DNA of 64,000 nucleotides. It comes from Fulvivirga imtechensis AK7 (lineage in GTDB: Bacteria > Bacteroidota > Bacteroidia > Cytophagales > Cyclobacteriaceae). Each line of letters begins with the position of its first letter. The stretch's first letter is position 1. Position numbers and translations under genes: made by a program. The DNA lies in contig NZ_AMZN01000045.1 in the NCBI RefSeq assembly GCF_000331535.1, positions 1 through 64,000 on the forward strand, in the 5' to 3' direction. The notes under the pieces were generated by a model. The model worked only from the letters and a program-made list of their open reading frames with translations. It made no database searches and was not told the origin of the DNA. Shown piece after piece: positions 1 through 64,000 of this stretch.

Positions 1-357
1 CTTACAAAGGAAATAGTTCGGTTTATAAAAAATCATTACACTAGGGCACTAGCCAAACTAACGAAAGATTACATACCTGAAATAATAAATACATTCGATT
101 CTGCTTCAGAAACAGAAAAACCCGGTGTTGCATGGGCTTTATCAATAGCAGAAAATCTTAATTTAAATGATTTGCTGCCAACATTGAAAGATTTAGATTC
201 AAAACAATGGATCGCATATATATTAGGCAAGCAAGGTAGCCAAAAGCATTTAAGTGAAATTGAAAATTTAAAAAATCAAGACTCTGAAGTATACTTTGCA
301 GTAACAGTGCTATGGAAGATAATGACAAGTTGGGTCTATAACCTCAAAGAATATTAA
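1..357 (+). CDS. C-terminal fragment of an unidentified protein
   Basis: The frame is open from the first base to a TAA at 355-357, so only the last 118 residues of a longer protein are visible. It is mostly helical-looking and Lys/Glu/Leu-rich (for example VAWALSIAENLNL), suggestive of a HEAT-like repeat tail. I do not recognise the family and see no catalytic motif. It ends one base before the ATG of the methyltransferase, so the two are probably cotranscribed. A partner of the methyltransferase, such as a restriction subunit, is possible but only inferred from position. Confidence 0.6.
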   Translation, partial: LTKEIVRFIKNHYTRALAKLTKDYIPEIINTFDSASETEKPGVAWALSIAENLNLNDLLPTLKDLDSKQWIAYILGKQGSQKHLSEIENLKNQDSEVYFAVTVLWKIMTSWVYNLKEY

Positions 358-358
358 A

Positions 359-1363
359 ATGAAAACTAAATATCTATATAAAACTAATCTTGGAAAAGCC
401 TATGTTGGTGATTCACTGAACCTTTTAGATGAAATTGCTCCAAACTCTATTGATTTAATTGTCACTTCTCCACCATTTGCACTTCTTAGGCAAAAGGAAT
501 ATGGAAACAAAGACCAAAATGAATATGTAAACTGGCTTTTGACATTTACCAAAAAAGCACATAGTATCCTTAAAGATACAGGTAGTATAGTAATCGATTT
601 AGGCGGAGCTTATAAAAAAGGAGTTCCTGTACGCTCTCTTTATAACTACCGATTCCTCATTCGTGCATGTGATGAACAAAATTGGCATCTTGCAGAGGAA
701 TTTTTTTGGTTTAATCCAGCAAAATTACCTTCACCAATAGAATGGGTTAATAAAAGAAAGATAAGAGTAAAAGATTCTGTAAATACAGTTTGGTGGTTAT
801 CTAAAAAAGAATTCCCAAAAGCTGATGTCAAAAATGTTTTGATTGCCTATTCTGACCGAATGAAGAAACTTTTAGATTTAGGCACCAAATATTATGACCC
901 TAAACTTCGACCCTCAGGACATGATATTAGTGAAGGTTTCAACAAGGACAACGGTGGAGCTATACCTCCAAATATTTTACCAATTCCAAATACTGAGAGT
1001 AATTCTCAATATTTGAAACATTGCAAAAATTTAGGAGAGAAAGGGCATCCTGCTAGATTTCCTGCGGAATTGCCTGGATTTTTCATAAAATATTTAACTG
1101 ATCCAGAGGATACTGTACTTGATATTTTCGCAGGATCAAATACTACCGGCTGGGTAGCAGAGCAACTAAATAGAAGGTGGATTTCTTTTGACTCTGACCA
1201 TAATTATTTAGCAAATTCCGCTTTCCGATTCTTGAATGGTATAAATCATGATCTGATTAAAGAAATTCATCAGAAATTATTATCAGGCAAACATGTAGGA
1301 TTGGACATTAGAGATTTGATCCCGACTTTATTCTATGAACCGAGAGAAGCTTACGGAAAATAA
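359..1363 (+). CDS. DNA methyltransferase, beta class (probable N4-cytosine)
   Basis: A 334-residue site-specific DNA methyltransferase that transfers a methyl group from SAM to a base. The catalytic motif IV is TSPPF at residues 36-40, the form typical of N4-cytosine enzymes. The SAM-binding motif I, DIFAGSNTTG, lies at 255-264 near the C-terminus. This order (IV before I) defines the beta class. VWWLSK at about 144-149 and GHPARFPAELP at 229-239 are also usual in this family. The length is normal for a type II enzyme. The gene is tightly spaced with the unknown upstream gene and sits in an AT-rich accessory stretch next to HigBA. N6-adenine specificity cannot be excluded from sequence alone, and no restriction endonuclease is visible. 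Confidence 0.9.
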   Translation: MKTKYLYKTNLGKAYVGDSLNLLDEIAPNSIDLIVTSPPFALLRQKEYGNKDQNEYVNWLLTFTKKAHSILKDTGSIVIDLGGAYKKGVPVRSLYNYRFLIRACDEQNWHLAEEFFWFNPAKLPSPIEWVNKRKIRVKDSVNTVWWLSKKEFPKADVKNVLIAYSDRMKKLLDLGTKYYDPKLRPSGHDISEGFNKDNGGAIPPNILPIPNTESNSQYLKHCKNLGEKGHPARFPAELPGFFIKYLTDPEDTVLDIFAGSNTTGWVAEQLNRRWISFDSDHNYLANSAFRFLNGINHDLIKEIHQKLLSGKHVGLDIRDLIPTLFYEPREAYGK

Positions 1364-1661
1364 ACCCGACTCAAAGCAGCCGCACAAGCCAAGGCTTGTC
1401 AAAGAGTGTGTCTGAGCCAACGCACGGACAGAAAAGAAGAAGCACGAAAGCACAACACGCAATAAAAAACATAGGGCAGAAAGTGCTAAATTTGAACGAC
1501 GTAACATTTAATAAACGGCTCGGTAGCTTGACAGTTAGGTGCTTCGAAATGCCCTACGTTTCTTATTGCCAAAACGTTGCCAACCATACTGCAAAATTCC
1601 ACATCAAAAGTTCCCAATTCAAGAACTATTCGTTATCTTTGCTCGTAAACAACAGAAGTTA

Positions 1662-1958
1662 GTGGAAAGGATATTTGCGAAAAGTACTTTAAGAAAATAT
1701 TGGGAAAAACATGCAGACGTTGAACAATACCTAAAAACCTGGTATGATACCGCTATGAGTTGCGACTGGAAAGATCCAAGCGATGTCAAAAACACTTATG
1801 CTAATGCGTCTATATTAAAAGATAGTAGAGTAGTTTTCAACATTAAAGGAAATTCGTACAGACTCGTAACAAAGTTCAACTTTGAAAAGCAGTGGATATT
1901 TATCCGGTTCATCGGAACTCACGCAGAATATGATAAAATTGATGCTAACGCGATTTAA
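1662..1958 (+). CDS. higB: HigB-family mRNA interferase toxin
   Basis: A 98-residue RelE-superfamily toxin of the HigB type, expected to cleave mRNA at the ribosome. The N-terminal pattern VERIFAKSTLRKYWEKH, followed by LKTWYDTA and the SYRLVTKFNF / FIRFIGTHAEYDKID core, is characteristic. The frame is open further upstream, but the family begins at this position, so the GTG at 1662 is the preferred start. The antitoxin gene starts 11 bp downstream. Toxin-before-antitoxin order is the norm for hig loci. The 10-mer at 1576-1585 recurs inverted at 2343-2352 and brackets the pair. Confidence 0.88.
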   Translation: MERIFAKSTLRKYWEKHADVEQYLKTWYDTAMSCDWKDPSDVKNTYANASILKDSRVVFNIKGNSYRLVTKFNFEKQWIFIRFIGTHAEYDKIDANAI

Positions 1959-1969
1959 AAATAACAGAC

Positions 1970-2338
1970 ATGGATATTAAACCTATCAGAACTGAAGCAG
2001 ACTATCAAAAAGCTCTTGAAAGACTTGAGGTAATATTTGATGCGAAAATTGGAACACCAGAAAGCGATGAGGCTGACGTGTTGGGACTTTTGATTGATGA
2101 ATACGAAAAGAAACATTATCCGATCGAAGCTCCCGACCCAATTGAAGCCATTAAAATACGAATGGAAGAAATGCATTTAAAGCAAGTTGATCTAATAAAG
2201 GAAATCGGTGGGAAAAGTAGAGTGTCCGAGATTTTGAATCGGAAAAGGAAATTGACTGTAGACATGATTAGAAACCTTGCAGCGAGACTCAATTTATCAG
2301 CCGGGCTGCTAATCAGGGATTACCAAATAACTAAATGA
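1970..2338 (+). CDS. higA: HigA-family antitoxin with XRE-type helix-turn-helix
   Basis: A 122-residue antitoxin. The N-terminal half, rich in acidic residues, belongs to the HigA family. Residues about 62-115 form an XRE-type HTH (KQVDLIKEIGGKSRVSEILN, then LAARLNLSAGLLI). It should neutralise HigB and, as in characterised hig systems, autorepress the operon through the HTH. It follows higB by 11 bp and is cotranscribed with it. The length is normal and there is no sign of damage. Confidence 0.9.
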   Translation: MDIKPIRTEADYQKALERLEVIFDAKIGTPESDEADVLGLLIDEYEKKHYPIEAPDPIEAIKIRMEEMHLKQVDLIKEIGGKSRVSEILNRKRKLTVDMIRNLAARLNLSAGLLIRDYQITK

Positions 2339-2543
2339 GAAGGGTTGGCAACAAACGATATGAACGCATGCCTCAAACTGCCCATTTGAAACTGAACTGC
2401 AAATCCGCTACTTTAAAAATGGTTTTAAATAAGTCCAGGGGCCCGCGTCATATCTGGACGTTAGGTTTCATGTCATGACGTAGAATCTTACCGTATTTAC
2501 TTGTACTATAGCAGTTGGCATTGCTATCTCGTAACTTTGCGAA

Positions 2544-2663
2544 ATGTACTATCGAAGGAAATTGTTACTAGGGATTTTAGAGGAATTTGAGGGGGTATTG
2601 TCTCATACAAAGCTTCAAAAAATACTATTATTAGTGACTAGTGTTAAGTTAAGCATACTTTAG
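2544..2663 (+). pseudogene. 5' stub of a DUF4065 (Panacea/SocA-like) gene, cut by MITE-B
   Basis: An ATG at 2544 opens a short frame beginning MYYRRKLLLGILEEFEG and continuing VLSHTKLQKILLLVT, then running into the inverted-repeat element at 2638 and stopping at 2661. This start is, from memory, the conserved N-terminus of DUF4065/Panacea proteins (SocA-like antitoxins of about 150-200 residues). Only about 31 family-like residues remain. The rest is missing, and after the element the sequence belongs to an unrelated cupin fragment. The match to DUF4065 is by recognition only and needs a profile search. Confidence 0.55.
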
Positions 2664-2803
2664 CCATACCAAGCTTTGTTCTTTTTGTCCCATGCTGCCT
2701 TAAAAAATACTTACGTAGCTATGGCTATGCTCATATTTTTTGCGTTGCCTGGAACAAAAATAACTGCAACTTATACGGCACAGTACACTTAACTCAACAC
2801 TAG
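2638..2803. mobile_element. MITE-B copy 1 (166 bp, non-coding, terminal inverted repeats)
   Basis: The left end is ctagtgttaagttaag and the right end is the inverse, cttaactcaacactag, giving about 22-bp terminal inverted repeats with three mismatches. The interior is non-coding and matches, in reverse, the element at 62512-62819 minus its insertion. This copy is uninterrupted around tacgta (about 2714), the site where copy 2 carries MITE-A. No target duplication is obvious. It lies between two unrelated truncated genes. Confidence 0.75.
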
Positions 2804-3123
2804 AAAGCATCGGCAAAAATCTGAACCTTCATTACCACAAGGAACTTACCGAAACATTTACTATTTTAAGTGGGGGCTTCGAGTTTCATGTCAGTGGTGA
2901 AGAATGTGAATTGAGTGTCAATGACACAGTGGTCGTTAAGCCAAGGGAAACCCTTGGGTTTCGAGCCTTGCAACCGAATAGTAGAATGTTGATATCCTTT
3001 AGTGACAGTTTCAATAGAGACGAGTTTTTTATTGAGCTGGCGGATCGCATAAATAGTGGGGGACAACTGGATGCTGCGCAAGATACAGCATTTTATGCGC
3101 ATTTTGACCAATATTATGTATGA
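2803..3123 (+). pseudogene. C-terminal part of a cupin-domain protein, 5' end lost
   Basis: The frame enters directly from the end of MITE-B with no ATG upstream. Inside the element it is closed by a TAA at 2761. The translation includes HYHKELTETFTILSGGFEFHV and a second half with VNDTVVVKPRETLGFRAL, which is a cupin beta-barrel with the HxH-like motif. It ends at TGA 3121-3123, overlapping the next ATG. A TTG at 2911 could start a 70-residue product, but that would discard the first cupin motif. I therefore read this as a gene truncated at or near the MITE-B insertion. Confidence 0.6.
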
Positions 3124-3374
3124 ACATTAAATTGAAAACCAAATCAAAAAAAAGATGTCATTTCAAAACCTACCTGAAGAACATTCAGGAAAAAACCGGA
3201 AAATCCCCTTCTGATTTTGAAACACTCGCCGCTGAAAAGGGGTTTACCGAAGCAGGCAAAATAAAAAAGGATATAAAAGCCACCGAAATAATCAATTGGC
3301 TAAAAGAAGACTACGACTTAGGCCACGGACACGCTACTGCTGTCTATGCCTATATCAAGGGTAAACGAGCATAA
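3120..3374 (+). CDS. DUF4287 domain protein
   Basis: An 84-residue basic protein with the DUF4287 pattern: YLKNIQEKTGKSPSDFETLA, then IINWLKEDYDLGHGHATAVYAYIKG. The function of the family is unknown. The start ATG overlaps the stop of the truncated cupin frame (ATGA at 3120-3123), so it was probably translated by coupling and may now depend on another promoter. The length fits single-domain members. Confidence 0.8.
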   Translation: MNIKLKTKSKKRCHFKTYLKNIQEKTGKSPSDFETLAAEKGFTEAGKIKKDIKATEIINWLKEDYDLGHGHATAVYAYIKGKRA

Positions 3375-3920
3375 AGTCCATTATAAAAATAACTAACCGC
3401 CAGCTCAAAGCAAATAGCTGAAATACCCACAAAATAAACCTGGAGGGAGATTGCTTTCAAGCGTTTTGATTAAATATGAGTCAGGTGTTCTAAGGTATTG
3501 CTCCCATAACATTCGCTGGTTTAACAGGAGAAACATGTGTTTCATTTTGCATTACCCACTCATCTTCCTCCTGAGAGCTTCTGGGAGGGCAATGTGCTTA
3601 AGTTAAGGATATCATCCCATCCCGATTTTATACATTTCATGTCGGGTAGAGGCTTGCAGAAGTAACTGCTTCAAAGGTGCATGGATCTCTCCCTCTGGTC
3701 CCCGAGGCCAAGCTCGGGACAGGCGAGATGACCATATTTCTTAAAACAGTTTTTTCTTAAATTAATAGCATTGCTGGAATGGGAAAGGTAGGTCCTCTTC
3801 ATTACATACCCCTTTGTTGGCTCCACCAACAGACTCTCCACACGACATAACGCAAGGCCACAACTTGTACCTTCAATCGGACAAGGGCTCGTATGGACAT
3901 TTTGCATCTGCAAAAAAAGC
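3375..3920. other. Intergenic region without a credible gene
   Basis: About 550 bp with no convincing coding frame. Short open frames here lack family signatures and overlap a repeat. At 3694-3732 the sequence on the minus strand reads as a diverged copy of the ggtcat..cgcctgtcccgagc repeat seen at 10977-11117 and 29288-29431. Nothing else was recognised. Confidence 0.5.
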
Positions 3921-3954
3921 AAAAAGACCCGGACAAAAACTGCCCAGGCCTTTT
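3921..3954 (-). terminator. Rho-independent terminator after the GH32 gene
   Basis: On the minus strand the arms aaaggcctgggca and tgtccgggtcttt can pair over 13 bp, with several G-U pairs, around a short gtttt loop. The stem is followed by a U-run. It lies about 30 bp past the GH32 stop codon and would close the fructan operon. Confidence 0.65.
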
Positions 3955-3981
3955 CTTCATAAGGGGGATAGGGGTTGATCG

Positions 3982-5520
3982 CTACCAGATCGAGTGGACC
4001 GGGTATATTTTAATGTTCTTCAACTGTGCTTCTCCTGACGCTTTGATGGTTAGCTTGTTCAGTGGCTCCTTTGAGAAAAATAGCTCTGTTATCACCTGCT
4101 CTCCATTATTGATAAATATCTCCACCGAAGATTCATCTTTGAAAATCCGGATATTGAAAGCGGTGGGATCAAAGATCAGCGGTGCGTGATGGGCCTCGTT
4201 GAAGGTTTCGGAAAAAGAGGTGTTTCCTGCTTTCGACCGGTCGAATATGACCTTATTCTTTCCAGGGTCAATAGACCATGTTATCGACTCTCCGGCCTCA
4301 TTTTCCAGTGTAAAATCAAGTACACCCATGCTGGCTTGCACAACATCTATATTAATTTCTGCCAGGTCTATACTTTTCTTAAGAGTATATTCGCTGTTGG
4401 TCAATTCCATATCGGGAGTTTCGGTTGCTTCACTCCGTAAGCTGTTTAGCGCTTCTACGGGTTCGCTTTTGATTCGTATTTGTTCCCCTTGCTGATATAG
4501 GCTAAGCTTTCTTGGTACAGTCATCGCGCTACGCCATTTTTCAGTGGGTACTACCTGACCGTACGCCCAGTTGCTCATCCATCCCAAGAAGATCATTTCC
4601 TCACCGGGAACATTGCTCCAGGTCACACCGGCATAATTGTCTGCGCCATGGTCGAGCCACAGTGTGCTGTCCTGATCGGTGGTGAATGTTATTCCGTCAA
4701 AACTCCCAACAAAATACTGTGTTGCAGAACCGCCATAAGGCCCGCCTGGGTTGATGCTGACCAGAAGTACCCATTTTTCATCACCATTGTAGTTAAGAGG
4801 AAACAGGTCCGGGCATTCCCAGACACCTTCGTGAGCGCCCAAATTGTAGCCAAAGTCACTTTCTTTGATCCAGTCGAGCAGGTTAGGGGAGGAGTAGAAG
4901 CTGATGTGGTCTTTTACGGCTAAAGCCATGACCCATTTCTCTGATGACTCGTGCCACCTAACTTTCGGGTCCCGGAAATCTTTGATCCCCGGGTTCTTTA
5001 ATACCGGATTGCTGTCATATTTGGTCCATGTTCTGCCTCTGTCGGTGCTGTAGGCAATTCCCTGGGTTTGGTAAATATCACTTCCTTCCTTTTCCAGCAC
5101 AGCATCATGATAGGTGTATATGGCTACCAAAGGAGGATTTTCGTTTGTGCCCAGTCCGGAAGTATTCAGGCTGTCATACACCGCGCTGCCGGAAAAGATA
5201 TACCCCAGGCTGTCGGGATACAGAGCTATCGGTAAATGTTCCCAGTGTACCAGGTCTGTGCTTATGGCATGACCCCAGTGCATCGGCCCCCACACAGTGC
5301 TGTCCGGATAGTATTGATAAAAGAGATGATATTCCCCATCGAAATAGACCATTCCATTAGGGTCATTCATCCATTTTTCCTCGGGAGAGAAGTGGAATTG
5401 GGGCCGGTACTTTTCAGCATAGTAGCCGTCTTTTTCAACGGTGTCTTCTGTTTGTCCTTCCATAGAGCTTTTCGAGCACTGTATGAATAAGATCAGGATC
5501 AAGGGTAAAAAATATTTCAT
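3982..5520 (-). CDS. Glycoside hydrolase family 32 lipoprotein (levanase/inulinase-like)
   Basis: A 512-residue secreted hydrolase of beta-fructosides (levan, inulin or sucrose). A lipoprotein signal ends in LFIQC with Cys15, so it should be anchored on the envelope. The GH32 landmarks are WMNDPNG at 50-56 (nucleophile Asp53), FRDP at 182-185 (transition-state Asp184) and ECPDLF at 235-240 (acid/base Glu235). A C-terminal beta-sandwich from about 360 onward is normal for the family. It is the last gene of the operon sugar porter-fructokinase-GH32 and is followed by a terminator. Exo- versus endo-action and the preferred linkage cannot be read from sequence. Confidence 0.93.
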   Translation of the reverse strand: MKYFLPLILILFIQCSKSSMEGQTEDTVEKDGYYAEKYRPQFHFSPEEKWMNDPNGMVYFDGEYHLFYQYYPDSTVWGPMHWGHAISTDLVHWEHLPIALYPDSLGYIFSGSAVYDSLNTSGLGTNENPPLVAIYTYHDAVLEKEGSDIYQTQGIAYSTDRGRTWTKYDSNPVLKNPGIKDFRDPKVRWHESSEKWVMALAVKDHISFYSSPNLLDWIKESDFGYNLGAHEGVWECPDLFPLNYNGDEKWVLLVSINPGGPYGGSATQYFVGSFDGITFTTDQDSTLWLDHGADNYAGVTWSNVPGEEMIFLGWMSNWAYGQVVPTEKWRSAMTVPRKLSLYQQGEQIRIKSEPVEALNSLRSEATETPDMELTNSEYTLKKSIDLAEINIDVVQASMGVLDFTLENEAGESITWSIDPGKNKVIFDRSKAGNTSFSETFNEAHHAPLIFDPTAFNIRIFKDESSVEIFINNGEQVITELFFSKEPLNKLTIKASGEAQLKNIKIYPVHSIW

Positions 5521-5529
5521 ACGTAAAGT

Positions 5530-5592
5530 CGTTAATCGTTAATCGTTAATCGTTAATCGTAAATCTTCAATCGTAAATCATCAATCCCTAAT
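5530..5592. repeat. Heptanucleotide tract, unit CGTTAAT
   Basis: Nine consecutive 7-bp units in register: cgttaat four times, then cgtaaat, cttcaat, cgtaaat, catcaat, ccctaat. The tract fills the gap between fructokinase and GH32 and its last unit runs over the fructokinase stop codon (5588-5590). It is one of several such tracts in the window with the same period but a different unit. Confidence 0.85.
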
Positions 5593-6484
5593 AATCAGTC
5601 AATAGTATCTCCTGGATAACCTGTTCGGTGATCACTGGTGTAGCGCCCACTTGCGAAGCTACATAAGCGCCCACGGCACATGCATATTTCAACCTCGATT
5701 CGGGGGGGCGGTTGCCCAGGCGTTGGGTTAGCAATGCCGCTAAAAAGGCATCGCCACTGCCGATGGTATCTGCCACTTCCACAGTGTAACCACGGTGGCT
5801 GTACAGGTGACCGTTTTCCAGAAGCTTTGCTCCCTGATCGCCAAAAGTGACGCAGAGCGTTTGCAGTTGAAAGCGCTTCGATAGCTCCTCCATTTGCTCT
5901 GCTACATCCGTACTGCCGGAATACCAGGAAGATATCAAAGTCAGCTCTGCATCGTTCATCTTGACCATGTGCGCAGCCTTCATCAGTTGCTCGATGCGAT
6001 CGGGAGTATAATGAGGCGTCCTCAGGTTGACATCAAACACGCAATAAGCGGCTCTCCTGAGCAGTCGCTCCAGGGTTGCTGCCGATATCTCATTTCTGCT
6101 GGCCAGACTACCATACAATAAAACCTGTGATCCTGTAATGGCATTTTCAAGGTCGTCATCTCCTGAAATGAAATCCCAGGCTACCGGAGCATTGATGGTG
6201 TACTTCACATCCTTCGGATCGGAGGTGTCTGCATCAACGGTTCCGGTGGGATACACGTCATCGGCCTGTATGTATGAAGTATCTACTCCCTTTCCTGCAA
6301 TATAGCGTACGATATCGTCCCCCAGCGCATCATTACCCACCCGGCTGATGATGGCAGCGGAGATCCCCAACTGGTTCAGGTGAACAGCCACATTCATCGG
6401 AGCGCCCCCGGGCATCATACCACCCGGCAGTTTGTCCCAAAGAACTTCTCCAAAGCATACGACCGGTGTTTTTGAAGGTGTCAT
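5588..6484 (-). CDS. Fructokinase, PfkB family
   Basis: A 298-residue sugar kinase phosphorylating fructose (probably to fructose-6-phosphate). The N-terminal PfkB pattern GGAPMNVAVHLNQLG is at 26-40. The C-terminal signature DTIGSGDAF is at 239-247, with catalytic base Asp245 and the anion-hole GSGD. FGEVLWD at 11-17 is typical of bacterial fructokinases. Its ATG overlaps the stop of the upstream sugar porter by 4 bp, implying translational coupling, and the GH32 gene follows. Context strongly favours fructose as substrate over other sugars. Confidence 0.9.
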   Translation of the reverse strand: MTPSKTPVVCFGEVLWDKLPGGMMPGGAPMNVAVHLNQLGISAAIISRVGNDALGDDIVRYIAGKGVDTSYIQADDVYPTGTVDADTSDPKDVKYTINAPVAWDFISGDDDLENAITGSQVLLYGSLASRNEISAATLERLLRRAAYCVFDVNLRTPHYTPDRIEQLMKAAHMVKMNDAELTLISSWYSGSTDVAEQMEELSKRFQLQTLCVTFGDQGAKLLENGHLYSHRGYTVEVADTIGSGDAFLAALLTQRLGNRPPESRLKYACAVGAYVASQVGATPVITEQVIQEILLTDY

Positions 6485-7824
6485 AACGTTGCGAGTTCTT
6501 TTTTCTTAACAGTAAGCTCTTCCGAAAGCTCTTCCAGCGATTTTCCTTTGGTTTCAGGCATCATTCGCCATACATATATCAGTTGGAAGAACATCATCAG
6601 CCCAAAAAAAGCAAAGATCATGGACGGATCGAATGCACTGACCACTACCGGGAAGATATTGGCGATCACCGCGGCCATAAACCAGTGGATAAAGCATCCG
6701 AAAGACTGGCCCAGCGCCCTGACATCATTGGGGAAGATCTCCGAGATGAAGACCCATATTACTGCCCCCTGCGACATGGCAAAGAATGAAATATAGGCAA
6801 ACAGGTACAAGGGAACGGCCCCAAAAGATTCGGCATAAAAAGAGTACGAAACCAGTCCGAGTGTAGCGATCAACCCAAAAGAACCGATATACATCAATAG
6901 CTTTCTTCCTGCCCGGTCTATAATGGCCATGCCTATCATGGTAAAAATGAGGTTGAGCAGTCCTATACCTGAAGTGGAAAGCAATGCCGAACTGGTGCCC
7001 AACCCGGTAAGGTTGAATATCCTCGGGGCGTAGTAAATGATGGCGTTGATCCCTGAAAGCTGGTTGAACATGGCAAACAGGAAGACTAATAAAAGTTGAA
7101 AATTGTATTTGCCAGTCATTATGTGTCTGAAACCGGTTTTTACCTCTTTGGAAATACTTTGTTTGATAGCGGTAATAGAATTCTCCACTTCGGCGGGGTT
7201 GATCAGTTCCAGCACTTCCCTGGCTTCTTCCTCATTGCCTTTTTTTACCAGCAGCCAACGCGGACTCCTCGGTACGCGCAATACCATGATCAGGAAAAAC
7301 AGAGCCGGAAGGGCTTCAATCCCCAGCATCCACCGCCAGGCTTGCTCGTTGATGCCTTCCAGTAAATAATTGGAGACATAGGCGATCAAAATTCCAAAGA
7401 CCACATTGAACTGGAACATGGCCACCATAGTGCCCCTGTTTTTAGCCGGAGCGATTTCCGAGATATACATAGGCGCCACTACTGACGAAGCGCCCACGCC
7501 TATGCCACCGATTAGTCTGAAAAACATAAATAGATACTGGTCGGTGGCCAGCGCTGAACCAAGGGCTGATATCAGGTACAGTGCAGCAACCCAGAAAAGC
7601 GTTTGCTTTCTACCAATGGCGTCAGCCGGAATGCCTCCGAACAACGCGCCTATTACAGTACCGTATAAGGCAATTGCCACAGCCAGTCCGTGGCTGAAGT
7701 CGTCTAGCTGCCATACCTTTTGAATGGCCTGCTCGGCGCCTGAGATCACGGCTGTGTCGAATCCGAATAGGAAACCGCCCAGCGCGATGGTGACAGACCA
7801 ATATAATACTCGTGAATTCTTCAT
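6481..7824 (-). CDS. MFS sugar porter (probable fructose transporter)
   Basis: A 447-residue inner-membrane symporter of the sugar porter family with about 12 membrane segments. Family motifs include FGFDTAVISGAE near the N-terminus, the internal repeat GAVIWVFISEIFPNDVRA, and the C-terminal PETKGKSLEEL. It is the first gene of the operon and overlaps fructokinase by 4 bp. The regulator gene lies upstream on the same strand after a 196-bp gap that probably holds the operator. Fructose as the cargo is inferred from the kinase and GH32 neighbours. Confidence 0.9.
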   Translation of the reverse strand: MKNSRVLYWSVTIALGGFLFGFDTAVISGAEQAIQKVWQLDDFSHGLAVAIALYGTVIGALFGGIPADAIGRKQTLFWVAALYLISALGSALATDQYLFMFFRLIGGIGVGASSVVAPMYISEIAPAKNRGTMVAMFQFNVVFGILIAYVSNYLLEGINEQAWRWMLGIEALPALFFLIMVLRVPRSPRWLLVKKGNEEEAREVLELINPAEVENSITAIKQSISKEVKTGFRHIMTGKYNFQLLLVFLFAMFNQLSGINAIIYYAPRIFNLTGLGTSSALLSTSGIGLLNLIFTMIGMAIIDRAGRKLLMYIGSFGLIATLGLVSYSFYAESFGAVPLYLFAYISFFAMSQGAVIWVFISEIFPNDVRALGQSFGCFIHWFMAAVIANIFPVVVSAFDPSMIFAFFGLMMFFQLIYVWRMMPETKGKSLEELSEELTVKKKELATL

Positions 7825-8020
7825 TGGAGAATGGGGTTAAATGGTAAAGGCAATTTAAGAACGGATTGCTGCAAACGATTTCAATCTTATTTCAAAAGAT
7901 TATGGTTTTGTAAGTATTGAAAAATAGGGCTGAATGACAATTTTAGGCCGCTTTTCGGAATAAATACCGATCACAATGGGGATGGGGCTTTAGATTTTGT
8001 TTCAAATGTTCAAAATTGAA

Positions 8021-10762
8021 TCAGTTGGCAGACAGGCTGTTTTTGTATTCTGAAGGGGTGAGTTTGAACTTTGCTTTAAAGGCAGTGGAAAAGTAGGCCG
8101 GTGAAGAAAAACCCGATTCATAGGCTATCTCTGAAATGGTCAATCCATTGCCCTGCAGCAGGCTTTTGGCTTTGCTTAGCCTTGCATCATTAAGGTAGTC
8201 ATGCACGCTACACCCCAGCATGTTTTTCACCTTGCGGTATAACTGCACTCTGGACATACCAAGTTCTTCACTGATGGACTCTACATTGAAGTCAGTATTC
8301 GCCAGGTTGTTATTAATGAGGGCTTTAAATTGCCTCAGGAAACGTGCATTCAGATCTACATCTGCCTGGGAGTTCTCCCTGCCATTCGTATGGTATTCTG
8401 CATAGTGGCTTTTAAGGATCTCGCGATTTCTAAGCTGTGTTTTTATACCTTCCAAAAGCAAACTCAGCCGGAAAGGCTTGGTGATGTACAGTTCCGCACC
8501 CGACCTCAGCCCTTCGAGTTGGCTGCTTTCCTGGTGAGTAGAGGTGAGCATGATCACCGGAATGTGTGATGTTCGCATGTCGCTCTTTATCCTTTTGACC
8601 AGACCAAAGCCGTCCAGTTCGGGCAGAGACAGGTCTGTTACGACCAGGTCGGGAACCTGTTCCAGTACCTGTTTTAAGCCCTCTGTTCCTGTGGTGGCGG
8701 TGATTACACTGAAGTATTCACTGAGGGAGTTGATCAAAAATTGTCGCAAATGTTCGTCATCTTCAACAATGAGTATGGTATTTTCCTTTGCTTCGGAAGC
8801 ATGGGCAGAAGACAGCATATACGTATTGAACTCCCCAAGCCCCATGTGATTGTCATCGTTGATGATTGCAGGCTCTTCATGAGTAAGCTCCGTTTCTTTG
8901 AAGTGTGCATTTCCCTTTTTTAGCCTTACGGTAAATTTTGTGCCGACATGCTGTTTACTCTGTACACTTATTGACCCATGATGCAATTCGATAAGATCTT
9001 TGGACAGAGCCAGTCCCAATCCGGTACCTTTTCCTTTGTTATTTTCCCCTACATAAAACCGGTCAAACGCATGCAGTACATGCTCATCAGACATACCCCG
9101 GCCATTATCTTCAATTTCAATATCCACAGTAGTATCACCCTCGCTGACGGTAATGTGAACGAAACCTTTTTCGGAAACGAATTTAAAAGCATTGGAAAGC
9201 AGGTTGAACAGCACCTTATCGATCATATCCTTGTCGAACCACACTTCAATAGCACTTGCTTCATGTTTGAATTGTAAATCGATATTTTGAGCGTTAGCCA
9301 CCTTTCTGAAGAGGCTCACAATATCTTCGATAAAGGTCATCAGCTCATTGGAAGATGCGCGGACCTGAAGCTTGTTGTTTTCAATCTTTCTGAAATCCAT
9401 GAGCTGATTGATCAGCCTGAGCAGCCTTTGCGCATTCTTATATACCATTCCCAGTTCCTCTCTTTCTTTTAGCGACCTGTTTTTCTGCCGCAGCATCTCC
9501 TCCACAGGTCCCAGGATCAAAGTCAGCGGAGTTCTGAATTCGTGAGAGATATTGGTAAAAAACTTAAGTTTGGCTTCGTTGGCGTCTCTTACCTGCTGAG
9601 AGGCCTGCTCTATCTGTTCGTTTTTCTGCTTGAGCTTTTTGTTGATCTGCTGCTTCGAATGCAATAATTTGATGAGTATGATAGCCAACACAAGAATAAG
9701 GACCAAACCACCTGACACCATATATAAAATGATGCGTTGGGATTTGTAAAGACTATGCTGTTCGGCTATCAACTTTTGCTGTCTCATAATACTCTGCTGC
9801 TGACTCAATATTTTGTCTGCCTGAAGCTTCAACGTACGAACATTGTCTGAATGAATGGCCGTAGTCAGCAATCTATGATCTTTAGCCACCGGGCGGCCTT
9901 TCAGGATATCCATAGCCAGCCGTATGGCATCATCACCTCCGGTAGGGTAGAGGAAGGTAGCGTCAAGCACGCCCTCGGTCACCATTTCCAGGCCACCACC
10001 GCTGCCAGGAAGCCCATCAACGCCATAGATACTGACCTCTTTTCTTCTTTTTTTCTCGAGCAAAATTTCGTGTGCGGCCTTACCCATTTGGTCGTTATGG
10101 GCGAAGATCAGATCAATATCCAGCGTGTCAATAGCGGTACCTAAACTGGCGTGCGCCTTCTCATATTGCCACTCTCCGTTAATGGTGGCCACAATTTCAA
10201 AAGCATCATTACCCGCCAGGCCTTCAATAAATCCCCTGTGCCTGTCAATGGCCGGGGTGGAGCCTGACAGCCCCCATATTTCAAGTATTTTGACTGAGTC
10301 TTGAACGAACGATTGTAAGGCATATTCGGCCGCAGCCTTACCTATTTCAAAATTATCCGCACCGATGTATGCCGTGTACAGGTTAGAATTCGACTTGCGG
10401 TCTGTAATGATCAAAGGGATGCCTGCATTATAGGCTTGCTCTATGTAAGGCGTAACAGGCCCGGCTTCGTTGGGAGATACAATGAGTATGTCAACATCGG
10501 CCTGTATAAACTCTTTGATGTGTTGAATTTGCTTTGTATTATTATCCTCAGCATCTTTTATGATTAACCTTGCGTTATCATAAAACGACAACTCCCTGTA
10601 CATGTCATCATGCATGGCTTTTCGCCACAGGTCGTTACCTGTACATTGGGAAAATCCTATGACAATTTCTTCATTACCGCTTTTGCAACTATAACACAAT
10701 ATTGAAAGTGAGATCAATGCCAATGCCGGCCACACTTTACAGCACACTATTCTCGCCATCAT
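8021..10762 (-). CDS. Hybrid two-component system regulator with periplasmic sugar-binding sensor
   Basis: A 913-residue one-protein sensor-regulator. The parts in order are: signal region 1-27, a periplasmic-binding-protein (LacI/RbsB-like) sensor at about 32-315, a TM segment at 344-367, HisKA with phospho-His407 in NISHEFRTP, HATPase with N525 and GTGLGLAL at 579-586, a receiver with Asp710 in VVTDLSLPELDG, and a C-terminal AraC HTH (ISEIAYESGFSSPAYFSTAF). This architecture matches the fructose-sensing BT1754 type of Bacteroides. It most likely senses fructose and activates the adjacent operon, in which no SusC/SusD pair is present. Confidence 0.93.
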   Translation of the reverse strand: MMARIVCCKVWPALALISLSILCYSCKSGNEEIVIGFSQCTGNDLWRKAMHDDMYRELSFYDNARLIIKDAEDNNTKQIQHIKEFIQADVDILIVSPNEAGPVTPYIEQAYNAGIPLIITDRKSNSNLYTAYIGADNFEIGKAAAEYALQSFVQDSVKILEIWGLSGSTPAIDRHRGFIEGLAGNDAFEIVATINGEWQYEKAHASLGTAIDTLDIDLIFAHNDQMGKAAHEILLEKKRRKEVSIYGVDGLPGSGGGLEMVTEGVLDATFLYPTGGDDAIRLAMDILKGRPVAKDHRLLTTAIHSDNVRTLKLQADKILSQQQSIMRQQKLIAEQHSLYKSQRIILYMVSGGLVLILVLAIILIKLLHSKQQINKKLKQKNEQIEQASQQVRDANEAKLKFFTNISHEFRTPLTLILGPVEEMLRQKNRSLKEREELGMVYKNAQRLLRLINQLMDFRKIENNKLQVRASSNELMTFIEDIVSLFRKVANAQNIDLQFKHEASAIEVWFDKDMIDKVLFNLLSNAFKFVSEKGFVHITVSEGDTTVDIEIEDNGRGMSDEHVLHAFDRFYVGENNKGKGTGLGLALSKDLIELHHGSISVQSKQHVGTKFTVRLKKGNAHFKETELTHEEPAIINDDNHMGLGEFNTYMLSSAHASEAKENTILIVEDDEHLRQFLINSLSEYFSVITATTGTEGLKQVLEQVPDLVVTDLSLPELDGFGLVKRIKSDMRTSHIPVIMLTSTHQESSQLEGLRSGAELYITKPFRLSLLLEGIKTQLRNREILKSHYAEYHTNGRENSQADVDLNARFLRQFKALINNNLANTDFNVESISEELGMSRVQLYRKVKNMLGCSVHDYLNDARLSKAKSLLQGNGLTISEIAYESGFSSPAYFSTAFKAKFKLTPSEYKNSLSAN

Positions 10763-10837
10763 GAGGTCAATTTAACATCTTTTTTGCGAGTATGCTTCCT
10801 CTTCGTCTGAAATTAAGCATAAGTCGGAACAATTTAC

Positions 10838-10880
10838 CCGATGAGTGTCTCCTCAAAGCAAGCCTCATCTGATGAATAAG
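10838..10880. repeat. Dispersed hairpin repeat D, copy 1
   Basis: The block ccgatgagtgtct, ten bases, aagcctcatctgatgaataag closely matches 20949-20997. Copy 2 has a perfect 12-bp stem; here the stem has decayed (cccgatgag against ctcatctga). It lies in the promoter-side gap of the hybrid regulator. Confidence 0.6.
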
Positions 10881-10976
10881 GTGCGACAGTTGAAAGGCCG
10901 AAGTTCGAATAGGGATTTTAACTTAACGGGAGTTCGATGTAATAGTACCGATTAAATTGTATTCGTATCTAAAAAC

Positions 10977-11117
10977 AGATCAAAAAAACCTCTTTAAGGT
11001 CATTCTGCCTGTCCCGAACTTGCCTTCCGGGAGGTACGAAGAATCTTACTAAGTTCAAGGATACTACCAACAACTTAGTAAGATCCTTCCTCACGTCAGG
11101 ATGACTGCCCTTTTTTA
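10977..11117. repeat. Dispersed repeat C, copy 1
   Basis: A stretch containing ggtcattctgcctgtcccga, an ordered set of short inverted segments, and a terminal ccttcctcacgtcaggatga. It matches the reverse complement of 29288-29431 over most of its length. No coding capacity is seen. Confidence 0.6.
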
Positions 11118-11154
11118 AGTATTTTATATCGAACCTACGTTAAATTATTACTTA

Positions 11155-11643
11155 GTATTCGTAAGAAAACCCTAAGTGGCTTTAAGAAAACGTTCCCGCC
11201 AAAGGGCTATAGCCGTTAACTTAAGCATCCCGGTAGGGATGCAATATTAGTAGCCCGGGGTGAAGCCCCGGGATAGGATTAGATTTTTTTATGCGCCACA
11301 TTCAAGCTTGGGAAGATGAGAAGGCTATTTTGGCGCATCCATGCTTACTAAGGTAAATGCTTCGAACTCATTCCTGCCATGTGTGCCAAGGAAGCCTGTG
11401 TTCCATGGTTGGGCCTTCCTATGGCACACTCAACTTCTCGTTTAAACCCGGGGCTTCACCCCGGGCTACAAAGATTTACCCCCTCTGGGGGCCTCTGGGG
11501 CTCGTTTTCTCTTAAGTTAACGGCTATGGCCAAAGGGCGGGACGAAGTGCCAAAAAAAGGTAATCCAGTACAGTTGTTACTGTTGTCGGGAAGAGCATGT
11601 TTGGACGAGCATAACGCAGACATTGGAGTTTTCTTGGAGACAC
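11155..11643. mobile_element. MITE-A copy 1, carrying nested element E
   Basis: The left end gtattcgtaagaaaac and the right end gttttcttggagacac form the family terminal inverted repeats. A perfect 6-bp duplication, tactta, flanks it at 11149-11154 and 11644-11649. The element body is split by element E (11207-11529) plus its duplication. Without that insert the body is about 158 bp, like the other copies. Short open frames across this region are not credible genes. Confidence 0.85.
11207..11529. mobile_element. Element E, 323 bp, inserted inside MITE-A copy 1
   Basis: The ends ctatagccgttaacttaag and cttaagttaacggctatgg are inverted repeats matching at 18 of 19 positions. The 8-bp sequence ccaaaggg occurs on both sides (11199-11206 and 11530-11537). 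The intact sequence at this point in other MITE-A copies has only one such block. Internally there is a second inverted pair (cccggggtgaagccccggg and its partner near 11453-11465). No transposase is encoded. Confidence 0.75.
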
Positions 11644-11724
11644 TACTTACAGCCTGTGATATCCATAAAGTATCGCACTGAAGCTTGCAGGCCATGCCAG
11701 ACTGATCAGTAATTCAGCTCATTT

Positions 11725-11770
11725 AAAAAAATCCTGCCACCGTATTTAAGAACGGTGGCAGGATTTTTTT
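11725..11770 (-). terminator. Strong terminator hairpin after the beta-propeller lipoprotein
   Basis: A perfect 19-bp inverted repeat (aaaaaaatcctgccaccgt and its complement at 11752-11770) with an 8-base loop, A-run on one side and T-run on the other. It lies about 40 bp beyond the stop of the lipoprotein gene and could also act in the opposite direction. Confidence 0.85.
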
Positions 11771-11808
11771 AAATACTACTAAGGTACGACTGAGCTATTT
11801 ACCAGCTA

Positions 11809-13131
11809 TCAGGGTAAGTACACCTTCAAATCGACTGTAGCATAGTAAATCCCTTTTTTTTGATGTTTTTTTTGTGTCCAAGCTACCAGCAGCTTGTGAT
11901 CTTGTAATACCGTCACCACAGGGTGCGATGCTTCAGCAGCGTTACGTGTGACATTGATTGTTTTGATGTTGCTGCCAGGCTCCCTTACCTGCATCATAAT
12001 CAGCGATCCTGAGTTTTTTTGAGCATGGTGTGCATTGTTTCCATGTGAGCCGCTATGATGCTGCTCCTCTGAGTGACCTTGAAATTCATCCCAAACCACT
12101 GCCAGAGCGCCTGAAGGCAGGCTGATCATTTGAGGATGCCGTGCTGTTTTGCTGATCTTTTCGCGAGTGGTGAAGGTCTGGCCGTTATCAGTAGAACTCA
12201 CATGGTAAACGCCTTCATCTCCACCGGCTGTAAACCACACAGCGTGCAGCCCATGCCGGTTGACTGCCAGGGAAGGACCTGTGTGCGGACAACCCTCTAT
12301 TGCCCAGTTGTCTTCACTGATCCGTTTTGCATTGCTAAAGGTCTGGCCTCCGTCATAGGAAATACTGTGCACCATATCCCTGACCTGTCCCATAAGAGTG
12401 GGAGGGAAGAGTATATCCCGATAGGCGATATGGACATTTCCGGCCGGGTCAACAAACAGGTCTGTCCGGCAACATTCGCAGGTGCTTTCACCTACCTGTT
12501 TGTCGAGACCAAACCCTGTACCTTCTTCCGTTTTATCAAAAAATATAACTGACCCTGTAGAAGCATCACCAAATCGGCCATCCAGCCATATCGCCCCAAC
12601 TTCACCATCGGGAAGTGTTGCTATGTCAAAGAAGCTTCTGCCATAGGTTTTTGCCGTATCATCATGCAGGTATTCGGGGCTGGTCCAGGTTTTACCTTCA
12701 TCAGAGGAGAGCGAATACATTATGGAACCAGCAAAACGATTTTCTTCTGTTGGATGTTTAATGGCAAACATGGCTACAACAGTACCGTCTTCTTTGAAGG
12801 CTATTTTATTCATGCTCTCATCATGTGCACGTGTACCTGTGGAAGAAGTAACAGTGACAGGTTCTCCGAAGCGTTGGTGTAATGCTTCGAACGTGGCAAA
12901 CTTCATCACATGGCCTTCCTTATCACTGATCTTTTCGGTCCAGCATAGTACAGGTTGCTGTAGATGATCCATTGTGAAATAGGCCCCGGAGGCGTCAGCA
13001 GTATCGACTGATATCAAGGAAGAAGTTTCCCGGGCATGCGGTGAGCCGGTGCTGATCTGGCAGCCGGAGATCATTCCCGTAATGGAGACCAGGAATACCG
13101 CCAGGGTTATGATTTTATTGATCGGTTGCAT
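11809..13131 (-). CDS. BNR/sialidase-like beta-propeller lipoprotein with Cys/His clusters
   Basis: A 440-residue lipoprotein (ISGC, Cys24) with Asp-box repeats: SSDEGKTW at 142-149, SYDGGQTF at 258-265 and STDNGQTF at 313-320. Two features are unusual for a sialidase: a CECC motif at 218-221 followed by RTDL, and EGCPHTGP at 279-286. A His-rich segment, GHSEEQHHSGSHGNNAHHA, lies at 352-370. These suggest metal binding rather than glycan cleavage. The catalytic Arg triad of sialidases is not evident. It is 2 bp downstream of the TonB receptor gene and must be cotranscribed with it, followed by a terminator. The substrate is unknown. Confidence 0.8.
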   Translation of the reverse strand: MQPINKIITLAVFLVSITGMISGCQISTGSPHARETSSLISVDTADASGAYFTMDHLQQPVLCWTEKISDKEGHVMKFATFEALHQRFGEPVTVTSSTGTRAHDESMNKIAFKEDGTVVAMFAIKHPTEENRFAGSIMYSLSSDEGKTWTSPEYLHDDTAKTYGRSFFDIATLPDGEVGAIWLDGRFGDASTGSVIFFDKTEEGTGFGLDKQVGESTCECCRTDLFVDPAGNVHIAYRDILFPPTLMGQVRDMVHSISYDGGQTFSNAKRISEDNWAIEGCPHTGPSLAVNRHGLHAVWFTAGGDEGVYHVSSTDNGQTFTTREKISKTARHPQMISLPSGALAVVWDEFQGHSEEQHHSGSHGNNAHHAQKNSGSLIMMQVREPGSNIKTINVTRNAAEASHPVVTVLQDHKLLVAWTQKKHQKKGIYYATVDLKVYLP

Positions 13132-13133
13132 GG

Positions 13134-15425
13134 CTAATTCTTTTTTGAAAATTTATACCCAATACCTATGCTGAAAGTCCTCGGATCTCCCGGTGAATAG
13201 TTCTTGCCAAAGCGCGATTTGCTGGCATTGGTCGCATACAGTTCATTGGTGATATTCATGATGTTACACCAGATGTCGAAGCCCTTAAGCGTATATCCCA
13301 CGCGCATGTTAAGTAGGTCAAAGCCTTCATATTTTTCTGTATTGGCAGCGTCCATATAGTATGGTCCCACATGCTGCCATTCCAGTCCGATCCTGGAGCC
13401 TTTAAGGAATGGAGGCTTGTATTGCACTTCTGTGTTGGCTATCCAGTTGGGCGCTGATTCCATGCTGTTGCCGTTGTAACTTTCTCCGAGTTCCTGATAA
13501 TCACTATATTCATGAGTGGCATTGGTACCCCCGACCCGGATGTGCAGGTTGTTCAATGGCACATAGCGGAAACCATACTCCACGCCCTGATGTAGCGTTT
13601 CTCCGGCATTTCTGTTCTCACGAGTGCCGTCATCCAGCAGCACGTTGATCACTTCATTAGTCCCTCTCATTTGGTAAAAGCTGATATCGAAATAGCCTTT
13701 TTCCACGATGGAGAACCAGCCGCCAACCTCAAGGTTTTTGTAAACCGATGGTTCTAATACAGGTACTTTCACTCCTCTGTACAATTCGCTGACTTGTGGA
13801 GGTACAAAACCGATGCTATAGTTGGCATACAATCCCCTGTCTCGACCAAAATCATAAGTAAAACCCACTTTTGGGCTTAGGTTTTCAAAAGTATCATCTG
13901 AGTTTGGCGCTCCTGAAAATGCATCAGGGGTAAGAAAATTTTCATAACTGTAGTCAAACCTGTCGTAACGGAGCGCCAATACAACGCGTAATCTTTGGAC
14001 CGGGCTCATCTCAAGCTGTGAATAAACAGCGGTATTGAACAGGCTCACTTCATAGTCAGTCAGCAGGGAATCAGGCTTGCTGTATCCTGTATACACACCC
14101 TCTTCGTTGCGGGCGATGTTGATAAATTCGGCATAATAGGAATTAGGACTGAAGTCTATGCTGACCCCTCCAATAACACTGGCATCCCAAAAGCCGAACG
14201 TCTTCATGTGTTGTGCCAGGGCGCCATAGCTGCGAAAGCTATTTTCATTAATTTCCCCGGAAGCTTTTAATGGATTGGTACGATCATTCTTCACGCGGTA
14301 AGCCGGGATTTGCCCCATGCTGTTATCCCTGTAGAACAGGGTAAACTTGGTCTTATTCCTGTCGTTCCATAAGTGTTCCAGTGTACTTCTCAGCCTGAGT
14401 GCCTTCACTGTACGCTCTGTAAAAGTGTGCATACTGGGGTATTCCATGCTGTAAAAGTTGATGCTGTCAATACTTCCGGTCATATCAGTTCCATAGTCAA
14501 TTATGGTTGCACTTGTTGTCAGCTTATTTTTCGCATCAATTTGGTAGTCACCTTTGAGGCTAAGGGCGAGTTTGTTAAAGTCGCAGTGTTCGCGGTATCC
14601 GTTTTTTCGGTAGGCATAATACCCACCGGCATAAAGGCCGAACTTTCCTAAAGTATTTCCTGCCCCGATGTCTAGTCTATTGTACCCCAGGTTGTCTTTT
14701 TGTATAGATATATTGGCTGTGGGAAATGCCGAGGCGCTCTGTGTAATGAAGTTAATGGATCCTCCGATGGCCTCGCTACCGTATATGGAAGAAGCGGGGC
14801 CTTTGATCACCTCGATGCTTTTCAATGCGGCCATATTCATTTCTACCAGAGAATTATGATTGAATACCCCCGTTGGCCGAATGGGAATGCCGTCTTCCAT
14901 GTACAAAAAGAGGCTTTTAAGTGACAGCGGTTGGCGAATGCTCATACTGTGCTGTTCATTACCGAGGTTGACCATGTAGACACCGCTGACTTTATTGATC
15001 ACCTGCTCCAGGCTGGCCGCCTTAGTATCTTCCAGTAGATTCGGAGATATTTTACCGATGGCGGCAGGTACATCTGTTCGAAGCTGGTTTTCCCGGCTGG
15101 CGGATACCACCACCTGGTTCAATTGTACAAATGATTGTTTCAGGCGGATGGTGAGCGCCTTTTCTGTTATAGAAATAGTTTCGGGTTCATAGCCCACATA
15201 AGAGAATGTAAGTTGATTGCCGGCAGGTACTCCCAAAGTAAAATTACCCTGCAGGTCTGTGGTGGTCCCTTGTGTCGTCCCGGAAATAGTAATATGTACA
15301 CCGGGAAGTGATACCTGCGTTTCTGAATCAATCACTTTTCCGGTAATAAAATTTTGGGCGTAGAGTGAGCAGCCTGTTCCCGCCCATAGCAAGACAAGCA
15401 GATATATTTTAAAAATATGATCCAT
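13134..15425 (-). CDS. TonB-dependent outer-membrane receptor
   Basis: A 763-residue receptor. A signal peptide ends near residue 23. A carboxypeptidase-regulatory-like domain (ITGKVIDSETQVSLPGVHI) occupies about 27-110, a plug domain (about 120-230, with IEVIKGPASSIYGSEAIGG) follows, and then a 22-strand barrel. No SusD partner is nearby, so import of a small ligand such as a metal chelate or cofactor is more likely than glycan uptake. The downstream lipoprotein is Cys/His-rich and the upstream small protein carries CNGHC, which supports a metal-related role. The ligand itself is not identifiable. Confidence 0.9.
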   Translation of the reverse strand: MDHIFKIYLLVLLWAGTGCSLYAQNFITGKVIDSETQVSLPGVHITISGTTQGTTTDLQGNFTLGVPAGNQLTFSYVGYEPETISITEKALTIRLKQSFVQLNQVVVSASRENQLRTDVPAAIGKISPNLLEDTKAASLEQVINKVSGVYMVNLGNEQHSMSIRQPLSLKSLFLYMEDGIPIRPTGVFNHNSLVEMNMAALKSIEVIKGPASSIYGSEAIGGSINFITQSASAFPTANISIQKDNLGYNRLDIGAGNTLGKFGLYAGGYYAYRKNGYREHCDFNKLALSLKGDYQIDAKNKLTTSATIIDYGTDMTGSIDSINFYSMEYPSMHTFTERTVKALRLRSTLEHLWNDRNKTKFTLFYRDNSMGQIPAYRVKNDRTNPLKASGEINENSFRSYGALAQHMKTFGFWDASVIGGVSIDFSPNSYYAEFINIARNEEGVYTGYSKPDSLLTDYEVSLFNTAVYSQLEMSPVQRLRVVLALRYDRFDYSYENFLTPDAFSGAPNSDDTFENLSPKVGFTYDFGRDRGLYANYSIGFVPPQVSELYRGVKVPVLEPSVYKNLEVGGWFSIVEKGYFDISFYQMRGTNEVINVLLDDGTRENRNAGETLHQGVEYGFRYVPLNNLHIRVGGTNATHEYSDYQELGESYNGNSMESAPNWIANTEVQYKPPFLKGSRIGLEWQHVGPYYMDAANTEKYEGFDLLNMRVGYTLKGFDIWCNIMNITNELYATNASKSRFGKNYSPGDPRTFSIGIGYKFSKKN

Positions 15426-15546
15426 GATAAAAAGCTTAAAAGAATTATAAATTTGATTTGTGATCCAGCTTCAGTAGAAGCATAGTAGCACCAGGGATAG
15501 CCGGTTTTGGTTATTCAAAACGAAGGCTAAACAGGTAAAATTCTTA

Positions 15547-15930
15547 TTAGCTTAGCTGCCTTGGAGGACGAAAAATATCTGCTAAATAGCCGGGAATGAT
15601 TAGCTCCTCGTAAGTATTGAATGCCAGAGTTCTGGCAGGAAAAGTACGGGCCCTGAACTTATGCAACGCCTCGCAGAAGGTCTCCAGGTTCTGCTATTTG
15701 TTAGTCTGATTTTCCTGCGACTGCTCGGTTTCCTGCGTCTTCTTTAATTTCTGCATCAGGATACAATGTCCGTTACAATTGAGCTCCGGCTTGTCACGAT
15801 TGATGCATAGCACTCTGGCGATATAGTCCTGATTGATCTTAAAGTCGATGTAAACGACCGGGATCATCATCGCTTTAACCATCATAATGAAGGCCAGGAA
15901 TCCAAGTGCTATTTGTGCGTGTGATTTCAT
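15547..15930 (-). pseudogene. Small membrane protein with CNGHC motif, interrupted by an in-frame TAG
   Basis: An N-terminal membrane segment (GFLAFIMMVKAMMIPVVYI) is followed by DYIARVLCINRDKPELNCNGHC, a pattern I recall from small proteins next to TonB receptors in Bacteroidota. The ATG at 15930 is preferred over the one at 15957 because the membrane segment starts there. A TAG at 15694-15696 ends the product at 78 residues. The same frame continues without stops for 49 codons to a TAA at 15547-15549, ending FRPPRQLS. The length after readthrough (about 127) seems usual for such proteins, so this may be a nonsense-mutated gene. A functional short form is also possible. Confidence 0.6.
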
Positions 15931-16099
15931 TGATGCTACTGCAATATTAAAGCACACAACTTTATAGAAACATGATTTTGGTTACTTTAAATATTGATCA
16001 TTGTCAGGACATGTATAGCAGTATTGAATTTAAAAGCCAAAACCCTTTCAGGAAGACTTTCGTTTGCGATATTAGTTGTGTCAAAATCCAAATCGTTAA

Positions 16100-16888
16100 A
16101 TGGTTCAGATTTTTCCCTTAGAAGGGTATCAAGCCCTGGAGAAGCCCAGAAGGGTAATAAAGTATGTACTCGTATGGTGTGCATCCGGAGATATTACCCT
16201 AACCGTTGACGAGGGTGATTTTGAGCTTAAGGAGAACAGTCTGATCACGATCACATCAGGGCAGATCCACTATCTGAAGAGTAAAAACAATGCCCGGGGA
16301 TACGTTCTGGAATTTACGCTGGATTTTTTCTGTAAAGATGATACTGATATAGAACTTATTTTTCACAATGGACTTTTCTGCCATTTTTCTATGAATGAAG
16401 TCATACCACTGGATAGTGATTTTATTGCCGGACAGTTAAAGCTTATCAAAGAAGAACTGAACCGGCAGCCGTACCAGTACCTGATCTCTGTGCATTCACG
16501 TATTGAACTCATCTTGGTGGAGATTAACAGAACAAAAGTAGGCCGGGGAGGTGAGGTATGGAAACCCGAGGCATTGTTTCTGCGATTCCTTGAGCTGGTG
16601 AGGGCAAACTATGAGAAAAACTATACTGTGAGCCAACTGGCGCTCATGTTGAGAACCACCGAAGCCAGGCTCAACGAACAAGCTAAGCTTCATGCTGGTA
16701 AAACTGCGCAAAACGTGATCTACGGGTTGACTGTCTCTGAAGCCAAGCGGCTGCTCACCTATGAGAACCTGACGGTAAAAGAAGTGGCCTACAAGTTAGG
16801 CTTTAGCGATCCTTTTTATTTTTCCAATTTCTTCAAAAAACACACCGGTAAATCTCCGAAAGCCTACCAAGGCGAGTACGCACTGTGA
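16100..16888 (+). CDS. AraC-family transcriptional regulator
   Basis: A 262-residue regulator. The N-terminal cupin-like ligand domain spans about 1-150. The C-terminal AraC double HTH spans about 165-258, with YTVSQLALMLRTTEARLNEQ and VKEVAYKLGFSDPFYFSNFF. It is divergent from the TonB locus and sits upstream of the DJ-1 lipoprotein and cupin genes on the same strand, which it could regulate. The inducer is unknown. Confidence 0.9.
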   Translation: MVQIFPLEGYQALEKPRRVIKYVLVWCASGDITLTVDEGDFELKENSLITITSGQIHYLKSKNNARGYVLEFTLDFFCKDDTDIELIFHNGLFCHFSMNEVIPLDSDFIAGQLKLIKEELNRQPYQYLISVHSRIELILVEINRTKVGRGGEVWKPEALFLRFLELVRANYEKNYTVSQLALMLRTTEARLNEQAKLHAGKTAQNVIYGLTVSEAKRLLTYENLTVKEVAYKLGFSDPFYFSNFFKKHTGKSPKAYQGEYAL

Positions 16889-16920
16889 TCTTACATGCTT
16901 ATCCAAAGATCCTCTATGTT

Positions 16921-16947
16921 TTGCAGCCTTGCCTGCGGGTAGCTTTG
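16921..16947 (+). promoter_or_regulatory. Candidate Bacteroidota promoter for the DJ-1-like gene
   Basis: TAGCTTTG at 16940-16947 matches the -7 consensus TAnnTTTG exactly. A TTG at 16921-16923 lies 16 bp upstream, slightly short of the usual 17-23 spacing. The start codon at 16973 is 25 bp downstream, giving a short leader. Confidence 0.45.
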
Positions 16948-16972
16948 TATTATCAATTAATTCACAAAGCAT

Positions 16973-17668
16973 ATGAAGAAAATAATGCTAAACGCATGTC
17001 TGCTGTTCACTTTGGCGGCATGTGAAAACAATTTTTCACAAAACCTTAAAACAACAAGTATGGAAAAGAAAATGGATCCTTCACTGCCTACTATTGGTAT
17101 TTTGATCTTTGAAGGAGTGCTGACAAACGAGGTAGTGGCTCCCATGGATGTATTTGCAAAGCACGACTCCTCAGGGAACACTTTGTTTAACCTGGCGCTG
17201 ATAGCAAAAGAAGATCGTGTGTACACCACAGAGGAGGGGTTGAAAATATCTCCTGATTTCATCATCGGAGCCCCGCCTGATCTGGATGTGCTCGTGGTGC
17301 CCAGCTCCAATGATCCGGACCAGCAGGTGAAGGATAGTGTGCTTATCAATTTCATCAGGGAACAAAATAAGACCACTGATTATATCGCGAGCCATTGTGC
17401 CGGAGCTTTTATGCTGGGCGAGTCGGGTATAGCAGATGAGAAGGAAGTGGTGACGTATTGTTCAGGCTCAGAAGCGCTGCAGGAGGCATATCCGAGCCTG
17501 ATCGTAATGGACGACAGGGTAGTATCTGTGGTGCAGGATGGGAAATTCATTTCCTCAAACGGCAACCTGGTCAGCTATATCGCTTCTCTGGACTTACTAG
17601 AACAAATGACCAGCAAAGCACATCGCAAGTATGTAGAAGAGCAATTATTGATCAACAAATTAAAATAG
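16973..17668 (+). CDS. DJ-1/PfpI-family lipoprotein
   Basis: A 231-residue protein with a lipobox, TLAAC (Cys17), and a DJ-1/PfpI (class I glutamine amidotransferase-like) domain from about 38 to 215. The nucleophile-elbow Cys is Cys142 in ASHCAGAF, and the partner acid is probably Glu47 in IFEGVLTNEV. Family members include transcription-factor-like and glyoxalase or protease-like proteins; an envelope-anchored form is less common. The gene is followed after 7 bp by a cupin gene and preceded by an AraC regulator. Confidence 0.87.
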   Translation: MKKIMLNACLLFTLAACENNFSQNLKTTSMEKKMDPSLPTIGILIFEGVLTNEVVAPMDVFAKHDSSGNTLFNLALIAKEDRVYTTEEGLKISPDFIIGAPPDLDVLVVPSSNDPDQQVKDSVLINFIREQNKTTDYIASHCAGAFMLGESGIADEKEVVTYCSGSEALQEAYPSLIVMDDRVVSVVQDGKFISSNGNLVSYIASLDLLEQMTSKAHRKYVEEQLLINKLK

Positions 17669-17675
17669 CAAAAAT

Positions 17676-18032
17676 ATGAGTACTGATATCAACGATTATA
17701 TTACCAAAAGCAATACCACAGCCTGGAAAGCCTTGGTAGAAGAAGATGTAGACACAAAAGGCATATCTGTTAAAGTATTGAGGTATGACGAAAAGCAACA
17801 AAGGCCGCCCACCTTTATGCTAAGATTTGAGCCGGGAGCCTCCTACCCTTACCATAACCATCCCGGAGGCGAAGAGCTGTTGGTATTAGAGGGTAGCTGC
17901 ATACTGGAAGGTACTACCTTATATGCAGGTGATTACCTGTACACCCCGGCCGGATTTAAACACTCAGTAAAGTCAGAAACAGGTTGTACGCTTCTGTTTA
18001 TGGTGCCGGAGGAGGTGGAGATTATTTCATGA
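17676..18032 (+). CDS. ChrR-like cupin domain protein
   Basis: A 118-residue single cupin. The metal-site pattern is PYHNHPGGEELLVLEG at about 58-73, with the second histidine in GFKHSVKS. This resembles the ChrR anti-sigma/cupin group and small dioxygenase-like cupins. It is probably cotranscribed with the DJ-1-like lipoprotein. The substrate is unknown. Confidence 0.85.
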   Translation: MSTDINDYITKSNTTAWKALVEEDVDTKGISVKVLRYDEKQQRPPTFMLRFEPGASYPYHNHPGGEELLVLEGSCILEGTTLYAGDYLYTPAGFKHSVKSETGCTLLFMVPEEVEIIS

Positions 18033-18351
18033 CAAGAGTGGGGCAAAATATCCCTGATGAAATGATGGGATGACCGTTAAAAACAGAGGTGTGATATCAG
18101 CATCGTCATGAGGACCTTGTTGTATCTTCGGGCAGCGTTGGCCTGTTCGGGATCGAACACCGTTCCGAATGGTGATGCGGGGCCCGCGGCCCGGAGCGTT
18201 ACAGGCTGAGGCTAAGCAATGAAAATAGCGCCCGGGTTCGTACTTTGCCTCTGGCTACAAAGATTTGCCACCCTCTGGCCCTGTCTTTCTTCATAAGTAA
18301 CGGATGGAGCTCTTATATGGTGTAAGTGCCAAGCACCAACAGCTCAAAGGT
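18033..18351. other. Intergenic region with a decayed element E remnant
   Basis: About 320 bp with no credible gene. Near 18250-18300 the sequence ggctacaaagatttgccacc and what follows, up to taacgg, matches the right part of element E (11466-11523) with many changes. The remainder is GC-rich and unrecognised. Confidence 0.45.
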
Positions 18352-19614
18352 TCAAAATTCAATGGAGTAATTTAGCTGTTCCTCGCCTCTTTTTACCACC
18401 ACAGTAGTGGTATCACCTTCGTTGAACCTGGAAAGGGCCTTCATATAGCTCATCATGTCTTCAACATTTTCACCGCCCAGTTTTACTACAACATCCCCTT
18501 TTTGCAAACCTGCTTTTGAGGCCGGCTTACCCTCGCTTACACCATCAATGCGCATGCCTTTTCCATCATACAGGTAGTCCGGAATTACACCAAGCGTCAC
18601 CTTAAATCTTGGTGTGTCCTGAGATTCGTCTTTTGTCTTAGTAAACTCCATTTTACTCGCACTATCCAATGAAATGGTGATGCGGGTAATGTACTCTGCA
18701 ATGTCTGTCATGCCCTCATAGTTGAGCTTGTCGACATCATCAGTCGGCTTATGATAGTCTTCATGCTGACCTGTGAAAAAGTGCAGCACCGGTATATCCT
18801 GAAGGTAAAATGATGTATGGTCCGAGGGTCCCATGCCGGATGGCTTCATGATCAGAGAAAGGTTGTCAGTATTGTGAGCGCCAAGCAACTGCTCCCATAC
18901 AGGGGAGGTGCCGGTGCCGTGCACTACAAGTGATCGCTCTTCATTTAACCGGCCCACCATATCCATATTGATCATCGCCTTGATGTTCTTAAGTTCAATT
19001 GTAGGATTTTTCACAAAATAATTGGAGCCCCATAAGCCTTTTTCCTCGCCTGAAAAAGCTATGAACATGATGTCCTGGTTCAGCTTCTTGCTTTTTAGCT
19101 TTTCAGCCAGCATAAGCAATACCGCCACTCCGCTGGCATTATCGTCTGCTCCATTGTGAATGAGGGTATCACCCCGATGCAGCGACCCGAAGCCACCATA
19201 GCCCAGGTGGTCGTAATGGGCGCCAATAACTATCACCTGATCACCGGGATTGTCGATCATACCTACTACATTTAAGGCTTTTATGGTCAGTGAATCCCCA
19301 TCTGCATTCATTTCAGGCTTTTCATGCGGATTCATCGATGGGGTAACATCAAAGGCCTGAAGATATCCATTTGTGCCCCCGGGGGTTAAATGACTGGCTT
19401 CGAACTGCTGCGCTATGTATCGAGCTGCCTCCTCTGCGCCACGGGACCCTGTTTCTCTGCCTTCAAGCTCATCACTAGCCAGGAAGATAGTATGTTTTTT
19501 TAAGCCGCTGGTTAAATCCTGCCTGCTCAATTCGTTAGGTTGGCAAGCGCAGAAAATCAATAACGCCAAAAAGAAGGTGAAAAATGTGGATAGTTGAATA
19601 TCAGATTGTTTCAT
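18352..19614 (-). CDS. M28-family zinc aminopeptidase with PDZ domain, lipoprotein
   Basis: A 420-residue envelope peptidase. The lipobox is IFCAC (Cys24). The M28 zinc ligands are His133 and Asp135 region of GAHYDHLG, Asp157 in NGADDNASG, Glu190/191 in SGEEKGL, Asp218 in NMDMVGR, and the late His in GPSDHTSFY. A C-terminal PDZ domain (about 330-420, GKPASKAGLQKGDVVVKLGG) completes a known architecture for Bacteroidota peptidases. It is a single gene transcribed away from the next one. The substrate is likely N-terminal residues of peptides. Confidence 0.93.
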   Translation of the reverse strand: MKQSDIQLSTFFTFFLALLIFCACQPNELSRQDLTSGLKKHTIFLASDELEGRETGSRGAEEAARYIAQQFEASHLTPGGTNGYLQAFDVTPSMNPHEKPEMNADGDSLTIKALNVVGMIDNPGDQVIVIGAHYDHLGYGGFGSLHRGDTLIHNGADDNASGVAVLLMLAEKLKSKKLNQDIMFIAFSGEEKGLWGSNYFVKNPTIELKNIKAMINMDMVGRLNEERSLVVHGTGTSPVWEQLLGAHNTDNLSLIMKPSGMGPSDHTSFYLQDIPVLHFFTGQHEDYHKPTDDVDKLNYEGMTDIAEYITRITISLDSASKMEFTKTKDESQDTPRFKVTLGVIPDYLYDGKGMRIDGVSEGKPASKAGLQKGDVVVKLGGENVEDMMSYMKALSRFNEGDTTTVVVKRGEEQLNYSIEF

Positions 19615-19666
19615 GAAGATCTAGCCATTATATTCGGAACCGAATTTAAACAATACAGGTTAATCG

Positions 19667-20776
19667 ATGAAGACTTATCATTTTTTTCTAGTGATTTTAC
19701 TTGCCGGATGTGGTAAAGCTACTGAGAGAACAGTTGAATCTACAACTCAGGAGCAGGAAGAGGTAATTGCCGGGGACTCGTTGCTTTATCCTGGTGAAAA
19801 GCATTTAAAAAATATCAGACAATTGACCTTTGGAGGAGACAATGCCGAAGCCTACTGGAGTTTTGATAACACGATGCTGGTTTTTCAATCAACTAACGAG
19901 AAGTGGGAGGTGGAGTGCGATCAGATATTTTATACTCATCCTTTTGGAGAAGGCATGAAAGAGAGCAGGCCTCCAATGATCAGTACCGGAAAGGGAAGGA
20001 CTACCTGTGCCTATTTTATGCCGGGTGATACAAGTGTGGTGTATGCCTCTACGCATTTGGGAGATGAAGCCTGTCCCTCAAGGCCTGAGCGCAGATCAGA
20101 CGGTAAATACGTATGGCCAATTTATGATGATTTTGACATCTTCGTTACAGACCTTAAAGGAAATATTTTACAGCAACTAACCAATGAGCCGGGGTATGAT
20201 GCTGAAGCTACGGTTTCTCCAAGAGGTGACAAAATCGTGTTTACATCACTACGTTCAGGTGATCTTGAGCTCTATACCATGAACATAGATGGCTCAGATG
20301 TGAGGCAGGTAACAAATGCGCTGGGTTACGATGGAGGGGCATTTTTCTCACCTGACGGTACAAAGTTGATCTTTAGAGCCTCACGGCCAAAAACGGAAGA
20401 GGAGATCAGGGTATACAAAGAGTTGCTGGCTGAGGGATTGGTAATGCCGACCCAAATGGAGCTGTATGTATGCAATGTGGACGGTAGCGACCTGAAACAG
20501 ATAACTAACCTTGGCAAAGCCAACTGGTGCCCGTTTTTCCACCCTTCAGGAGAGAAGGTGATCTTTGCTTCCAATCACGAGACGGAGAGGGGATTTCCAT
20601 TTAACCTGTATATGATCAACCTTGATGGCACTGGGCTGGAACAGATCACTCATGATGATACTTTTGATGCTTTTCCTATGTTCTCTCCCGATGGTAAGTA
20701 TCTGGTGTTCAGCTCTAACAGAAACAATCAAGGTACACGCGATACGAACTTATTTGTAGCTGAATGGGTGGAGTAG
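19667..20776 (+). CDS. TolB-like (PD40) beta-propeller lipoprotein
   Basis: A 369-residue lipoprotein (LLAGC, Cys15). It has repeated PD40/WD40-like blades such as ATVSPRGDKIVFTSLRSGD, FFSPDGTKLIFRAS, FHPSGEKVIFASN and FSPDGKYLVFSSNR. These form a TolB-type propeller, usually a protein-interaction or ligand platform in the periplasm. It is divergent from the M28 peptidase gene with a 52-bp gap. No catalytic motif is seen. Confidence 0.87.
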   Translation: MKTYHFFLVILLAGCGKATERTVESTTQEQEEVIAGDSLLYPGEKHLKNIRQLTFGGDNAEAYWSFDNTMLVFQSTNEKWEVECDQIFYTHPFGEGMKESRPPMISTGKGRTTCAYFMPGDTSVVYASTHLGDEACPSRPERRSDGKYVWPIYDDFDIFVTDLKGNILQQLTNEPGYDAEATVSPRGDKIVFTSLRSGDLELYTMNIDGSDVRQVTNALGYDGGAFFSPDGTKLIFRASRPKTEEEIRVYKELLAEGLVMPTQMELYVCNVDGSDLKQITNLGKANWCPFFHPSGEKVIFASNHETERGFPFNLYMINLDGTGLEQITHDDTFDAFPMFSPDGKYLVFSSNRNNQGTRDTNLFVAEWVE

Positions 20777-20780
20777 GGGA

Positions 20781-20915
20781 GACAGAAGTCCGAAGTCCGA
20801 AGACGGAAGTCCGAAGTCGGAAGCCTGCTTTACTAAGCCTGGAAGGACTAGTAAAGCTTTCCTCGCAATGAAGGTCGGAAGTCGGAAAGGCGGAAGACGG
20901 AAGACCGAGGTAGTA
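20781..20915. repeat. Heptanucleotide tract, unit GTCCGAA
   Basis: From 20781 there are six 7-bp units in register: gacagaa, gtccgaa, gtccgaa, gacggaa, gtccgaa, gtcggaa. After a 50-bp interruption, gtcggaa resumes twice at 20874-20887, followed by related units with one extra base. Confidence 0.8.
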
Positions 20916-20948
20916 ATCGGTAACCAGTGGTCGGTTGTGATGCGAATT

Positions 20949-20997
20949 TCATCGGATGAGTGTCTGTGCCAAACAAGTCTCATCCGATGAATAAGCA
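20949..20997. repeat. Dispersed hairpin repeat D, copy 2
   Basis: tcatcggatgag (20949-20960) and ctcatccgatga (20979-20990) form a perfect 12-bp stem with an 18-base loop. The surrounding block matches 10838-10880. There is no T-run, so a terminator is not indicated. Confidence 0.65.
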
Positions 20998-21058
20998 TTG
21001 TGTAGTATAAGAAATTCGAAGTCCAAAGGGCTACCTTTCATTCTCATCCCCACATCCC

Positions 21059-21099
21059 CTCATCCCTCATCCCTTAGTGCTCATCGCTCCGCCCTCAGC
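21059..21099. repeat. Heptanucleotide tract, unit CTCATCC
   Basis: Units ctcatcc, ctcatcc, cttagtg, ctcatcg, ctccgcc, ctcagc(t) follow in a strict 7-bp register, each beginning CT. The tract ends just before the stop codon of the minus-strand gene at 21102. Confidence 0.7.
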
Positions 21100-21101
21100 T
21101 A

Positions 21102-21491
21102 CTATTCCTCTGCTTCCTGAAATCTCATCTTCACAAAATCTATATCGAAAAGATCTTCGAGCAGGTTCTCATGTTCGGTGGAACTGATCACTTTCAAGTG
21201 TTGCTCAGCACGGTCAGCAGGGCCACGGACCATCAGCCGTTTGATCTTTTCAGTTTCTTCTTCTTTTACATAGTAAAGAGAAACATAATCGGATGCTCCC
21301 AGTGTAATTTCATCGATGATGGAATTAACACTTTCTTCCACATCCGGCAGGTCCCTGGCTGCAATAGCCAGGTATGGGATGTCATGCCTTACTTCCTTCT
21401 TATGGTCGTGATATTCCTGCATGACGGTATCTTCAAAATACATAGTCTCTTTAGGATCGGCTATTTTATATACTAAAATGTAATTTTTCAT
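21102..21491 (-). CDS. Conserved-looking hypothetical protein
   Basis: A 129-residue acidic, soluble protein (starts MKNYILVYKIADPKETMYF). It shows alternating strand/helix character and no known motif, signal peptide or Cys pairs. I do not recognise the family. It is a single gene, converging on nothing and separated from aconitase by the inverted element at 21651-21789. Confidence 0.7.
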   Translation of the reverse strand: MKNYILVYKIADPKETMYFEDTVMQEYHDHKKEVRHDIPYLAIAARDLPDVEESVNSIIDEITLGASDYVSLYYVKEEETEKIKRLMVRGPADRAEQHLKVISSTEHENLLEDLFDIDFVKMRFQEAEE

Positions 21492-21650
21492 ATTTCCGGT
21501 GGTTAGTTTCCTATCAAACTAACAGTGTGCTGGTGGGCATTGTTTATCGTTTGCGCTTTCTTTTCTGCAAGATAACCCGCACCCTTCAGGAATGTGATTA
21601 TTTCAGGAATAGGACCGGCCAAATTGCTTACTTATATTGTGTGTGTAAAT

Positions 21651-21789
21651 AAAAAAGGGCCGTCTTAAAAGTCTCCTTCTGACGTCATCCTGAACTTGAT
21701 TCAGGATCCCCTGATTAGTTTCTGCTCATTTCCAGGGGATTCCAAAGCAAGTTTGGAATGACGACTGACTTTTAAGACGGCCCTTTTTT
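21651..21789. terminator. Large cruciform element with 23-bp arms; bidirectional terminator
   Basis: aaaaaagggccgtcttaaaa with gtc (21651-21673) pairs perfectly over 23 bp with 21767-21789. Inside are smaller hairpins: atcctgaacttgattcaggat and attccaaagcaagtttggaat, plus the pair atcccctg/caggggat. The A- and T-runs make the outer stem a likely terminator for aconitase on the minus strand. The length and perfect ends also fit a small dispersed element. No second copy is in the window. Confidence 0.75.
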
Positions 21790-21807
21790 AAAATTTCAGA
21801 AAAGATA

Positions 21808-24084
21808 TTAAGCGTGTTGCTGCTTTTCTCTTTCCTTGATCAGGTTAAGCGCAGAACCTGCTTTGAACCAGTTAATTTGCTGTTCATTGTAGGTGTGATT
21901 AACCTTAATGGTATCTTGAGAGCCATCAGCATGCTTCAGTACTAATGTCAGCGGTTTTTCAGGAGCAAACTGATCCAGGTCAATGATGTCAATCGTATCA
22001 TCCTCCAGTATTTTATCATAGTCACTCTCATTCGCAAACGTTAACCCAAGCATACCTTGCTTCTTCAGGTTTGTTTCATGGATCCTGGCAAATGACTTCA
22101 CCAGTATCGCCCTTACGCCCAAATGTCTTGGCTGCATGGCTGCATGCTCTCTCGATGACCCCTCTCCATAGTTGTGGTCGCCCACTACGATGGTAGGAAC
22201 CCCTGCCGCTTTATAAGCTCTCTGTACAGCAGGAACGGCACCATATTCTCCTGTAAGCTGGTTCTTCACAGAATCAGTCTGCTCGTTGAAGAAGTTTACA
22301 GCTCCGGTCAGGGTGTTGTCTGAAATATTATCGAGGTGGCCACGGAATCTCAACCATGGGCCTGCCATTGATATGTGGTCAGTGGTACACTTGCCTTTTG
22401 CCTTGATCAGAAGCTTCATACCAGTGATATTTTGTCCATCCCAAGGCTTAAATGGATCAAGCAATTGCAGTCGTTTGGAATCAGGAGCTACTTTTACTTC
22501 TACGTGACTTCCATCTTCTGCAGGGGCTTTATAGCCGCTGTCTTCCACAGCAAAACCCTTAGGAGGAAACTGTATGCCTTGTGGTTCATCCAATTTCACC
22601 TGCTCACCGTTTTCATTGGTAAGCGTATCAGTCATAGGGTTGAAAGTCAGATCACCTGCAATGGCAAAAGCCGTTACGATTTCAGGTGAAGCTACAAAAG
22701 CATGGGTATTGGGGTTACCGTCATTTCTTTTGGCAAAGTTCCTGTTGAAAGAAGTGATGATAGAATTCTTTCTTTTCGGATCGTTGGTATGTCTTGCCCA
22801 CTGCCCGATGCAGGGCCCGCAAGCATTGGCCAGCACCACACCGCCCATTTTATCGAACGTAGCCAGGTAGCCATCTCTGTCAACAGTATAACGTACCATT
22901 TCCGAACCCGGGGTGATCGTAAATTCAGCCTTCGCTTTCAGGTTTTTATCAATGGCCTGCTGAGCAACCGATGCTGATCTGGTAATATCTTCATATGACG
23001 AGTTCGTACAAGAGCCGATCAATCCTACTTCCAGGGTTACAGGCCAGTCGTTTTTCTTCACCTCTTCGGCAAATTTTGACAGGGGAGTAGCTCTGTCAGG
23101 AGTGAAAGGGCCATTGATGTGAGGCTCCAACTCTGAAAGATTGATCTCAATTACCTGATCAAAATACTTTTCGGGGTTAGCGTATACTTCATCATCGCCA
23201 GTTAGGTGTTCACTAACCGCATTGGCCATATCAGCTACATCCTCTCTGCCCGTTCCGCGCAGGTATTCTTCCATTTTTTCGTCATAACCGAAAGTGGAAG
23301 TCGTAGCGCCAATCTCAGCGCCCATATTACATATGGTGCCTTTTCCTGTACATGACAAAGATTTAGCGCCTTCACCAAAATATTCTACTATAGCTCCGGT
23401 ACCACCTTTTACGGTAAGTATACCGGCCACTTTCAAGATCACATCTTTCGCAGAAGCCCATCCGTTGAGCTCACCGGTAAGTTTAACTCCGATCAGCTTT
23501 GGAAATTTCAACTCCCACGGCATGCCTGCCATTACGTCTACTGCATCGGCACCACCAACACCTACGGCTACCATTCCTAATCCACCGGCATTTACAGTGT
23601 GGGAATCGGTACCGATCATCATCCCCCCGGGGAAGGCATAATTTTCCAGTACTACCTGGTGAATAATACCTGCACCTGGTTTCCAGAATCCGATACCGTA
23701 CTTATTTGATACTGACTCCAGGAAGTTAAATACCTCGCCACTGGCGCTGATAGAATTCTTCAGGTCTTCCTGAGCGCCATCTTTGGCTAATATCAGGTGG
23801 TCGCAGTGAACGGTTGAAGGCACTGCAGCCCTTTTCTTTCCAGCCTGCATAAACTGTAAAAGCGCCATTTGGGCAGTGGCATCCTGCATGGCCACGCGAT
23901 CCGGGGCAAAATTCACATATGATTTGGCTCTCACGAAGTTCTCCAAAGTTTGCTCTTCATGAAGGTGGGAATACAATATTTTTTCAGCAAGGGTAAGTGG
24001 CTGGTTCACCACCTTTCTGGCAGCTTCAATTCTCTCTCCCATCTGGGAGTATACTGCCTTGATCATGTCAATATCAAATGCCAT
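21808..24084 (-). CDS. acn: Aconitate hydratase
   Basis: A 758-residue TCA-cycle enzyme interconverting citrate and isocitrate. The 4Fe-4S ligand motifs are [10 protein letters not shown] and CGPCIGQW, and the C-terminal swivel domain contains [10 protein letters not shown]. Length and motifs match the mitochondrial-type aconitase common in Bacteroidota rather than the longer AcnA/IRP type or AcnB. It is monocistronic, with a strong inverted-repeat terminator after it and a candidate TAnnTTTG box just upstream. Confidence 0.96.
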
Positions 24085-24115
24085 ATTCGCGTATTTAAGG
24101 GTTTGAAATGAGTTG

Positions 24116-24123
24116 CAAAAATA
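24116..24123 (-). promoter_or_regulatory. Candidate -7 promoter box of acn
   Basis: On the minus strand TATTTTTG matches TAnnTTTG, about 32 bp upstream of the acn start codon. A clear -33 TTG is not seen at the expected distance (CTG occurs 17 bp upstream), so confidence is modest. Confidence 0.4.
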
Positions 24124-24212
24124 CGAATTAAATTCTTTTTTCAGATTGGTAAGCAGGGTAGTTGCTAATTTATATCCTCTTTAAATAGCATCCTAAATAA
24201 TACCAATAATTA

Positions 24213-24554
24213 GTGATTGTAAGAAAAACTTAAAACTTATCCTCATTGCGAGGCAACCAACAACTTCAGTTGATTTTGTGGATAATGACATTATACCACC
24301 ATTAACTACAGAGGAAGCAGAGTAGGAACAGAAGTCATAAACCACACTGCCGGTAGCGAGGGGATTCACTGCGTTACGTCCGGGATGACGGAAGTGGGGA
24401 ATTGAATAATTATCTGACTATCAGCATGTAATGAAAAATTGTCATTGGTAACGAAGTGCGGCAATCTCCTCTTCTTTGGTGTCCATTAAGAGGGGATCGC
24501 TTCGATTCCTCCCCGTGGCAAGCCCGATAACAACAAGCGTTTTCTTACAATCAC
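24213..24554. mobile_element. Long member of the MITE-A family (342 bp)
   Basis: The ends gtgattgtaagaaaa and ttttcttacaatcac are perfect inverted repeats and differ from the family ends by one base. A perfect 6-bp duplication, taatta, flanks it at 24207-24212 and 24555-24560. The interior differs from the short copies and contains bits of other dispersed repeats (cctcattgcgagg; cgggatgacgg). No coding frame was found. It fills most of the gap between acn and the LytS-like gene. Confidence 0.8.
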
Positions 24555-24701
24555 TAATTAGCGGTTTTTGGCAATGGCATTTCCACTGCGGGGGTGATGT
24601 GCATTTAACAAAGTTGTTGGAAGCGATAGCAAAAAGCCTTGATATTTTATGGGAAAAAGTTATTACTTTAACTGCCTGTTCATTATTGAAGAAAAACTCA
24701 T

Positions 24702-25748
24702 TTGATTCAAAAATGCATAAAATATCACGGGCTTTTTTGGGTAGCCCTATTTCTGCTCGCTATTGCTTACAAAGCAATTAGTTACGAGGGTGTAGAAAAC
24801 ATCATCTACTTTCCCGGAGCACATATCTTTACATTGGCCTTATTGTCTCACGGGTTGATTTATTTGTTCTCTCATTTGATCAAAGGAAAACATCTGATAA
24901 TTAAACACCTGGTAGCAGCCATTATATTTGGCTTCTTATATCATTGGATATCTGGTTTCGTTGTTTTAATGGGAGAGCGTTTGTTTGCTCTTCCGGAGCA
25001 TTACACGCTACATACTCTTTTTGTATATTTTAAAGACTATTGGTTTATAGCATTTGAAGGCATTTGCTGGTATGGCGGTATTTTTATAACACTCTCCCTT
25101 ATTTACTATAAAGGACTCTACGAGATAAAAATGAAGGAGCTGGTGGATGCTTACACCATGTTGAAATCATCTTCTTTAGAAGTGCTGTCTGCCCAATTAC
25201 AACCACATTTCTTGTTCAACGCAATGAATAATATCAGTATGTTGATCCGAAAAAATGAGAAAGGTAGGGCAACGGAAATGATCGCTTCTTTGAGTCATCT
25301 GCTAAGGAGGTCGATGTCTGCAGGTGAGCAACCGAAGATAACACTTGCAGACGAGCTCTCTTTTTTAAAGGAGTATATTTCACTGGAAAAATTACGTTAC
25401 ACGGATGTGGGGGTGAAAATTCAGCTTGATGATGCCACAAGAAACGCGAAAATTCCTCAGATGATACTACAACCTTTGGTAGAAAATGCATTTAAACATC
25501 TGATACCTGATGAAGGCAACACTTTGCTTATTACTATTGATATTTGCAGGAAGGAAAATTTGCTTGAAATTGAGGTCTGTAACCCTGGTGTTTTTGATGC
25601 TCCGTACGATATTGCCTGTAAAAAGGGTATTGGCCTTTATAACACCATTCACCGGTTAAGACAAATGTATGGGACGAGATATAGCTTTAAAATAATAGAA
25701 GAGAGGGATGGGGTGAGAATGGTGATTAATATACCATATGAAGAATAA
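24702..25748 (+). CDS. LytS-type sensor histidine kinase
   Basis: A 348-residue membrane kinase with four N-terminal TM segments (about 8-140) and a His_kinase domain with phospho-acceptor His169 in QLQPHFLFNAMNN. A HATPase domain with QPLVENAFKH and KKGIGLYNTIHRL follows. The only in-frame start is TTG at 24702, after a stop at 24687. An ATG at 24713 in another frame would read MHKISRAF and join this protein if one T of the T6 run near 24733 were absent. The gene overlaps the LytTR regulator by 11 bp. Confidence 0.88.
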   Translation: MIQKCIKYHGLFWVALFLLAIAYKAISYEGVENIIYFPGAHIFTLALLSHGLIYLFSHLIKGKHLIIKHLVAAIIFGFLYHWISGFVVLMGERLFALPEHYTLHTLFVYFKDYWFIAFEGICWYGGIFITLSLIYYKGLYEIKMKELVDAYTMLKSSSLEVLSAQLQPHFLFNAMNNISMLIRKNEKGRATEMIASLSHLLRRSMSAGEQPKITLADELSFLKEYISLEKLRYTDVGVKIQLDDATRNAKIPQMILQPLVENAFKHLIPDEGNTLLITIDICRKENLLEIEVCNPGVFDAPYDIACKKGIGLYNTIHRLRQMYGTRYSFKIIEERDGVRMVINIPYEE

Positions 25749-26523
25749 GATAACATGCATTATTGTCGATGACGAAAAGGAAGCGAGAGAAGGGCTTGCT
25801 TTAATGGTGAGTAAGATTGAAGATATTGATCTTGTAGGTGTTTGCAGTAATGGTATAGATGCCATTTATAGCATCAACGAATATAATCCTGATCTACTGC
25901 TTTTGGACATTCAGATGTCACAGATCAACGGCTTCGAAGTACTCCGTCATATTAAGAAACATCCTGCCGCGATTATTTTTGTTACTGCTTATGACCAGTA
26001 TGCGCTTCAAGCCTTTGAAGTGCATGCGTTGGATTACCTGTTAAAACCGTTCAGTGACCATCGCTTTTATGATGCCATTGATCGGGCAAGAGAAAAAATC
26101 GGCCATAGAAGGGGAAGGGCTGAAATTCAGGCGCTGCTGGCGGAAACAAAGAAAAATGAACGTCATAAAGACTCTGTGTACTATACCAAAGGGGCCAGCG
26201 GAGAAAAGATTGTGATCAAAACAGGCGGGAATATCCATCTCGTTCCGGTGGAAGAAGTCAGGTATGTAGAGGCGTACGATTATTATATTAAAATTCACGT
26301 TCATAGCAACTACTTCCTTATAAGAGAAACGATGAAGAACATGATGGTGAAGTTGCCGGAAAACATCTTTGTCAGAATTCACAAGTCATATATTGTTAAC
26401 CTGAACTGTATAGCGGAAGTTGAGAACACTTCTGCTACAGATACAAAGGTGATACTGAACACAGGGGAGCAGGTAAAAGTGAGCAGGACATATAAAATGG
26501 AACTTATTGAAAGGTTTAAATAG
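25738..26523 (+). CDS. LytTR-family response regulator
   Basis: A 261-residue regulator. The receiver domain (1-120) has phospho-acceptor Asp57 in LLLLDIQM and an acidic DD at 11-12. The C-terminal LytTR DNA-binding domain spans about 155-258 (VRYVEAYDYYIKIHV, FVRIHKSYIVNL). It is translationally coupled to the LytS kinase through an 11-bp overlap. The FtsX permease gene begins 93 bp downstream and may be its target. Confidence 0.93.
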   Translation: MKNKITCIIVDDEKEAREGLALMVSKIEDIDLVGVCSNGIDAIYSINEYNPDLLLLDIQMSQINGFEVLRHIKKHPAAIIFVTAYDQYALQAFEVHALDYLLKPFSDHRFYDAIDRAREKIGHRRGRAEIQALLAETKKNERHKDSVYYTKGASGEKIVIKTGGNIHLVPVEEVRYVEAYDYYIKIHVHSNYFLIRETMKNMMVKLPENIFVRIHKSYIVNLNCIAEVENTSATDTKVILNTGEQVKVSRTYKMELIERFK

Positions 26524-26616
26524 TTGAGCATGCATTTCCCTGCAAAATACTTACAGCTTACTGCAAAAATCTGATATGTATTGGCAGGAACCGTATATTG
26601 GTGAAAAACAAAATAT

Positions 26617-29034
26617 ATGCTCAGAAATCATTTAGTATTCTCGCTTCGGCTTTTTTTAAAGGATGGCTTTTACAGCTTACTAAATATAGGAGGTTTAGCG
26701 CTCGGGATCACTACGGGAGTCGTATTGTTGCTCATTCTGCAATATGATCTTCAATATGATAAACATCATCACCAGTATGAGCGCATATATCGATATACAC
26801 AGAAACTGGAAGCGCAAGGTGCGGTATTTGATGTCGCGCTTTCGGCACCGGAATTATCAACCATTCTTTATCAGGAATTGCCTGAAATAGAGGCGATCGC
26901 CAGAATTCAGGAGTATTCTGATCCACTGGTGCGCCATATAACCACTGATGGTACGGTAAAACAGTTCAGGGAAGAGTATGTGGTTCGCGCCGACTCCGCA
27001 TTTTTTTCAGTCTTCACCCATAAGGTTCTGAACGGAAATGGTGAAAAGGCTCTGAACGGTGCAAATAATGTGGTGCTAAGCGCTTCAGCAGCCAAAAGGT
27101 ACTTTGGAGAAGCAGATGCACTGGGTCAGATACTGATGATGCCCGACAGTCAGATATACGAAGTTACTGCTGTTATTGAAGACCTGCCAGCCAATTCCCA
27201 TGTAAAATATGATATTGTCCTTTCGGAAATTCTTTCCAGGGATCCTGTCGGTGATCTACAACTTTCCGAAGCCTATTGGAATCCCGAGGTATATACTTAT
27301 ATACTTTTTAAAGAGGGAACAGATCCCGATATTTTCTATGATAGGTTCCCGGCCATCTATGATAAAACGTATAGGCTGTTCGGTAATAAGATAGAGGGAA
27401 AAGTAACTCCTTATTTGGAACGGTTAGACATGATTCATTTTCATTCTACCAAAGGTGCCGATTATCCACAAGGTGATTTAAAGTTTGTTTATGGTTCCGT
27501 GGCAATAGGCGCATTTATTATTTTACTGGCCTGCATCAATTATGTGAATATGTCTACAGCCAGGGCGTCAAAAAGAACTGCGGAAATGGCAATGAGAAAG
27601 GTGTTGGGTTTAAGCCGCTCCAGGTTATTCTTTGCTGTATTGTCCGAAGCAGTGATCATAAGTCTTGCCGCAATGGTGTTGGCTGTGGCGCTAAGTTATT
27701 ATATTGTGGAAATGTCAGGTTTTACCAACCTGATACAGAGAAACCTTGATCTTAATTTTATCAATAACCCGGTACTTCTTGCGGGCCTATTGGCGCTCGG
27801 TTTAGGTATTGGCATTGTTTCAGGTATATATCCTGCTATATACATACCCTCAATTCCGGTAACCAATGCATTAAAAGGAAACAAATCTATCAAACTATCC
27901 GGGGGGTGGGTTAGAAAAGGCCTTATTGTTTTTCAGTTTTTTCTCTCACTTACCGTGGTAATATGTACTGTGATCATGGGGCGGCAAGTTGAATTTCTCC
28001 GGAATATGGATCCAGGATTTAATCGAAATAACATACTGGTTTTGCCCTTGCCAGAGAGCAGGTATGTCAACAGCACAGAAGTTTTTCAAAACAAGTTGAT
28101 GAGTAACCCTGATATTGTGGCTGTTACTTCAGCGTCTCAGCTTCCGAATAATGTGCAGAGTTACCAGGTACTAAAAGTTGAAGATGAAGCGCGTGGCATG
28201 GTGCAGCAGCAATTTTGCTTCCTGATGGTCGGTGATGATTTTCTAAACACCCTGGGGCTGTCACTTTCCAGTGGGCGTGATTTTAGGCGCAACAACGAAT
28301 CAGATTACTATATGTCCTTTATTATCAATGAAACCGCGGCTCGCGAGTTGGGATGGGCTAACGATGCTGTCGGTAAAAGAGTGGCCTATTTTCATGATGA
28401 AAATTGGGGCGAGGTTATAGGAGTTATCAAGGACTTTAATCACCTTTCACTACATAATGGCATTGAACCCATTATTATGGTTTATTCTAAAAACATCAAC
28501 AACATCATGATGGTCCGGCTTTCGGGTAATAACATCTCGCAAACAATTAATTATATAGAGTCTACCTGGAATGAATATATGCCATCACAGCCTTTTGAGT
28601 ATGAATTTCTGGACCAATCCTTGCGCCAGCAGTACCAGAGCGATCAGGTACAACACCGGCTGATACAGATCTTATCTTTTGTTTGTATCTTTATTTCAGT
28701 TCTTGGGCTGATAGGGCTATCTGCTTTTACAGCCTCGCAGAAAACAAAGGAAATAGGCATTCGTAAGTCTTTGGGTGCAACAGTGCCACAAATTGTACTT
28801 CTTTTTTCAAAAGAATATTTAAAGCTGATTATCGTTGCCCTCATTGTTGCTATTCCTGTATCCAACTATGTGGTCACGGAGTGGATGAAAAATTTTGCCT
28901 ATCAGATAGACATCAGATACTATTATTTTCTTGTCCCGGGGCTGTTGATCATGTTGCTTGCACTGGCTACTGTAAGTATACTCTCCTGGAGAACTTCTAA
29001 TACAAATCCTGCTGAAGCATTAGGATATGAATAG
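26617..29034 (+). CDS. FtsX/MacB-type ABC transporter permease
   Basis: An 805-residue permease with the Bacteroidota duplicated layout. TM1 (about 21-40) and a large extracytoplasmic MacB-like domain are followed by an FtsX block of three TM segments (about 280-400). A TM near 435, a second large domain, and a C-terminal FtsX block (about 675-790, with KTKEIGIRKSLGAT) follow. The N-terminal FSLRLFLKDGFYSLLNIGG and AMRKVLGLSRSRL are typical. No ATPase gene is adjacent. Such permeases often come in large families sharing ATPases. Position suggests control by the upstream LytS/LytTR pair. Confidence 0.9.
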   Translation: MLRNHLVFSLRLFLKDGFYSLLNIGGLALGITTGVVLLLILQYDLQYDKHHHQYERIYRYTQKLEAQGAVFDVALSAPELSTILYQELPEIEAIARIQEYSDPLVRHITTDGTVKQFREEYVVRADSAFFSVFTHKVLNGNGEKALNGANNVVLSASAAKRYFGEADALGQILMMPDSQIYEVTAVIEDLPANSHVKYDIVLSEILSRDPVGDLQLSEAYWNPEVYTYILFKEGTDPDIFYDRFPAIYDKTYRLFGNKIEGKVTPYLERLDMIHFHSTKGADYPQGDLKFVYGSVAIGAFIILLACINYVNMSTARASKRTAEMAMRKVLGLSRSRLFFAVLSEAVIISLAAMVLAVALSYYIVEMSGFTNLIQRNLDLNFINNPVLLAGLLALGLGIGIVSGIYPAIYIPSIPVTNALKGNKSIKLSGGWVRKGLIVFQFFLSLTVVICTVIMGRQVEFLRNMDPGFNRNNILVLPLPESRYVNSTEVFQNKLMSNPDIVAVTSASQLPNNVQSYQVLKVEDEARGMVQQQFCFLMVGDDFLNTLGLSLSSGRDFRRNNESDYYMSFIINETAARELGWANDAVGKRVAYFHDENWGEVIGVIKDFNHLSLHNGIEPIIMVYSKNINNIMMVRLSGNNISQTINYIESTWNEYMPSQPFEYEFLDQSLRQQYQSDQVQHRLIQILSFVCIFISVLGLIGLSAFTASQKTKEIGIRKSLGATVPQIVLLFSKEYLKLIIVALIVAIPVSNYVVTEWMKNFAYQIDIRYYYFLVPGLLIMLLALATVSILSWRTSNTNPAEALGYE

Positions 29035-29051
29035 TTGGTATTGTCTATTTA

Positions 29052-29146
29052 GTCTTTGCAAGAAAACTCTAAGTGGCTTTAAGAAAACATTCCTGCCAAA
29101 GAGCGAGACAAGCGCAACGCAGACATTGACGTTTTTTTAAAGACAC
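29052..29146. mobile_element. MITE-A copy 2 (internally shortened, 95 bp)
   Basis: The left end gtctttgcaagaaaac and right end gtttttttaaagacac match the family. The perfect duplication tattta lies at 29046-29051 and 29147-29152. The central part of the family sequence is missing. Confidence 0.8.
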
Positions 29147-29222
29147 TATTTAGCGTGAGTTCGATATAAACGCTCGGTCATCCTATCCCGAAAGCTTTAA
29201 TAGTCGACAGTTGGCAAAAAAA

Positions 29223-29293
29223 GTAATGAGTATTGAGTAGAAGAACAGCAATAAGAACAATACTCAATACTGATGTCTCAATACTAAATTTAC
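29223..29293. repeat. Heptanucleotide tract, unit AATACTC
   Basis: Units gtaatga, gtattga at 29223-29236, then aatactc, aatactg, atgtctc, aatacta, aatttac at 29259-29293 in 7-bp register. Confidence 0.6.
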
Positions 29294-29431
29294 CGGTCAT
29301 CCCTGGCGAGAGGAAGGATCTTCCTGAGTTATAAATATTACCCTTGACTTTAGTAGGATTCTTCGTACCTCTTCGAGGCAAGTTCGGGGACAGGCAGAAT
29401 GACCTTAAAAAGAGGTTTTTTAGGTCTGTTC
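29288..29431. repeat. Dispersed repeat C, copy 2 (inverted relative to copy 1)
   Basis: Read on the minus strand it gives aaaaacctctttttaaggtc, then attctgcctgtccccgaac and onward through gaagatccttcctc. It parallels 10977-11117. It fills the gap between the permease and methyltransferase genes and is non-coding. Confidence 0.6.
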
Positions 29432-29486
29432 CATGCTGGATACTTAGCTGCAAAATCATTATGTTAGCAGTGAGCAAACAAAGAAT

Positions 29487-30251
29487 ATGGAAGACCACCG
29501 AAATGATGAGTTTTTAAACTCACTGGATTTGATTGACAGGAAATTGGAACAGCATATCCCTTTTATATTGGCTGATCTGTGGGAATTGGGAAGTATGCCT
29601 GAATATATTATCAAACTGATCAGGAAAAATGTGGGTAATGCAAATCTTGGCTTGATTACTGACTTTGGGTGTGGTAAAGGTGCAGTTCTCATAAAGATGG
29701 CATTGGAGTTCGACTTCAAAGGCCTGGGAATCGATTTGGTACCCGAATTTATTGATGAGGCGAAAGCGCATGCACGGGAAAATGACCTGGAAAACAGAAT
29801 AAAATTCATGGTAGGGGATATTAGAGATCAGCTCTCAAATGTGCGTGAACAAAATATGATAATCTACGGCTATGACTCGCAGCTTCTTGGAGACGTGGAG
29901 GAAACACTACTTCAATTAAAAGATTGTCTATCGAAAAGCGGCCGGATCATTTTAGAGGTCGTGTGCACTGCCGGGGAGGATAAAATTGATGAATTACCCA
30001 CAGCGAGTGAGCTGAATGATCAGATCGAAAAAGCCGGACTGACAATTGTTGATCATCTGGTATGGGATAAGGAAGTATTGGCCAGGATGAATGCTCACAA
30101 TAACAAATTAATAGCGGGACGGTTATCCGAACTCACTATGTCATATCCTGAAAAGGCTCCTCTTTTTGAGCAATATATGATGAATCAGTTAAGTGAATGT
30201 CAGGAACTGGAAAATAATATGATCTGCTCAACTTTCATGTTGCAAAATTAA
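29487..30251 (+). CDS. SAM-dependent methyltransferase, class I
   Basis: A 254-residue methyltransferase-fold protein. SAM motif I is ITDFGCGKGAVLIKMA at about 57-72, motif II acid is in GLGIDLVPEFID, and GDIRDQL follows. The substrate is unknown. It stands alone, bounded by repeat C upstream and MITE-A copy 3 downstream. Confidence 0.85.
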   Translation: MEDHRNDEFLNSLDLIDRKLEQHIPFILADLWELGSMPEYIIKLIRKNVGNANLGLITDFGCGKGAVLIKMALEFDFKGLGIDLVPEFIDEAKAHARENDLENRIKFMVGDIRDQLSNVREQNMIIYGYDSQLLGDVEETLLQLKDCLSKSGRIILEVVCTAGEDKIDELPTASELNDQIEKAGLTIVDHLVWDKEVLARMNAHNNKLIAGRLSELTMSYPEKAPLFEQYMMNQLSECQELENNMICSTFMLQN

Positions 30252-30261
30252 CCATTACTTC

Positions 30262-30404
30262 TTGTCTCTAAGAAAACGTCAATGTCTGCGTTACGCTTGT
30301 CCCAAAAATGCTCTCGTACCTTATAGTACGCTCCGCTTTTTGGAACTTCGCAAGCCTTGACCTTGACCTTTTCTTAAAGCCACTTAGAGTTTTCTTAAAG
30401 CCAC
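30262..30404. mobile_element. MITE-A copy 3
   Basis: The ends are ttgtctctaagaaaac and gttttcttaaagccac. The perfect duplication tacttc lies at 30256-30261 and 30405-30410. The internal hairpin around ctcgtaccttatagtacg is present. The element sits 11 bp after the methyltransferase stop and 18 bp from the sulfotransferase stop. Confidence 0.85.
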
Positions 30405-30422
30405 TACTTCGTTTCCTTTTTG

Positions 30423-31421
30423 TTACCCTAGATCATTCAAAGATGATTCCGGTGACCTTTTGGAGCTGACAAGATGTTCCAATTGCCAGAATAAATCACT
30501 TAGAGACAGCGACAGTCCTTCTAACCGCTCAAGCTGCTCTTTTTCAAACTGGTAATCAGGCCGGGGAGCCTTTAACGGTTGCTTGCTGTGGGTTTTGGTC
30601 CGTTGCCTCATAGCTTCGAGTTCATCATCGGAATAGTATAATCCAAGGCTTTCAATAACCCGGAATAGCTTGCCGGGAAGGGCTGAGTAATTTATGAGTT
30701 GAGTATTTTCATGGCTACTATATGAGATCATCCATTGGTACAGTTGGGAAAGGACTGCTGCAGAATAGCCATCCAGATCGTACGGGGGAATGTTTTTAAT
30801 GTTGAATACATCGGCCTTCAGCATACCTGGTACCATATGACGGCCTCGCATCTTCCGATGAGATTTTAACACCTCTAACGGCTGCCGGTACAAAAACAAA
30901 ACCGGAACCATCGGAAATGCCTTTCTGATCAATTGATAAAAGGCCAGATGCCAACTGTCCCATTTTATAAACAGGTTTATTTGATCATCGGTCCTTTTCT
31001 GACCCATTGCGGCCACCGCTGCCTGCAAGGCTGCTATTTTCTGTTCATTTCTTAATGTTGAAGATAAAATATCATCCAATAGCGGTGGTTCTGCATAAAT
31101 GACGTTCTTTCTTGATTGGGCCAGCATCTGCATGATCAGCGTGGAGCCACACCTGGATATATGGAAAATAAAAGCTGTAGGCAGTATTTGTTGATCAGTG
31201 CGGGTTTTTTGCTTTAAAAGCTCATCTATTGAGGTTTCCTTTACTTCAGGAGATGTCTGTTTAATGACCTTAACGCTATCCTCAAAGAAGGGCTCGTCTA
31301 AGTGTTTGTTACCTGCGTATACCCACGTTACTAGTTTTTTCTGCTCACTCAATGAAACCGGGATCCATTTGTGGGGGAAAGAGGTGGGTTTGCAAAGGTC
31401 TGCTGGGTTCATTAAATTCAT
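30423..31421 (-). CDS. Sulfotransferase-family protein
   Basis: A 332-residue protein of the sulfotransferase fold, expected to use PAPS to sulfate an unknown acceptor. The 5'-phosphosulfate loop is FIFHISRCGSTLIMQML at 84-100, a variant of the usual PKSGTT. RQPLEVLKSHRKMRGR at about 190-205 is the likely 3'-phosphate-binding region. There is no signal peptide, so it is cytoplasmic. It is divergent from the Asp/Arg hydroxylase gene with only 65 bp between start codons, suggesting joint control. Confidence 0.82.
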   Translation of the reverse strand: MNLMNPADLCKPTSFPHKWIPVSLSEQKKLVTWVYAGNKHLDEPFFEDSVKVIKQTSPEVKETSIDELLKQKTRTDQQILPTAFIFHISRCGSTLIMQMLAQSRKNVIYAEPPLLDDILSSTLRNEQKIAALQAAVAAMGQKRTDDQINLFIKWDSWHLAFYQLIRKAFPMVPVLFLYRQPLEVLKSHRKMRGRHMVPGMLKADVFNIKNIPPYDLDGYSAAVLSQLYQWMISYSSHENTQLINYSALPGKLFRVIESLGLYYSDDELEAMRQRTKTHSKQPLKAPRPDYQFEKEQLERLEGLSLSLSDLFWQLEHLVSSKRSPESSLNDLG

Positions 31422-31486
31422 TTTTTTCCTGGTACTACGTGTCTAAAACATAAAAATCATTAAATTAAATGATACTGTTGAAGTAA

Positions 31487-32206
31487 ATGAAAAAATATGC
31501 AAAGTTACCCATAGAATTTGAAGTCTCACTGCTTCAACAAGAACTGGTCATATGTGCTGCTGCATGGACTGATCACTTCAATACCGGCTACTACACCGGC
31601 AACTGGAGCGGGATTCCCTTACGGTCACCTCAGGGTAAAAATCACTCCATTTCGGCAGGAAATTCCAGTTCGGTGGACTTTGCCGATGAAGCCATTCTTG
31701 CGCATCTGACTTATACCAGGTCAGTTATCGATGCCATTCAGGCGCCAAAAAGTGCCGTCAGATACCTGCGTCTCACCCCGGGGTCAGAAATAAAACCTCA
31801 TAAAGATTTTGATCTGGTCTTCTGGGATGGCTTTGTAAGGCTGCATATCCCGGTACTGACCAATGATCAGGTGAAATTTTCAGTGGAAAATGAAATCCTT
31901 AACATGAAAGAAGGAGAGTGCTGGTTTGCCGACTTCAGCAAAACCCACAGCGTAATCAATCATGGCGAAACGGATCGTGTCCACCTGGTGATCGACTGTC
32001 AGGTGAATGACTGGCTAAGAGAGCTGTTCGTGAATGCAGGGGTCATTCAACCAGACGAAAGTGCGCCAACCGAAATGGAGACCTACGATAATGCCACCAA
32101 ACTTATGATCATAGAACAACTGGAAGCACAAGGAACGAAAAAAAGCCTGGCGATCGCTATGAATATGAGAGAAAAGATGAATACCGAATCCCTAAGTCCA
32201 AAGTAA
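31487..32206 (+). CDS. Aspartyl/asparaginyl beta-hydroxylase-like Fe(II)/2-oxoglutarate oxygenase
   Basis: A 239-residue dioxygenase of the Asp_Arg_Hydrox family. Iron ligands are probably His105 and Asp107 in KPHKDFD and His154 in KTHSVINHG, with Arg164 (TDRVHLVID) for 2-oxoglutarate. The ends GSEIKPHKD and EGECWFADF are typical. It hydroxylates an amino acid, free or in a peptide; the target is unknown. The divergent neighbour is a sulfotransferase, an association that suggests sequential hydroxylation and sulfation, but this is inference. Confidence 0.87.
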   Translation: MKKYAKLPIEFEVSLLQQELVICAAAWTDHFNTGYYTGNWSGIPLRSPQGKNHSISAGNSSSVDFADEAILAHLTYTRSVIDAIQAPKSAVRYLRLTPGSEIKPHKDFDLVFWDGFVRLHIPVLTNDQVKFSVENEILNMKEGECWFADFSKTHSVINHGETDRVHLVIDCQVNDWLRELFVNAGVIQPDESAPTEMETYDNATKLMIIEQLEAQGTKKSLAIAMNMREKMNTESLSPK

Positions 32207-32241
32207 TTGGTTGTCAATGACTGGAGGACGGTACGTGTCAC

Positions 32242-32283
32242 CAGCCACCAACCTTCAGAACCCAGCCACCAGCCACCCATGTC
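32242..32283. repeat. Heptanucleotide tract, unit CAGCCAC
   Basis: Six units in 7-bp register: cagccac, caacctt, cagaacc, cagccac, cagccac, ccatgtc. The rest of the gap to 32509 holds no gene and only weak 7-bp patterning (cggactt, cgacttc, ggtccaa). Confidence 0.75.
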
Positions 32284-32515
32284 GCAATTGGCCTCTCCTT
32301 TTGTCATAATCACCCACTTCCGGTGTGAAACTTCATCTATATCTTTGAATTATTAACCAATAGAGCCTGCCAATCCTTAATGGCGATCGGTACAGGCACA
32401 GGATAAACAGAATCGGCAGTTGGTCAAAGCAGTTGGCAAATAAGGTGAGTAATAACTGAGATCTCCAGTGATGCATTCGGACTTCGACTTCGGTCCAATG
32501 CTCAATAACTAAATA

Positions 32516-32659
32516 GTGTCTCTAAGAAAACGCCAATGCCTGCGTTACGCTCGCCCCAAAAATGCTCACGTACCTCAGTACGCTCCACTTTTTGGGACTT
32601 CGTCCCGCCCTTTGGCGGGAACGTTTTCTTAAAGCCACTTAGAGTTTTCTTACAAACAC
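32516..32659. mobile_element. MITE-A copy 4 (most complete copy)
   Basis: The ends gtgtctctaagaaaac and gttttcttacaaacac are good terminal inverted repeats. The perfect duplication taaata lies at 32510-32515 and 32660-32665. The internal parts are intact: cccgccctttggcggg and cgtacctcagtacg hairpins. The element ends only 7 bp before the start codon at 32673, so the transcription start of the VOC/MATE operon must lie in or beyond it. Confidence 0.9.
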
Positions 32660-32672
32660 TAAATATATAATC

Positions 32673-33518
32673 ATGAAAAATCTAATCTACCCGTGTCTAT
32701 GGTTTGACGGAAATGCAAGCGAAGCAGCAAGCTTCTATTGTGCTACATTCAGGAATTCAAAAGTAGTTTCTGATACTCCTATAGTTGTAAATTTTGAAAT
32801 GAAAGGCCAAAAATTCATGGCTCTGAACGGAGGGACACAGTTTAAACCCAATCCATCCATATCTTTTATGGTAGCCTGCGAAACAGCAGATGAAATAGAA
32901 GGTGCCTGGGAAAAACTAACTGAAGGTGGCAAGGTGCTAATGCCACTGGATAAATACGATTGGAGTGAGAAATATGGTTGGGTACAAGATCGTTTTGGGG
33001 TTAGTTGGCAACTGTCGCTGGGTAATACCGTAGACCAAAAGTTTATTCCTTCACTGATGTTTACTCAAGACAAAGCAGGCAAGGCTGAGGAGGCCATACA
33101 CTTCTATACATCTGTTTTCGATAATGCCTCCGTTGACCATTTATATAAATATACAGCCGAAGATCAAGATACAGAGGGTATGGTGAAACATGCGCAGTTT
33201 ACACTCCGTAAACAGCCTTTTACTGCTATGGACAGTTCATTGTCACACCAGTTTAGTTTCAGTGAAGGGGTTTCGCTGGTAGTGGAATGTAAAGACCAGC
33301 AAGAGATTGATCACTATTGGAATAAGCTGACAGAAGAAGGAGAGGAAAGCATGTGCGGATGGTTAAAAGATAAATACGGTGTTTCCTGGCAGATTATTCC
33401 GGCTGTGCTGGAACATTATATGAATGATCAGAAAAAAGCTCAAAAAGTGACGGAAGCATTCCTGAAAATGAGGAAATTTGATATAGAACAGCTCGAAGAA
33501 GCTTATGAACGAGGATAA
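32673..33518 (+). CDS. Tandem VOC (PhnB-like) protein
   Basis: A 281-residue protein with two VOC/PhnB-like domains (about 1-125 and 130-260). Each has a YPCLWFDGNASEAASFYCATF-type or MFTQDKAGKAEEAIHFYTSVF-type opening, and each closes with KYGVSWQ or RFGVSWQ. These 3-demethylubiquinone methyltransferase-like VOC proteins lack a settled function. The stop region overlaps the MATE gene by 14 bp, so the pair is coupled and a role in handling or exporting a small toxic compound is possible. Confidence 0.88.
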   Translation: MKNLIYPCLWFDGNASEAASFYCATFRNSKVVSDTPIVVNFEMKGQKFMALNGGTQFKPNPSISFMVACETADEIEGAWEKLTEGGKVLMPLDKYDWSEKYGWVQDRFGVSWQLSLGNTVDQKFIPSLMFTQDKAGKAEEAIHFYTSVFDNASVDHLYKYTAEDQDTEGMVKHAQFTLRKQPFTAMDSSLSHQFSFSEGVSLVVECKDQQEIDHYWNKLTEEGEESMCGWLKDKYGVSWQIIPAVLEHYMNDQKKAQKVTEAFLKMRKFDIEQLEEAYERG

Positions 33519-34941
33519 AAATGTATCGACTCTGCCACAGCAGGCATCCATACAACGATTGTCGATCTGGAAGGAGTTAAAAAATGCCATCAGGGGAACT
33601 GAAGCAGACTATACCCAGATAGGAATGAAGCACGCCATTTTCCTTTTGGCTGTGCCGATGATCCTGGAGTTGGTGATGGAATCCACGTTTGCTGTGGTTG
33701 ATATTTATTTTGTTGGCAAATTAGGAGCATCAGCAGTAGCTACTGTTGGTATTACTGAAACTTATCTGTTTCTCCTGTACTCTATAGGTATGGGTCTTTC
33801 TATGGCTGTTACAGCCATTATTGCGAGACGAATTGGAGAAAAAAAGAAGGAGGAAGCGGCCGTGTCTGCCATTCAAGCGCTATTTCTTGGGTTGCTGGCA
33901 TCCTTGCCATTTACTTTTGCGGGTATTTTCTTTGCTAAGGACCTGCTTACGCTGATGGGCGCTGATGGCTGGAGTATTAACGAGGGATACCGCTATACAC
34001 AATGGATGTTGGGTGGAAATGCCGTTATTATGATGCTGTTTGTTATCAATGCGGTTTTCCGTGGTGCCGGAGATGCAGCCATTGCTATGCGCATACTTTG
34101 GATCTCGAATGGCATTAATATTATATTGGACCCGTTGCTCATTTTTGGCTTGGGACCTGTACCTGCTTTAGGTATTGAAGGAGCTGCTGTGGCAACTACC
34201 ATTGGCAGAGGCATCGGTGTGGCTGTACAGCTCTGGACATTGTTTAGGGGCGGGAAGCATATAGCTGTAAAGACCACTCAGATCCAATGGAATAGCAAAG
34301 TGATCCTGAATATATTTCGCACATCACTGGGAGGCATCGGTCAGATGATCATTGGTATGACATCCTGGATATTTCTGATGAGAATACTTGCTGACATTGG
34401 CAGCGAGGCAGTGGCAGGAGCTACGATTGCGTTGCGGATTATGATGTTTACCATGATGCCTGCATGGGGGTTGTCCAACGCAGCAGCCACACTGGTAGGC
34501 CAGAATTTGGGTGCAGGACACCCTGAGCGTGCAGAGAGCGCTGTTTGGAAAACTGGTCTGTATAATATGATTTTCCTCGTATGCGTATCGGTGACATTCT
34601 TTTTCTTTAACGAACCTTTAATGAAGATTTTTACAGATGATCTGCGGGTAATCGCCATTGGTTCGGAATGGTTACAGATACTTTCATTTTCTTTCTGGGT
34701 ATATGGCTGGTGGATGGTATCTGTACAGGCATTCAATGGAGCTGGAGATACAAAAACACCGACTAAGATCAACCTGGTATTTTTCTGGTTGATTCAGATC
34801 CCTTTGTCCTACCTGTTGGCGATAACATTTGGTTGGGAACAATCAGGGGTGTTTTGGGGTGTGTTTGTTTCAGAAACATTGGTAGGATTATTCACACTGT
34901 GGCTGTTTACACGGGGTAGTTGGAAAAAGGCAGTGGTATAG
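33505..34941 (+). CDS. MATE-family efflux transporter
   Basis: A 478-residue inner-membrane antiporter with 12 predicted TM segments and the two-bundle MATE pattern (MILELVMESTFAVVDIYFVG, then GGIGQMIIGMTSWIFLMR). It probably exports cationic compounds using Na+ or H+. It overlaps the VOC gene by 14 bp, making a two-gene operon downstream of a MITE-A insertion. Confidence 0.92.
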   Translation: MNEDKNVSTLPQQASIQRLSIWKELKNAIRGTEADYTQIGMKHAIFLLAVPMILELVMESTFAVVDIYFVGKLGASAVATVGITETYLFLLYSIGMGLSMAVTAIIARRIGEKKKEEAAVSAIQALFLGLLASLPFTFAGIFFAKDLLTLMGADGWSINEGYRYTQWMLGGNAVIMMLFVINAVFRGAGDAAIAMRILWISNGINIILDPLLIFGLGPVPALGIEGAAVATTIGRGIGVAVQLWTLFRGGKHIAVKTTQIQWNSKVILNIFRTSLGGIGQMIIGMTSWIFLMRILADIGSEAVAGATIALRIMMFTMMPAWGLSNAAATLVGQNLGAGHPERAESAVWKTGLYNMIFLVCVSVTFFFFNEPLMKIFTDDLRVIAIGSEWLQILSFSFWVYGWWMVSVQAFNGAGDTKTPTKINLVFFWLIQIPLSYLLAITFGWEQSGVFWGVFVSETLVGLFTLWLFTRGSWKKAVV

Positions 34942-34947
34942 TTTTTT

Positions 34948-35188
34948 AGTTCATCGTTCACAGTTTATAGTTCGCCGGTTCTCAGTTTTAAAACAATACA
35001 GCCTGAACATCAAACACATATCAATCGGTAGTAGACAAAAGGAAGTCGGAAGCACGGAGAGCTGCAAGCTATAAGCAAAATATCAATTGTTAAACAACAA
35101 TTAACGAATAACCAAGTCCCAAGCTGAAAGCTAATCCCAACGTCAGACATTATTCAAACGAATAACCATTAACCATTAAACCATTAAC
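34948..35188. repeat. Heptanucleotide-patterned intergenic region (AGTTCAT; ATTAACC)
   Basis: At 34948-34989: agttcat, cgttcac, agtttat, agttcgc, cggttct, cagtttt. At 35161-35188: aataacc, attaacc, attaaac, cattaac. Weaker 7-bp units occur between (ggaagtc, ggaagca near 35041). No gene is present in the gap. Confidence 0.65.
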
Positions 35189-35196
35189 ACCAACAC

Positions 35197-35240
35197 CAAA
35201 AGCCCTGCCGAAGTGAATTACGGTTCACCTGGCAGGGCTC
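35197..35240 (-). terminator. Terminator after the BON-domain gene
   Basis: agccctgcc (35201-35209) pairs with ggcagggct (35231-35239) around an inner gtgaa/ttcac stem. On the minus strand it is followed by TTTT. It lies 26 bp past the BON gene stop. Confidence 0.75.
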
Positions 35241-35265
35241 CTGACCGGGTTCAGCGTGAATAGCT

Positions 35266-35940
35266 CTAAACAAAGATCTCGGTATTGATCTCGATCTGGT
35301 TGTCTACAGTAAGTACCCCCGGTGATGACCAGGCCACTCTTTCGGCTTCTTCTTTTTCCGCCCAGGACCTGACAGTTCCTCTCAAGGAAACTTTAGACCC
35401 GGCAGCCTCCAGTCTGATGGCATTAGAGTCTAAAGTGGCATGTCTGTGGAAGGCCGCGGCTATTTTGGTTTTGATATCTTTTGTATCAATAACTGAAGGC
35501 TTAATGGAGATATTGTTAGTTACCCCTCTTACCCCAACAAGGCTTTCTACACTGCTTTGTGCGGTGGATTTTTGATACTTCCATTCTACCTCACCATCCA
35601 GATATACCCAGCCATTATCCACTTTTACCTCTATCTTATCTTCATTGACAGCAGTATTCCAGCGCAAGGCATTGCGCACCGCCTCCGCTATCTCTGTATC
35701 TGTTTTTTTGCCTGGAGTTCCTGCCTTTACCTCGATATCACATGCAACTACTTTTACTCCATGAACACGCTGTGCTGCACGTTCCGCAGCGAGTTTTTTG
35801 GTGTAGGTGTCTACCATACCAGAAAGTGTGATCACACCATCATGAGCTGCCACCCCAATTTGCGTATGTACATCATGCAACTGCGGTTCCCACCTGATCT
35901 CCGCCATTACATCTTTTTGAAGTTCATCATTGGTTTTCAT
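35266..35940 (-). CDS. Triple BON-domain protein
   Basis: A 224-residue protein made of three BON domains (about 1-70, 75-145, 150-220), each with the GV(I/V)TLSG / GWVYLDGEV / SKVSLRGTV strand. BON proteins bind membranes or envelope components and are linked to osmotic and general stress (OsmY, DolP). No signal peptide is visible, so localisation is uncertain. It follows hsp20 on the same strand with a 56-bp gap and probably shares its transcript. Confidence 0.9.
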   Translation of the reverse strand: MKTNDELQKDVMAEIRWEPQLHDVHTQIGVAAHDGVITLSGMVDTYTKKLAAERAAQRVHGVKVVACDIEVKAGTPGKKTDTEIAEAVRNALRWNTAVNEDKIEVKVDNGWVYLDGEVEWKYQKSTAQSSVESLVGVRGVTNNISIKPSVIDTKDIKTKIAAAFHRHATLDSNAIRLEAAGSKVSLRGTVRSWAEKEEAERVAWSSPGVLTVDNQIEINTEIFV

Positions 35941-35996
35941 TTTGAATAAATTTTTAGTTCATTAATTTTTCCTTCACCACTTTCTAAGCTATGTGC

Positions 35997-36458
35997 TCAG
36001 GTTACGGCTATTTTATGTGCAGGCCTGGCTGCAGTTACTTTTTCCTTGGGCAGGTGCAGAGTCAGTAAGCCATTGGCGTACCTGGCATCGATCTTGTCTT
36101 CCTTGATACCTTCAGGCAAAGCGAATGATCTGCTAAACGTCTGGTAAGAATATTCCCTGCGCCAATAGTTTTCAGATTCTTTTCCTTCCCGCTTTTCTTC
36201 TCGTTTCTCCACACTTATTCTGAGGTTATTATTTTCTACCTCAATTTTAAAATCTTTTCGCTCTAATCCTGGAGCAGCCAATTCAAGGGTAAATTCTTTT
36301 GATGTTTCCTTTATGTTTACCGGTGGCAGGTTTAAATGCGGCTTCAAGGCCAACATCGACTCTATATCGAACACATCCCTGTTGAAAATACTGTCGGGGT
36401 GCAGCCAATCGGTAAAGAAACCGGGTACTCCTGTTTTGGGTTTCACTGTTAAGCTCAT
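35997..36458 (-). CDS. Small heat-shock protein Hsp20
   Basis: A 153-residue alpha-crystallin-type chaperone. The crystallin domain spans about 45-140 with FTLELAAPGLERKDFKIEVE and a C-terminal strand GLLTLHLPKEK. The frame is open up to 36617, but the ATG at 36458 is chosen: it lies 4 bp behind an unusually good Shine-Dalgarno site, and the family starts near here. It prevents aggregation of unfolded proteins. Neighbouring BON and outer-membrane genes suggest an envelope/stress group. Confidence 0.93.
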   Translation of the reverse strand: MSLTVKPKTGVPGFFTDWLHPDSIFNRDVFDIESMLALKPHLNLPPVNIKETSKEFTLELAAPGLERKDFKIEVENNNLRISVEKREEKREGKESENYWRREYSYQTFSRSFALPEGIKEDKIDARYANGLLTLHLPKEKVTAARPAHKIAVT

Positions 36459-36462
36459 TATA

Positions 36463-36471
36463 TCCTCCTTT
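36463..36471 (-). promoter_or_regulatory. Strong Shine-Dalgarno site of hsp20
   Basis: aaaggagga on the minus strand, 4 bp before the hsp20 ATG. Genes of this organism otherwise lack such sites, so it decides the start and may mark high translation. Confidence 0.75.
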
Positions 36472-36583
36472 GTTATGTTAAGTTTATTGTATTGTAAAAT
36501 TAGAGAAGAAGGCACCCTCTTGCGATGACGGATATCAGCGGAAGGGGGGATTTTGGTCCCGTTTGGTGATGAATTTTGTTGTA

Positions 36584-37480
36584 TTATTTCAAAACATATC
36601 TTGCACCCAGGGTCCATAAAAAGCCTGTATCCAGGTCCTCTTCATAAGTTGCTTGGTCAGTAACTACTGTTGATGGGTTTACGGGAAATAATACTATGGC
36701 TGATGCTGAGAAACGCAGTCTGTTCAGTTTGTAGCTGGCTTGTAACCCCAGTTCATAATCCAGCACCTGAAATTTTTCCGATTCCAGAATTTCTACATTC
36801 ATGATGGTTGTAGAGCCGGTGCCGCCATTACCAGACCCTGAGCCCGGGCCATGCCCTTTTCTGTCTTTACCGGATCCGGTGGTTGTACTTCTTTGGGTGT
36901 AGTATTCGTTGTAGTATTGCTGTGTGCCAAAATTGGTATAAACTGATGGTGTAATGATAAGCCTGTTACGCATAGTATAGAACATTCGGCTAAGCTCAAT
37001 TCCTACGAAGAAGTCTGTGTTGCTGCTGAGGCCCAGGCTGGCGTCCGTTAAGATCATGAAAGTCCTAAAATCATAGCCAAGATACCCCGAAAGATAAGTT
37101 CTCATTTCAGCTTGCACGGAATAGCTTTCATCACTGAAAAAGTACTCATCTATAGCTATGCCGACAATGAATTTATCGCCAAGGTAGTCATATCCCGCTG
37201 CTAATGTATACAGATCTACTCTGTTATTATCATCAGCCGTCAGGTAAGAAAGCGAACCACTAACAAAAAGTCCTGACTTATGGTAATAGCCAATAGAAGA
37301 GGTCAGGTACGGCGCTTTTGCAGAATCGGCCCTTCCCATGTAGAAATAATCACTTTTATACCGCACACCAAAACGAACATAGGATGATACAGAGTCTATA
37401 TCATAGGAACGTATGGAAGACTGCCCGCTGACTATTTCGAAGGAACCTATCAGCAGCATGGCGATAAATATCACTTTCAT
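36584..37480 (-). CDS. Outer-membrane beta-barrel protein
   Basis: A 298-residue protein with a signal peptide ending near SGQ (residues 18-20) and many amphipathic strands (YVRFGVRYKSDYFYMG, LYTLAAGYDYLGDKFIVGIAI). It ends in ...LWTLGARYVLK, typical of an outer-membrane barrel C-terminus. A Gly/Ser-rich segment with GSGKDRKGHGPGSGSG at about 202-220 is probably an external loop. The family is not recognised and the function is unknown. Confidence 0.8.
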   Translation of the reverse strand: MKVIFIAMLLIGSFEIVSGQSSIRSYDIDSVSSYVRFGVRYKSDYFYMGRADSAKAPYLTSSIGYYHKSGLFVSGSLSYLTADDNNRVDLYTLAAGYDYLGDKFIVGIAIDEYFFSDESYSVQAEMRTYLSGYLGYDFRTFMILTDASLGLSSNTDFFVGIELSRMFYTMRNRLIITPSVYTNFGTQQYYNEYYTQRSTTTGSGKDRKGHGPGSGSGNGGTGSTTIMNVEILESEKFQVLDYELGLQASYKLNRLRFSASAIVLFPVNPSTVVTDQATYEEDLDTGFLWTLGARYVLK

Positions 37481-37573
37481 TTGTCAGTATTGTGTAAGGT
37501 TAATTGTTAACCCTTATTGGTTTAGTTTCTCCAGCTTGAAACTTGCAAGTTGAGGCTTAAAGCATGTGGCTCC

Positions 37574-37608
37574 ACTTGCCAATTGCCTCTGCCTACTGCC
37601 TACTGATC
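37574..37608. repeat. Heptanucleotide tract, unit ACTGCCT/AATTGCC
   Basis: Units acttgcc, aattgcc, tctgcct, actgcct, actgatc run in 7-bp register directly up to the stop codon of the repeat protein gene at 37607. Confidence 0.65.
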
Positions 37609-38995
37609 AGCGCTGATCACCCATGCGTTTTTTGGCGCCTGCGCCTTCTTTACGCTCTTGTTTTTCCCGCTCCCGCATATCCATGCGATCCCGCAAGCGT
37701 TGTTCCATTTTTTCTCTGAAACGTTCTCGTGTTTCATAACGCTTGCCCTCTAAATCGAGGCATTCACCATTTCGCAATCGTTCTGTCTTGCCGTTCTTAA
37801 GCTGGTAGGAACCATCAGGCCTTACCGTAATGCCGTTTTCCAGTCTCCAGGGTTCATGTAGCTGCAACTGCACCTGATTTTGAAAACGATAGACATTGCC
37901 ATTTTGAAACATAAAATGAGGCTCTGACATGGCCATCAACTGTATCTGCATCTGCTCACGGAATTGCTCCGGAGATCTGTAACGGTTTCCTTCCGTATCT
38001 AAAAGCTCACCCTGATTCAGTCTGGCTTGTTGCTGATTTTTCAGTTGATACGTGCCATCGGGGTTTACTTTCATGCCATTTGGCATATTTATTTGTTCTT
38101 GCACACGTGCCCTTACCTGGTTTTGCACCATGTACATCTGGCCATCCTGCACTTCAAAATGCTGTTGTTTCATCGCCAGTTGACGGATCTGAGCCTCTTC
38201 TCTGAACTGCTCTTGCGAGGCATAATGGTTACCTTCAGCATCCACAACTTCTCCATTTTCCATCTGAACCCGTTCCTTGTTTTTTATTTGAAAGCTGCCA
38301 TCGGAATATACCGTTAGTCCATTTTGTAAGGTAACATTTTCCCGTAATTGAGTTCGCTGCTGGTTTTGGATACGATACATTTCCCCGTCCTGATACATAA
38401 AATGCTCCTGAGCAATAGCCTGCAGACCTAATTGCGTGTGCTGACGGAACTGTGTTTGTGTGTTGTAAATGTTACCCTCAGGATCCACGCATTCACCGTC
38501 TCTGAGACGCCTTTGCTGTTGATTCCTGAGTTGGAAAGTGCCGTCAGGGGCAATGCTCGCTCCGTTTTCTAATGCTACACGTTCTCTTAGCTGAGTTTGT
38601 TGTTGATTTTCAAGCCTGAACATCAGGCCATCCTTGTACAGGTAATGCACCTGGTTTTCGGCCTGTTCTCGTACTTGCATATGCTGGCGAAGTTGCTCTT
38701 GCGATGGGTATAGATTGCCTTCCAGATCAAGGCACTGTCCGTTATGCAAGCGAAGCTGTAAGCCGTTTGAAGTTCGGAAATTGCCATCAGGATATATTAT
38801 AGAACCGTCTTCCAGCGCCAACTGCTCACGTAGCTTTACCTGACTGTTATCCGTTACCCGCAGCACTTGTCCATCTTGAATTAAAAGATGCTCATGAAGG
38901 CGATCCTGGTCTCTGTAACGATCCTGGTCGTGTTCTTGTGCCTGTAATGAAAAAGCCATCATTATAGACAGACATAAATAAGCTAAATATCTCAT
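37607..38995 (-). CDS. Secreted Gln-rich protein with five DUF6799-like repeats
   Basis: A 462-residue exported protein (signal peptide to about residue 19). Five tandem repeats of about 80 residues follow, beginning near residues 34, 115, 196, 277 and 358. Each has the order QDG.M(Y/F)R.QNQ, then L.NG..V.PDG.(Y/F)QL(K/R)N, L.(N/D)GE..D.EGN, then an EQFREQ segment. The inner part of each repeat resembles the DUF6799 pattern of single-domain Bacteroidota proteins. The C-terminus is a highly charged Arg/Glu/Met segment. The product is monocistronic and of unknown function. Confidence 0.8.
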   Translation of the reverse strand: MRYLAYLCLSIMMAFSLQAQEHDQDRYRDQDRLHEHLLIQDGQVLRVTDNSQVKLREQLALEDGSIIYPDGNFRTSNGLQLRLHNGQCLDLEGNLYPSQEQLRQHMQVREQAENQVHYLYKDGLMFRLENQQQTQLRERVALENGASIAPDGTFQLRNQQQRRLRDGECVDPEGNIYNTQTQFRQHTQLGLQAIAQEHFMYQDGEMYRIQNQQRTQLRENVTLQNGLTVYSDGSFQIKNKERVQMENGEVVDAEGNHYASQEQFREEAQIRQLAMKQQHFEVQDGQMYMVQNQVRARVQEQINMPNGMKVNPDGTYQLKNQQQARLNQGELLDTEGNRYRSPEQFREQMQIQLMAMSEPHFMFQNGNVYRFQNQVQLQLHEPWRLENGITVRPDGSYQLKNGKTERLRNGECLDLEGKRYETRERFREKMEQRLRDRMDMREREKQERKEGAGAKKRMGDQR

Positions 38996-39164
38996 AATAT
39001 TAATTGGTTTCGTTGATACAAAGCTCGGGACTACACGTTGATTTGGCTATGACACAGGTCGTTCACTTATAAGACTCTCGTTACCTGCCGGGACTGAACA
39101 TTTATTGGGGTAATCACTTATTATAAATGCATTATATACGAAGTCTGCCATTAGACTATCGCGA

Positions 39165-39200
39165 ATTAGAGTCTTTAAGAAAACGCCAATTTCTGGCTTC
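39165..39200. mobile_element. MITE-A end remnant
   Basis: gagtctttaagaaaacgcca resembles one terminus of MITE-A (gtgtctctaagaaaacgcca), but no partner end follows. The rest of the 38996-39388 gap is the heptamer tract and unrecognised sequence. Confidence 0.45.
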
Positions 39201-39226
39201 TTGTTACTGGTATGTGGCTCTGGCGA

Positions 39227-39380
39227 CAACTGAATACGGTGAAACTCAGAACTGCCGAACTGTGAACGGTAAGACTGACAAACTACAAACCGTGAACTGA
39301 GAACCGTGAACTGAGAACCGTGAACTGAGAACTGAGAACTGAGAACTGAGAACTGAAAACTGAGAACTGAGAACTGAGAA
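39227..39380. repeat. Long heptanucleotide tract, unit CTGAGAA/CCGTGAA
   Basis: Twenty-two consecutive 7-bp units in one register. The first ten are diverged (caactga, atacggt, gaaactc, agaactg, ccgaact, gtgaacg and so on). Then ccgtgaa and ctgagaa alternate three times, followed by ctgagaa repeated to the end with one ctgaaaa. The tract stops 8 bp before the SDR stop codon. There is no spacer/repeat structure of a CRISPR. Confidence 0.9.
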
Positions 39381-39388
39381 CTGCTATG

Positions 39389-40144
39389 TCATTTAGCTAT
39401 CCACCCGCCATCAACAGCCATGGCGTCACCTGTTACGAAGGAGGCGGCATCTGAGCTGAGCCATATAATGGCTTCGGCTACTTCTTCAGGCTGTCCCATG
39501 CGACCTACAGGCTCCATGTCTTCATATGCTTTTTCAACGGTCTTATCTTTTCCTGTAACTCGGTCCACCATTGGGGTTTTGATCACTCCTGGACAAACTA
39601 CATTAACGCGTATACCAGCCTTGGCATTTTCGAGAGCAGCAGTCTTGGTAAGGCCTACCACAGCGTGCTTACTAGCCACATAGGCTGGTAGTCCTGGAAA
39701 ACCCACAAGCCCGGCAATGGAGGCGATATTGACAATAGCGCCTTTTCCCTGCTTCAGCATCACGGGTATCTCATTTTTCATACAAAGCCAGATGCCTTTG
39801 AGATTGATATTGATGGTTTTATCCCAGTTTTCTTCCGTACATTCATGGACAGGTGCATTGACACCTTCAATACCTGCATTGTTCACCGCATAATCGAGGC
39901 GGCCAAACGCTTTAACGGTTTTGTTTACCATTTCAGCTACATCAGCCGGCTTGGAGACATCACATTTGATAAAAATGGCTTCACCACCTTCTTTTTTAAT
40001 AATATCTATAGTTTCGCTATCTTCTATCCAGTCGGCAACAGCCACTTTTGCGCCTTTTCTTGCAAAGAGTATGGCGGTAGCCTTTCCGATACCGAATGCG
40101 CCGCCTGTTACTAGTGCTACTTTATTTTCGAATATTTTGTCCAT
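39389..40144 (-). CDS. Short-chain dehydrogenase/reductase
   Basis: A 251-residue NAD(P)-dependent oxidoreductase. The cofactor motif is TGGAFGIG at about 13-20. NNAGIEG and the catalytic Ser in NIASIAG follow, as does YVASKHA with Tyr and Lys four residues apart, and the C-terminal DGGW. The ATG at 40144 is preferred to an in-frame TTG nine codons upstream because the SDR fold begins right after it. The substrate is not identifiable. Confidence 0.92.
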   Translation of the reverse strand: MDKIFENKVALVTGGAFGIGKATAILFARKGAKVAVADWIEDSETIDIIKKEGGEAIFIKCDVSKPADVAEMVNKTVKAFGRLDYAVNNAGIEGVNAPVHECTEENWDKTININLKGIWLCMKNEIPVMLKQGKGAIVNIASIAGLVGFPGLPAYVASKHAVVGLTKTAALENAKAGIRVNVVCPGVIKTPMVDRVTGKDKTVEKAYEDMEPVGRMGQPEEVAEAIIWLSSDAASFVTGDAMAVDGGWIAK

Positions 40145-40259
40145 AATTTTTGTGGTCTTTGGTTTGGACAATATTACAACTGTTCGCAGCGTTGTGTTAT
40201 GATTATTGTTAGGGGCAGGGGTGATTTACATCATGATGGCAGTTATGGTCTGAATCTTG

Positions 40260-40829
40260 CTATCTGTCTTTTAGAAACTCATCAATGCTTCCTTTTTGTC
40301 GAAAATGGTGGCGCAGATGCATTTCCGCGAACTGAAACCACTCTACGGCACTGAAATAATCATGACCGGGATGTTTTGTTTTGCCATTATATGCACTTGT
40401 GGTGATTTCCTTTGCTAATGTACCGGCTTCTATTTTTATATACTGCATACCTTCCAGGAGTTGAGCTTTATTATCAGGCTGAGGAGGAACAGGAAGGTCG
40501 GGAGGTCCCTGCAGTTTTTGGTGGGGGTAACTGTTATTTTGAAACCAAATTCCTGCTTCAGTTGACATCTTCCCGGACGCGTTTTCATTACTGATAAGGC
40601 AGTTTCTGCATTGCTGGAAGTAGTAATCGGTCTCTTCAATAAGGTGAAGATACACCTGACCTAACGACCAGCTTGTGGAGTCAGGCGGAAGGCAGAGTTG
40701 CTCATGATCGTAATATTGAAGCTCATTGACCCATTGATCGAGGGTTTGATGGAACTGTACAAGTAAGCAGTTTACAAGCTCTTCTGATTCCTTTTGCTTA
40801 TTCGAGCTTTGCTTGTGTTGTTGTATCAT
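40260..40829 (-). CDS. DinB-like (DinB_2) protein
   Basis: A 189-residue four-helix-bundle protein. The first helix ends in the metal-ligand pattern WSLGQVYLHLIEE, and the last has AEMHLRHHFRQKGSID, giving the His triad expected in DinB/YfiT-type metalloproteins. Members include thiol-dependent transferases and damage-induced proteins of unclear role. It is a single gene. Confidence 0.8.
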   Translation of the reverse strand: MIQQHKQSSNKQKESEELVNCLLVQFHQTLDQWVNELQYYDHEQLCLPPDSTSWSLGQVYLHLIEETDYYFQQCRNCLISNENASGKMSTEAGIWFQNNSYPHQKLQGPPDLPVPPQPDNKAQLLEGMQYIKIEAGTLAKEITTSAYNGKTKHPGHDYFSAVEWFQFAEMHLRHHFRQKGSIDEFLKDR

Positions 40830-40941
40830 TTTTTTACTATGTTAATTGAAAATGCCAAATTAACTAAACCCGAACCTATCTAAAGAGGTGCATCACGACA
40901 TTTTAGGAGTCCTTTACGACATTATAGAAGATATTTCCGCA

Positions 40942-41196
40942 TTAGCCATGAGAATGCTGATGCTCACCAATATAATTCATCAGGCTGTCCAATGTCTCAA
41001 TTTTCCCATAGTCTTCCTCAGGTGTCTCCATTCCAAAGGCCTTATCCATGGCTACAATAAACTGCAGGTAGTCAAAGGAGTCAATAGCAAGGGTTTGCCG
41101 GATGTTGTCATTAGGCTGAAGTTGTCCTGGTTCCGTGTCTGGTGCAATATTCATTAGCAGGTGGAAAATCGTATTTTTGATTTCTTCTTCATTCAT
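40942..41196 (-). CDS. Acyl carrier protein
   Basis: An 84-residue carrier with the phosphopantetheine-attachment Ser40 in AIDSFDYLQF. The helix-II residues after Ser are those of stand-alone ACPs. It is the last gene of the overlapping acyl-CoA synthetase/E1/E2 operon and its ATG overlaps the E2 stop by 4 bp. This context suggests that it accepts an acyl group made by the dehydrogenase complex, or by the AMP-forming ligase, rather than serving general fatty-acid synthesis. That role is inference. Confidence 0.88.
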   Translation of the reverse strand: MNEEEIKNTIFHLLMNIAPDTEPGQLQPNDNIRQTLAIDSFDYLQFIVAMDKAFGMETPEEDYGKIETLDSLMNYIGEHQHSHG

Positions 41197-42407
41197 AGCT
41201 GTTCTGGTTGTTTTAAGTGCTGTTTGAGTGCTGTCAGGAATTGGTTTCCAATGTTGCCATCGGTGGCTCTATGGTCGGCAGCGAGTGTCACTGTCATTAC
41301 CGGCCTTACTCCCACCATACCATTTTCAGCCCAGGGCTCTTCGGTAATGCCACCAAAGCCTACCAATGCCACTTGCGGAGGGTAGATAACCCCATAAACG
41401 GTCTCCACTGCTCCTTCTCCCAGGCTGGTGACAGTTATGGTAGAGTCTGCCAATTCCGAGCTTCTCAACTTCAGCGCCCGTGCCCTGGGGATAATATCAG
41501 AGAGCATTTTCATCAGCTCATCTGGTGATTTTTCATCTACATGGTGTATGGCTGGCACTATGACGCCTCCGGTACGGAGCGATACGACAAAGCCAATATG
41601 GATATCTTTTTTTCGCTGCAGTCCGTTCTCCCACCAGCCATTAAGATCTGGCACGTCAGTCAGAGCCTTGGCCACAGCTTTGAGCAACAGTACGGCCGGA
41701 AGCAACCGGTCTTTGGACGATCGCTGCCTGTTGGCTTCAGTAAGCCATGTCAGCGCTGCAGTCATATCCACTTTTGTCTGAAGGTAATAATGTGGTATTT
41801 CCCGGTTGGATCTGCTCATAGCCGCAGCTACTGCCATCCGGATGTTTTCAGTATAAGACTGAACGGAGACTGATGGAGGAGCTATTTCCTCTGCTATAGG
41901 CGGTGGAATTTCCTTATGAGGTTGTGTCACCTTTTCCTGAACAGCCTTTTCTATATCTTCTCTGATAACAGCGCCTTCCGGGCCACTGCCCCTGACCTTA
42001 GAGATATCTATACCCTTTTCTGCCGCAATACGTTTTGCCAGCGGAGAGGCCCGTATACGATGAACGGGAGCAGTTACCGGTTCACGCATTTGTTTTACAG
42101 GCTCTTTTACCTGAACAGCAGTCATTTTGCTTTCCTCTCTAACCAACTCCGGCTCTTTTTCTACTTCTTTCTCAGAAGTGTGGATATAAGTCATTAGCGT
42201 TCCCACAGGTACCTTGTCATCTTCTTTGATGACTAATTCACCAATGATACCCTCGTCAAATACTTCTATATCAATGATGCCCTTTTGTGTTTCGACTTCT
42301 GCAATTATATCACCACGCTGTACGTAGTCACCAGGTTTTACTTTCCACTCGCGGAGAAAACCTGCCTCCATATCGGCTCCTAAACTTGGCATTCTAAACT
42401 CCTTCAT
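41193..42407 (-). CDS. 2-oxo acid dehydrogenase E2 acyltransferase
   Basis: A 404-residue E2 core protein. There is one lipoyl domain at 1-77, with lipoyl-Lys42 in VETQKGI where DKA is more usual. A flexible linker follows, then a peripheral-subunit-binding domain at 119-155 ([20 protein letters not shown]) and a catalytic domain from about 185 with ADHRATDGN (His379, Asp383). It transfers the acyl group from lipoate to CoA. It overlaps E1beta by 14 bp and the ACP by 4 bp. No E3 is encoded nearby, so a shared lipoamide dehydrogenase is expected. Confidence 0.93.
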
Positions 42408-43398
42408 GTTGTAATATCTTTTTTACGATGGCTACAATCTGATCTTTCTGAGGAATGGAGGCATCTTCCAGATGTTTAGGATAGGGCATGGGTACTTCTA
42501 TGCCGCACAACCGTTGTACCGGGGCATCCAACTCGTAAAAGCACTTTTCGGTGATCCTGGCGCTTACTTCCGAAGAAATACTGACCGATTGCCAGGCCTC
42601 TTCTACAATTAATGCCCGGTGTGTTTTTGCTACTGACGCCATGATCGTTTTTTCATCCAGAGGTCTCAATACTCTTAGATCCAGCACTTCGGCATCTATA
42701 CCTGCTTCTGATAATTCTGTTGCAGCTTCCAGCGTTTTATAAACCCCGGGACCATAAGTAATGATCGAAATATCCTGCCCCTCTTTTCTGACTTTTGCCC
42801 GCCTGATGTCCACAGGTTGCACTTCAGAAGAAATTTCCTGCTCTATATTGAGCATGGATGTATACTCGAAAATGATGACCGGATCAGGGTCGGTTAATGC
42901 TGTGAGTAGCATAGCCCGGGCATCCTCATGGGTACCTACGGAAAGCACTTTCAGCCCGGGAATATGGGCAAATAGCGGTTCCCAACTGTGGGAGTGCTGT
43001 GCAGCAAGCTGTCGACCCGTACCACTGTTCATTCTGATGACCACGGGTACATTGAGCTGTCCGCCCGACATGTGCAGTAGGGTGGCAGCATTGTTGGCGA
43101 TCTGGTCGAACGCCAGCAGGCTGAAGTTCACCGTCATGATCTCGACAATGGGGCGCATACCCCCGAGAGCAGCACCGATGCCGGCACCCACAAATCCTGA
43201 TTCGGAAAGCGGCACGTCCATAATGCGATCAGGCCCGAACTCTTTGAGCAAACCCTTGCTCACGGCAAAAGCACCACCGTAGCGACCAACATCTTCACCC
43301 ATCAGGAACACTTTTTCATCTCTGTTCAATGCATCACGTATAGCCTGCTTGATAGCTTCCCGGTAAGTGAGTGTTATTATGGTGCCGTTGTCATTCAT
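42394..43398 (-). CDS. 2-oxo acid dehydrogenase E1 beta subunit
   Basis: A 334-residue transketolase-like subunit with the pyrimidine-binding half ([39 protein letters not shown]) and the C-terminal swivel domain. The conserved QHSHS loop at about 135-139 is present. It pairs with the E1 alpha gene of this operon to decarboxylate pyruvate or a related 2-oxo acid. It overlaps the upstream DUF5655 gene by 8 bp and E2 by 14 bp. Confidence 0.93.
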
Positions 43399-43849
43399 TT
43401 GATATTACGTGTTTCTTCTTTTTGTCACGAGCTTCTCTTATCCACTCCATCAGCTCCTGATCTATGTCTTCCTCTTTTGTGATCTCAACAAAATACAGGT
43501 ACCGATGCGATGACATCTTTACCGCGCGGCTAACCCTGGGGTGTGCCAGTTGCCTGGCCAGACTGAAGTCCACCCTGACCTTATCTTTTAAGATCTTTAC
43601 AGCGGCAAAGGTGAATGTGCTGACAAAGTGTATACAGCACTCCAACGATTCCACTCTGAGTTGGCCCAGGTCGTGCTCCATTTGGGCTTTGAGCTTTTCG
43701 TATAATTTTTTACCCACAGGTTTTCTTTCAAAATGTTGCTCCAAAGGAAAGGGTCTGCAGGAGTGCGTTTGTTCTTTACGTTCGAATAGCCGCCCACATT
43801 GAGGGCAGGTCCATAGTTTAGTTATTTTAGGAGTTTTCACTGTAAACAA
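43391..43849 (-). CDS. DUF5655 protein with N-terminal zinc ribbon
   Basis: A 152-residue protein. A zinc-binding segment, [17 protein letters not shown], contains Cys15, Cys18, His29 and Cys31. It is followed by a DUF5655 domain (about 45-145; [21 protein letters not shown]). The biochemical role of DUF5655 is unknown to me. Its placement is striking: it lies between the two E1 genes, overlapping E1 alpha by 23 bp and E1 beta by 8 bp. It is either a functional partner of this complex or a passenger that inserted without breaking coupling. Confidence 0.82.
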
Positions 43850-44828
43850 ATTTTAGAAGGTCTTCAAAAGGCTCCCAGGTTCCTGCTTCTGCAAAATCAA
43901 CTGCTTTCTGCACCTCTTCTTCAATGCGTTGCGCCATGATTTTCATTTCCTTATCGGAAAGGAGCTCATGTTTTTTCAGGTATTTTACAAATTGCGCTAT
44001 CGGGTCACGCTTTTTCCAGTCCTCTACCTCAGATTTTTCGCGGTACAGTTCGGCATCAAACATCGAATGTGCTCTAAACCTGTAAGTGTTGCAGACCAGA
44101 AAAAACGGTTTCCCTGTTTTTCGCACTTGCTTTGAGGCATCCTGAGCGGCTTTCATCACTGCTAACAGGTCCATACCATCCACCGTTGCTGAGCTGATGC
44201 CATACCCTGGCGCTTTTTTCTCCAGATCGATGTTGGCGTGTGAATATCGAAGCGCGGTGCCCATAGCATACTGGTTATTCTCACAAACAAATAGTACAGG
44301 TACTTCCCATAGCGAAGCCAGGTTCATGGCCTCGTGAAATTCACCCTCTGCTGCCGCTCCTTCACCGAAAAAGCAGCAGGTGATCTGTTTGCGCTCCATT
44401 TTCTTGTCTGCCAGGGCCAACCCCACCGCCAGTGGCAGGTGACTCCCAACAATGGCATTGCCTCCGAAAAATTTCTTTGATACATCAAATAAGTGCATAG
44501 ATCCACCCCGCCCGCGGCTGCAGCCTTCCTGTTTGCCATACATTTCTGCCATGATAGCGCCAGGATCCACACCTCGGGCCAGCGCCTGGCCGTGCTCCCG
44601 GTAGGTGCAAAGCACATTATCCTCCGGCTTCAGTGCATGCATTACCCCTGTGGCTACCGCCTCTTCTCCGATGTACAGGTGTAAAAAACCCCTGATCTTT
44701 TCTTTGGTGTACATTTCGGCAGACTTTTCTTCAAACCTCCTGATCAGCATCATCTGATAGAGGAGTGCCTGTCCAAGCTGTTTATTCATCGGCAGCTTTT
44801 TGATTTTAGATGCAGGCTGCCCGATCAT
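43827..44828 (-). CDS. 2-oxo acid dehydrogenase E1 alpha subunit (pyruvate/acetoin type)
   Basis: A 333-residue TPP-binding subunit. The diphosphate/Mg site [15 protein letters not shown] is at 155-169 with CENNQYAMG at 182-190. GRGGSMHLF at 107-114 and RFRAHSM are typical of the PdhA/AcoA group. It works with E1 beta and E2 encoded downstream. Its ATG overlaps the acyl-CoA synthetase stop by 4 bp. Substrate (pyruvate or acetoin) cannot be assigned from sequence. Confidence 0.92.
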
Positions 44829-46573
44829 GGCCGTTCCAGTGTTGACAGATCGCCTTCTGGTAAACCCAGCTCCCGCGCCTTCAAAAGCCTTCTTAATATC
44901 TTTCCGCTGCGTGTTTTCGGGAGATGGTCTGTAAAGGCAATTTCCTTAGGAGCCACTGCAGCTCCCAGCTTTTTGCGTGCATGGGCGATAATGTCCAATC
45001 TTAGATTATCGTCTGCCTTATTTTTGGGTTTTAGCACAACGAAAGCCTTTACCATTTCCCCGATCGTAGGGTCGGGTTTTCCTATCACTGCCGCTTCGGC
45101 AATAGCCGGATGTTCCATTAAAGCACTTTCCACTTCAAAAGGCCCCACCATATGGCCGGAGGTTTTTATGATGTCATCTGCGCGGCCAACAAACCAGTAA
45201 TATCCATCTTTATCACGGTTTGCCAGGTCGCCTGTGACGTACCATTCACCCCGAAAGCACTTGTTGTAACGTTCTTCTTCATGCAGGTATGTTTTGAACA
45301 TGGAAGGCCAGCCTTTTTTCAATACCAGATGTCCGTCTTTACCTGGTTTATCAATGATACGAAATTTGTCATCCGTAACCTCTGCAATGGCCGCTTCTAT
45401 ACCAGGCAAAGGTTTGCCCATAGAGCCTGGTTTTACCGGCATGTTTCGATAATTGGAGATCATAATGCCACCTGTTTCGGTCTGCCACCAGTTGTCAAGT
45501 ACAGGCACCTCAAAGGTTTCTTCACCCCAGCGCACGGCTTCGGCATGAAGTGGTTCGCCAACGCTTAACACCAGTCTCAGGTGCTCCAGGTTGTATTGTT
45601 TACGAGGCTTAATGTTCATCCTCATCAGCCTGCGGAAGGCAGTTGGGGCAGTGTACCAAACATTTACCTTATGCTCTTCCAGGATGGAGTACCACCTGGC
45701 GGCATCAAATTCTTCTTCATCCACGATATTGGTTACGCCATTGACCAGCGGTGCGATGATTCCGTAGCTGGTGCCAGTTACCCATCCGGGATCAGCCGTA
45801 CACCAGTAAATATCATCCGGGTGGAAGTCTAACACCAACTGGCCTGTAATAAAATGTATTAATACTGCTTTATGTACGTGCAGCGCCCCTTTAGGCATAC
45901 CCGTAGTGCCGCTGGTAAAATGCAAAAGAGCCGGATCGTCCTCGTTTGTAGGAGGAATGGTAAAGCCGGAGGAGGCTTTCAACATCAGGTAGGGGAGTGA
46001 TAATACATGGTCGTTGATATGTGCTTCTGCATCTGTCAGTAATATTTTTTGCAGCTTTGGAAGCCGGTCGAGTTGAGGCTTTATTTTTTTATAGAACTGA
46101 TCCAGGGTAGTCACCACTACTTTTGCCTCACCTCTTGATAACCGTTGGTATACCGGCTCGGGTCCAAACACAGAAAAAAGCGGACAGAAAATGGCTGTCT
46201 TCTTCAGCGTTCCCAAAGCTGCAATGTATAGCTCAGGGACACGGTTTAGAAGCGTAAAAACAGTTTCTCCTTTTGTAACTCCCAGCATGGTCAACACATT
46301 GGCAAACTGATTGGAAGATCTGTGGAGATCATTGTAGGTAAAATCTTTTGTGGAGCGATTTTTCATGACCCAACGAATGGCAACATGATTTTTTAGCGCT
46401 CCTGCGGCATGTCGGTCCACAGCTTCGTGGGCAATGTTCATACCCTGTCCATCAGGAAGGCCTTCCAGCTTTTCATGTACTTTCTTCCAACTAAAGGAGT
46501 CTTGCAACGAATCATAATCCTTCAGGTGAGGCACTGTTACAATGGTTTGGTGATTTACTTCTGACATGAGCAT
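44825..46573 (-). CDS. Acetyl-/acyl-CoA synthetase, AMP-forming
   Basis: A 582-residue ANL-superfamily ligase. The P-loop is [10 protein letters not shown] at 220-229, WWQTETGG marks the acyl-binding region, [20 protein letters not shown] the hinge, and TRSGKILRR the C-terminal catalytic Lys (about 558). The length fits the shorter AcsA type. It is the first gene of a six-gene overlapping operon with E1, E2 and ACP. It activates acetate or a short acid as acyl-AMP and passes it to CoA or possibly to the operon ACP. A second in-frame ATG two codons later could be the true start. Confidence 0.92.
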
Positions 46574-46696
46574 AGCAAGGTTTATTTCGTATAAAGTAAA
46601 AATATGCCTATGCCGTCATGTTAACAATGACAGATATCCTGCAGGCTTTATGACATTGCTCATAAAACACAGGCGCTGCTTTAAAGTCTGGTGCTG

Positions 46697-47101
46697 CTAT
46701 TCCGGTACGCCCATATGCTGCCGGAGCCTTTTGCGTAACGGTCGATGTTTCATAATAGATTGACTCATTTGTCGGCAGAAAACAGAATCACGGTCTGCCT
46801 GGTTCAGCATAAGTTTCAGCATGTTCCTCCTGATGAGGGTATCCGCTATTACGAGGCTGTCCACTTCGGAAAATCGGTACATCCTTCTCATCATCCTGGC
46901 CCGCATAGCATGCATGGGAGGATACTTTGAGTGCATTTGGTTAAGAAATTTTTCAAGATAAACAGAATCTGAGAGGATGGCATCAAATATATCTACCTGC
47001 ATAGCAGGGTCTTTAAGCAAGGTATCAGGCTGAAATCTTCTTTCAGAGTTGCAAGCGCCAAACATAATCGCACAAAAGAGTATAATAATAGTTGTTTTCA
47101 T
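46697..47101 (-). CDS. Small Met/Arg-rich lipoprotein, unknown
   Basis: A 134-residue lipoprotein (MFGAC, Cys17). The mature part is rich in Met, Arg and His (HSKYPPMHAMRARMMRRMYR), reminiscent of periplasmic helical metal- or stress-sensing proteins, but no family is recognised. A large inverted repeat lies just upstream (47127-47191). It is a single gene after the flavodoxin-like gene on the same strand. Confidence 0.7.
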   Translation of the reverse strand: MKTTIIILFCAIMFGACNSERRFQPDTLLKDPAMQVDIFDAILSDSVYLEKFLNQMHSKYPPMHAMRARMMRRMYRFSEVDSLVIADTLIRRNMLKLMLNQADRDSVFCRQMSQSIMKHRPLRKRLRQHMGVPE

Positions 47102-47126
47102 GATTCGGGATTTGGTTTAAACAAGT

Positions 47127-47191
47127 GATATCCCCCTGATCGTTAGGTTATGTGGCGGAGAAAACATGGCCCCAAACGATCGGGAGATATC
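47127..47191. repeat. Inverted repeat upstream of the small lipoprotein gene
   Basis: gatatccccctgatcgtt (47127-47144) and aacgatcgggagatatc (47175-47191) pair with one small bulge around a 30-base loop. A T-run follows only on the plus strand, opposite to the local genes. An operator, an attenuator or a terminator acting on antisense transcription are all possible. Confidence 0.5.
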
Positions 47192-47214
47192 GGTTTTTTA
47201 TGTATTTGGATGGC

Positions 47215-48210
47215 TTACTTTACAATAAAATAAATATTGGTCTGCCACTTGCTGGTATCTTTCTCTATCATGGGGTCCGACAGGTATTCTTCTATCATCA
47301 GTTCCCTTGTTAGCTTGTTTTCGTTCAGGTATTCTTCCATCGCTGCATAAGCGGGCCTCATACCGTCATCGTATGGACCATAGTAGGTGGTGGTGATCAC
47401 TGTTGACGGAGGGATCGTGAGCTTGCCAAATCCCTTAATATCGGGCACTTTGCCCTGAACGGGAACAGCAGCGGCCAGTTCTGTTTCCTTCTTTTCTTCA
47501 TCTATTTTGTAGTAGATAGCACATGGAGGATCAGAAGGCTGTATGCCTGCTTTTTGAAGATTCTCATAAATAGCATCGTAATTTTTTGTAAAGAAGTTCG
47601 AGAGACTGTCAAATGCTACTGTTTCCCTTTTTGTGACAAAGGTTTTTTCAGGCCAACTGATCTTTTTAACATCATATTTTACTTTAGTTTCCATAATAGA
47701 CTTGTTTTTAGTGAGTAGTTGCTTTATTCTTTTCGTAATCTCTTCTGCCTTTTCCGAAGCATCCGAAAGCTGAGAGGCCGATGATATTCCATCCACCTCT
47801 TTTAAAGTATAAGTGCCTTCTCCTGAAGTGCTGAGCACAATCAATTTTTCTTTAGATCTCACATCATCTACAAAAGCTCTGGCATTGGGCTGCGGTTTGG
47901 AATACTCCCAGGTGTGGAGGATCACCATGGCGGCCCAGCCTTCCTCGGTCAAATCAGGCAACGCTGAAACGTCAACTACCTTAATGTAAACGGGGTTTTC
48001 TCTTAGTTTTTCTATTATCAATTGGACAACAGTGTCTTTGTAAGTGCTGCCCTGTGTCGCTACCAATACATGGTATGGTTGTGCGGATGTGTTAACTTCA
48101 AAGGGCTTGGCTACTTCCATAGAATGGGTTGTAAGGTACCATACCATCATCACGATAAGTATGAATACAATGCTTAGTATCACTAAACCCACTTTTTGCC
48201 ATCGCTTCAT
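47215..48210 (-). CDS. Membrane-anchored flavodoxin-like/GyrI-like fusion protein
   Basis: A 331-residue protein with one N-terminal TM segment (about 8-27). A flavodoxin-like alpha/beta domain at about 45-170 follows (HVLVATQGSTYKDTVVQLI, VLSTSGEGTY). The C-terminal GyrI-like effector-binding domain spans about 180-331 (VFVTK-type strands, VITTTYYGPYDDGMRPAYAAMEEY, then YLSDP). GyrI-like domains bind amphipathic small molecules. The combination suggests a ligand-responsive redox or trapping protein outside the cytoplasm, but FMN binding is unproven. It precedes the small lipoprotein gene. Confidence 0.72.
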   Translation of the reverse strand: MKRWQKVGLVILSIVFILIVMMVWYLTTHSMEVAKPFEVNTSAQPYHVLVATQGSTYKDTVVQLIIEKLRENPVYIKVVDVSALPDLTEEGWAAMVILHTWEYSKPQPNARAFVDDVRSKEKLIVLSTSGEGTYTLKEVDGISSASQLSDASEKAEEITKRIKQLLTKNKSIMETKVKYDVKKISWPEKTFVTKRETVAFDSLSNFFTKNYDAIYENLQKAGIQPSDPPCAIYYKIDEEKKETELAAAVPVQGKVPDIKGFGKLTIPPSTVITTTYYGPYDDGMRPAYAAMEEYLNENKLTRELMIEEYLSDPMIEKDTSKWQTNIYFIVK

Positions 48211-48328
48211 AGGGTGAATAGTTTTGATAGTTGATCTTATATTTCAAAGCTAGCACTCGTGGGAGCCGAAAATCGATGATAAGTGTTATGGGCACCTTAT
48301 GATTTTCGTCTTGGTCCAAGTAAGATAT

Positions 48329-50098
48329 TTATTCGATGCACACCTTACATCCATTCACATCGCTAAGAATACCTTTTTGTATTACCTGGCTGTTCCGCGA
48401 ATGATAGCGAAAGATCGTTATCCCTTTCAGCCCTTCCCGCCATGCCGTTTTGTAAATAAAATCCACATCTTCCCTGGTGGCTTCCTTTGGTAGATTGATA
48501 GTTTTTGAGACAGCATTATCTGTGTACTTTTGAAAAGCAGTCTGGTGCCTGAGGTGCCACAGAGGCGCTATTTCCAATGCTGTTTTGAAAATATTCTTCA
48601 TCTTTTCCGGGATTGAAACAAGACCACTGAGGGTGCCGGTTTGTTGAATATGTTCAGTTACAACCGAGGGCTCGATTTGATGCCTTTGCATGTAGCGGAT
48701 CAGGCTATTGTTGATCTCTTCCAGCGTTTCATCCTGCAGGATATGCTGTCGCTGATAGGCCAATGCGAAAAAAGGCTCAATGGATGAGGATGTATCAGCA
48801 ATGATGGATATGGTGCCGGTTGGGGCAATGCTTGTGCGTGTCGCATTTCTGACAGGTGAATTGGGGTAGTATATACTTTTCTCCCAGTTTTGAAATACTC
48901 CACGCTCTTTGCATAGCCCCTTAGAGGCATTCCAGCTATTTTCTGCTATAAATTTCATCAGCCGTTCTGCCAGGTGTACCGCCTTATTAGACTCATACGG
49001 GATCTCCAACTTGCTTAGTGCCTCTGCCCAACCCATTACGCCCAGACCGATCTTCCGGTTTCCCAGAGCTATTTTTCTCATTTCCGGTGACAGGTAATTA
49101 TTGATCTCAATAACATTGTCCAGGAAACGCACAGCAATATTTACTGTTTGCGCGAGCCCGTTCCAATCCAGCGTGGTCTGTCCCTGGTGGTCATCTACAA
49201 ACCTGGATAGGTTAATTGATCCCAGATTACACGACTCATTGGACAGCAGCGGAACCTCTCCGCAGGGATTGGTAGCCTCAATTTTTCCAATATCCGGTGT
49301 GGGGTTAAAGGTATTGATAGTATCCAGGAAAATAAGTCCCGGGTCGCCGCTGGTCCATGCGCTTTCGGTAACCAGGTCCCACAATTGCCGTGCTTTGATC
49401 TTTTTTACCACCTGTTGTGTATTGGGGTGTATGAGCTTCCATGATGCATCCTGCTCCAAAGCCGCCATAAAGGCATCAGATATGCCGATGGAAATATTAA
49501 AATTTCTCAGGTTTCCCTCTTTTCTTTTGCAGGTTATGAATTCCTCGATATCCGGGTGGTCAATTCCTAAGATGCCCATATTGGCGCCTCTTCGTTTTCC
49601 ACCCTGTTTAACGTATTCTGTTGTGGCATTGAATATTTTCATAAAGGAAACAGGGCCTGCCGCTGTGCCCTGTGTACGGTGGAGCCGGTCATTTTTTGGC
49701 CGGAGGTGGCTGAAGTTAAATCCTGTGCCTCCGGCATGTTGCTGGATCAATGCTGCCAGCCTGAGGGCGCTGAAGATATCCGCCAAATGATCATATACCG
49801 GCAGTACAAAGCAGGCGCTCAACTGACCGGACGGGGTACCGGCATTCATCAGCGTGGGAGAGTTGGGAAGAAAACGGAGATCCATCATTACATCAAGAAA
49901 GCGTCTTTCCCAGCAGGAAGCATCTTTATCTGTACCCCATTGCAATTCGGCCTGTGCTACAGCATGCGCTACACGCTGAAATAGTTGTTTCGGGGTTTCA
50001 ATGAGGTTGCCATACTTATCCCTTCTCAGGTACCGGCTTTCCAATACTTTTATGGCGTTTTTAGCAAGTTTTACACTATGGGGTGTTTTTGTGGTCAC
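48329..50098 (-). CDS. nrdJ: Adenosylcobalamin-dependent (class II) ribonucleotide reductase
   Basis: A 589-residue enzyme reducing ribonucleotides to deoxyribonucleotides with coenzyme B12. Active-site residues are Cys96 (GQLSACFVLP), the radical Cys279 and Glu281 in NPCGE, and the second redox Cys290 in SNESCNLGS. HAGGTGFNFSHLRP is at 121-134, and the C-terminal CKVC tail supplies the shuttle cysteines. There is no N-terminal ATP cone, so the protein is shorter than many class II enzymes. It is a single gene divergent from a methyltransferase. Confidence 0.9.
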   Translation of the reverse strand: MTTKTPHSVKLAKNAIKVLESRYLRRDKYGNLIETPKQLFQRVAHAVAQAELQWGTDKDASCWERRFLDVMMDLRFLPNSPTLMNAGTPSGQLSACFVLPVYDHLADIFSALRLAALIQQHAGGTGFNFSHLRPKNDRLHRTQGTAAGPVSFMKIFNATTEYVKQGGKRRGANMGILGIDHPDIEEFITCKRKEGNLRNFNISIGISDAFMAALEQDASWKLIHPNTQQVVKKIKARQLWDLVTESAWTSGDPGLIFLDTINTFNPTPDIGKIEATNPCGEVPLLSNESCNLGSINLSRFVDDHQGQTTLDWNGLAQTVNIAVRFLDNVIEINNYLSPEMRKIALGNRKIGLGVMGWAEALSKLEIPYESNKAVHLAERLMKFIAENSWNASKGLCKERGVFQNWEKSIYYPNSPVRNATRTSIAPTGTISIIADTSSSIEPFFALAYQRQHILQDETLEEINNSLIRYMQRHQIEPSVVTEHIQQTGTLSGLVSIPEKMKNIFKTALEIAPLWHLRHQTAFQKYTDNAVSKTINLPKEATREDVDFIYKTAWREGLKGITIFRYHSRNSQVIQKGILSDVNGCKVCIE

Positions 50099-50239
50099 AG
50101 CTACAAATCATTAGGTGCAAGCAAGTCGATATTCCTGATATTCCGTATGACAACTGTTGGAGCTCGCTATGATAGTTGTCATTTCAAATGATGAAGTTGT
50201 TAGCGTTCTTAATGCAGTGAACTAAAGCAACAAACAGAT

Positions 50240-50896
50240 ATGAAAAAGCAATTTTCTTTTGATGAGCATGTAGCCGAGTATGACGAATGGTATGACCGGT
50301 ACCCCTGGGTATTCAGATCAGAGGTAGAGATATTGAGGGAGATGATCCCTACAGGTGAAAAGCTCAAAGGTATAGAAGTAGGAGTAGGCACCGGTCGGTT
50401 TTCAAAAGCTTTGGATATAAAGGAAGGTGTTGAGCCATCTGCAAATATGAGATCAGTAGCCCTGGAGAGAGGCCTGGAGACAATGGATGGTGTGGCAGAA
50501 AGTCTGCCGTATGCAGACCACAGGTTTGATTTTGTGCTGATGAACTTTTGTATCAGCTATTTTGAGAATCTACACATCCCTTTTAAGGAGGCCAATCGCG
50601 TTTTGAACAACAATGGAGCATTGGTGGTGGGTTTTATTGATAAGGAGAGCATTATAGGCAGCTATTATGAGGAGCATAAGCCTGAAAGTACCTTCTATAA
50701 AAACGCTAATTTTTTTACTGTTAAGAAAGTGTTACAGGAGTTAAAAAATGCCGGATTTAAGCACACAATTATACGTCAGACCTTATTTGGTTCACTGGAT
50801 GAAATTAAAGAGCTTCAACCATCCAGGCGGGGATATGGCGAAGGCTCATTTGTAGTGGTAAGGGCTACACGAAAAAAACAGGTTGAAGAAGAGTAG
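50240..50896 (+). CDS. SAM-dependent methyltransferase (Methyltransf_11 type)
   Basis: A 218-residue class I methyltransferase. Motif I is GIEVGVGTGRFSKAL at about 44-58, with GVEPSANM next and DFVLMNFCISYF at about 97-108. The YDEWYDRYPWVF opening is common in this group of small bacterial methyltransferases. The substrate is unknown. It starts 141 bp from the divergent nrdJ gene and is followed by an alcohol dehydrogenase. Confidence 0.87.
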   Translation: MKKQFSFDEHVAEYDEWYDRYPWVFRSEVEILREMIPTGEKLKGIEVGVGTGRFSKALDIKEGVEPSANMRSVALERGLETMDGVAESLPYADHRFDFVLMNFCISYFENLHIPFKEANRVLNNNGALVVGFIDKESIIGSYYEEHKPESTFYKNANFFTVKKVLQELKNAGFKHTIIRQTLFGSLDEIKELQPSRRGYGEGSFVVVRATRKKQVEEE

Positions 50897-50952
50897 TTAG
50901 GCATCTGGTCCGGGAATTCATTAAATTTATAATTCATTTGCCGGTATGCGAA

Positions 50953-51990
50953 ATGAGAGCATGGCTCCTAAAAAATATCACTGATCTTACGAAGGATGAA
51001 CACCCTCTTCATCTGGGAAATGTACCGGTCCCTGTTCCGTCTGACAATGAAATATTGGTCAAAGTATCGTGTTGTGGTGTATGTCATACTGAACTGGACG
51101 AAATAGAAGGCAGGACATCCCCTCCGGCCTTTCCTGTAATACCCGGACATCAGGTAGTAGGAATTGTGGAAGAGCAGGGTGCCACTGCCAGTAGGTTTAA
51201 ACAAGGTGATCGTGTAGGAATTGCCTGGATTTATTCTGCCTGTGGTGAATGCGAATATTGCAAGGCGGGCTTGGAAAATCTTTGCCCTTGTTTCAAGGCT
51301 ACCGGACGTGATAGCAATGGTGGATATGCCGAATTTATTGTGGTAAACGAACATTTTGCATATCACATTCCCGCTGATTTTTCCGATGAGGAAGCGGCAC
51401 CATTGCTTTGTGCAGGCGCTATTGGTTACAGGTCACTAAAGCTGGCGAACCTAAATAACGGACAGACGCTTGGATTGACAGGCTTTGGAGCTTCGGGGCA
51501 TCAGGTCTTAAAAATGGCTCGCTATCTATTCCCGGCCTCTGAAATTTTTGTTTTTGCCAGGAGCGAATACGAGCAGGATTTTGCCTTAGAGTTGGGAGCC
51601 GCCTGGGCCGGTGATATCTCGGATAAACCACCTCATAAACTCAATGCTATTATCGATACAACTCCTGTATGGAGCACAGTAGTTGCCTCATTATCCTGTA
51701 TCAAACCGGGAGGCAGGTTGGTGATCAATGCTATTCGCAAGGAATCGACAGATCAAAAAGCACTCCTTGAGTTACATTACCAGGATCACCTGTGGATGGA
51801 AAAAGAGATCAAGTCGGTGGCTAATATTGTACGTAAGGATGTGGAGGAGTTCTTAAAGCTGGCAGCGATTATTCCTCTTCGTCCTGTTATTGAGCGCTAT
51901 CCTTTTGAACGGGCCAATGAAGCTCTTGTTGATCTCAAACATAAACATGTGAGAGGTGGAAAGGTACTGGTTTTCAACAATCAGGGCTAA
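50953..51990 (+). CDS. Zinc-dependent alcohol dehydrogenase
   Basis: A 345-residue medium-chain dehydrogenase (ATG at 50953 chosen; an in-frame TTG lies five codons upstream). The catalytic zinc site uses Cys44 (CGVCHTE) and His66 (PGHQVVG). The structural zinc site uses Cys97, Cys100, Cys103 and Cys111 (CGECEYCKAGLENLCP). The nucleotide fold is LTGFGASGHQVLKMA at about 172-186. It is probably NAD-dependent and oxidises or forms simple alcohols. It may be cotranscribed with the upstream methyltransferase. Confidence 0.93.
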   Translation: MRAWLLKNITDLTKDEHPLHLGNVPVPVPSDNEILVKVSCCGVCHTELDEIEGRTSPPAFPVIPGHQVVGIVEEQGATASRFKQGDRVGIAWIYSACGECEYCKAGLENLCPCFKATGRDSNGGYAEFIVVNEHFAYHIPADFSDEEAAPLLCAGAIGYRSLKLANLNNGQTLGLTGFGASGHQVLKMARYLFPASEIFVFARSEYEQDFALELGAAWAGDISDKPPHKLNAIIDTTPVWSTVVASLSCIKPGGRLVINAIRKESTDQKALLELHYQDHLWMEKEIKSVANIVRKDVEEFLKLAAIIPLRPVIERYPFERANEALVDLKHKHVRGGKVLVFNNQG

Positions 51991-52225
51991 ACCTCTTTTT
52001 CAAAGTGGTCAGTTCTGCACTTTAACCCTTCATGTCATGCTAATGGCCCGGATCCTAATAATCATTATAATATTAACAGTTGATAAGGCATGGAGCTTGA
52101 CTCTGTAACAAACGTTACAAAAGTATTTAGTGGATTGGTATAATTTAGTGAATTGACGGTTGTCTGATTCAAACGGTCTTTTTGAAGCGATAGAGCCAGA
52201 AGTGTTTGAAAGGAAAATTAAATAA

Positions 52226-52359
52226 TGGCTCAAGAAACCGTTCTCGCCAATTAGCGGGATGAAGTCCCAAAAAGCTGAGTCCATACAACTGTTACAACTG
52301 TCGGGGAGGGCATTTTTGGAACGATCGTAACGCAGACATTGGCGTTTTCTTAGAGACAC
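52226..52359. mobile_element. MITE-A copy with degraded left end
   Basis: The right end gcgttttcttagagacac and the internal ggatgaagtcccaaaaagc match the family. The left terminus has decayed (tggctcaagaaacc). The globin ATG is 18 bp beyond the right end. The rest of the 51991-52377 gap is unrecognised. Confidence 0.65.
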
Positions 52360-52377
52360 TTAATTAACAATATAATA

Positions 52378-52794
52378 ATGGAACAAACAATGGAGATTGG
52401 TAAGATTACGCTCGTTCAAAACAGCTATGGACGATGCTTGAGTAGTGGAAAGCTGCTGGAAACGTTTTATGAAAATTTTCTTTCCAGCAGCAGGGATGTG
52501 GCAGATAAGTTTAGAAATACCGATTTCGAACAACAACGCAAGCTGTTAAGGCACGGTATCAATTTAATGATCATGTATGCCGCAGGGAACATTGCCGGTC
52601 AGACAGGATTAAAACGCATCAAAGAGAGTCACAGCCGAGGCAGAATGAATATAGAGCCACGATTCTACGCCCTCTGGAAGGCAGCATTGATAAAAGCCAT
52701 CGCTGAGCATGACAGAGATTTCAACGTGGAGATTAAAGCAGCCTGGAATGAGGTGTTGGACAAGGGTATAGTTTTAATTACGGAGGGGTATTGA
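52378..52794 (+). CDS. Single-domain globin
   Basis: A 138-residue bacterial globin. The proximal heme ligand is His85 in RIKESHSR, followed by the FYALWKAALIKAI helix and the C-terminal AAWNEVL helix typical of hemoglobin-like sensors. A fused transducer domain is absent. It could bind O2 or NO. The gene starts 18 bp after a MITE-A copy that probably carries or replaced its promoter region. Confidence 0.83.
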   Translation: MEQTMEIGKITLVQNSYGRCLSSGKLLETFYENFLSSSRDVADKFRNTDFEQQRKLLRHGINLMIMYAAGNIAGQTGLKRIKESHSRGRMNIEPRFYALWKAALIKAIAEHDRDFNVEIKAAWNEVLDKGIVLITEGY

Positions 52795-52838
52795 ATACAA
52801 ATTTTGAGATCATGCTGTATTTTTTGGGAGTTAATGAA

Positions 52839-52945
52839 GCTTGTGAGGTCCCAAAAATCAGAGTCCCGTACAGTTGTTACAGTTGTATGGGATGAGCATT
52901 TTTGGGACTAACCTAATATAAGCATTGGCGTTTTCTTAGTGACAC
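52839..52945. mobile_element. Truncated MITE-A copy
   Basis: The right half is present: gaggtcccaaaaatcag, gagcatttttgggac, and the end gcgttttcttagtgacac. The left terminal repeat is missing, and no duplication can be defined. Confidence 0.55.
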
Positions 52946-52958
52946 TGTCTAAGAAAGT

Positions 52959-53378
52959 TTAAGTTGTTTGCAGTATGGTTTGATTTGGGAATGGCAGCTT
53001 TGTTTCTTCAAAGTCTTGTGAAAGCCCATTAGAGCGATTAAAAAGTGTGGAGGTGCCGTTTCTCATGTAACTGAGTGAGGGGGCAAGAGTGTTTTCACAA
53101 ATTAGCAACCATTTTAGAAAGAGTGAGGGGGGAATGATGCTTCCATAATTTATTTCACCAGTGAAGGCTGTATAACACTTAATATAAGGATCCTTAATAT
53201 GCTCCCAGTTGATTATAAAAGAGAAATCATAATGATTAATAGTCTCAAGGGCAATACCGATAAAGGGTGTTTCTATTAAAATGTCATTCTTGTTAATTAT
53301 AAAATTCCCTCGGAATTCATGATTCATATTTAGCGCTATTGAAAAATCACGCCCACTAGAGAAGGTAAAGGAGTTCAT
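52959..53378 (-). CDS. Hypothetical protein
   Basis: A 139-residue predicted protein (MNSFTFSSGRDFSIALNMNH start) with strand-rich, aromatic composition and no signal peptide or known motif. I do not recognise it. It is more AT-rich than its neighbours and sits between two MITE-A copies, so it may be recently acquired or degenerating. Confidence 0.5.
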   Translation of the reverse strand: MNSFTFSSGRDFSIALNMNHEFRGNFIINKNDILIETPFIGIALETINHYDFSFIINWEHIKDPYIKCYTAFTGEINYGSIIPPSLFLKWLLICENTLAPSLSYMRNGTSTLFNRSNGLSQDFEETKLPFPNQTILQTT

Positions 53379-53535
53379 TGGTCGAGTTGGTTTTTAAAAT
53401 GAGTAGAAAACTAGCTAATTATACGCACTCATTCTAATCTCATACGTGATAAATCCGGGAGTAGGTCGCAAAATAACTGTTTTCGGGGATGCATGACACT
53501 AGAAAATTTGCAAATTCTTGTACAAAGGTCAATTC

Positions 53536-53678
53536 CTTCTTGTAACAAACGCTAAGTGGCCTAAGAAAGCGTCAAAATTTAAAAGCCAAAAAAGCGGAGT
53601 CCCGTACAGATTTACAGATTAGGGGTGAGCGTTTTTGGGATAAGCGTAATATAGGCATTGACACTTTCTTAGACGCAC
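53536..53678. mobile_element. MITE-A copy with imperfect duplication
   Basis: The left cttcttgtaacaaac...ctaagtgg and right actttcttagacgcac ends are diverged family ends. The flanks caattc (53530-53535) and taattc (53679-53684) match at 5 of 6 bases. The insertion point falls at the stop codon of the downstream SRPBCC gene. The remaining part of the gap is unrecognised. Confidence 0.65.
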
Positions 53679-53682
53679 TAAT

Positions 53683-54150
53683 TCACCTCCCTAACATCTC
53701 CCCAGTCCTCAAATAATAATTCATTGCTTTTTCCCACCACTCCATCGATTTCCTGAAATCTTCGGCTAACTGCTGTTTCAGGTATTTCTCCTGTTCCTCA
53801 GCCAGAGCCGTATAAATGTAGGTCACTTCTACAGGTGTGATACCTTTGTTTTCCTGATGCACCCGTATAGAGATCTTGACGACCATCTCTTTTGGGGTGA
53901 GCCTTACAAATTCAATTATCCCCTGATCCGGCTCATAGCGACTTACCATCCAGAAGGTAGTCTCCCTTCCATGAATGGATGTGCTAAACACACAATTCGC
54001 TTCTGCAAAGCCCGATTTGGAGTAGATCATATCATAACTCCAGCCATCCAGCCAGTCTTTTTCCCTGTTAGGGCATAGCAGGGGAAATATCTGCTGCAGT
54101 GTGCCTTCGATTTGCTGTATGTAGTGCATTGTTCTTTGTCTGCTTTTCAT
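53683..54150 (-). CDS. SRPBCC-superfamily protein
   Basis: A 155-residue protein of START/Bet v1-like character (HYIQQIEGTLQQIFPLLCP opening, TPVEVTYIYTALAEEQ strand, long C-terminal helix with WWEKAMNYYL). Such proteins bind hydrophobic ligands in a deep cavity. A second Met at residue 8 could be the start. It lies divergent from an AraC regulator. The function is unknown. Confidence 0.72.
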   Translation of the reverse strand: MKSRQRTMHYIQQIEGTLQQIFPLLCPNREKDWLDGWSYDMIYSKSGFAEANCVFSTSIHGRETTFWMVSRYEPDQGIIEFVRLTPKEMVVKISIRVHQENKGITPVEVTYIYTALAEEQEKYLKQQLAEDFRKSMEWWEKAMNYYLRTGEMLGR

Positions 54151-54245
54151 AACATTTGGATCTTTTTGGCAATATTAGCCGGCTGACGTTACACTTTTGG
54201 TGTAAAAATCTATCAATCTGCCTATTACTCTTTCCATTCACAAGT

Positions 54246-54273
54246 CGTAAATCATAAATCATAAATTGAAATA
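54246..54273. repeat. Short heptanucleotide tract, unit CATAAAT
   Basis: Units cgtaaat, cataaat, cataaat, tgaaata are in 7-bp register, upstream of the AraC gene. This is a minor example of the window-wide heptamer pattern. Confidence 0.5.
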
Positions 54274-54335
54274 ACCAAATTTCTGTCCATACGTAAGAAC
54301 AACAGTGCCACCAGTTCCACTACTTGCTGATACCG

Positions 54336-55148
54336 ATGAGTCGCATCAACGTTATATTTCCTCATGAAGAAACTTCCTATTTAAAGACCGCCAGGCCTTC
54401 CTCGCACTTACAGCCGTATGTAGATCATTATAACGAAGTTTTTCTGGACGTTCCTACGGGAAAAGCCATTTGGCACACTTCAATACCTGTTTTGAATGCC
54501 TCCATATGTATTCACCTTGACGGACCTGGCTGGAGCTACGTTGATCCAAGCGACAGAGAAACAGTCCTGGACGGTTCAGGGCTTCTGGGCCATTCGTTAG
54601 ACGTAAGAAAAAGCCGGCACCCTGGGGGCATGCGCAACTTTTTTGTTTCCCTCAAACCGGGTTTTATATCATTATTACTTAAAACACAGCACCGGGAGCT
54701 GGAAAATGCCACTGTCGACATCAATTACCTATTCAAAAATGTTTTTCTTGAAGATCAGTTGAGGGAGTGTGAAAGCTTTGAGGAAAGGGTGCGTTGGTTT
54801 GAGAGTTTCCTGACGCCATTTGTACTTGGCCGGGAATGCAACTACAAATTCCATATCGTACAGGAGGGGTTGGTCATGTTTCAACGGGAGACTTTTCAAA
54901 GGGGTGAGCATCTACATGTGATATGCAGGGAGTTGGCTGTCTCATATCCTACGCTCTATCGCTACTTTATGGAGGTCACTGGTTATTCACCAAAATTTTG
55001 TCAGAAGCTGCTCAGGTTCAGAAAGGGCCTTGAGAAGTATAAAGCAGAGGGTTATAACTTTACTCACTGGCAGTATGGCTTTGCAGACTTTTCACATTTT
55101 GTGAAAGTAACCAGGCAGCTCACGGGGATGGCTCCGGGAGAATTTTAA
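54336..55148 (+). CDS. AraC-family regulator with DUF6597-like N-terminus
   Basis: A 270-residue regulator (ATG at 54336 chosen; another lies four codons upstream). The N-terminal domain (about 1-130; YVDHYNEVF, GHSLDVRKSRHPGGMRNFFVSLKPG) resembles DUF6597. The C-terminal AraC HTH spans about 170-268 (VICRELAVSYPTLYRYFMEV, then WQYGFADFSHFVKVTRQLTG). It is divergent from the SRPBCC gene, a candidate target. Confidence 0.87.
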   Translation: MSRINVIFPHEETSYLKTARPSSHLQPYVDHYNEVFLDVPTGKAIWHTSIPVLNASICIHLDGPGWSYVDPSDRETVLDGSGLLGHSLDVRKSRHPGGMRNFFVSLKPGFISLLLKTQHRELENATVDINYLFKNVFLEDQLRECESFEERVRWFESFLTPFVLGRECNYKFHIVQEGLVMFQRETFQRGEHLHVICRELAVSYPTLYRYFMEVTGYSPKFCQKLLRFRKGLEKYKAEGYNFTHWQYGFADFSHFVKVTRQLTGMAPGEF

Positions 55149-55382
55149 ACAATCCACAGTATAATACTCCGAATGAATCAGTCGCCTGTCGAGCATAGAA
55201 CAGGCTAAACATAATAGTGACATTAAGCGTTATAAAGACCTGATTTTTCTGATATGTTGCCGTAGTAACATGATGTACGGTTGAATGACAGAAGTTAAGC
55301 GTAACCGATTTTGAAAATTTGGTTTAGACCTGACAATTTAATAGTTTGAAATTTTCTATTGGAGACCAATACCATCTATAAT

Positions 55383-57326
55383 ATGAAATGTCATTCAATC
55401 TGTTACGCCTTTTATGGCTGTTGCCACGGGCAATTCAGTTTGTTCAGACACGTTGCTGCGCTGGCGGTCCCCCTCTTGTGGTTCATCGGTAATCCCCTCA
55501 TAGCACAACATAATGTGAGTGACTTAAAAAAGCTCAGCCTGGAAGAGTTGATGAATGTGGAGGTAACCCTCGTCTCCGGCCGGCCTAAAAAGCTACACGA
55601 AACGGCTTCTGCAATACAGGTTATTCCTAATGAATTTATCAGGCGTTCTGCTGCTGCCCGCCTTCCGGAGGCGCTGCGGTTGGCTCCCAATTTACAGGTA
55701 GCTCAAAGCAGCTCTCATGGGTGGGCAATTACCGCACGCGGGTTTAATGGAGCTCCGCTAAGTAGTAATAGCATGGCCAATAAGCTTCTTGTTATGCTTG
55801 ATGGAAGAACCATCTATACGCCACTGTTTGCCGGGGTATTTTGGGACATACAGAATGTAGTCCTGGAGGATGTGGACAAAATAGAGGTGATAAGCGGCCC
55901 CGGAGGTACCTTATGGGGCGCAAACGCGGTAAATGGTGTTATAAACATAGTCAGGAAAAGTGCGACTGATACACAAGGTTTTTATGTATCAGGCTCGGCA
56001 GGAACATTGCTCAATCATCAGATCGATGTCAGATACGGGGGTAAGCTAGGTGAAAAAATGCATTACAGGGTATATGGACAGCGAATGGACTACAATCATA
56101 CCTATAACAACGATGATGAAGACGCAACCGACAGTTGGAGAATGAACCAGGCGGGTTTTAGAGTAGACTATGAGCCGTCCGCGAAAAATACTGTCACTCT
56201 TCAGGGCGACTTTTATAAAGGCAGTGAAAATGGCCCCGATAGCTCCTACCTGGATGGACAAAACCTTATGATAGACTGGAAACACACTATAAGCGAACGG
56301 TCTGACTTTGATTTGCAGGTTTATTTTGACCGAACATGGAGAGACCAGCCTCTAACTACCTTTAACCAGCAACTCACCACTTATGATATTGACTTTAGTC
56401 ATTTTTTTTCCTTTGGAGATAGACACAGGATCGTATGGGGGGTGGGGTATCGTCATATGCGAGATAGGATCAATAATGCGGCACCACTTCTTGAATTTGA
56501 TCCTGCAGATCTGAATTTTAGTTTCTTTAACGTTTTTGCTCGTGATGAGGTGGGTATTATCCCCAACAAGGTGAAACTAATATTTGGAGCGAAGCTATCT
56601 GACAACTATTACTCCGGTCTGGGATTTCAGCCCAGTGGCAGGATATCCTGGATGCCTGACAGCGACCACACTGTTTGGGCAGCGGTATCGCATGCGCTGC
56701 GGTCTCCTGGCAGGTTTGATGCCGATATGGTCGTCCCTTTCGATGGCAAAAATAACTTCGATTGGGAGAAGGTTACTGCCTTTGAGGCGGGACATCGTAT
56801 GCTGGTATCTAAGCATGTGAATTTTTCATTGGCAGCATTTTATAATAAGTACAAAGATCTGCGGAGTATTGACCTTGTTAATACCACGATTACCATTGAG
56901 AACAATCAAAAAGCAAGCTCATGGGGAGCAGAGCTTTCCTTCGACTCTCAGATCAGCAAATGGTGGAGGCTGAGGGGAGGTTATACCTATCTCAATATTT
57001 CTATTGACAAAACCGCACCTACAGTCTTCGATGGAAGCGATACCTTTGAGTCATTAGATGCTGATCATCATTTTATGATACAATCCATGATGGATCTGCC
57101 TGCAAACTTTTTTGTAGATGTTGTGGGGAGATATACAAGTGAATTGGAGGCAAGCCCCTCGCTGGCAACACCCGAATACTTCACTATTGATGCCAGGATA
57201 GCCTGGAAATATCAGCAATTGGAATTTTCTGTTTCAGGACGAAATCTTCTGGATCAGAAACTCGAAGAGTTTGGAAGATCTCAAATACCCAGAAACATAT
57301 ATGGCACAGTTACATGGCGAATGTAA
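55383..57326 (+). CDS. TonB-dependent receptor
   Basis: A 647-residue outer-membrane receptor. A long N-terminal signal region (to about 50) is followed by the LEELMNVEVTLVSGRPKKLHE plug start. The plug contains IEVISGPGGTLWGANAVNGVINIV, and a barrel ends in IYGTVTWRM. The ATG at 55383 is preferred over the upstream TTG. The LSLEELMNVEVTLVSG group is often seen with YfiR and kinase genes, as here: YfiR overlaps by 13 bp. No SusD is present. The ligand is unknown. Confidence 0.9.
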   Translation: MKCHSICYAFYGCCHGQFSLFRHVAALAVPLLWFIGNPLIAQHNVSDLKKLSLEELMNVEVTLVSGRPKKLHETASAIQVIPNEFIRRSAAARLPEALRLAPNLQVAQSSSHGWAITARGFNGAPLSSNSMANKLLVMLDGRTIYTPLFAGVFWDIQNVVLEDVDKIEVISGPGGTLWGANAVNGVINIVRKSATDTQGFYVSGSAGTLLNHQIDVRYGGKLGEKMHYRVYGQRMDYNHTYNNDDEDATDSWRMNQAGFRVDYEPSAKNTVTLQGDFYKGSENGPDSSYLDGQNLMIDWKHTISERSDFDLQVYFDRTWRDQPLTTFNQQLTTYDIDFSHFFSFGDRHRIVWGVGYRHMRDRINNAAPLLEFDPADLNFSFFNVFARDEVGIIPNKVKLIFGAKLSDNYYSGLGFQPSGRISWMPDSDHTVWAAVSHALRSPGRFDADMVVPFDGKNNFDWEKVTAFEAGHRMLVSKHVNFSLAAFYNKYKDLRSIDLVNTTITIENNQKASSWGAELSFDSQISKWWRLRGGYTYLNISIDKTAPTVFDGSDTFESLDADHHFMIQSMMDLPANFFVDVVGRYTSELEASPSLATPEYFTIDARIAWKYQQLEFSVSGRNLLDQKLEEFGRSQIPRNIYGTVTWRM

Positions 57327-57907
57327 AAAGGACCATACCGGGATATTATTTTTTCAGGCAGCGGATTTTGATCAGCCTGAGTACATTTTGTGTTTTTTTA
57401 ATAACTGCATACAAGCCTGTTCCACAGAGTACAGAGGTGCCGGAATATCGCGTCAAAGCTGTTTTCCTTTATAATTTCACACAGTTTGTAAAATGGCCCC
57501 AGCAGGTTTTTCGAAACGAGAATACTGCGTTTCGAATTGGTGTTTTGGGCCACGATCCTTTTGGCGATATTCTTGACGAAGTAGTAAAAGGGGAGGTTAT
57601 ACACGGTCATCCATTGGAGGTAGTAAGGTATTCCAGACTTGAGGAAGTTGACTGTCATATCCTATACATTAGTGAAAACAATCGAGACCGGTTAAAGCAC
57701 ATATTAAGCAAACTTAAAGATAAAAATGTATTAACTGTCAGTGATATAGGAGGTTTTGCAAAGGCAGGAGGAATGATTGAATTCGTAGAGAGGGATAAGA
57801 AGATCCAATTAAGGATCAACCAGGTTCCATTTAAAAATGCGCAGTTGGAAATCAGCGCTAAATTGCTTCGATTGGCAGAGGTGGTGTCCATTGACAAGAG
57901 TCTATGA
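57314..57907 (+). CDS. YfiR-family periplasmic protein
   Basis: A 197-residue protein with a signal/membrane segment at about 18-35 and a YfiR (DUF4154) domain at about 50-190. The family pattern is VKAVFLYNFTQFVKWPQ at 52-68 and later DIGGFAKAGGMIEFVERDKKIQLRIN. In Pseudomonas YfiR is a periplasmic inhibitor of a membrane signalling enzyme. Here it overlaps the receptor gene by 13 bp and the kinase gene by 4 bp and may couple outer-membrane input to the kinase. Confidence 0.9.
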   Translation: MANVKRTIPGYYFFRQRILISLSTFCVFLITAYKPVPQSTEVPEYRVKAVFLYNFTQFVKWPQQVFRNENTAFRIGVLGHDPFGDILDEVVKGEVIHGHPLEVVRYSRLEEVDCHILYISENNRDRLKHILSKLKDKNVLTVSDIGGFAKAGGMIEFVERDKKIQLRINQVPFKNAQLEISAKLLRLAEVVSIDKSL

Positions 57908-60075
57908 CAATGACAAAAGGCAAACAACCCATACAAGCAAAGATCACCAGGGCTATTCTGTTAACCAGTACAATTGTGCTACTGGTAACTGGTTCAGCAT
58001 ATTTTGCCTATGAATTTTTCACTTTCAGAGAAACCGCGGTCGACAGGATGGCTGTTTTGGGTGAAGTTATCGCTTATAACAGTACAGCGGCCCTTGCGTT
58101 TGATAGTAAAGAAGAAGCTTATGACCTTTTGCTGGCCCTCAGAGGACAGGAGCACATAGTTGCGGCTGCATTATATGATGAGCACGGAGAGCTATTTTCC
58201 AAGTACCCGAAAGAGTTTCAAAACGAACTTTTGCCCGGAAGGGTAGTAAGAGATGGTTATTACTTTGATAATTTCTATTTGCATGGATTTATTCCCGTAA
58301 TATTAGGGGAGCATCGTATAGGCACCTTTTATATGATGTACAATCTGAAAGTATTGAGCAGGCAGTTCCTCGTTTTTGGGGCTATTGTGCTCTCGGTGTT
58401 CATTCTTTCACTCCTATTGGCATGGCTGCTTTCTTCCAAGCTTCAGGAGCGCATATCACAGCCTATAATAGATCTTGCCAATATTGCGCATGGAATATCA
58501 GAAAATAAAGATTATTCGGTTAGGGTGGTTAAACAAAGTGAAGATGAAATAGGCGTGCTTACCGATGCATTCAACCATATGCTTACGCAGATCCAGGAGC
58601 AGAGCGTGGCCCTGCAAAAAAGTGAAAAACGATTTCGTACCATTGCCGATAATATTGCTCAACTGGCATGGATGACAGATGAAACCGGTGCTATTACGTG
58701 GTATAATCAGCGATGGTATGACTATACAGGCGCCTCTTTTAAGGATGTAGGCGGGTGGGGATGGAAAAAGTTGCACCATCCCCACCACGTTGATCGTGTA
58801 GTAGAGAAATTCAGCATTGCGATTAAAAGCGGAGATATATGGGAGGATACCTTCCCGCTCAGAGGTATAGATGGTAATTACAGGTGGTTTCTTTCCCGTG
58901 CCATTCCTATTCGCAACGAAAGTGGAGAGATCTTGCATTGGTTTGGAACAAATACGGATGTCAGCGAACTGATGGAGGTGGAAGAGGCGCTGCGGCTCAG
59001 TGAAGAATTTAGCCGTACATTATTTGAGAGCAGTCCTGATTGTGTGATAGCGCTGGATATTGAGGGTGAGATCTTATCTATGAACCCTCAGGGACTAAAG
59101 ATGTTGGATATTAATGATTTTGACCAGTATCATGGCAGGCATGTACGCTTCTTATGGCACGAAGAATATAGCGACATGGTATTGGATACCATTGGAAAGG
59201 CTCAAAATGGCAGGATAGCACATTTTCAGTGTAGCTCGGACACCGGCCGCATCGGTGTCAGGTGGTGGGATGTACTCATTGCACCTATTTATGGAACAGA
59301 GGAGCATGTGGAGAGGCTGATCGCTGTTTCGCGTGATATTACAAAGCTGAAAGAACTGGAACAGCAAAAAGATGATTTTATAGGCATAGCAAGCCATGAA
59401 TTAAAAACGCCCGTTACCAGTATCAAAGCATATGCTGAGCTATTACAGAACCGCTTAAAAAATAGCGATGACGAGCTTGCAGAAGAGATGCTGGTGAAAA
59501 TGGATGCTCAGATCAACAGGCTCAACAATCTTATTACTGACTTGCTGGATGTTACCCGTATTGAGCAGGGTAAGCTGCAGTTCAGAGAAGAATACTTTGA
59601 TTTCAATGAGTTGGTAAGGGATGTCACAGAATTGGTGCAGCGTACAAGCAGGAGGCACCGGATAGAGACCGATCTGGACGAAACAAGACTGATACTGGGT
59701 GACAGAGACAGACTGGGACAAGTAATCACCAACTACCTGACAAATGCCATCAAGTATTCACCCAGGGCAGACAGTATCATCGTTAGAACAGAGGTGCGGG
59801 GCAGTGAATTGATTTTTTCTGTAAAGGATTTTGGATTGGGACTCGCGCCAGAAGATATTCCTCGGGTGTTCGAACGGTTTTTCAGGGTAGGGGACCCCGG
59901 TCATGAGACCTATCCAGGCTTAGGTTTGGGGCTATATATCTCGGCAGGGATCATTCATCGTCAAAATGGAAAGACCTGGGTAGCAAGTGAAAAAGGCAAA
60001 GGCTCAACTTTTTATTTTTCCTTACCGCTTGAAACCCATGTAAGCTCACGTAATACTAAAAGTATCTTAGAATGA
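57904..60075 (+). CDS. Sensor histidine kinase with CHASE8-like, HAMP and PAS domains
   Basis: A 723-residue membrane kinase. The parts are: TM1 at about 17-36, a periplasmic CHASE8-like domain to about 150, TM2 at about 155-178, HAMP to about 232, and two PAS domains (about 242-355 and 366-480; WMTDETGAITWYNQRWYDYTG). HisKA with His498 (GIASHELKTPV) and a HATPase domain (NYLTNAIKYSP, GLGLGLYISAGI) complete it. It overlaps yfiR by 4 bp and is followed immediately by a receiver gene. YfiR is the probable periplasmic partner. Confidence 0.92.
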   Translation: MTMTKGKQPIQAKITRAILLTSTIVLLVTGSAYFAYEFFTFRETAVDRMAVLGEVIAYNSTAALAFDSKEEAYDLLLALRGQEHIVAAALYDEHGELFSKYPKEFQNELLPGRVVRDGYYFDNFYLHGFIPVILGEHRIGTFYMMYNLKVLSRQFLVFGAIVLSVFILSLLLAWLLSSKLQERISQPIIDLANIAHGISENKDYSVRVVKQSEDEIGVLTDAFNHMLTQIQEQSVALQKSEKRFRTIADNIAQLAWMTDETGAITWYNQRWYDYTGASFKDVGGWGWKKLHHPHHVDRVVEKFSIAIKSGDIWEDTFPLRGIDGNYRWFLSRAIPIRNESGEILHWFGTNTDVSELMEVEEALRLSEEFSRTLFESSPDCVIALDIEGEILSMNPQGLKMLDINDFDQYHGRHVRFLWHEEYSDMVLDTIGKAQNGRIAHFQCSSDTGRIGVRWWDVLIAPIYGTEEHVERLIAVSRDITKLKELEQQKDDFIGIASHELKTPVTSIKAYAELLQNRLKNSDDELAEEMLVKMDAQINRLNNLITDLLDVTRIEQGKLQFREEYFDFNELVRDVTELVQRTSRRHRIETDLDETRLILGDRDRLGQVITNYLTNAIKYSPRADSIIVRTEVRGSELIFSVKDFGLGLAPEDIPRVFERFFRVGDPGHETYPGLGLGLYISAGIIHRQNGKTWVASEKGKGSTFYFSLPLETHVSSRNTKSILE

Positions 60076-60093
60076 ATAAAGTCAGAAAAAATA

Positions 60094-60435
60094 TTGGTCG
60101 CTGATGATGATCCCGGTATTCTGGATGTAATGAAAATTATGCTTGAAGACGTTGGAGGATATGAGGTGGAGACCACTACAGATGGCGAATCAGTTTTGGA
60201 GATACAGCATGACTATCCCGACCTGATCCTTCTTGACTTGTGGATGTCGGGGATCAACGGCAGCGAGGTTTGTAAGACCTTAAAAAATAATGAGGAGACC
60301 AAAGCTATTCCTGTGATCATTTTCTCTGCCAATCGTGATGTTGGCATCATTTCAAAATCAGTTGCCGCTGATGATTATATAGCCAAACCCTTTCAAATGA
60401 GCGACCTGCTTGCAAAAGTAGCCAGGTTGATCTAA
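60094..60435 (+). CDS. Single-domain response regulator; start in question
   Basis: A 113-residue receiver with acidic DDD early and phospho-acceptor Asp in LLDLWMSG, TK-type Lys in AKPFQMSD. The only in-frame start after the kinase stop (60073-60075) is TTG at 60094, giving MVADDDPG. The usual start would be the ATG at 60072 overlapping that stop, but it is one frame away and closes at 60102. A one-base difference between 60081 and 60093 would join it. The receiver body itself looks intact. Confidence 0.75.
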   Translation: MVADDDPGILDVMKIMLEDVGGYEVETTTDGESVLEIQHDYPDLILLDLWMSGINGSEVCKTLKNNEETKAIPVIIFSANRDVGIISKSVAADDYIAKPFQMSDLLAKVARLI

Positions 60436-60456
60436 CGATAAAGTGATCCGGGTAGC

Positions 60457-60936
60457 CTATTTCTTATTATTAGAGCCTAATTCCTGTACCAGCTCCTTGA
60501 TCAAAACCGTTGTTTTTTCCATATAGCTGCAGATCGTGTCTAGCTCCTCAGGGCTAAATTGATCGTAAAGCACTGTCATTTGGTCAATTAATCTACCAAA
60601 TACCGGCCCGAATACCTTTTGAGCTTTCTGTTGATCGGGTACTATCACCACTTTTCTTCTGTCATCCGGGTCTCTGTCCCTTTTTACAAAACCTGTTTTT
60701 TCAAGCCGGTCGATCACCCCGGTAATGGCCCCGGTAGTAAGGCCCGTATGCTCAGCCAGCTCTCCGGCAGTCATGGCACCTTGCTGTAGCAATATACTGA
60801 GATACTTATGGTCTGCCCCTGCCAGCCCGGCGTTATGGGCTACGAATTCGTGAAAAAGAATCGTAGAATCGGAAAACTGGCGTCCCGCCATATTAAGTTG
60901 TTCTCGCAAACTTTCTCCTGCTCTTTTCTTGCTCAT
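60457..60936 (-). CDS. MarR-family transcriptional regulator
   Basis: A 159-residue winged-helix regulator with the MarR core: GELAEHTGLTTGAITGVIDRLEKTG at about 79-103, then the wing DPDDRRKVVIVP. The gene is divergent from a small HMA-like gene with a 95-bp gap that contains a promoter and two GCTAAG direct repeats, a likely self-regulated operator. The ligand is unknown. Confidence 0.9.
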   Translation of the reverse strand: MSKKRAGESLREQLNMAGRQFSDSTILFHEFVAHNAGLAGADHKYLSILLQQGAMTAGELAEHTGLTTGAITGVIDRLEKTGFVKRDRDPDDRRKVVIVPDQQKAQKVFGPVFGRLIDQMTVLYDQFSPEELDTICSYMEKTTVLIKELVQELGSNNKK

Positions 60937-60958
60937 TGATCAGTTATTTTTATCTTTG
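60929..60958 (+). promoter_or_regulatory. Promoter of the HMA-like gene
   Basis: TTG (60929-60931), 19 bp, then TATCTTTG (60951-60958), an exact match to the Bacteroidota/Flavobacterium pattern TTG-N(17-23)-TAnnTTTG. It overlaps the start of the divergent marR gene. Confidence 0.6.
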
Positions 60959-60990
60959 TTGCTAAGATAATTATTTGCTAAGCTAAAATA
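60959..60990. promoter_or_regulatory. Probable MarR operator, 16-bp direct repeats
   Basis: ttgctaagataattat (60959-60974) is followed directly by ttgctaagctaaaata (60975-60990). The pair lies just downstream of the -7 box in the marR/HMA-like divergent gap. Each repeat holds GCTAAG in an AT-rich setting typical of MarR sites. Confidence 0.5.
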
Positions 60991-61031
60991 ATTAATCACA
61001 AAAATAACTATTTCAAAAACTCACAACAACT

Positions 61032-61289
61032 ATGGCACCAAAAGATTTAGTAGATGAAATGATCATATATGACCAAATTTTGGTTTTTAGGACCAACCTC
61101 AATAGCATTCGAAAGGCGCGACTGGCATGCAGGGAGCTGGAGAGAATTGAGGGAGTGCTACAGGTAAATGTCGATCTTAAAGACCATGAAAATGTATTGC
61201 GGGTAGAATGTAAGCGTAATATCCAACCTGCAGAAATAGAAAATAGCGTGCTCAGAATAGGCTTCTATTGCTCGGAATTGGAGGGGTAG
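61032..61289 (+). CDS. Small HMA-like (ferredoxin-fold) protein
   Basis: An 85-residue protein (VFRTNLNSIRKARLACRELE, VLQVNVDLKDHENVLRVEC) with the beta-alpha-beta-beta-alpha-beta layout of heavy-metal-associated domains, but lacking the CxxC metal site. Divergent from marR, which probably controls it. A metal-independent or degenerate role is likely. Confidence 0.65.
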   Translation: MAPKDLVDEMIIYDQILVFRTNLNSIRKARLACRELERIEGVLQVNVDLKDHENVLRVECKRNIQPAEIENSVLRIGFYCSELEG

Positions 61290-61409
61290 CCGTGTTCTGA
61301 GTTCTTACTTTTTCTTCAGGTATCTGCGGTAGGAAAATAACTTACCTGTTTAACCAACCAACGACTGGTTATTATCGTTATCTGATGCTGAAAGCAACAA
61401 TATTATTTA

Positions 61410-61608
61410 ACGCTTGTAAGAAAACTCTAAGTGGCTTTAAGAAAACGTTAAGGTCAAGCTTGCCTTCGCATAACCGCATGAGCAGAGTAAGGGCTTGCGC
61501 TTTCGCACCGCTAAGGCACACCGGTGTGAAGTCCCAAAGACGGGAGTCCCATACAAGAACATTTTTTTGGGCAAGCATAATCCAGACATAGACGTTTTTT
61601 AGAGACAT
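61410..61608. mobile_element. MITE-A copy with extended interior (199 bp)
   Basis: Left acgcttgtaagaaaac and right gttttttagagacat ends. The flanks tattta (61404-61409) and tattaa (61609-61614) match at 5 of 6 bases. The interior has extra sequence (gcataaccgcatgagcagag). The VOC start codon is 26 bp beyond the right end. Confidence 0.65.
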
Positions 61609-61634
61609 TATTAAGAATAGTCCCCCGGATAACT

Positions 61635-62384
61635 ATGGCAAAGAATGAAATAAGAGAATTTGCAATACCTATGCTTCCCAGTAATTCTATAAAGGATACC
61701 ACTGAGTTTTACAGGGCTTTGGGTTGTACCATCACTTATCAGCAAAAAGCCCCAAATAATTATATTGGGCTCAAAATAAAGGGTATTGAAGTCCATTTTT
61801 TTGGGTTGAAGCTCAAACCGGAGTCAAATTTTAGTTCATGCTATCTCAGAGTTGATGATATCGAAACATTTTACACCAACTGCAGGTCAGGACTGAAAAA
61901 ACAATATGGTAAAATTCCTCTTAAAGGCATTCCAAGGATAAATCCTTTAAAGGATATTCCTGCGTATGGTGTACGTCAATTTGTAATTGTTGATCCTTCA
62001 GGAAATTATATCAGAATAGGACAACCTATTGTAAAAGAAAACAGCGTGCTATTCGAGGAAAATGACGTAAAACCAAAGGAAAGTACCGCCCTGGAGAAAG
62101 CATTCGAGTTAGCCTGCAGACTGGCAAACGGCAAAGATGATCTGACAGCAGCGGCTAACCTAATAGACAGAATATTGACGACTGACAATGGCACAGAAAA
62201 GAGAATGCTTTTCAGGTTAATAGCATTACGGCTGGACATTGCCTACCGTGATGGAAATATGAATAAAATACAGGAGTTATTAAAACGAGGAAACTCCCTA
62301 TTGACGCAAATAAAAGATACATCGACCATTGCAGCGGATGTACAACTATTTAACACATTGTCATCAGAGTTAAAACAAATATAA
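61635..62384 (+). CDS. VOC-family protein with helical C-terminal extension
   Basis: A 249-residue protein. Residues 1-132 form a VOC domain of the bleomycin-resistance type (FAIPMLPSNSIKDTTEFYRALG, then VRQFVIVDPSGNYIRIG). Residues about 145-245 are an all-helical extension (ALEKAFELACRLANGKDDLTAA..., TPR-like) not usual in the family. It lies 26 bp after a MITE-A copy and is followed by a clear terminator. Function unknown; a resistance-type binding protein is possible. Confidence 0.8.
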   Translation: MAKNEIREFAIPMLPSNSIKDTTEFYRALGCTITYQQKAPNNYIGLKIKGIEVHFFGLKLKPESNFSSCYLRVDDIETFYTNCRSGLKKQYGKIPLKGIPRINPLKDIPAYGVRQFVIVDPSGNYIRIGQPIVKENSVLFEENDVKPKESTALEKAFELACRLANGKDDLTAAANLIDRILTTDNGTEKRMLFRLIALRLDIAYRDGNMNKIQELLKRGNSLLTQIKDTSTIAADVQLFNTLSSELKQI

Positions 62385-62464
62385 GTGTTAACCCAGGTTA
62401 ATTCGGATTGTGTTTTCAGGCAGTCAGAGAGTTACCGTTGCAAGCCGCTTTGAGAAGTACCAAC

Positions 62465-62498
62465 AAAACCCGCTTCAGGCACTTCCGAAGCGGGTTTT
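62465..62498 (+). terminator. Terminator after the VOC gene
   Basis: aaaacccgcttc (62465-62476) pairs perfectly over 12 bp with gaagcgggtttt (62487-62498), loop of 10, followed by gccgttttt. Confidence 0.85.
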
Positions 62499-62511
62499 GC
62501 CGTTTTTCCTG

Positions 62512-62819
62512 CTAGTGTTGAGTCAAGTGTACTGTGCCATATAAGTTGCAGTTATTTTTGTCCAGGCAACACAAACAATATAAGCATAGCCGAAGCTACG
62601 TAGTTGTAAGAAAACTTCTAAGTGGCTTTAAGAAAAGGTCAAGGTCAAGGCTTGTGAAGTTCCGAAAAGCGGAGCGTACTGAGGTACGAGAGCATTTTTG
62701 GAACGAGCGTAACGCGGAGATTGACGTTTCTTAAAGGCACTACGTAAGTTTTTTTTAAGGCAGCATGGGACAAAAAGAACAAAGCTTGGTATGGCTAAGT
62801 ATGCCTAACTCAACACTAG
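62512..62819. mobile_element. MITE-B copy 2, interrupted by MITE-A
   Basis: The ends ctagtgttgagtcaag and atgcctaactcaacactag match those of copy 1 in reverse. Removing the inserted 144 bp at 62603-62746 (MITE-A plus one duplication) gives about 164 bp, collinear with 2638-2803. Confidence 0.8.
62603..62740. mobile_element. MITE-A copy nested in MITE-B
   Basis: Ends gttgtaagaaaac and gtttcttaaaggcac. The duplication tacgta lies at 62597-62602 and 62741-62746, and the uninterrupted MITE-B copy 1 has a single tacgta at the same place. This shows the insertion directly. Confidence 0.9.
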
Positions 62820-62822
62820 CTA

Positions 62823-64000
62823 TTATTCCACGGGCAGATTGGAATAATTTTCAGCGTAAAATAGCATCTGTTCTGTAAAATCCTTAGGGTATTCTACTTT
62901 CACATCGGTTATATTCCCCGACTCGTCTGTCACTGGCACCAGCACAGGGTTAATAAACCCTCCATAAGGAGCGGTTTTCAGCTTTTCAGCCCTTTGGAGT
63001 ACTTCCTTATGAAGCTCCTGGTCTACCTGTACGCCATAGTTCTCTATCAGGTTTTTACCCGCTTCATAATCTCCTTCTGATTTAATTCGCTGTATCTCTT
63101 TTAACAACTCTCCGAAAAGTGTCCTCAGCTTTTCATAATCATTGACCACAAAATAGGTTTTTCCATCTTTGGTCTTTTTCTCAATCACATTGTCCTCTTT
63201 TCCTTTCTCATACGCCCACTGGGCTATCATCTGACGGTTGCGCATATGTGCTTCTTCTATCACCTCGCCTGGCTGAAGCCTTCTTAGCTGTAGCATTAAT
63301 CCGTTTTTTATATAGCTGTCATACTCTTCCTTCCCTACTTCCAGGCTGGGGATCAATCCCAGTTCCACTAACTTTGGATCCATGAGGTAGTATAAGGCTA
63401 TAAGATCAGCACGGCCTTCTTCCAGGGCTGAGGCATAGCTTTTTAGGGTTTCCTTAGGCGTTCCCACGCCTTCATTAAGCTTTCCTGAGGCATGTCCAAT
63501 TACCTCATGCAGTGCAGTGTGCAGCTTGTCACCTAATTCGGAATATTCTTTCGCCCGTTTTATTTCTTCCTCGCTATATGAAAACTCCTCAAGCATACCA
63601 GTACCGGAAGCACCGTCATAGGCAGACACAATATTGCCCAGGCTGACAGATTTCGAACCATGCTGCGCCCTGATCCAGTCGGAGTTGGGCAGGTTCACTC
63701 CAATAGGCGTAGATGGAGAGGCATCACCGGCTTCACCTGCTACATTTACCACTTTGTAGGTAATGCCTACTACATTTTCTTTCTTGTTTTCATCCAGAAT
63801 GGGGGCATTGTCTTCAAACCATTGTGCATTGGCAGAGAGGGTAGCCATTCTTTCCGAGGCTTCAAAATCCTTGATCTCTATAATAGACTCGTAGGATCCA
63901 CGGTATCCCATGGGGTCATTATATACTTCTATGAACCCATTAATATAGTCAATATCACCTTCCGTAGCGTTGACCCAGGCTATGTTGTATTCATCCCATG
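62823..64000 (-). CDS. Dipeptidyl peptidase III family (M49) metallopeptidase, 5' end outside the window
   Basis: The frame is open to the right edge of the window; 391 residues of the C-terminal part are visible. It begins WDEYNIAWVNATEGDIDYING before the internal Met at 63911. The zinc motif is HEVIGH (with HTALHE before it) and the second ligand motif EEGRAD follows about 45 residues later, as in M49 peptidases (HEXXGH, EEXR(A/S)(E/D)). These enzymes release dipeptides from oligopeptide N-termini. Stop at 62823, just outside MITE-B copy 2. Confidence 0.92.
   Translation of the reverse strand, partial: WDEYNIAWVNATEGDIDYINGFIEVYNDPMGYRGSYESIIEIKDFEASERMATLSANAQWFEDNAPILDENKKENVVGITYKVVNVAGEAGDASPSTPIGVNLPNSDWIRAQHGSKSVSLGNIVSAYDGASGTGMLEEFSYSEEEIKRAKEYSELGDKLHTALHEVIGHASGKLNEGVGTPKETLKSYASALEEGRADLIALYYLMDPKLVELGLIPSLEVGKEEYDSYIKNGLMLQLRRLQPGEVIEEAHMRNRQMIAQWAYEKGKEDNVIEKKTKDGKTYFVVNDYEKLRTLFGELLKEIQRIKSEGDYEAGKNLIENYGVQVDQELHKEVLQRAEKLKTAPYGGFINPVLVPVTDESGNITDVKVEYPKDFTEQMLFYAENYSNLPVE

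Follow-up and report, generated by a model that had tools for sequence, protein, structure and literature searches.

Background

In general form, the MITE-A family described here resembles Correia elements and the REP/BIME sequences, which are likewise short, palindromic, intergenic repeats of high copy number. Correia elements duplicate TA, and REP elements, which are associated with RAYT proteins, are not known to produce such a duplication. Insertion sequences of the ISNCY group (NCBIfam NF033593; ISRm17-like in Rhizobiales; probably the ISDol1 group of ISfinder) share with MITE-A the ends GTG......AAAC and a TA-bounded duplication of 6-7 bp; MITE-A differs from them in lacking a transposase, in its length of 141 bp, in the doubling of its left repeat and in its conserved hairpin core.

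Two further systems provide points of comparison. In Porphyromonas gingivalis, MITE239, MITE464/PgRS and BrickBuilt have ends in common with full-length IS5-family ISPg elements, and the duplications of BrickBuilt are reported to be variable, from 2 to 5 letters (PMC4596501). Like MITE-A, these are Bacteroidota MITEs sharing ends with a full-length IS, but their ends have another sequence. The IS1202 family, placed in ISfinder under ISNCY, carries an additional transposase-binding site close to each end, and its Acinetobacter members combine a TnsB-like transposase, a 5-bp duplication, 5'-TGT ends and dif-site targets, according to PMC10132070. The ISNCY label and the extra binding site near the ends recall the present case; the transposase of the matching element described below (L253) is, unlike that of these IS1202 members, of the DDE_Tnp_1 type. 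Membership in IS1202 was considered and rejected: the ISNCY protein P0001 matches DDE_Tnp_1 and NF033593, the duplication is 6 bp, and the only rve match of the host (741 aa) has none of these ends nearby.

We analyzed MITE-A in a 64,000-nucleotide window of Fulvivirga imtechensis AK7 (contig NZ_AMZN01000045.1), in a wider sample of the host genome and in other bacteria. Most probably the family consists of ISNCY-type DNA transposons that are non-autonomous, a reading based on comparison of sequences, and it was probably moved by a transposase that it does not encode. An orphan MITE thereby gains a likely mover, and the ISNCY group a searchable target rule (duplications of 6-7 bp bounded by TA) and end signature (GTG...AAAC). 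The interior of this MITE is conserved across genomes labelled Bacteroidota and Balneolota. Structural selection on MITE interiors, and the way in which non-autonomous elements outlive their transposases, thereby become testable.

Copies in the window and element structure

The window holds 24 matches to the end pattern at up to 3 mismatches, whereas shuffled sequence has 1.87 on average and never more than 7. The elements and remnants are as follows.

11149..11649 (+): MITE-A copy 11155-11643, 489 bp, TACTTA at 11149-11154 and 11644-11649
24207..24560 (strand not assigned): element 24213-24554 with GTGATTGTAAGAAAA ends, TAATTA at 24207-24212 and 24555-24560
29046..29152 (+): MITE-A copy 29052-29146, 95 bp after deletion of the hairpin, TATTTA at 29046-29051 and 29147-29152
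30256..30410 (-): MITE-A copy 30262-30404, TACTTC at 30256-30261 and 30405-30410
32510..32665 (-): MITE-A copy 32516-32659, 144 bp, well preserved, TAAATA at 32510-32515 and 32660-32665
39169..39203 (-): solo right-type end GAGTCTTTAAGAAAAC, beyond which the sequence is unrelated
52202..52359 (+): old MITE-A copy, right end still good, flanks agreeing at 1/6
52848..52945 (+): partial MITE-A, right end and part of the hairpin only
53530..53684 (+): degenerate MITE-A copy at about 53536-53678, flanks CAATTC/TAATTC, 5/6
61404..61614 (+): MITE-A copy 61410-61608, interior longer than usual, flanks TATTTA/TATTAA, 5/6
62597..62746 (+): MITE-A copy 62603-62740, left end damaged, TACGTA at 62597-62602 and 62741-62746

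A preliminary description of the window had reported six perfect 6-bp duplications and two matching at 5/6 (53530 and 61404), all of which were recovered by direct reading of the sequence. The length of the copy at 11155-11643 is due to other inverted repeats within it, and the interior of element 24213-24554 contains CATTGCGA-type repeat sequence in place of the MITE-A core. MITE-A is short, multi-copy, bounded by terminal inverted repeats, flanked by target site duplications and devoid of an internal transposase gene, and hence is a MITE. The family had been described as non-coding, which fits. Among frames lying between matching ends in the first 1.50 Mb of the host, none was transposase-like as judged by eye.

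The consensus is 141 bp long, also the median length of the 102 copies with flanks agreeing at 5/6 or better, and is mostly intergenic. Its left repeat is doubled, the second unit lying 21 bp inside the first; 9 of these 102 copies fail the doubled-repeat test, two of them with a damaged second repeat. In three copies the duplication is followed directly by the inner-type GTGGCTTTAAG, the interior of one of these being different, and it appears from this arrangement that either left repeat may serve as the element end. Genome-wide, ends with unusual inner bases occur at 6 + 14 places, a count restricted to undamaged ends not followed by TT; at 17 of them an opposite end lies no more than about 200 bp away, and three (L164, L165 and L171) have no opposite end. 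The doubled left repeat, the conserved hairpin core and the placement at gene 3' ends are additions to the preliminary description.

Target site duplication

Stretches picked around known copies, 1.82 Mb in total or 27% of the host genome, yielded 140 elements with both ends, which were gathered without any criterion on their flanks. The flanks agree at 6/6 in 72, at 5/6 in 30 and at 4/6 or fewer in 38, perfect agreement having a mean of 14.3 and a maximum of 25 when partners are shuffled (1000 rounds). The set includes only 4 of the window's copies, and the copy at 62603-62740 scores 3/6 in it because the script overlooked its damaged left end. TAnnTA stands on both sides of 81 of the 140 elements, with an identical central dinucleotide in 67 of them (shuffled mean 16.1, maximum 26; 2000 rounds). 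The preference for TAnnTA and the 6-bp duplication, proposed from the window, thus extend to the sampled genome. Five copies with 6/6 flanks also duplicate an off-consensus outer base (GAATTA twice, GAAGTA once, TACTTC twice), so that the duplication spans 6 bp and not 2 bp within a fixed TA..TA.

Without any transposition, recombination, or use as an attachment site, might have spread a hairpin repeat, its TA-rich flanks agreeing by chance or site preference. The element is indeed a long hairpin, and its strong site preference raises chance agreement to the point that 10.2% of shuffled partners match at 6/6. This explanation is already contradicted, and we regard it as extremely improbable: the excess of identical central dinucleotides and the duplicated off-consensus outer bases both go against it, as do two empty paralogous sites lacking any gap at the junction, namely L037 against L037:5617-5764 (71%, with divergence also in the six bases of the site) and L060 against L014:9042-9095 (45/54, of which the part to the left of the junction has only 19 bases). 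At L018 and again at L053, adjacent elements have one TAATTA in common.

ISNCY elements as candidate movers

We scanned named genomes (genome_contigs) with an end-plus-target pattern that fixes end positions 1, 2 and 13-16. The same end with TAnnTA was found in at least 68 stretches, all titled Bacteroidota or Balneolota among the matches listed; an earlier scan of genome_contigs with a host-specific inner motif gave no match. One locus in another Bacteroidota genome (L253) is a complete 1844-bp IS with TATTTA on both sides and with the ends GTGTCTCTAAGAAAAC and GTGCCTCTAAGAAAAC, which agree at 18 of 20 terminal bases. Its 509-residue open frame encodes a predicted ISNCY-family DDE transposase (376.5 bits to NF033593, cut-off 325); it has neither the doubled repeat nor a match to the MITE-A core profile. 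At L254, the 5' part of an ISNCY transposase (142.5 bits) begins about 170 bp inside a GTGTCTGTAAGAAAAC end flanked by TATGTA. In genome G245, there are three ISNCY C-termini, each with a GTGTCAGATAGAAAAC or GTGCCTGATAGAAAAC end about 180-200 bp away that has TACATA or TATATA beside it; no clear end is seen at the locus of a fourth match, which is N-terminal. Target flanks are one-sided in L254 and G245 and two-sided in L253. An AlphaFold model of P0001, computed without an alignment, had a mean pLDDT of 39, too low for use.

Rhizobial ISNCY elements follow a similar rule, 4 of 5 (L323 and L327 being one species) having GTG......AAAC ends and 7-bp TAG(C/T)CTA duplications, three of them on both sides; for the L323 protein the NF033593 score is 517.7 bits. 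Clean ends were lacking at two of six plasmid ISNCY places, L324 and the broken L322. Positions 1, 2 and 13-16 are invariant in 13 hand-picked ends, an invariance that is informative for the rhizobial and G245 ends only, since L253 and L254 came from the pattern fixing those bases. A literature search with six forms of the 16-mer end returned no paper, in line with the preliminary description, in which no described element with these ends was known. Such elements nevertheless exist, namely a complete ISNCY IS and homologous MITEs. Homologues of P0001 were absent from viral_contigs and phages.

No mover was found in the host: searches of its whole genome with rve, DDE_Tnp_1, P0001 and the ISNCY profile gave zero matches on the window's contig; P0001 and NF033593 had 0 matches anywhere in the draft assembly, some short contigs of which were left out. 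As autonomous partners we considered the single frames matching rve (741 aa) and DDE_Tnp_1 (391 aa), and rejected both, as no MITE-A end at up to 3 mismatches occurs in roughly 3.5 kb of sequence surrounding either frame. End pairs spaced 0.5-5 kb apart proved to be neighbouring MITEs, solo ends or elements holding other repeats. An IS with matching termini was found in another genome and not in the host. By sequence, MITE-A agrees with the ISNCY element L253 in terminal bases, target rule and duplication length. As no ISNCY transposase is detectable in the host and its copies reach at most 98.54% nearest-neighbour identity, the family looks stranded there; we infer that the host formerly had a mover and then lost it. 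Movement in trans, as first suggested, fits the observations. An ISNCY-type DDE transposase, supplied in trans, would bind the 16-bp ends (GTG...AAAC), excise or copy MITE-A and insert it at TAnnTA through cuts staggered by 6 bp, these six bases then being duplicated by host repair; the left end would offer the binding repeat twice, 21 bp apart, either being usable as the end. Points against such a mover are the failure to detect an ISNCY transposase in the host, the absence of doubled repeat and core from L253, the two plasmid ISNCY places without clean ends, and the 38 of 140 copies with poorly agreeing flanks.

These ends might be common to another type of transposase, because in G245 the exact MITE end is borne by a high-copy element whose reading frame has no credible family match (no Pfam; two NCBIfam matches far under cut-off). 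The ISNCY match of L253 would then reflect convergence or a captured end. Many left ends in G245 have the exact 16-mer or one change together with TAnnTA flanks (40 matches scored, 92 candidates). We judge this improbable: only 39 C-terminal residues of that frame are readable, ISNCY C-termini also occur in G245, close to GTGYCWGATAGAAAAC ends that adjoin TAnnTA, and GTG......AAAC and the TA-bounded duplication recur in four of five Rhizobiales elements. An ISNCY-type mover remains our preferred reading.

The hairpin core and its position relative to genes

The core folds as a single long hairpin. Among the matches listed, it recurs along with the ends in at least 20 of the at least 68 stretches, in 9 genomes, in copies diverged to profile scores of 103 down to 19 bits; homologous MITEs are thus present in genomes labelled Bacteroidota and Balneolota. 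In 14 congeners of the host, blastn did not find the consensus, and an exact 19-mer was absent from those and 23 further relatives. An exact 21-mer had no occurrence in viral_contigs, nor had one window copy a blastn match in phages and plasmids. Rfam gave 0 matches in the window at gathering score, the best score around copy 32516-32659 being 16.3 bits where 49.5 would be required.

Pairing in the hairpin is maintained through compensatory change: 94.4% of cells (sequences counted, rather than events) remain paired, and double changes number 84 cells, against 22 in shuffled and at most 26 in slid versions. Such changes may also arise with no structural selection, by arm-to-arm template switching or inheritance, the core having been kept as the element passed between lineages. 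Inverted arms can be homogenized, and the loops differ between copies as whole modules. Pairs changed on both sides number 16, against 13 with partners slid by +1, and in two external copies the advantage in folding over shuffles is weak (z -2.6 and -2.0). Persistent pairing in spite of the divergence of external copies, with its excess of double changes over slid versions, speaks against this alternative without selection, to which we give somewhat less than an even chance.

MITE-A copies concentrate at the 3' ends of genes; that at 30256..30410, for example, begins 4 bp past the stop of ORF 29487-30251. Frames of at least 150 aa are interrupted by 1 of 106 copies (a list with a few repeats of one element and some orientation errors; flank statistics rest on de-duplicated elements) against 596 of 1000 random positions. 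Proximity to stop codons would reflect selection on where copies are tolerated. A bolder proposal, which we hold rather unlikely, is that the core is a selected structure in the host's order, Bacteroidales and Balneolales, and not filler: as a bidirectional RNA 3' end or terminator, it would enable the element to settle at gene 3' ends, in some cases right on the stop codon. Were this true, a MITE could persist and spread far longer than its transposase.

Target duplications in a sample of the host genome

The host, Fulvivirga imtechensis AK7, is represented by a 6.74-Mb draft of 225 contigs, contig 45 of which holds the window. With up to three mismatches, the 16-bp end pattern of MITE-A has 24 matches in the window versus 1.87 expected. 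Read directly at their coordinates, the six perfect 6-bp duplications and the two agreeing at 5/6 bases that the preliminary description had claimed were all right. A wider tabulation of duplications points the same way. In a sample of 1.82 Mb (27% of the host) picked around known copies, and with a profile made from 78 copies, 140 two-ended elements were gathered blind to their flanks: 72 have identical 6-bp flanks (shuffled partners, 1000 rounds: mean 14.3, maximum 25), 30 agree at 5/6 and 38 at 4/6 or fewer. Only four window copies belong to this set, one of which has a wrongly set left end and was scored 3/6 where the true value is 6/6.

TAnnTA, which accounts for 0.66% of intergenic hexamers in the host sample (MITE duplications counted in), lies on both flanks of 81 elements, with the same central dinucleotide in 67 versus 16.1 after shuffling. 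The commonest perfect duplications are TAATTA (27), TATTTA (9), TAAATA (8) and TAAGTA (7). Five of the 72 perfect copies depart from the consensus at an outer base and show that same base on either side, so the duplication spans 6 bp. Two paralogous empty sites both lack a gap at the junction, one being diverged at the six site bases and the other having only 19 bases on one side. In some places adjoining elements share a single TAATTA (L018:16611-16926 and L053:7407-8054), and these end-to-end elements are read as insertions into a pre-existing duplication.

Anatomy of the element

The consensus runs from GTGTTTGTAAGAAAAC through five bases, a second repeat GTGGCTTTAAGAAAAC and a hairpin core to the right end, whose inverse is GTGTCTCTAAGAAAACG(T/C)CAATG. 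The left repeat is doubled in 93 of the 102 copies with a duplication of at least 5/6. Among the nine that fail this test, the second repeat is damaged in two, while three, one of them with a different interior, start at the duplication with the inner-type GTGGCTTTAAG; we read this as either left repeat being used as the element end. In RNA folds, copies 32516-32659 (z -7.7) and 30262-30404 (z -7.9) both pair their right end with a left repeat, the outer one in the former and the inner one in the latter; four external copies gave z values of -8.3, -4.7, -2.6 and -2.0.

Other elements have MITE-A ends without the MITE-A core. In one host set, the two ends seem to have captured a REP-like repeat:

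L049:8422-8574, L021:13487-13640, L169, L178 and window 24213-24554: same-end elements with a CGTCATTGCGA-type palindrome inside; duplications as in MITE-A

Two more MITE sets with the same ends and interiors unlike MITE-A (L264:5055-5221, L282:2811-2979, L287:5447-5607; and L270:229-477, L273:3760-3981, L317:1099-1224) come from a Cyclobacteriaceae MAG and a GWA2 Bacteroidetes MAG.

A candidate family for the mover

Exact TANNTA-plus-end sites number 216 in the host and, among the 390 genomes of its order searched, occur elsewhere only in one, G245, where the end is part of a high-copy element that is interrupted by contig ends. Of that element's frame, only the C-terminal 39 residues are readable, and they had no credible family match. 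In named genomes, the pattern TANNTAGTGTYTSTAAGMAAAC was found in at least 68 stretches, all Bacteroidota or Balneolota by title among the matches listed; we take the Balneolales titles to belong to Balneolota. Among 73 ends in the listed stretches, 28 (from 24 loci) have an opposite partner no more than 600 bp away and a duplication of at least 5/6, 19 of them perfect, elements with two perfect ends entering this count twice; of the other 45, 24 reach a contig end within 400 bp. The preliminary description had suggested looking for an insertion sequence with termini matching the 16-bp ends, and one was found outside the host (L253).

L206:1501-1745, L228 and L198-L227 (G245): high-copy element, flanked by TAnnTA, whose end equals that of the MITE exactly or with one change
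CAMDBI010000026.1 (L253; MAG labelled Bacteroides fragilis): complete insertion sequence of 1844 bp between two copies of TATTTA, with an open frame of 509 residues

The L253 frame scores 376.5 bits against the ISNCY family transposase profile NF033593 (cut-off 325) and also matches Pfam DDE_Tnp_1. In L254 (Balneolaceae), a GTGTCTGTAAGAAAAC end with TATGTA at its flank is followed some 170 bp inwards by the 5' part of a transposase 54% identical to that of L253. Four ISNCY matches occur in G245. Three are C-termini, and about 180-200 bp beyond each of them lies a GTGTCAGATAGAAAAC or GTGCCTGATAGAAAAC end with TACATA or TATATA at its flank; the fourth is an N-terminus with no clear end in its locus. 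A same-kind end also adjoins two small frames at L292:1248-1830, which presumably resemble DUF2442 and DUF4160 proteins.

The L253 transposase (P0001) matches 132 plasmid records, mostly from Rhizobiales. Four of five rhizobial ISNCY places (L323, L325, L326 and L327, with L323 and L327 from the same species) carry GTG......AAAC ends, with GTT on one side of L326, and duplications of TAGCCTA or TAGTCTA; these duplications are 7 bp long, one base more than in the Bacteroidota elements. No clean ends were found at the fifth place or at a broken Methylotuvimicrobium ISNCY place. Positions 1, 2 and 13-16 are invariant in 13 hand-picked ends, which tells something only about the rhizobial and G245 ends. 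The TA-bounded duplication and the GTG...AAAC end are thus, as far as tested, properties of the ISNCY kind. These elements probably belong to the ISDol1 group, for which ISfinder presumably gives duplications of 6-7 bp.

MITE-A is probably a non-autonomous transposon of the ISNCY kind, moved in trans by an ISNCY-type transposase. That another transposase family uses its ends is unlikely, and because the comparison of ends is partly circular, we hold the ISNCY assignment slightly less firmly, and this alternative slightly more so, than we otherwise would. In the literature, P. gingivalis MITEs have ends matching the IS5 family (PMC4596501), and IS1202 elements, which are TnsB-like, make 5-bp duplications in Acinetobacter (PMC10132070). 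A literature text search with six forms of the MITE-A end found no occurrence. The preliminary description was right, and a family can now be given for the probable mover.

In the draft host assembly, neither P0001 nor NF033593 had a match, and blastn with the MITE-A consensus found none in 14 congeners. Nearest-neighbour identity among 139 copies has a median of 92.9% and a maximum of 98.54%. The simplest reading is that the family amplified long ago and later lost its transposase, but the host assembly is a draft and lacks some short contigs. As a MITE, MITE-A is of a known kind; unusual are its doubled end, its orphan state and, above all, a hairpin core common to the host, Bacteroidales and Balneolales.

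The conserved hairpin core

The MITE-A profile matches 23 of 68 listed external loci (34 matches, which in some cases include both strands of one palindrome). Only an end part is matched at L268, L269 and L275, and the core is present at 20. By title, among the matches listed, 14 core loci lie in three genomes of Balneolales and Rhodohalobacter sulfatireducens, and six in six genomes labelled Bacteroidales, Paludibacter, Dysgonamonadaceae or Marinifilum.

On an alignment of 14 host copies (sample and window) and 18 external copies (of 24 intervals, six with damaged or extra parts being omitted), RNAalifold predicted 25 pairs, 16 of them changed on both sides, with 94.4% of alignment cells paired. 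Double-change cells number 84 versus 22.3 in shuffles and at most 26 with partners slid by 1-3 columns, and pairs with a double change, a less telling count, 16 versus 8.8 shuffled and 13 at a +1 slide, the structure being derived from the same alignment and the statistics ignoring relatedness. Template switching that homogenises inverted-repeat arms can also produce such pairing. An Rfam search of the window and of a MITE-A copy gave no family match. In a terminator scan, both strands of one window copy were flagged; since the region has 3 such sites versus 3.1 in shuffles, a terminator role of the hairpin is only an idea.

Position relative to genes

Only one of 106 copies, a list including a few repeats of one element, lies inside a frame of at least 150 aa, versus 596 of 1000 random positions. 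Gene distances were taken on the de-duplicated set with a crude gene caller (frames of at least 100 aa); of 102 copies, 7 lay at the end of a stretch and 8 within a frame, and leaving these out gave 87. Of these, 73 face a gene 3' end, with the stop codon within 30 bp in 41, versus 345 of 1273 control intergenic TAnnTA sites (Fisher p 4e-7). Distances to gene starts did not differ from control sites (p 0.51), and the copies showed no clear bias in orientation towards the nearby 3' end, 24 having the same and 31 the opposite one. In 13 of 102 copies, a duplication read on the gene's strand opens with the TAA stop codon of a frame at least 120 codons long, versus an overlap with such a stop at 112 of 7395 control TAnnTA sites taken anywhere, a mostly intragenic control and so generous to the difference.

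Adjoining repeats

One further sequence directly adjoins the right duplication of a MITE-A copy:

Window 29155-29169: GTGAGTTCGATATAA

It is nearly the left end given for P. gingivalis MITE239, ACGTGAGTTCGATATAAAGGAA, in PMC4596501, and because of this near-match may perhaps mark a second MITE family with IS5/ISPg3-like ends. A GTGAGTTCGATATAA-type sequence also adjoins a MITE in the host stretch L060. Just past a solo MITE-A end, window 39290-39380 is a short tandem repeat of GAACTGA units. Adjoining a nested MITE-A copy, window 11721-11774 is a perfect 23-bp inverted repeat with an 8-base loop, terminator-like and 35 bases past the end of ORF 11809-13131 (minus strand).
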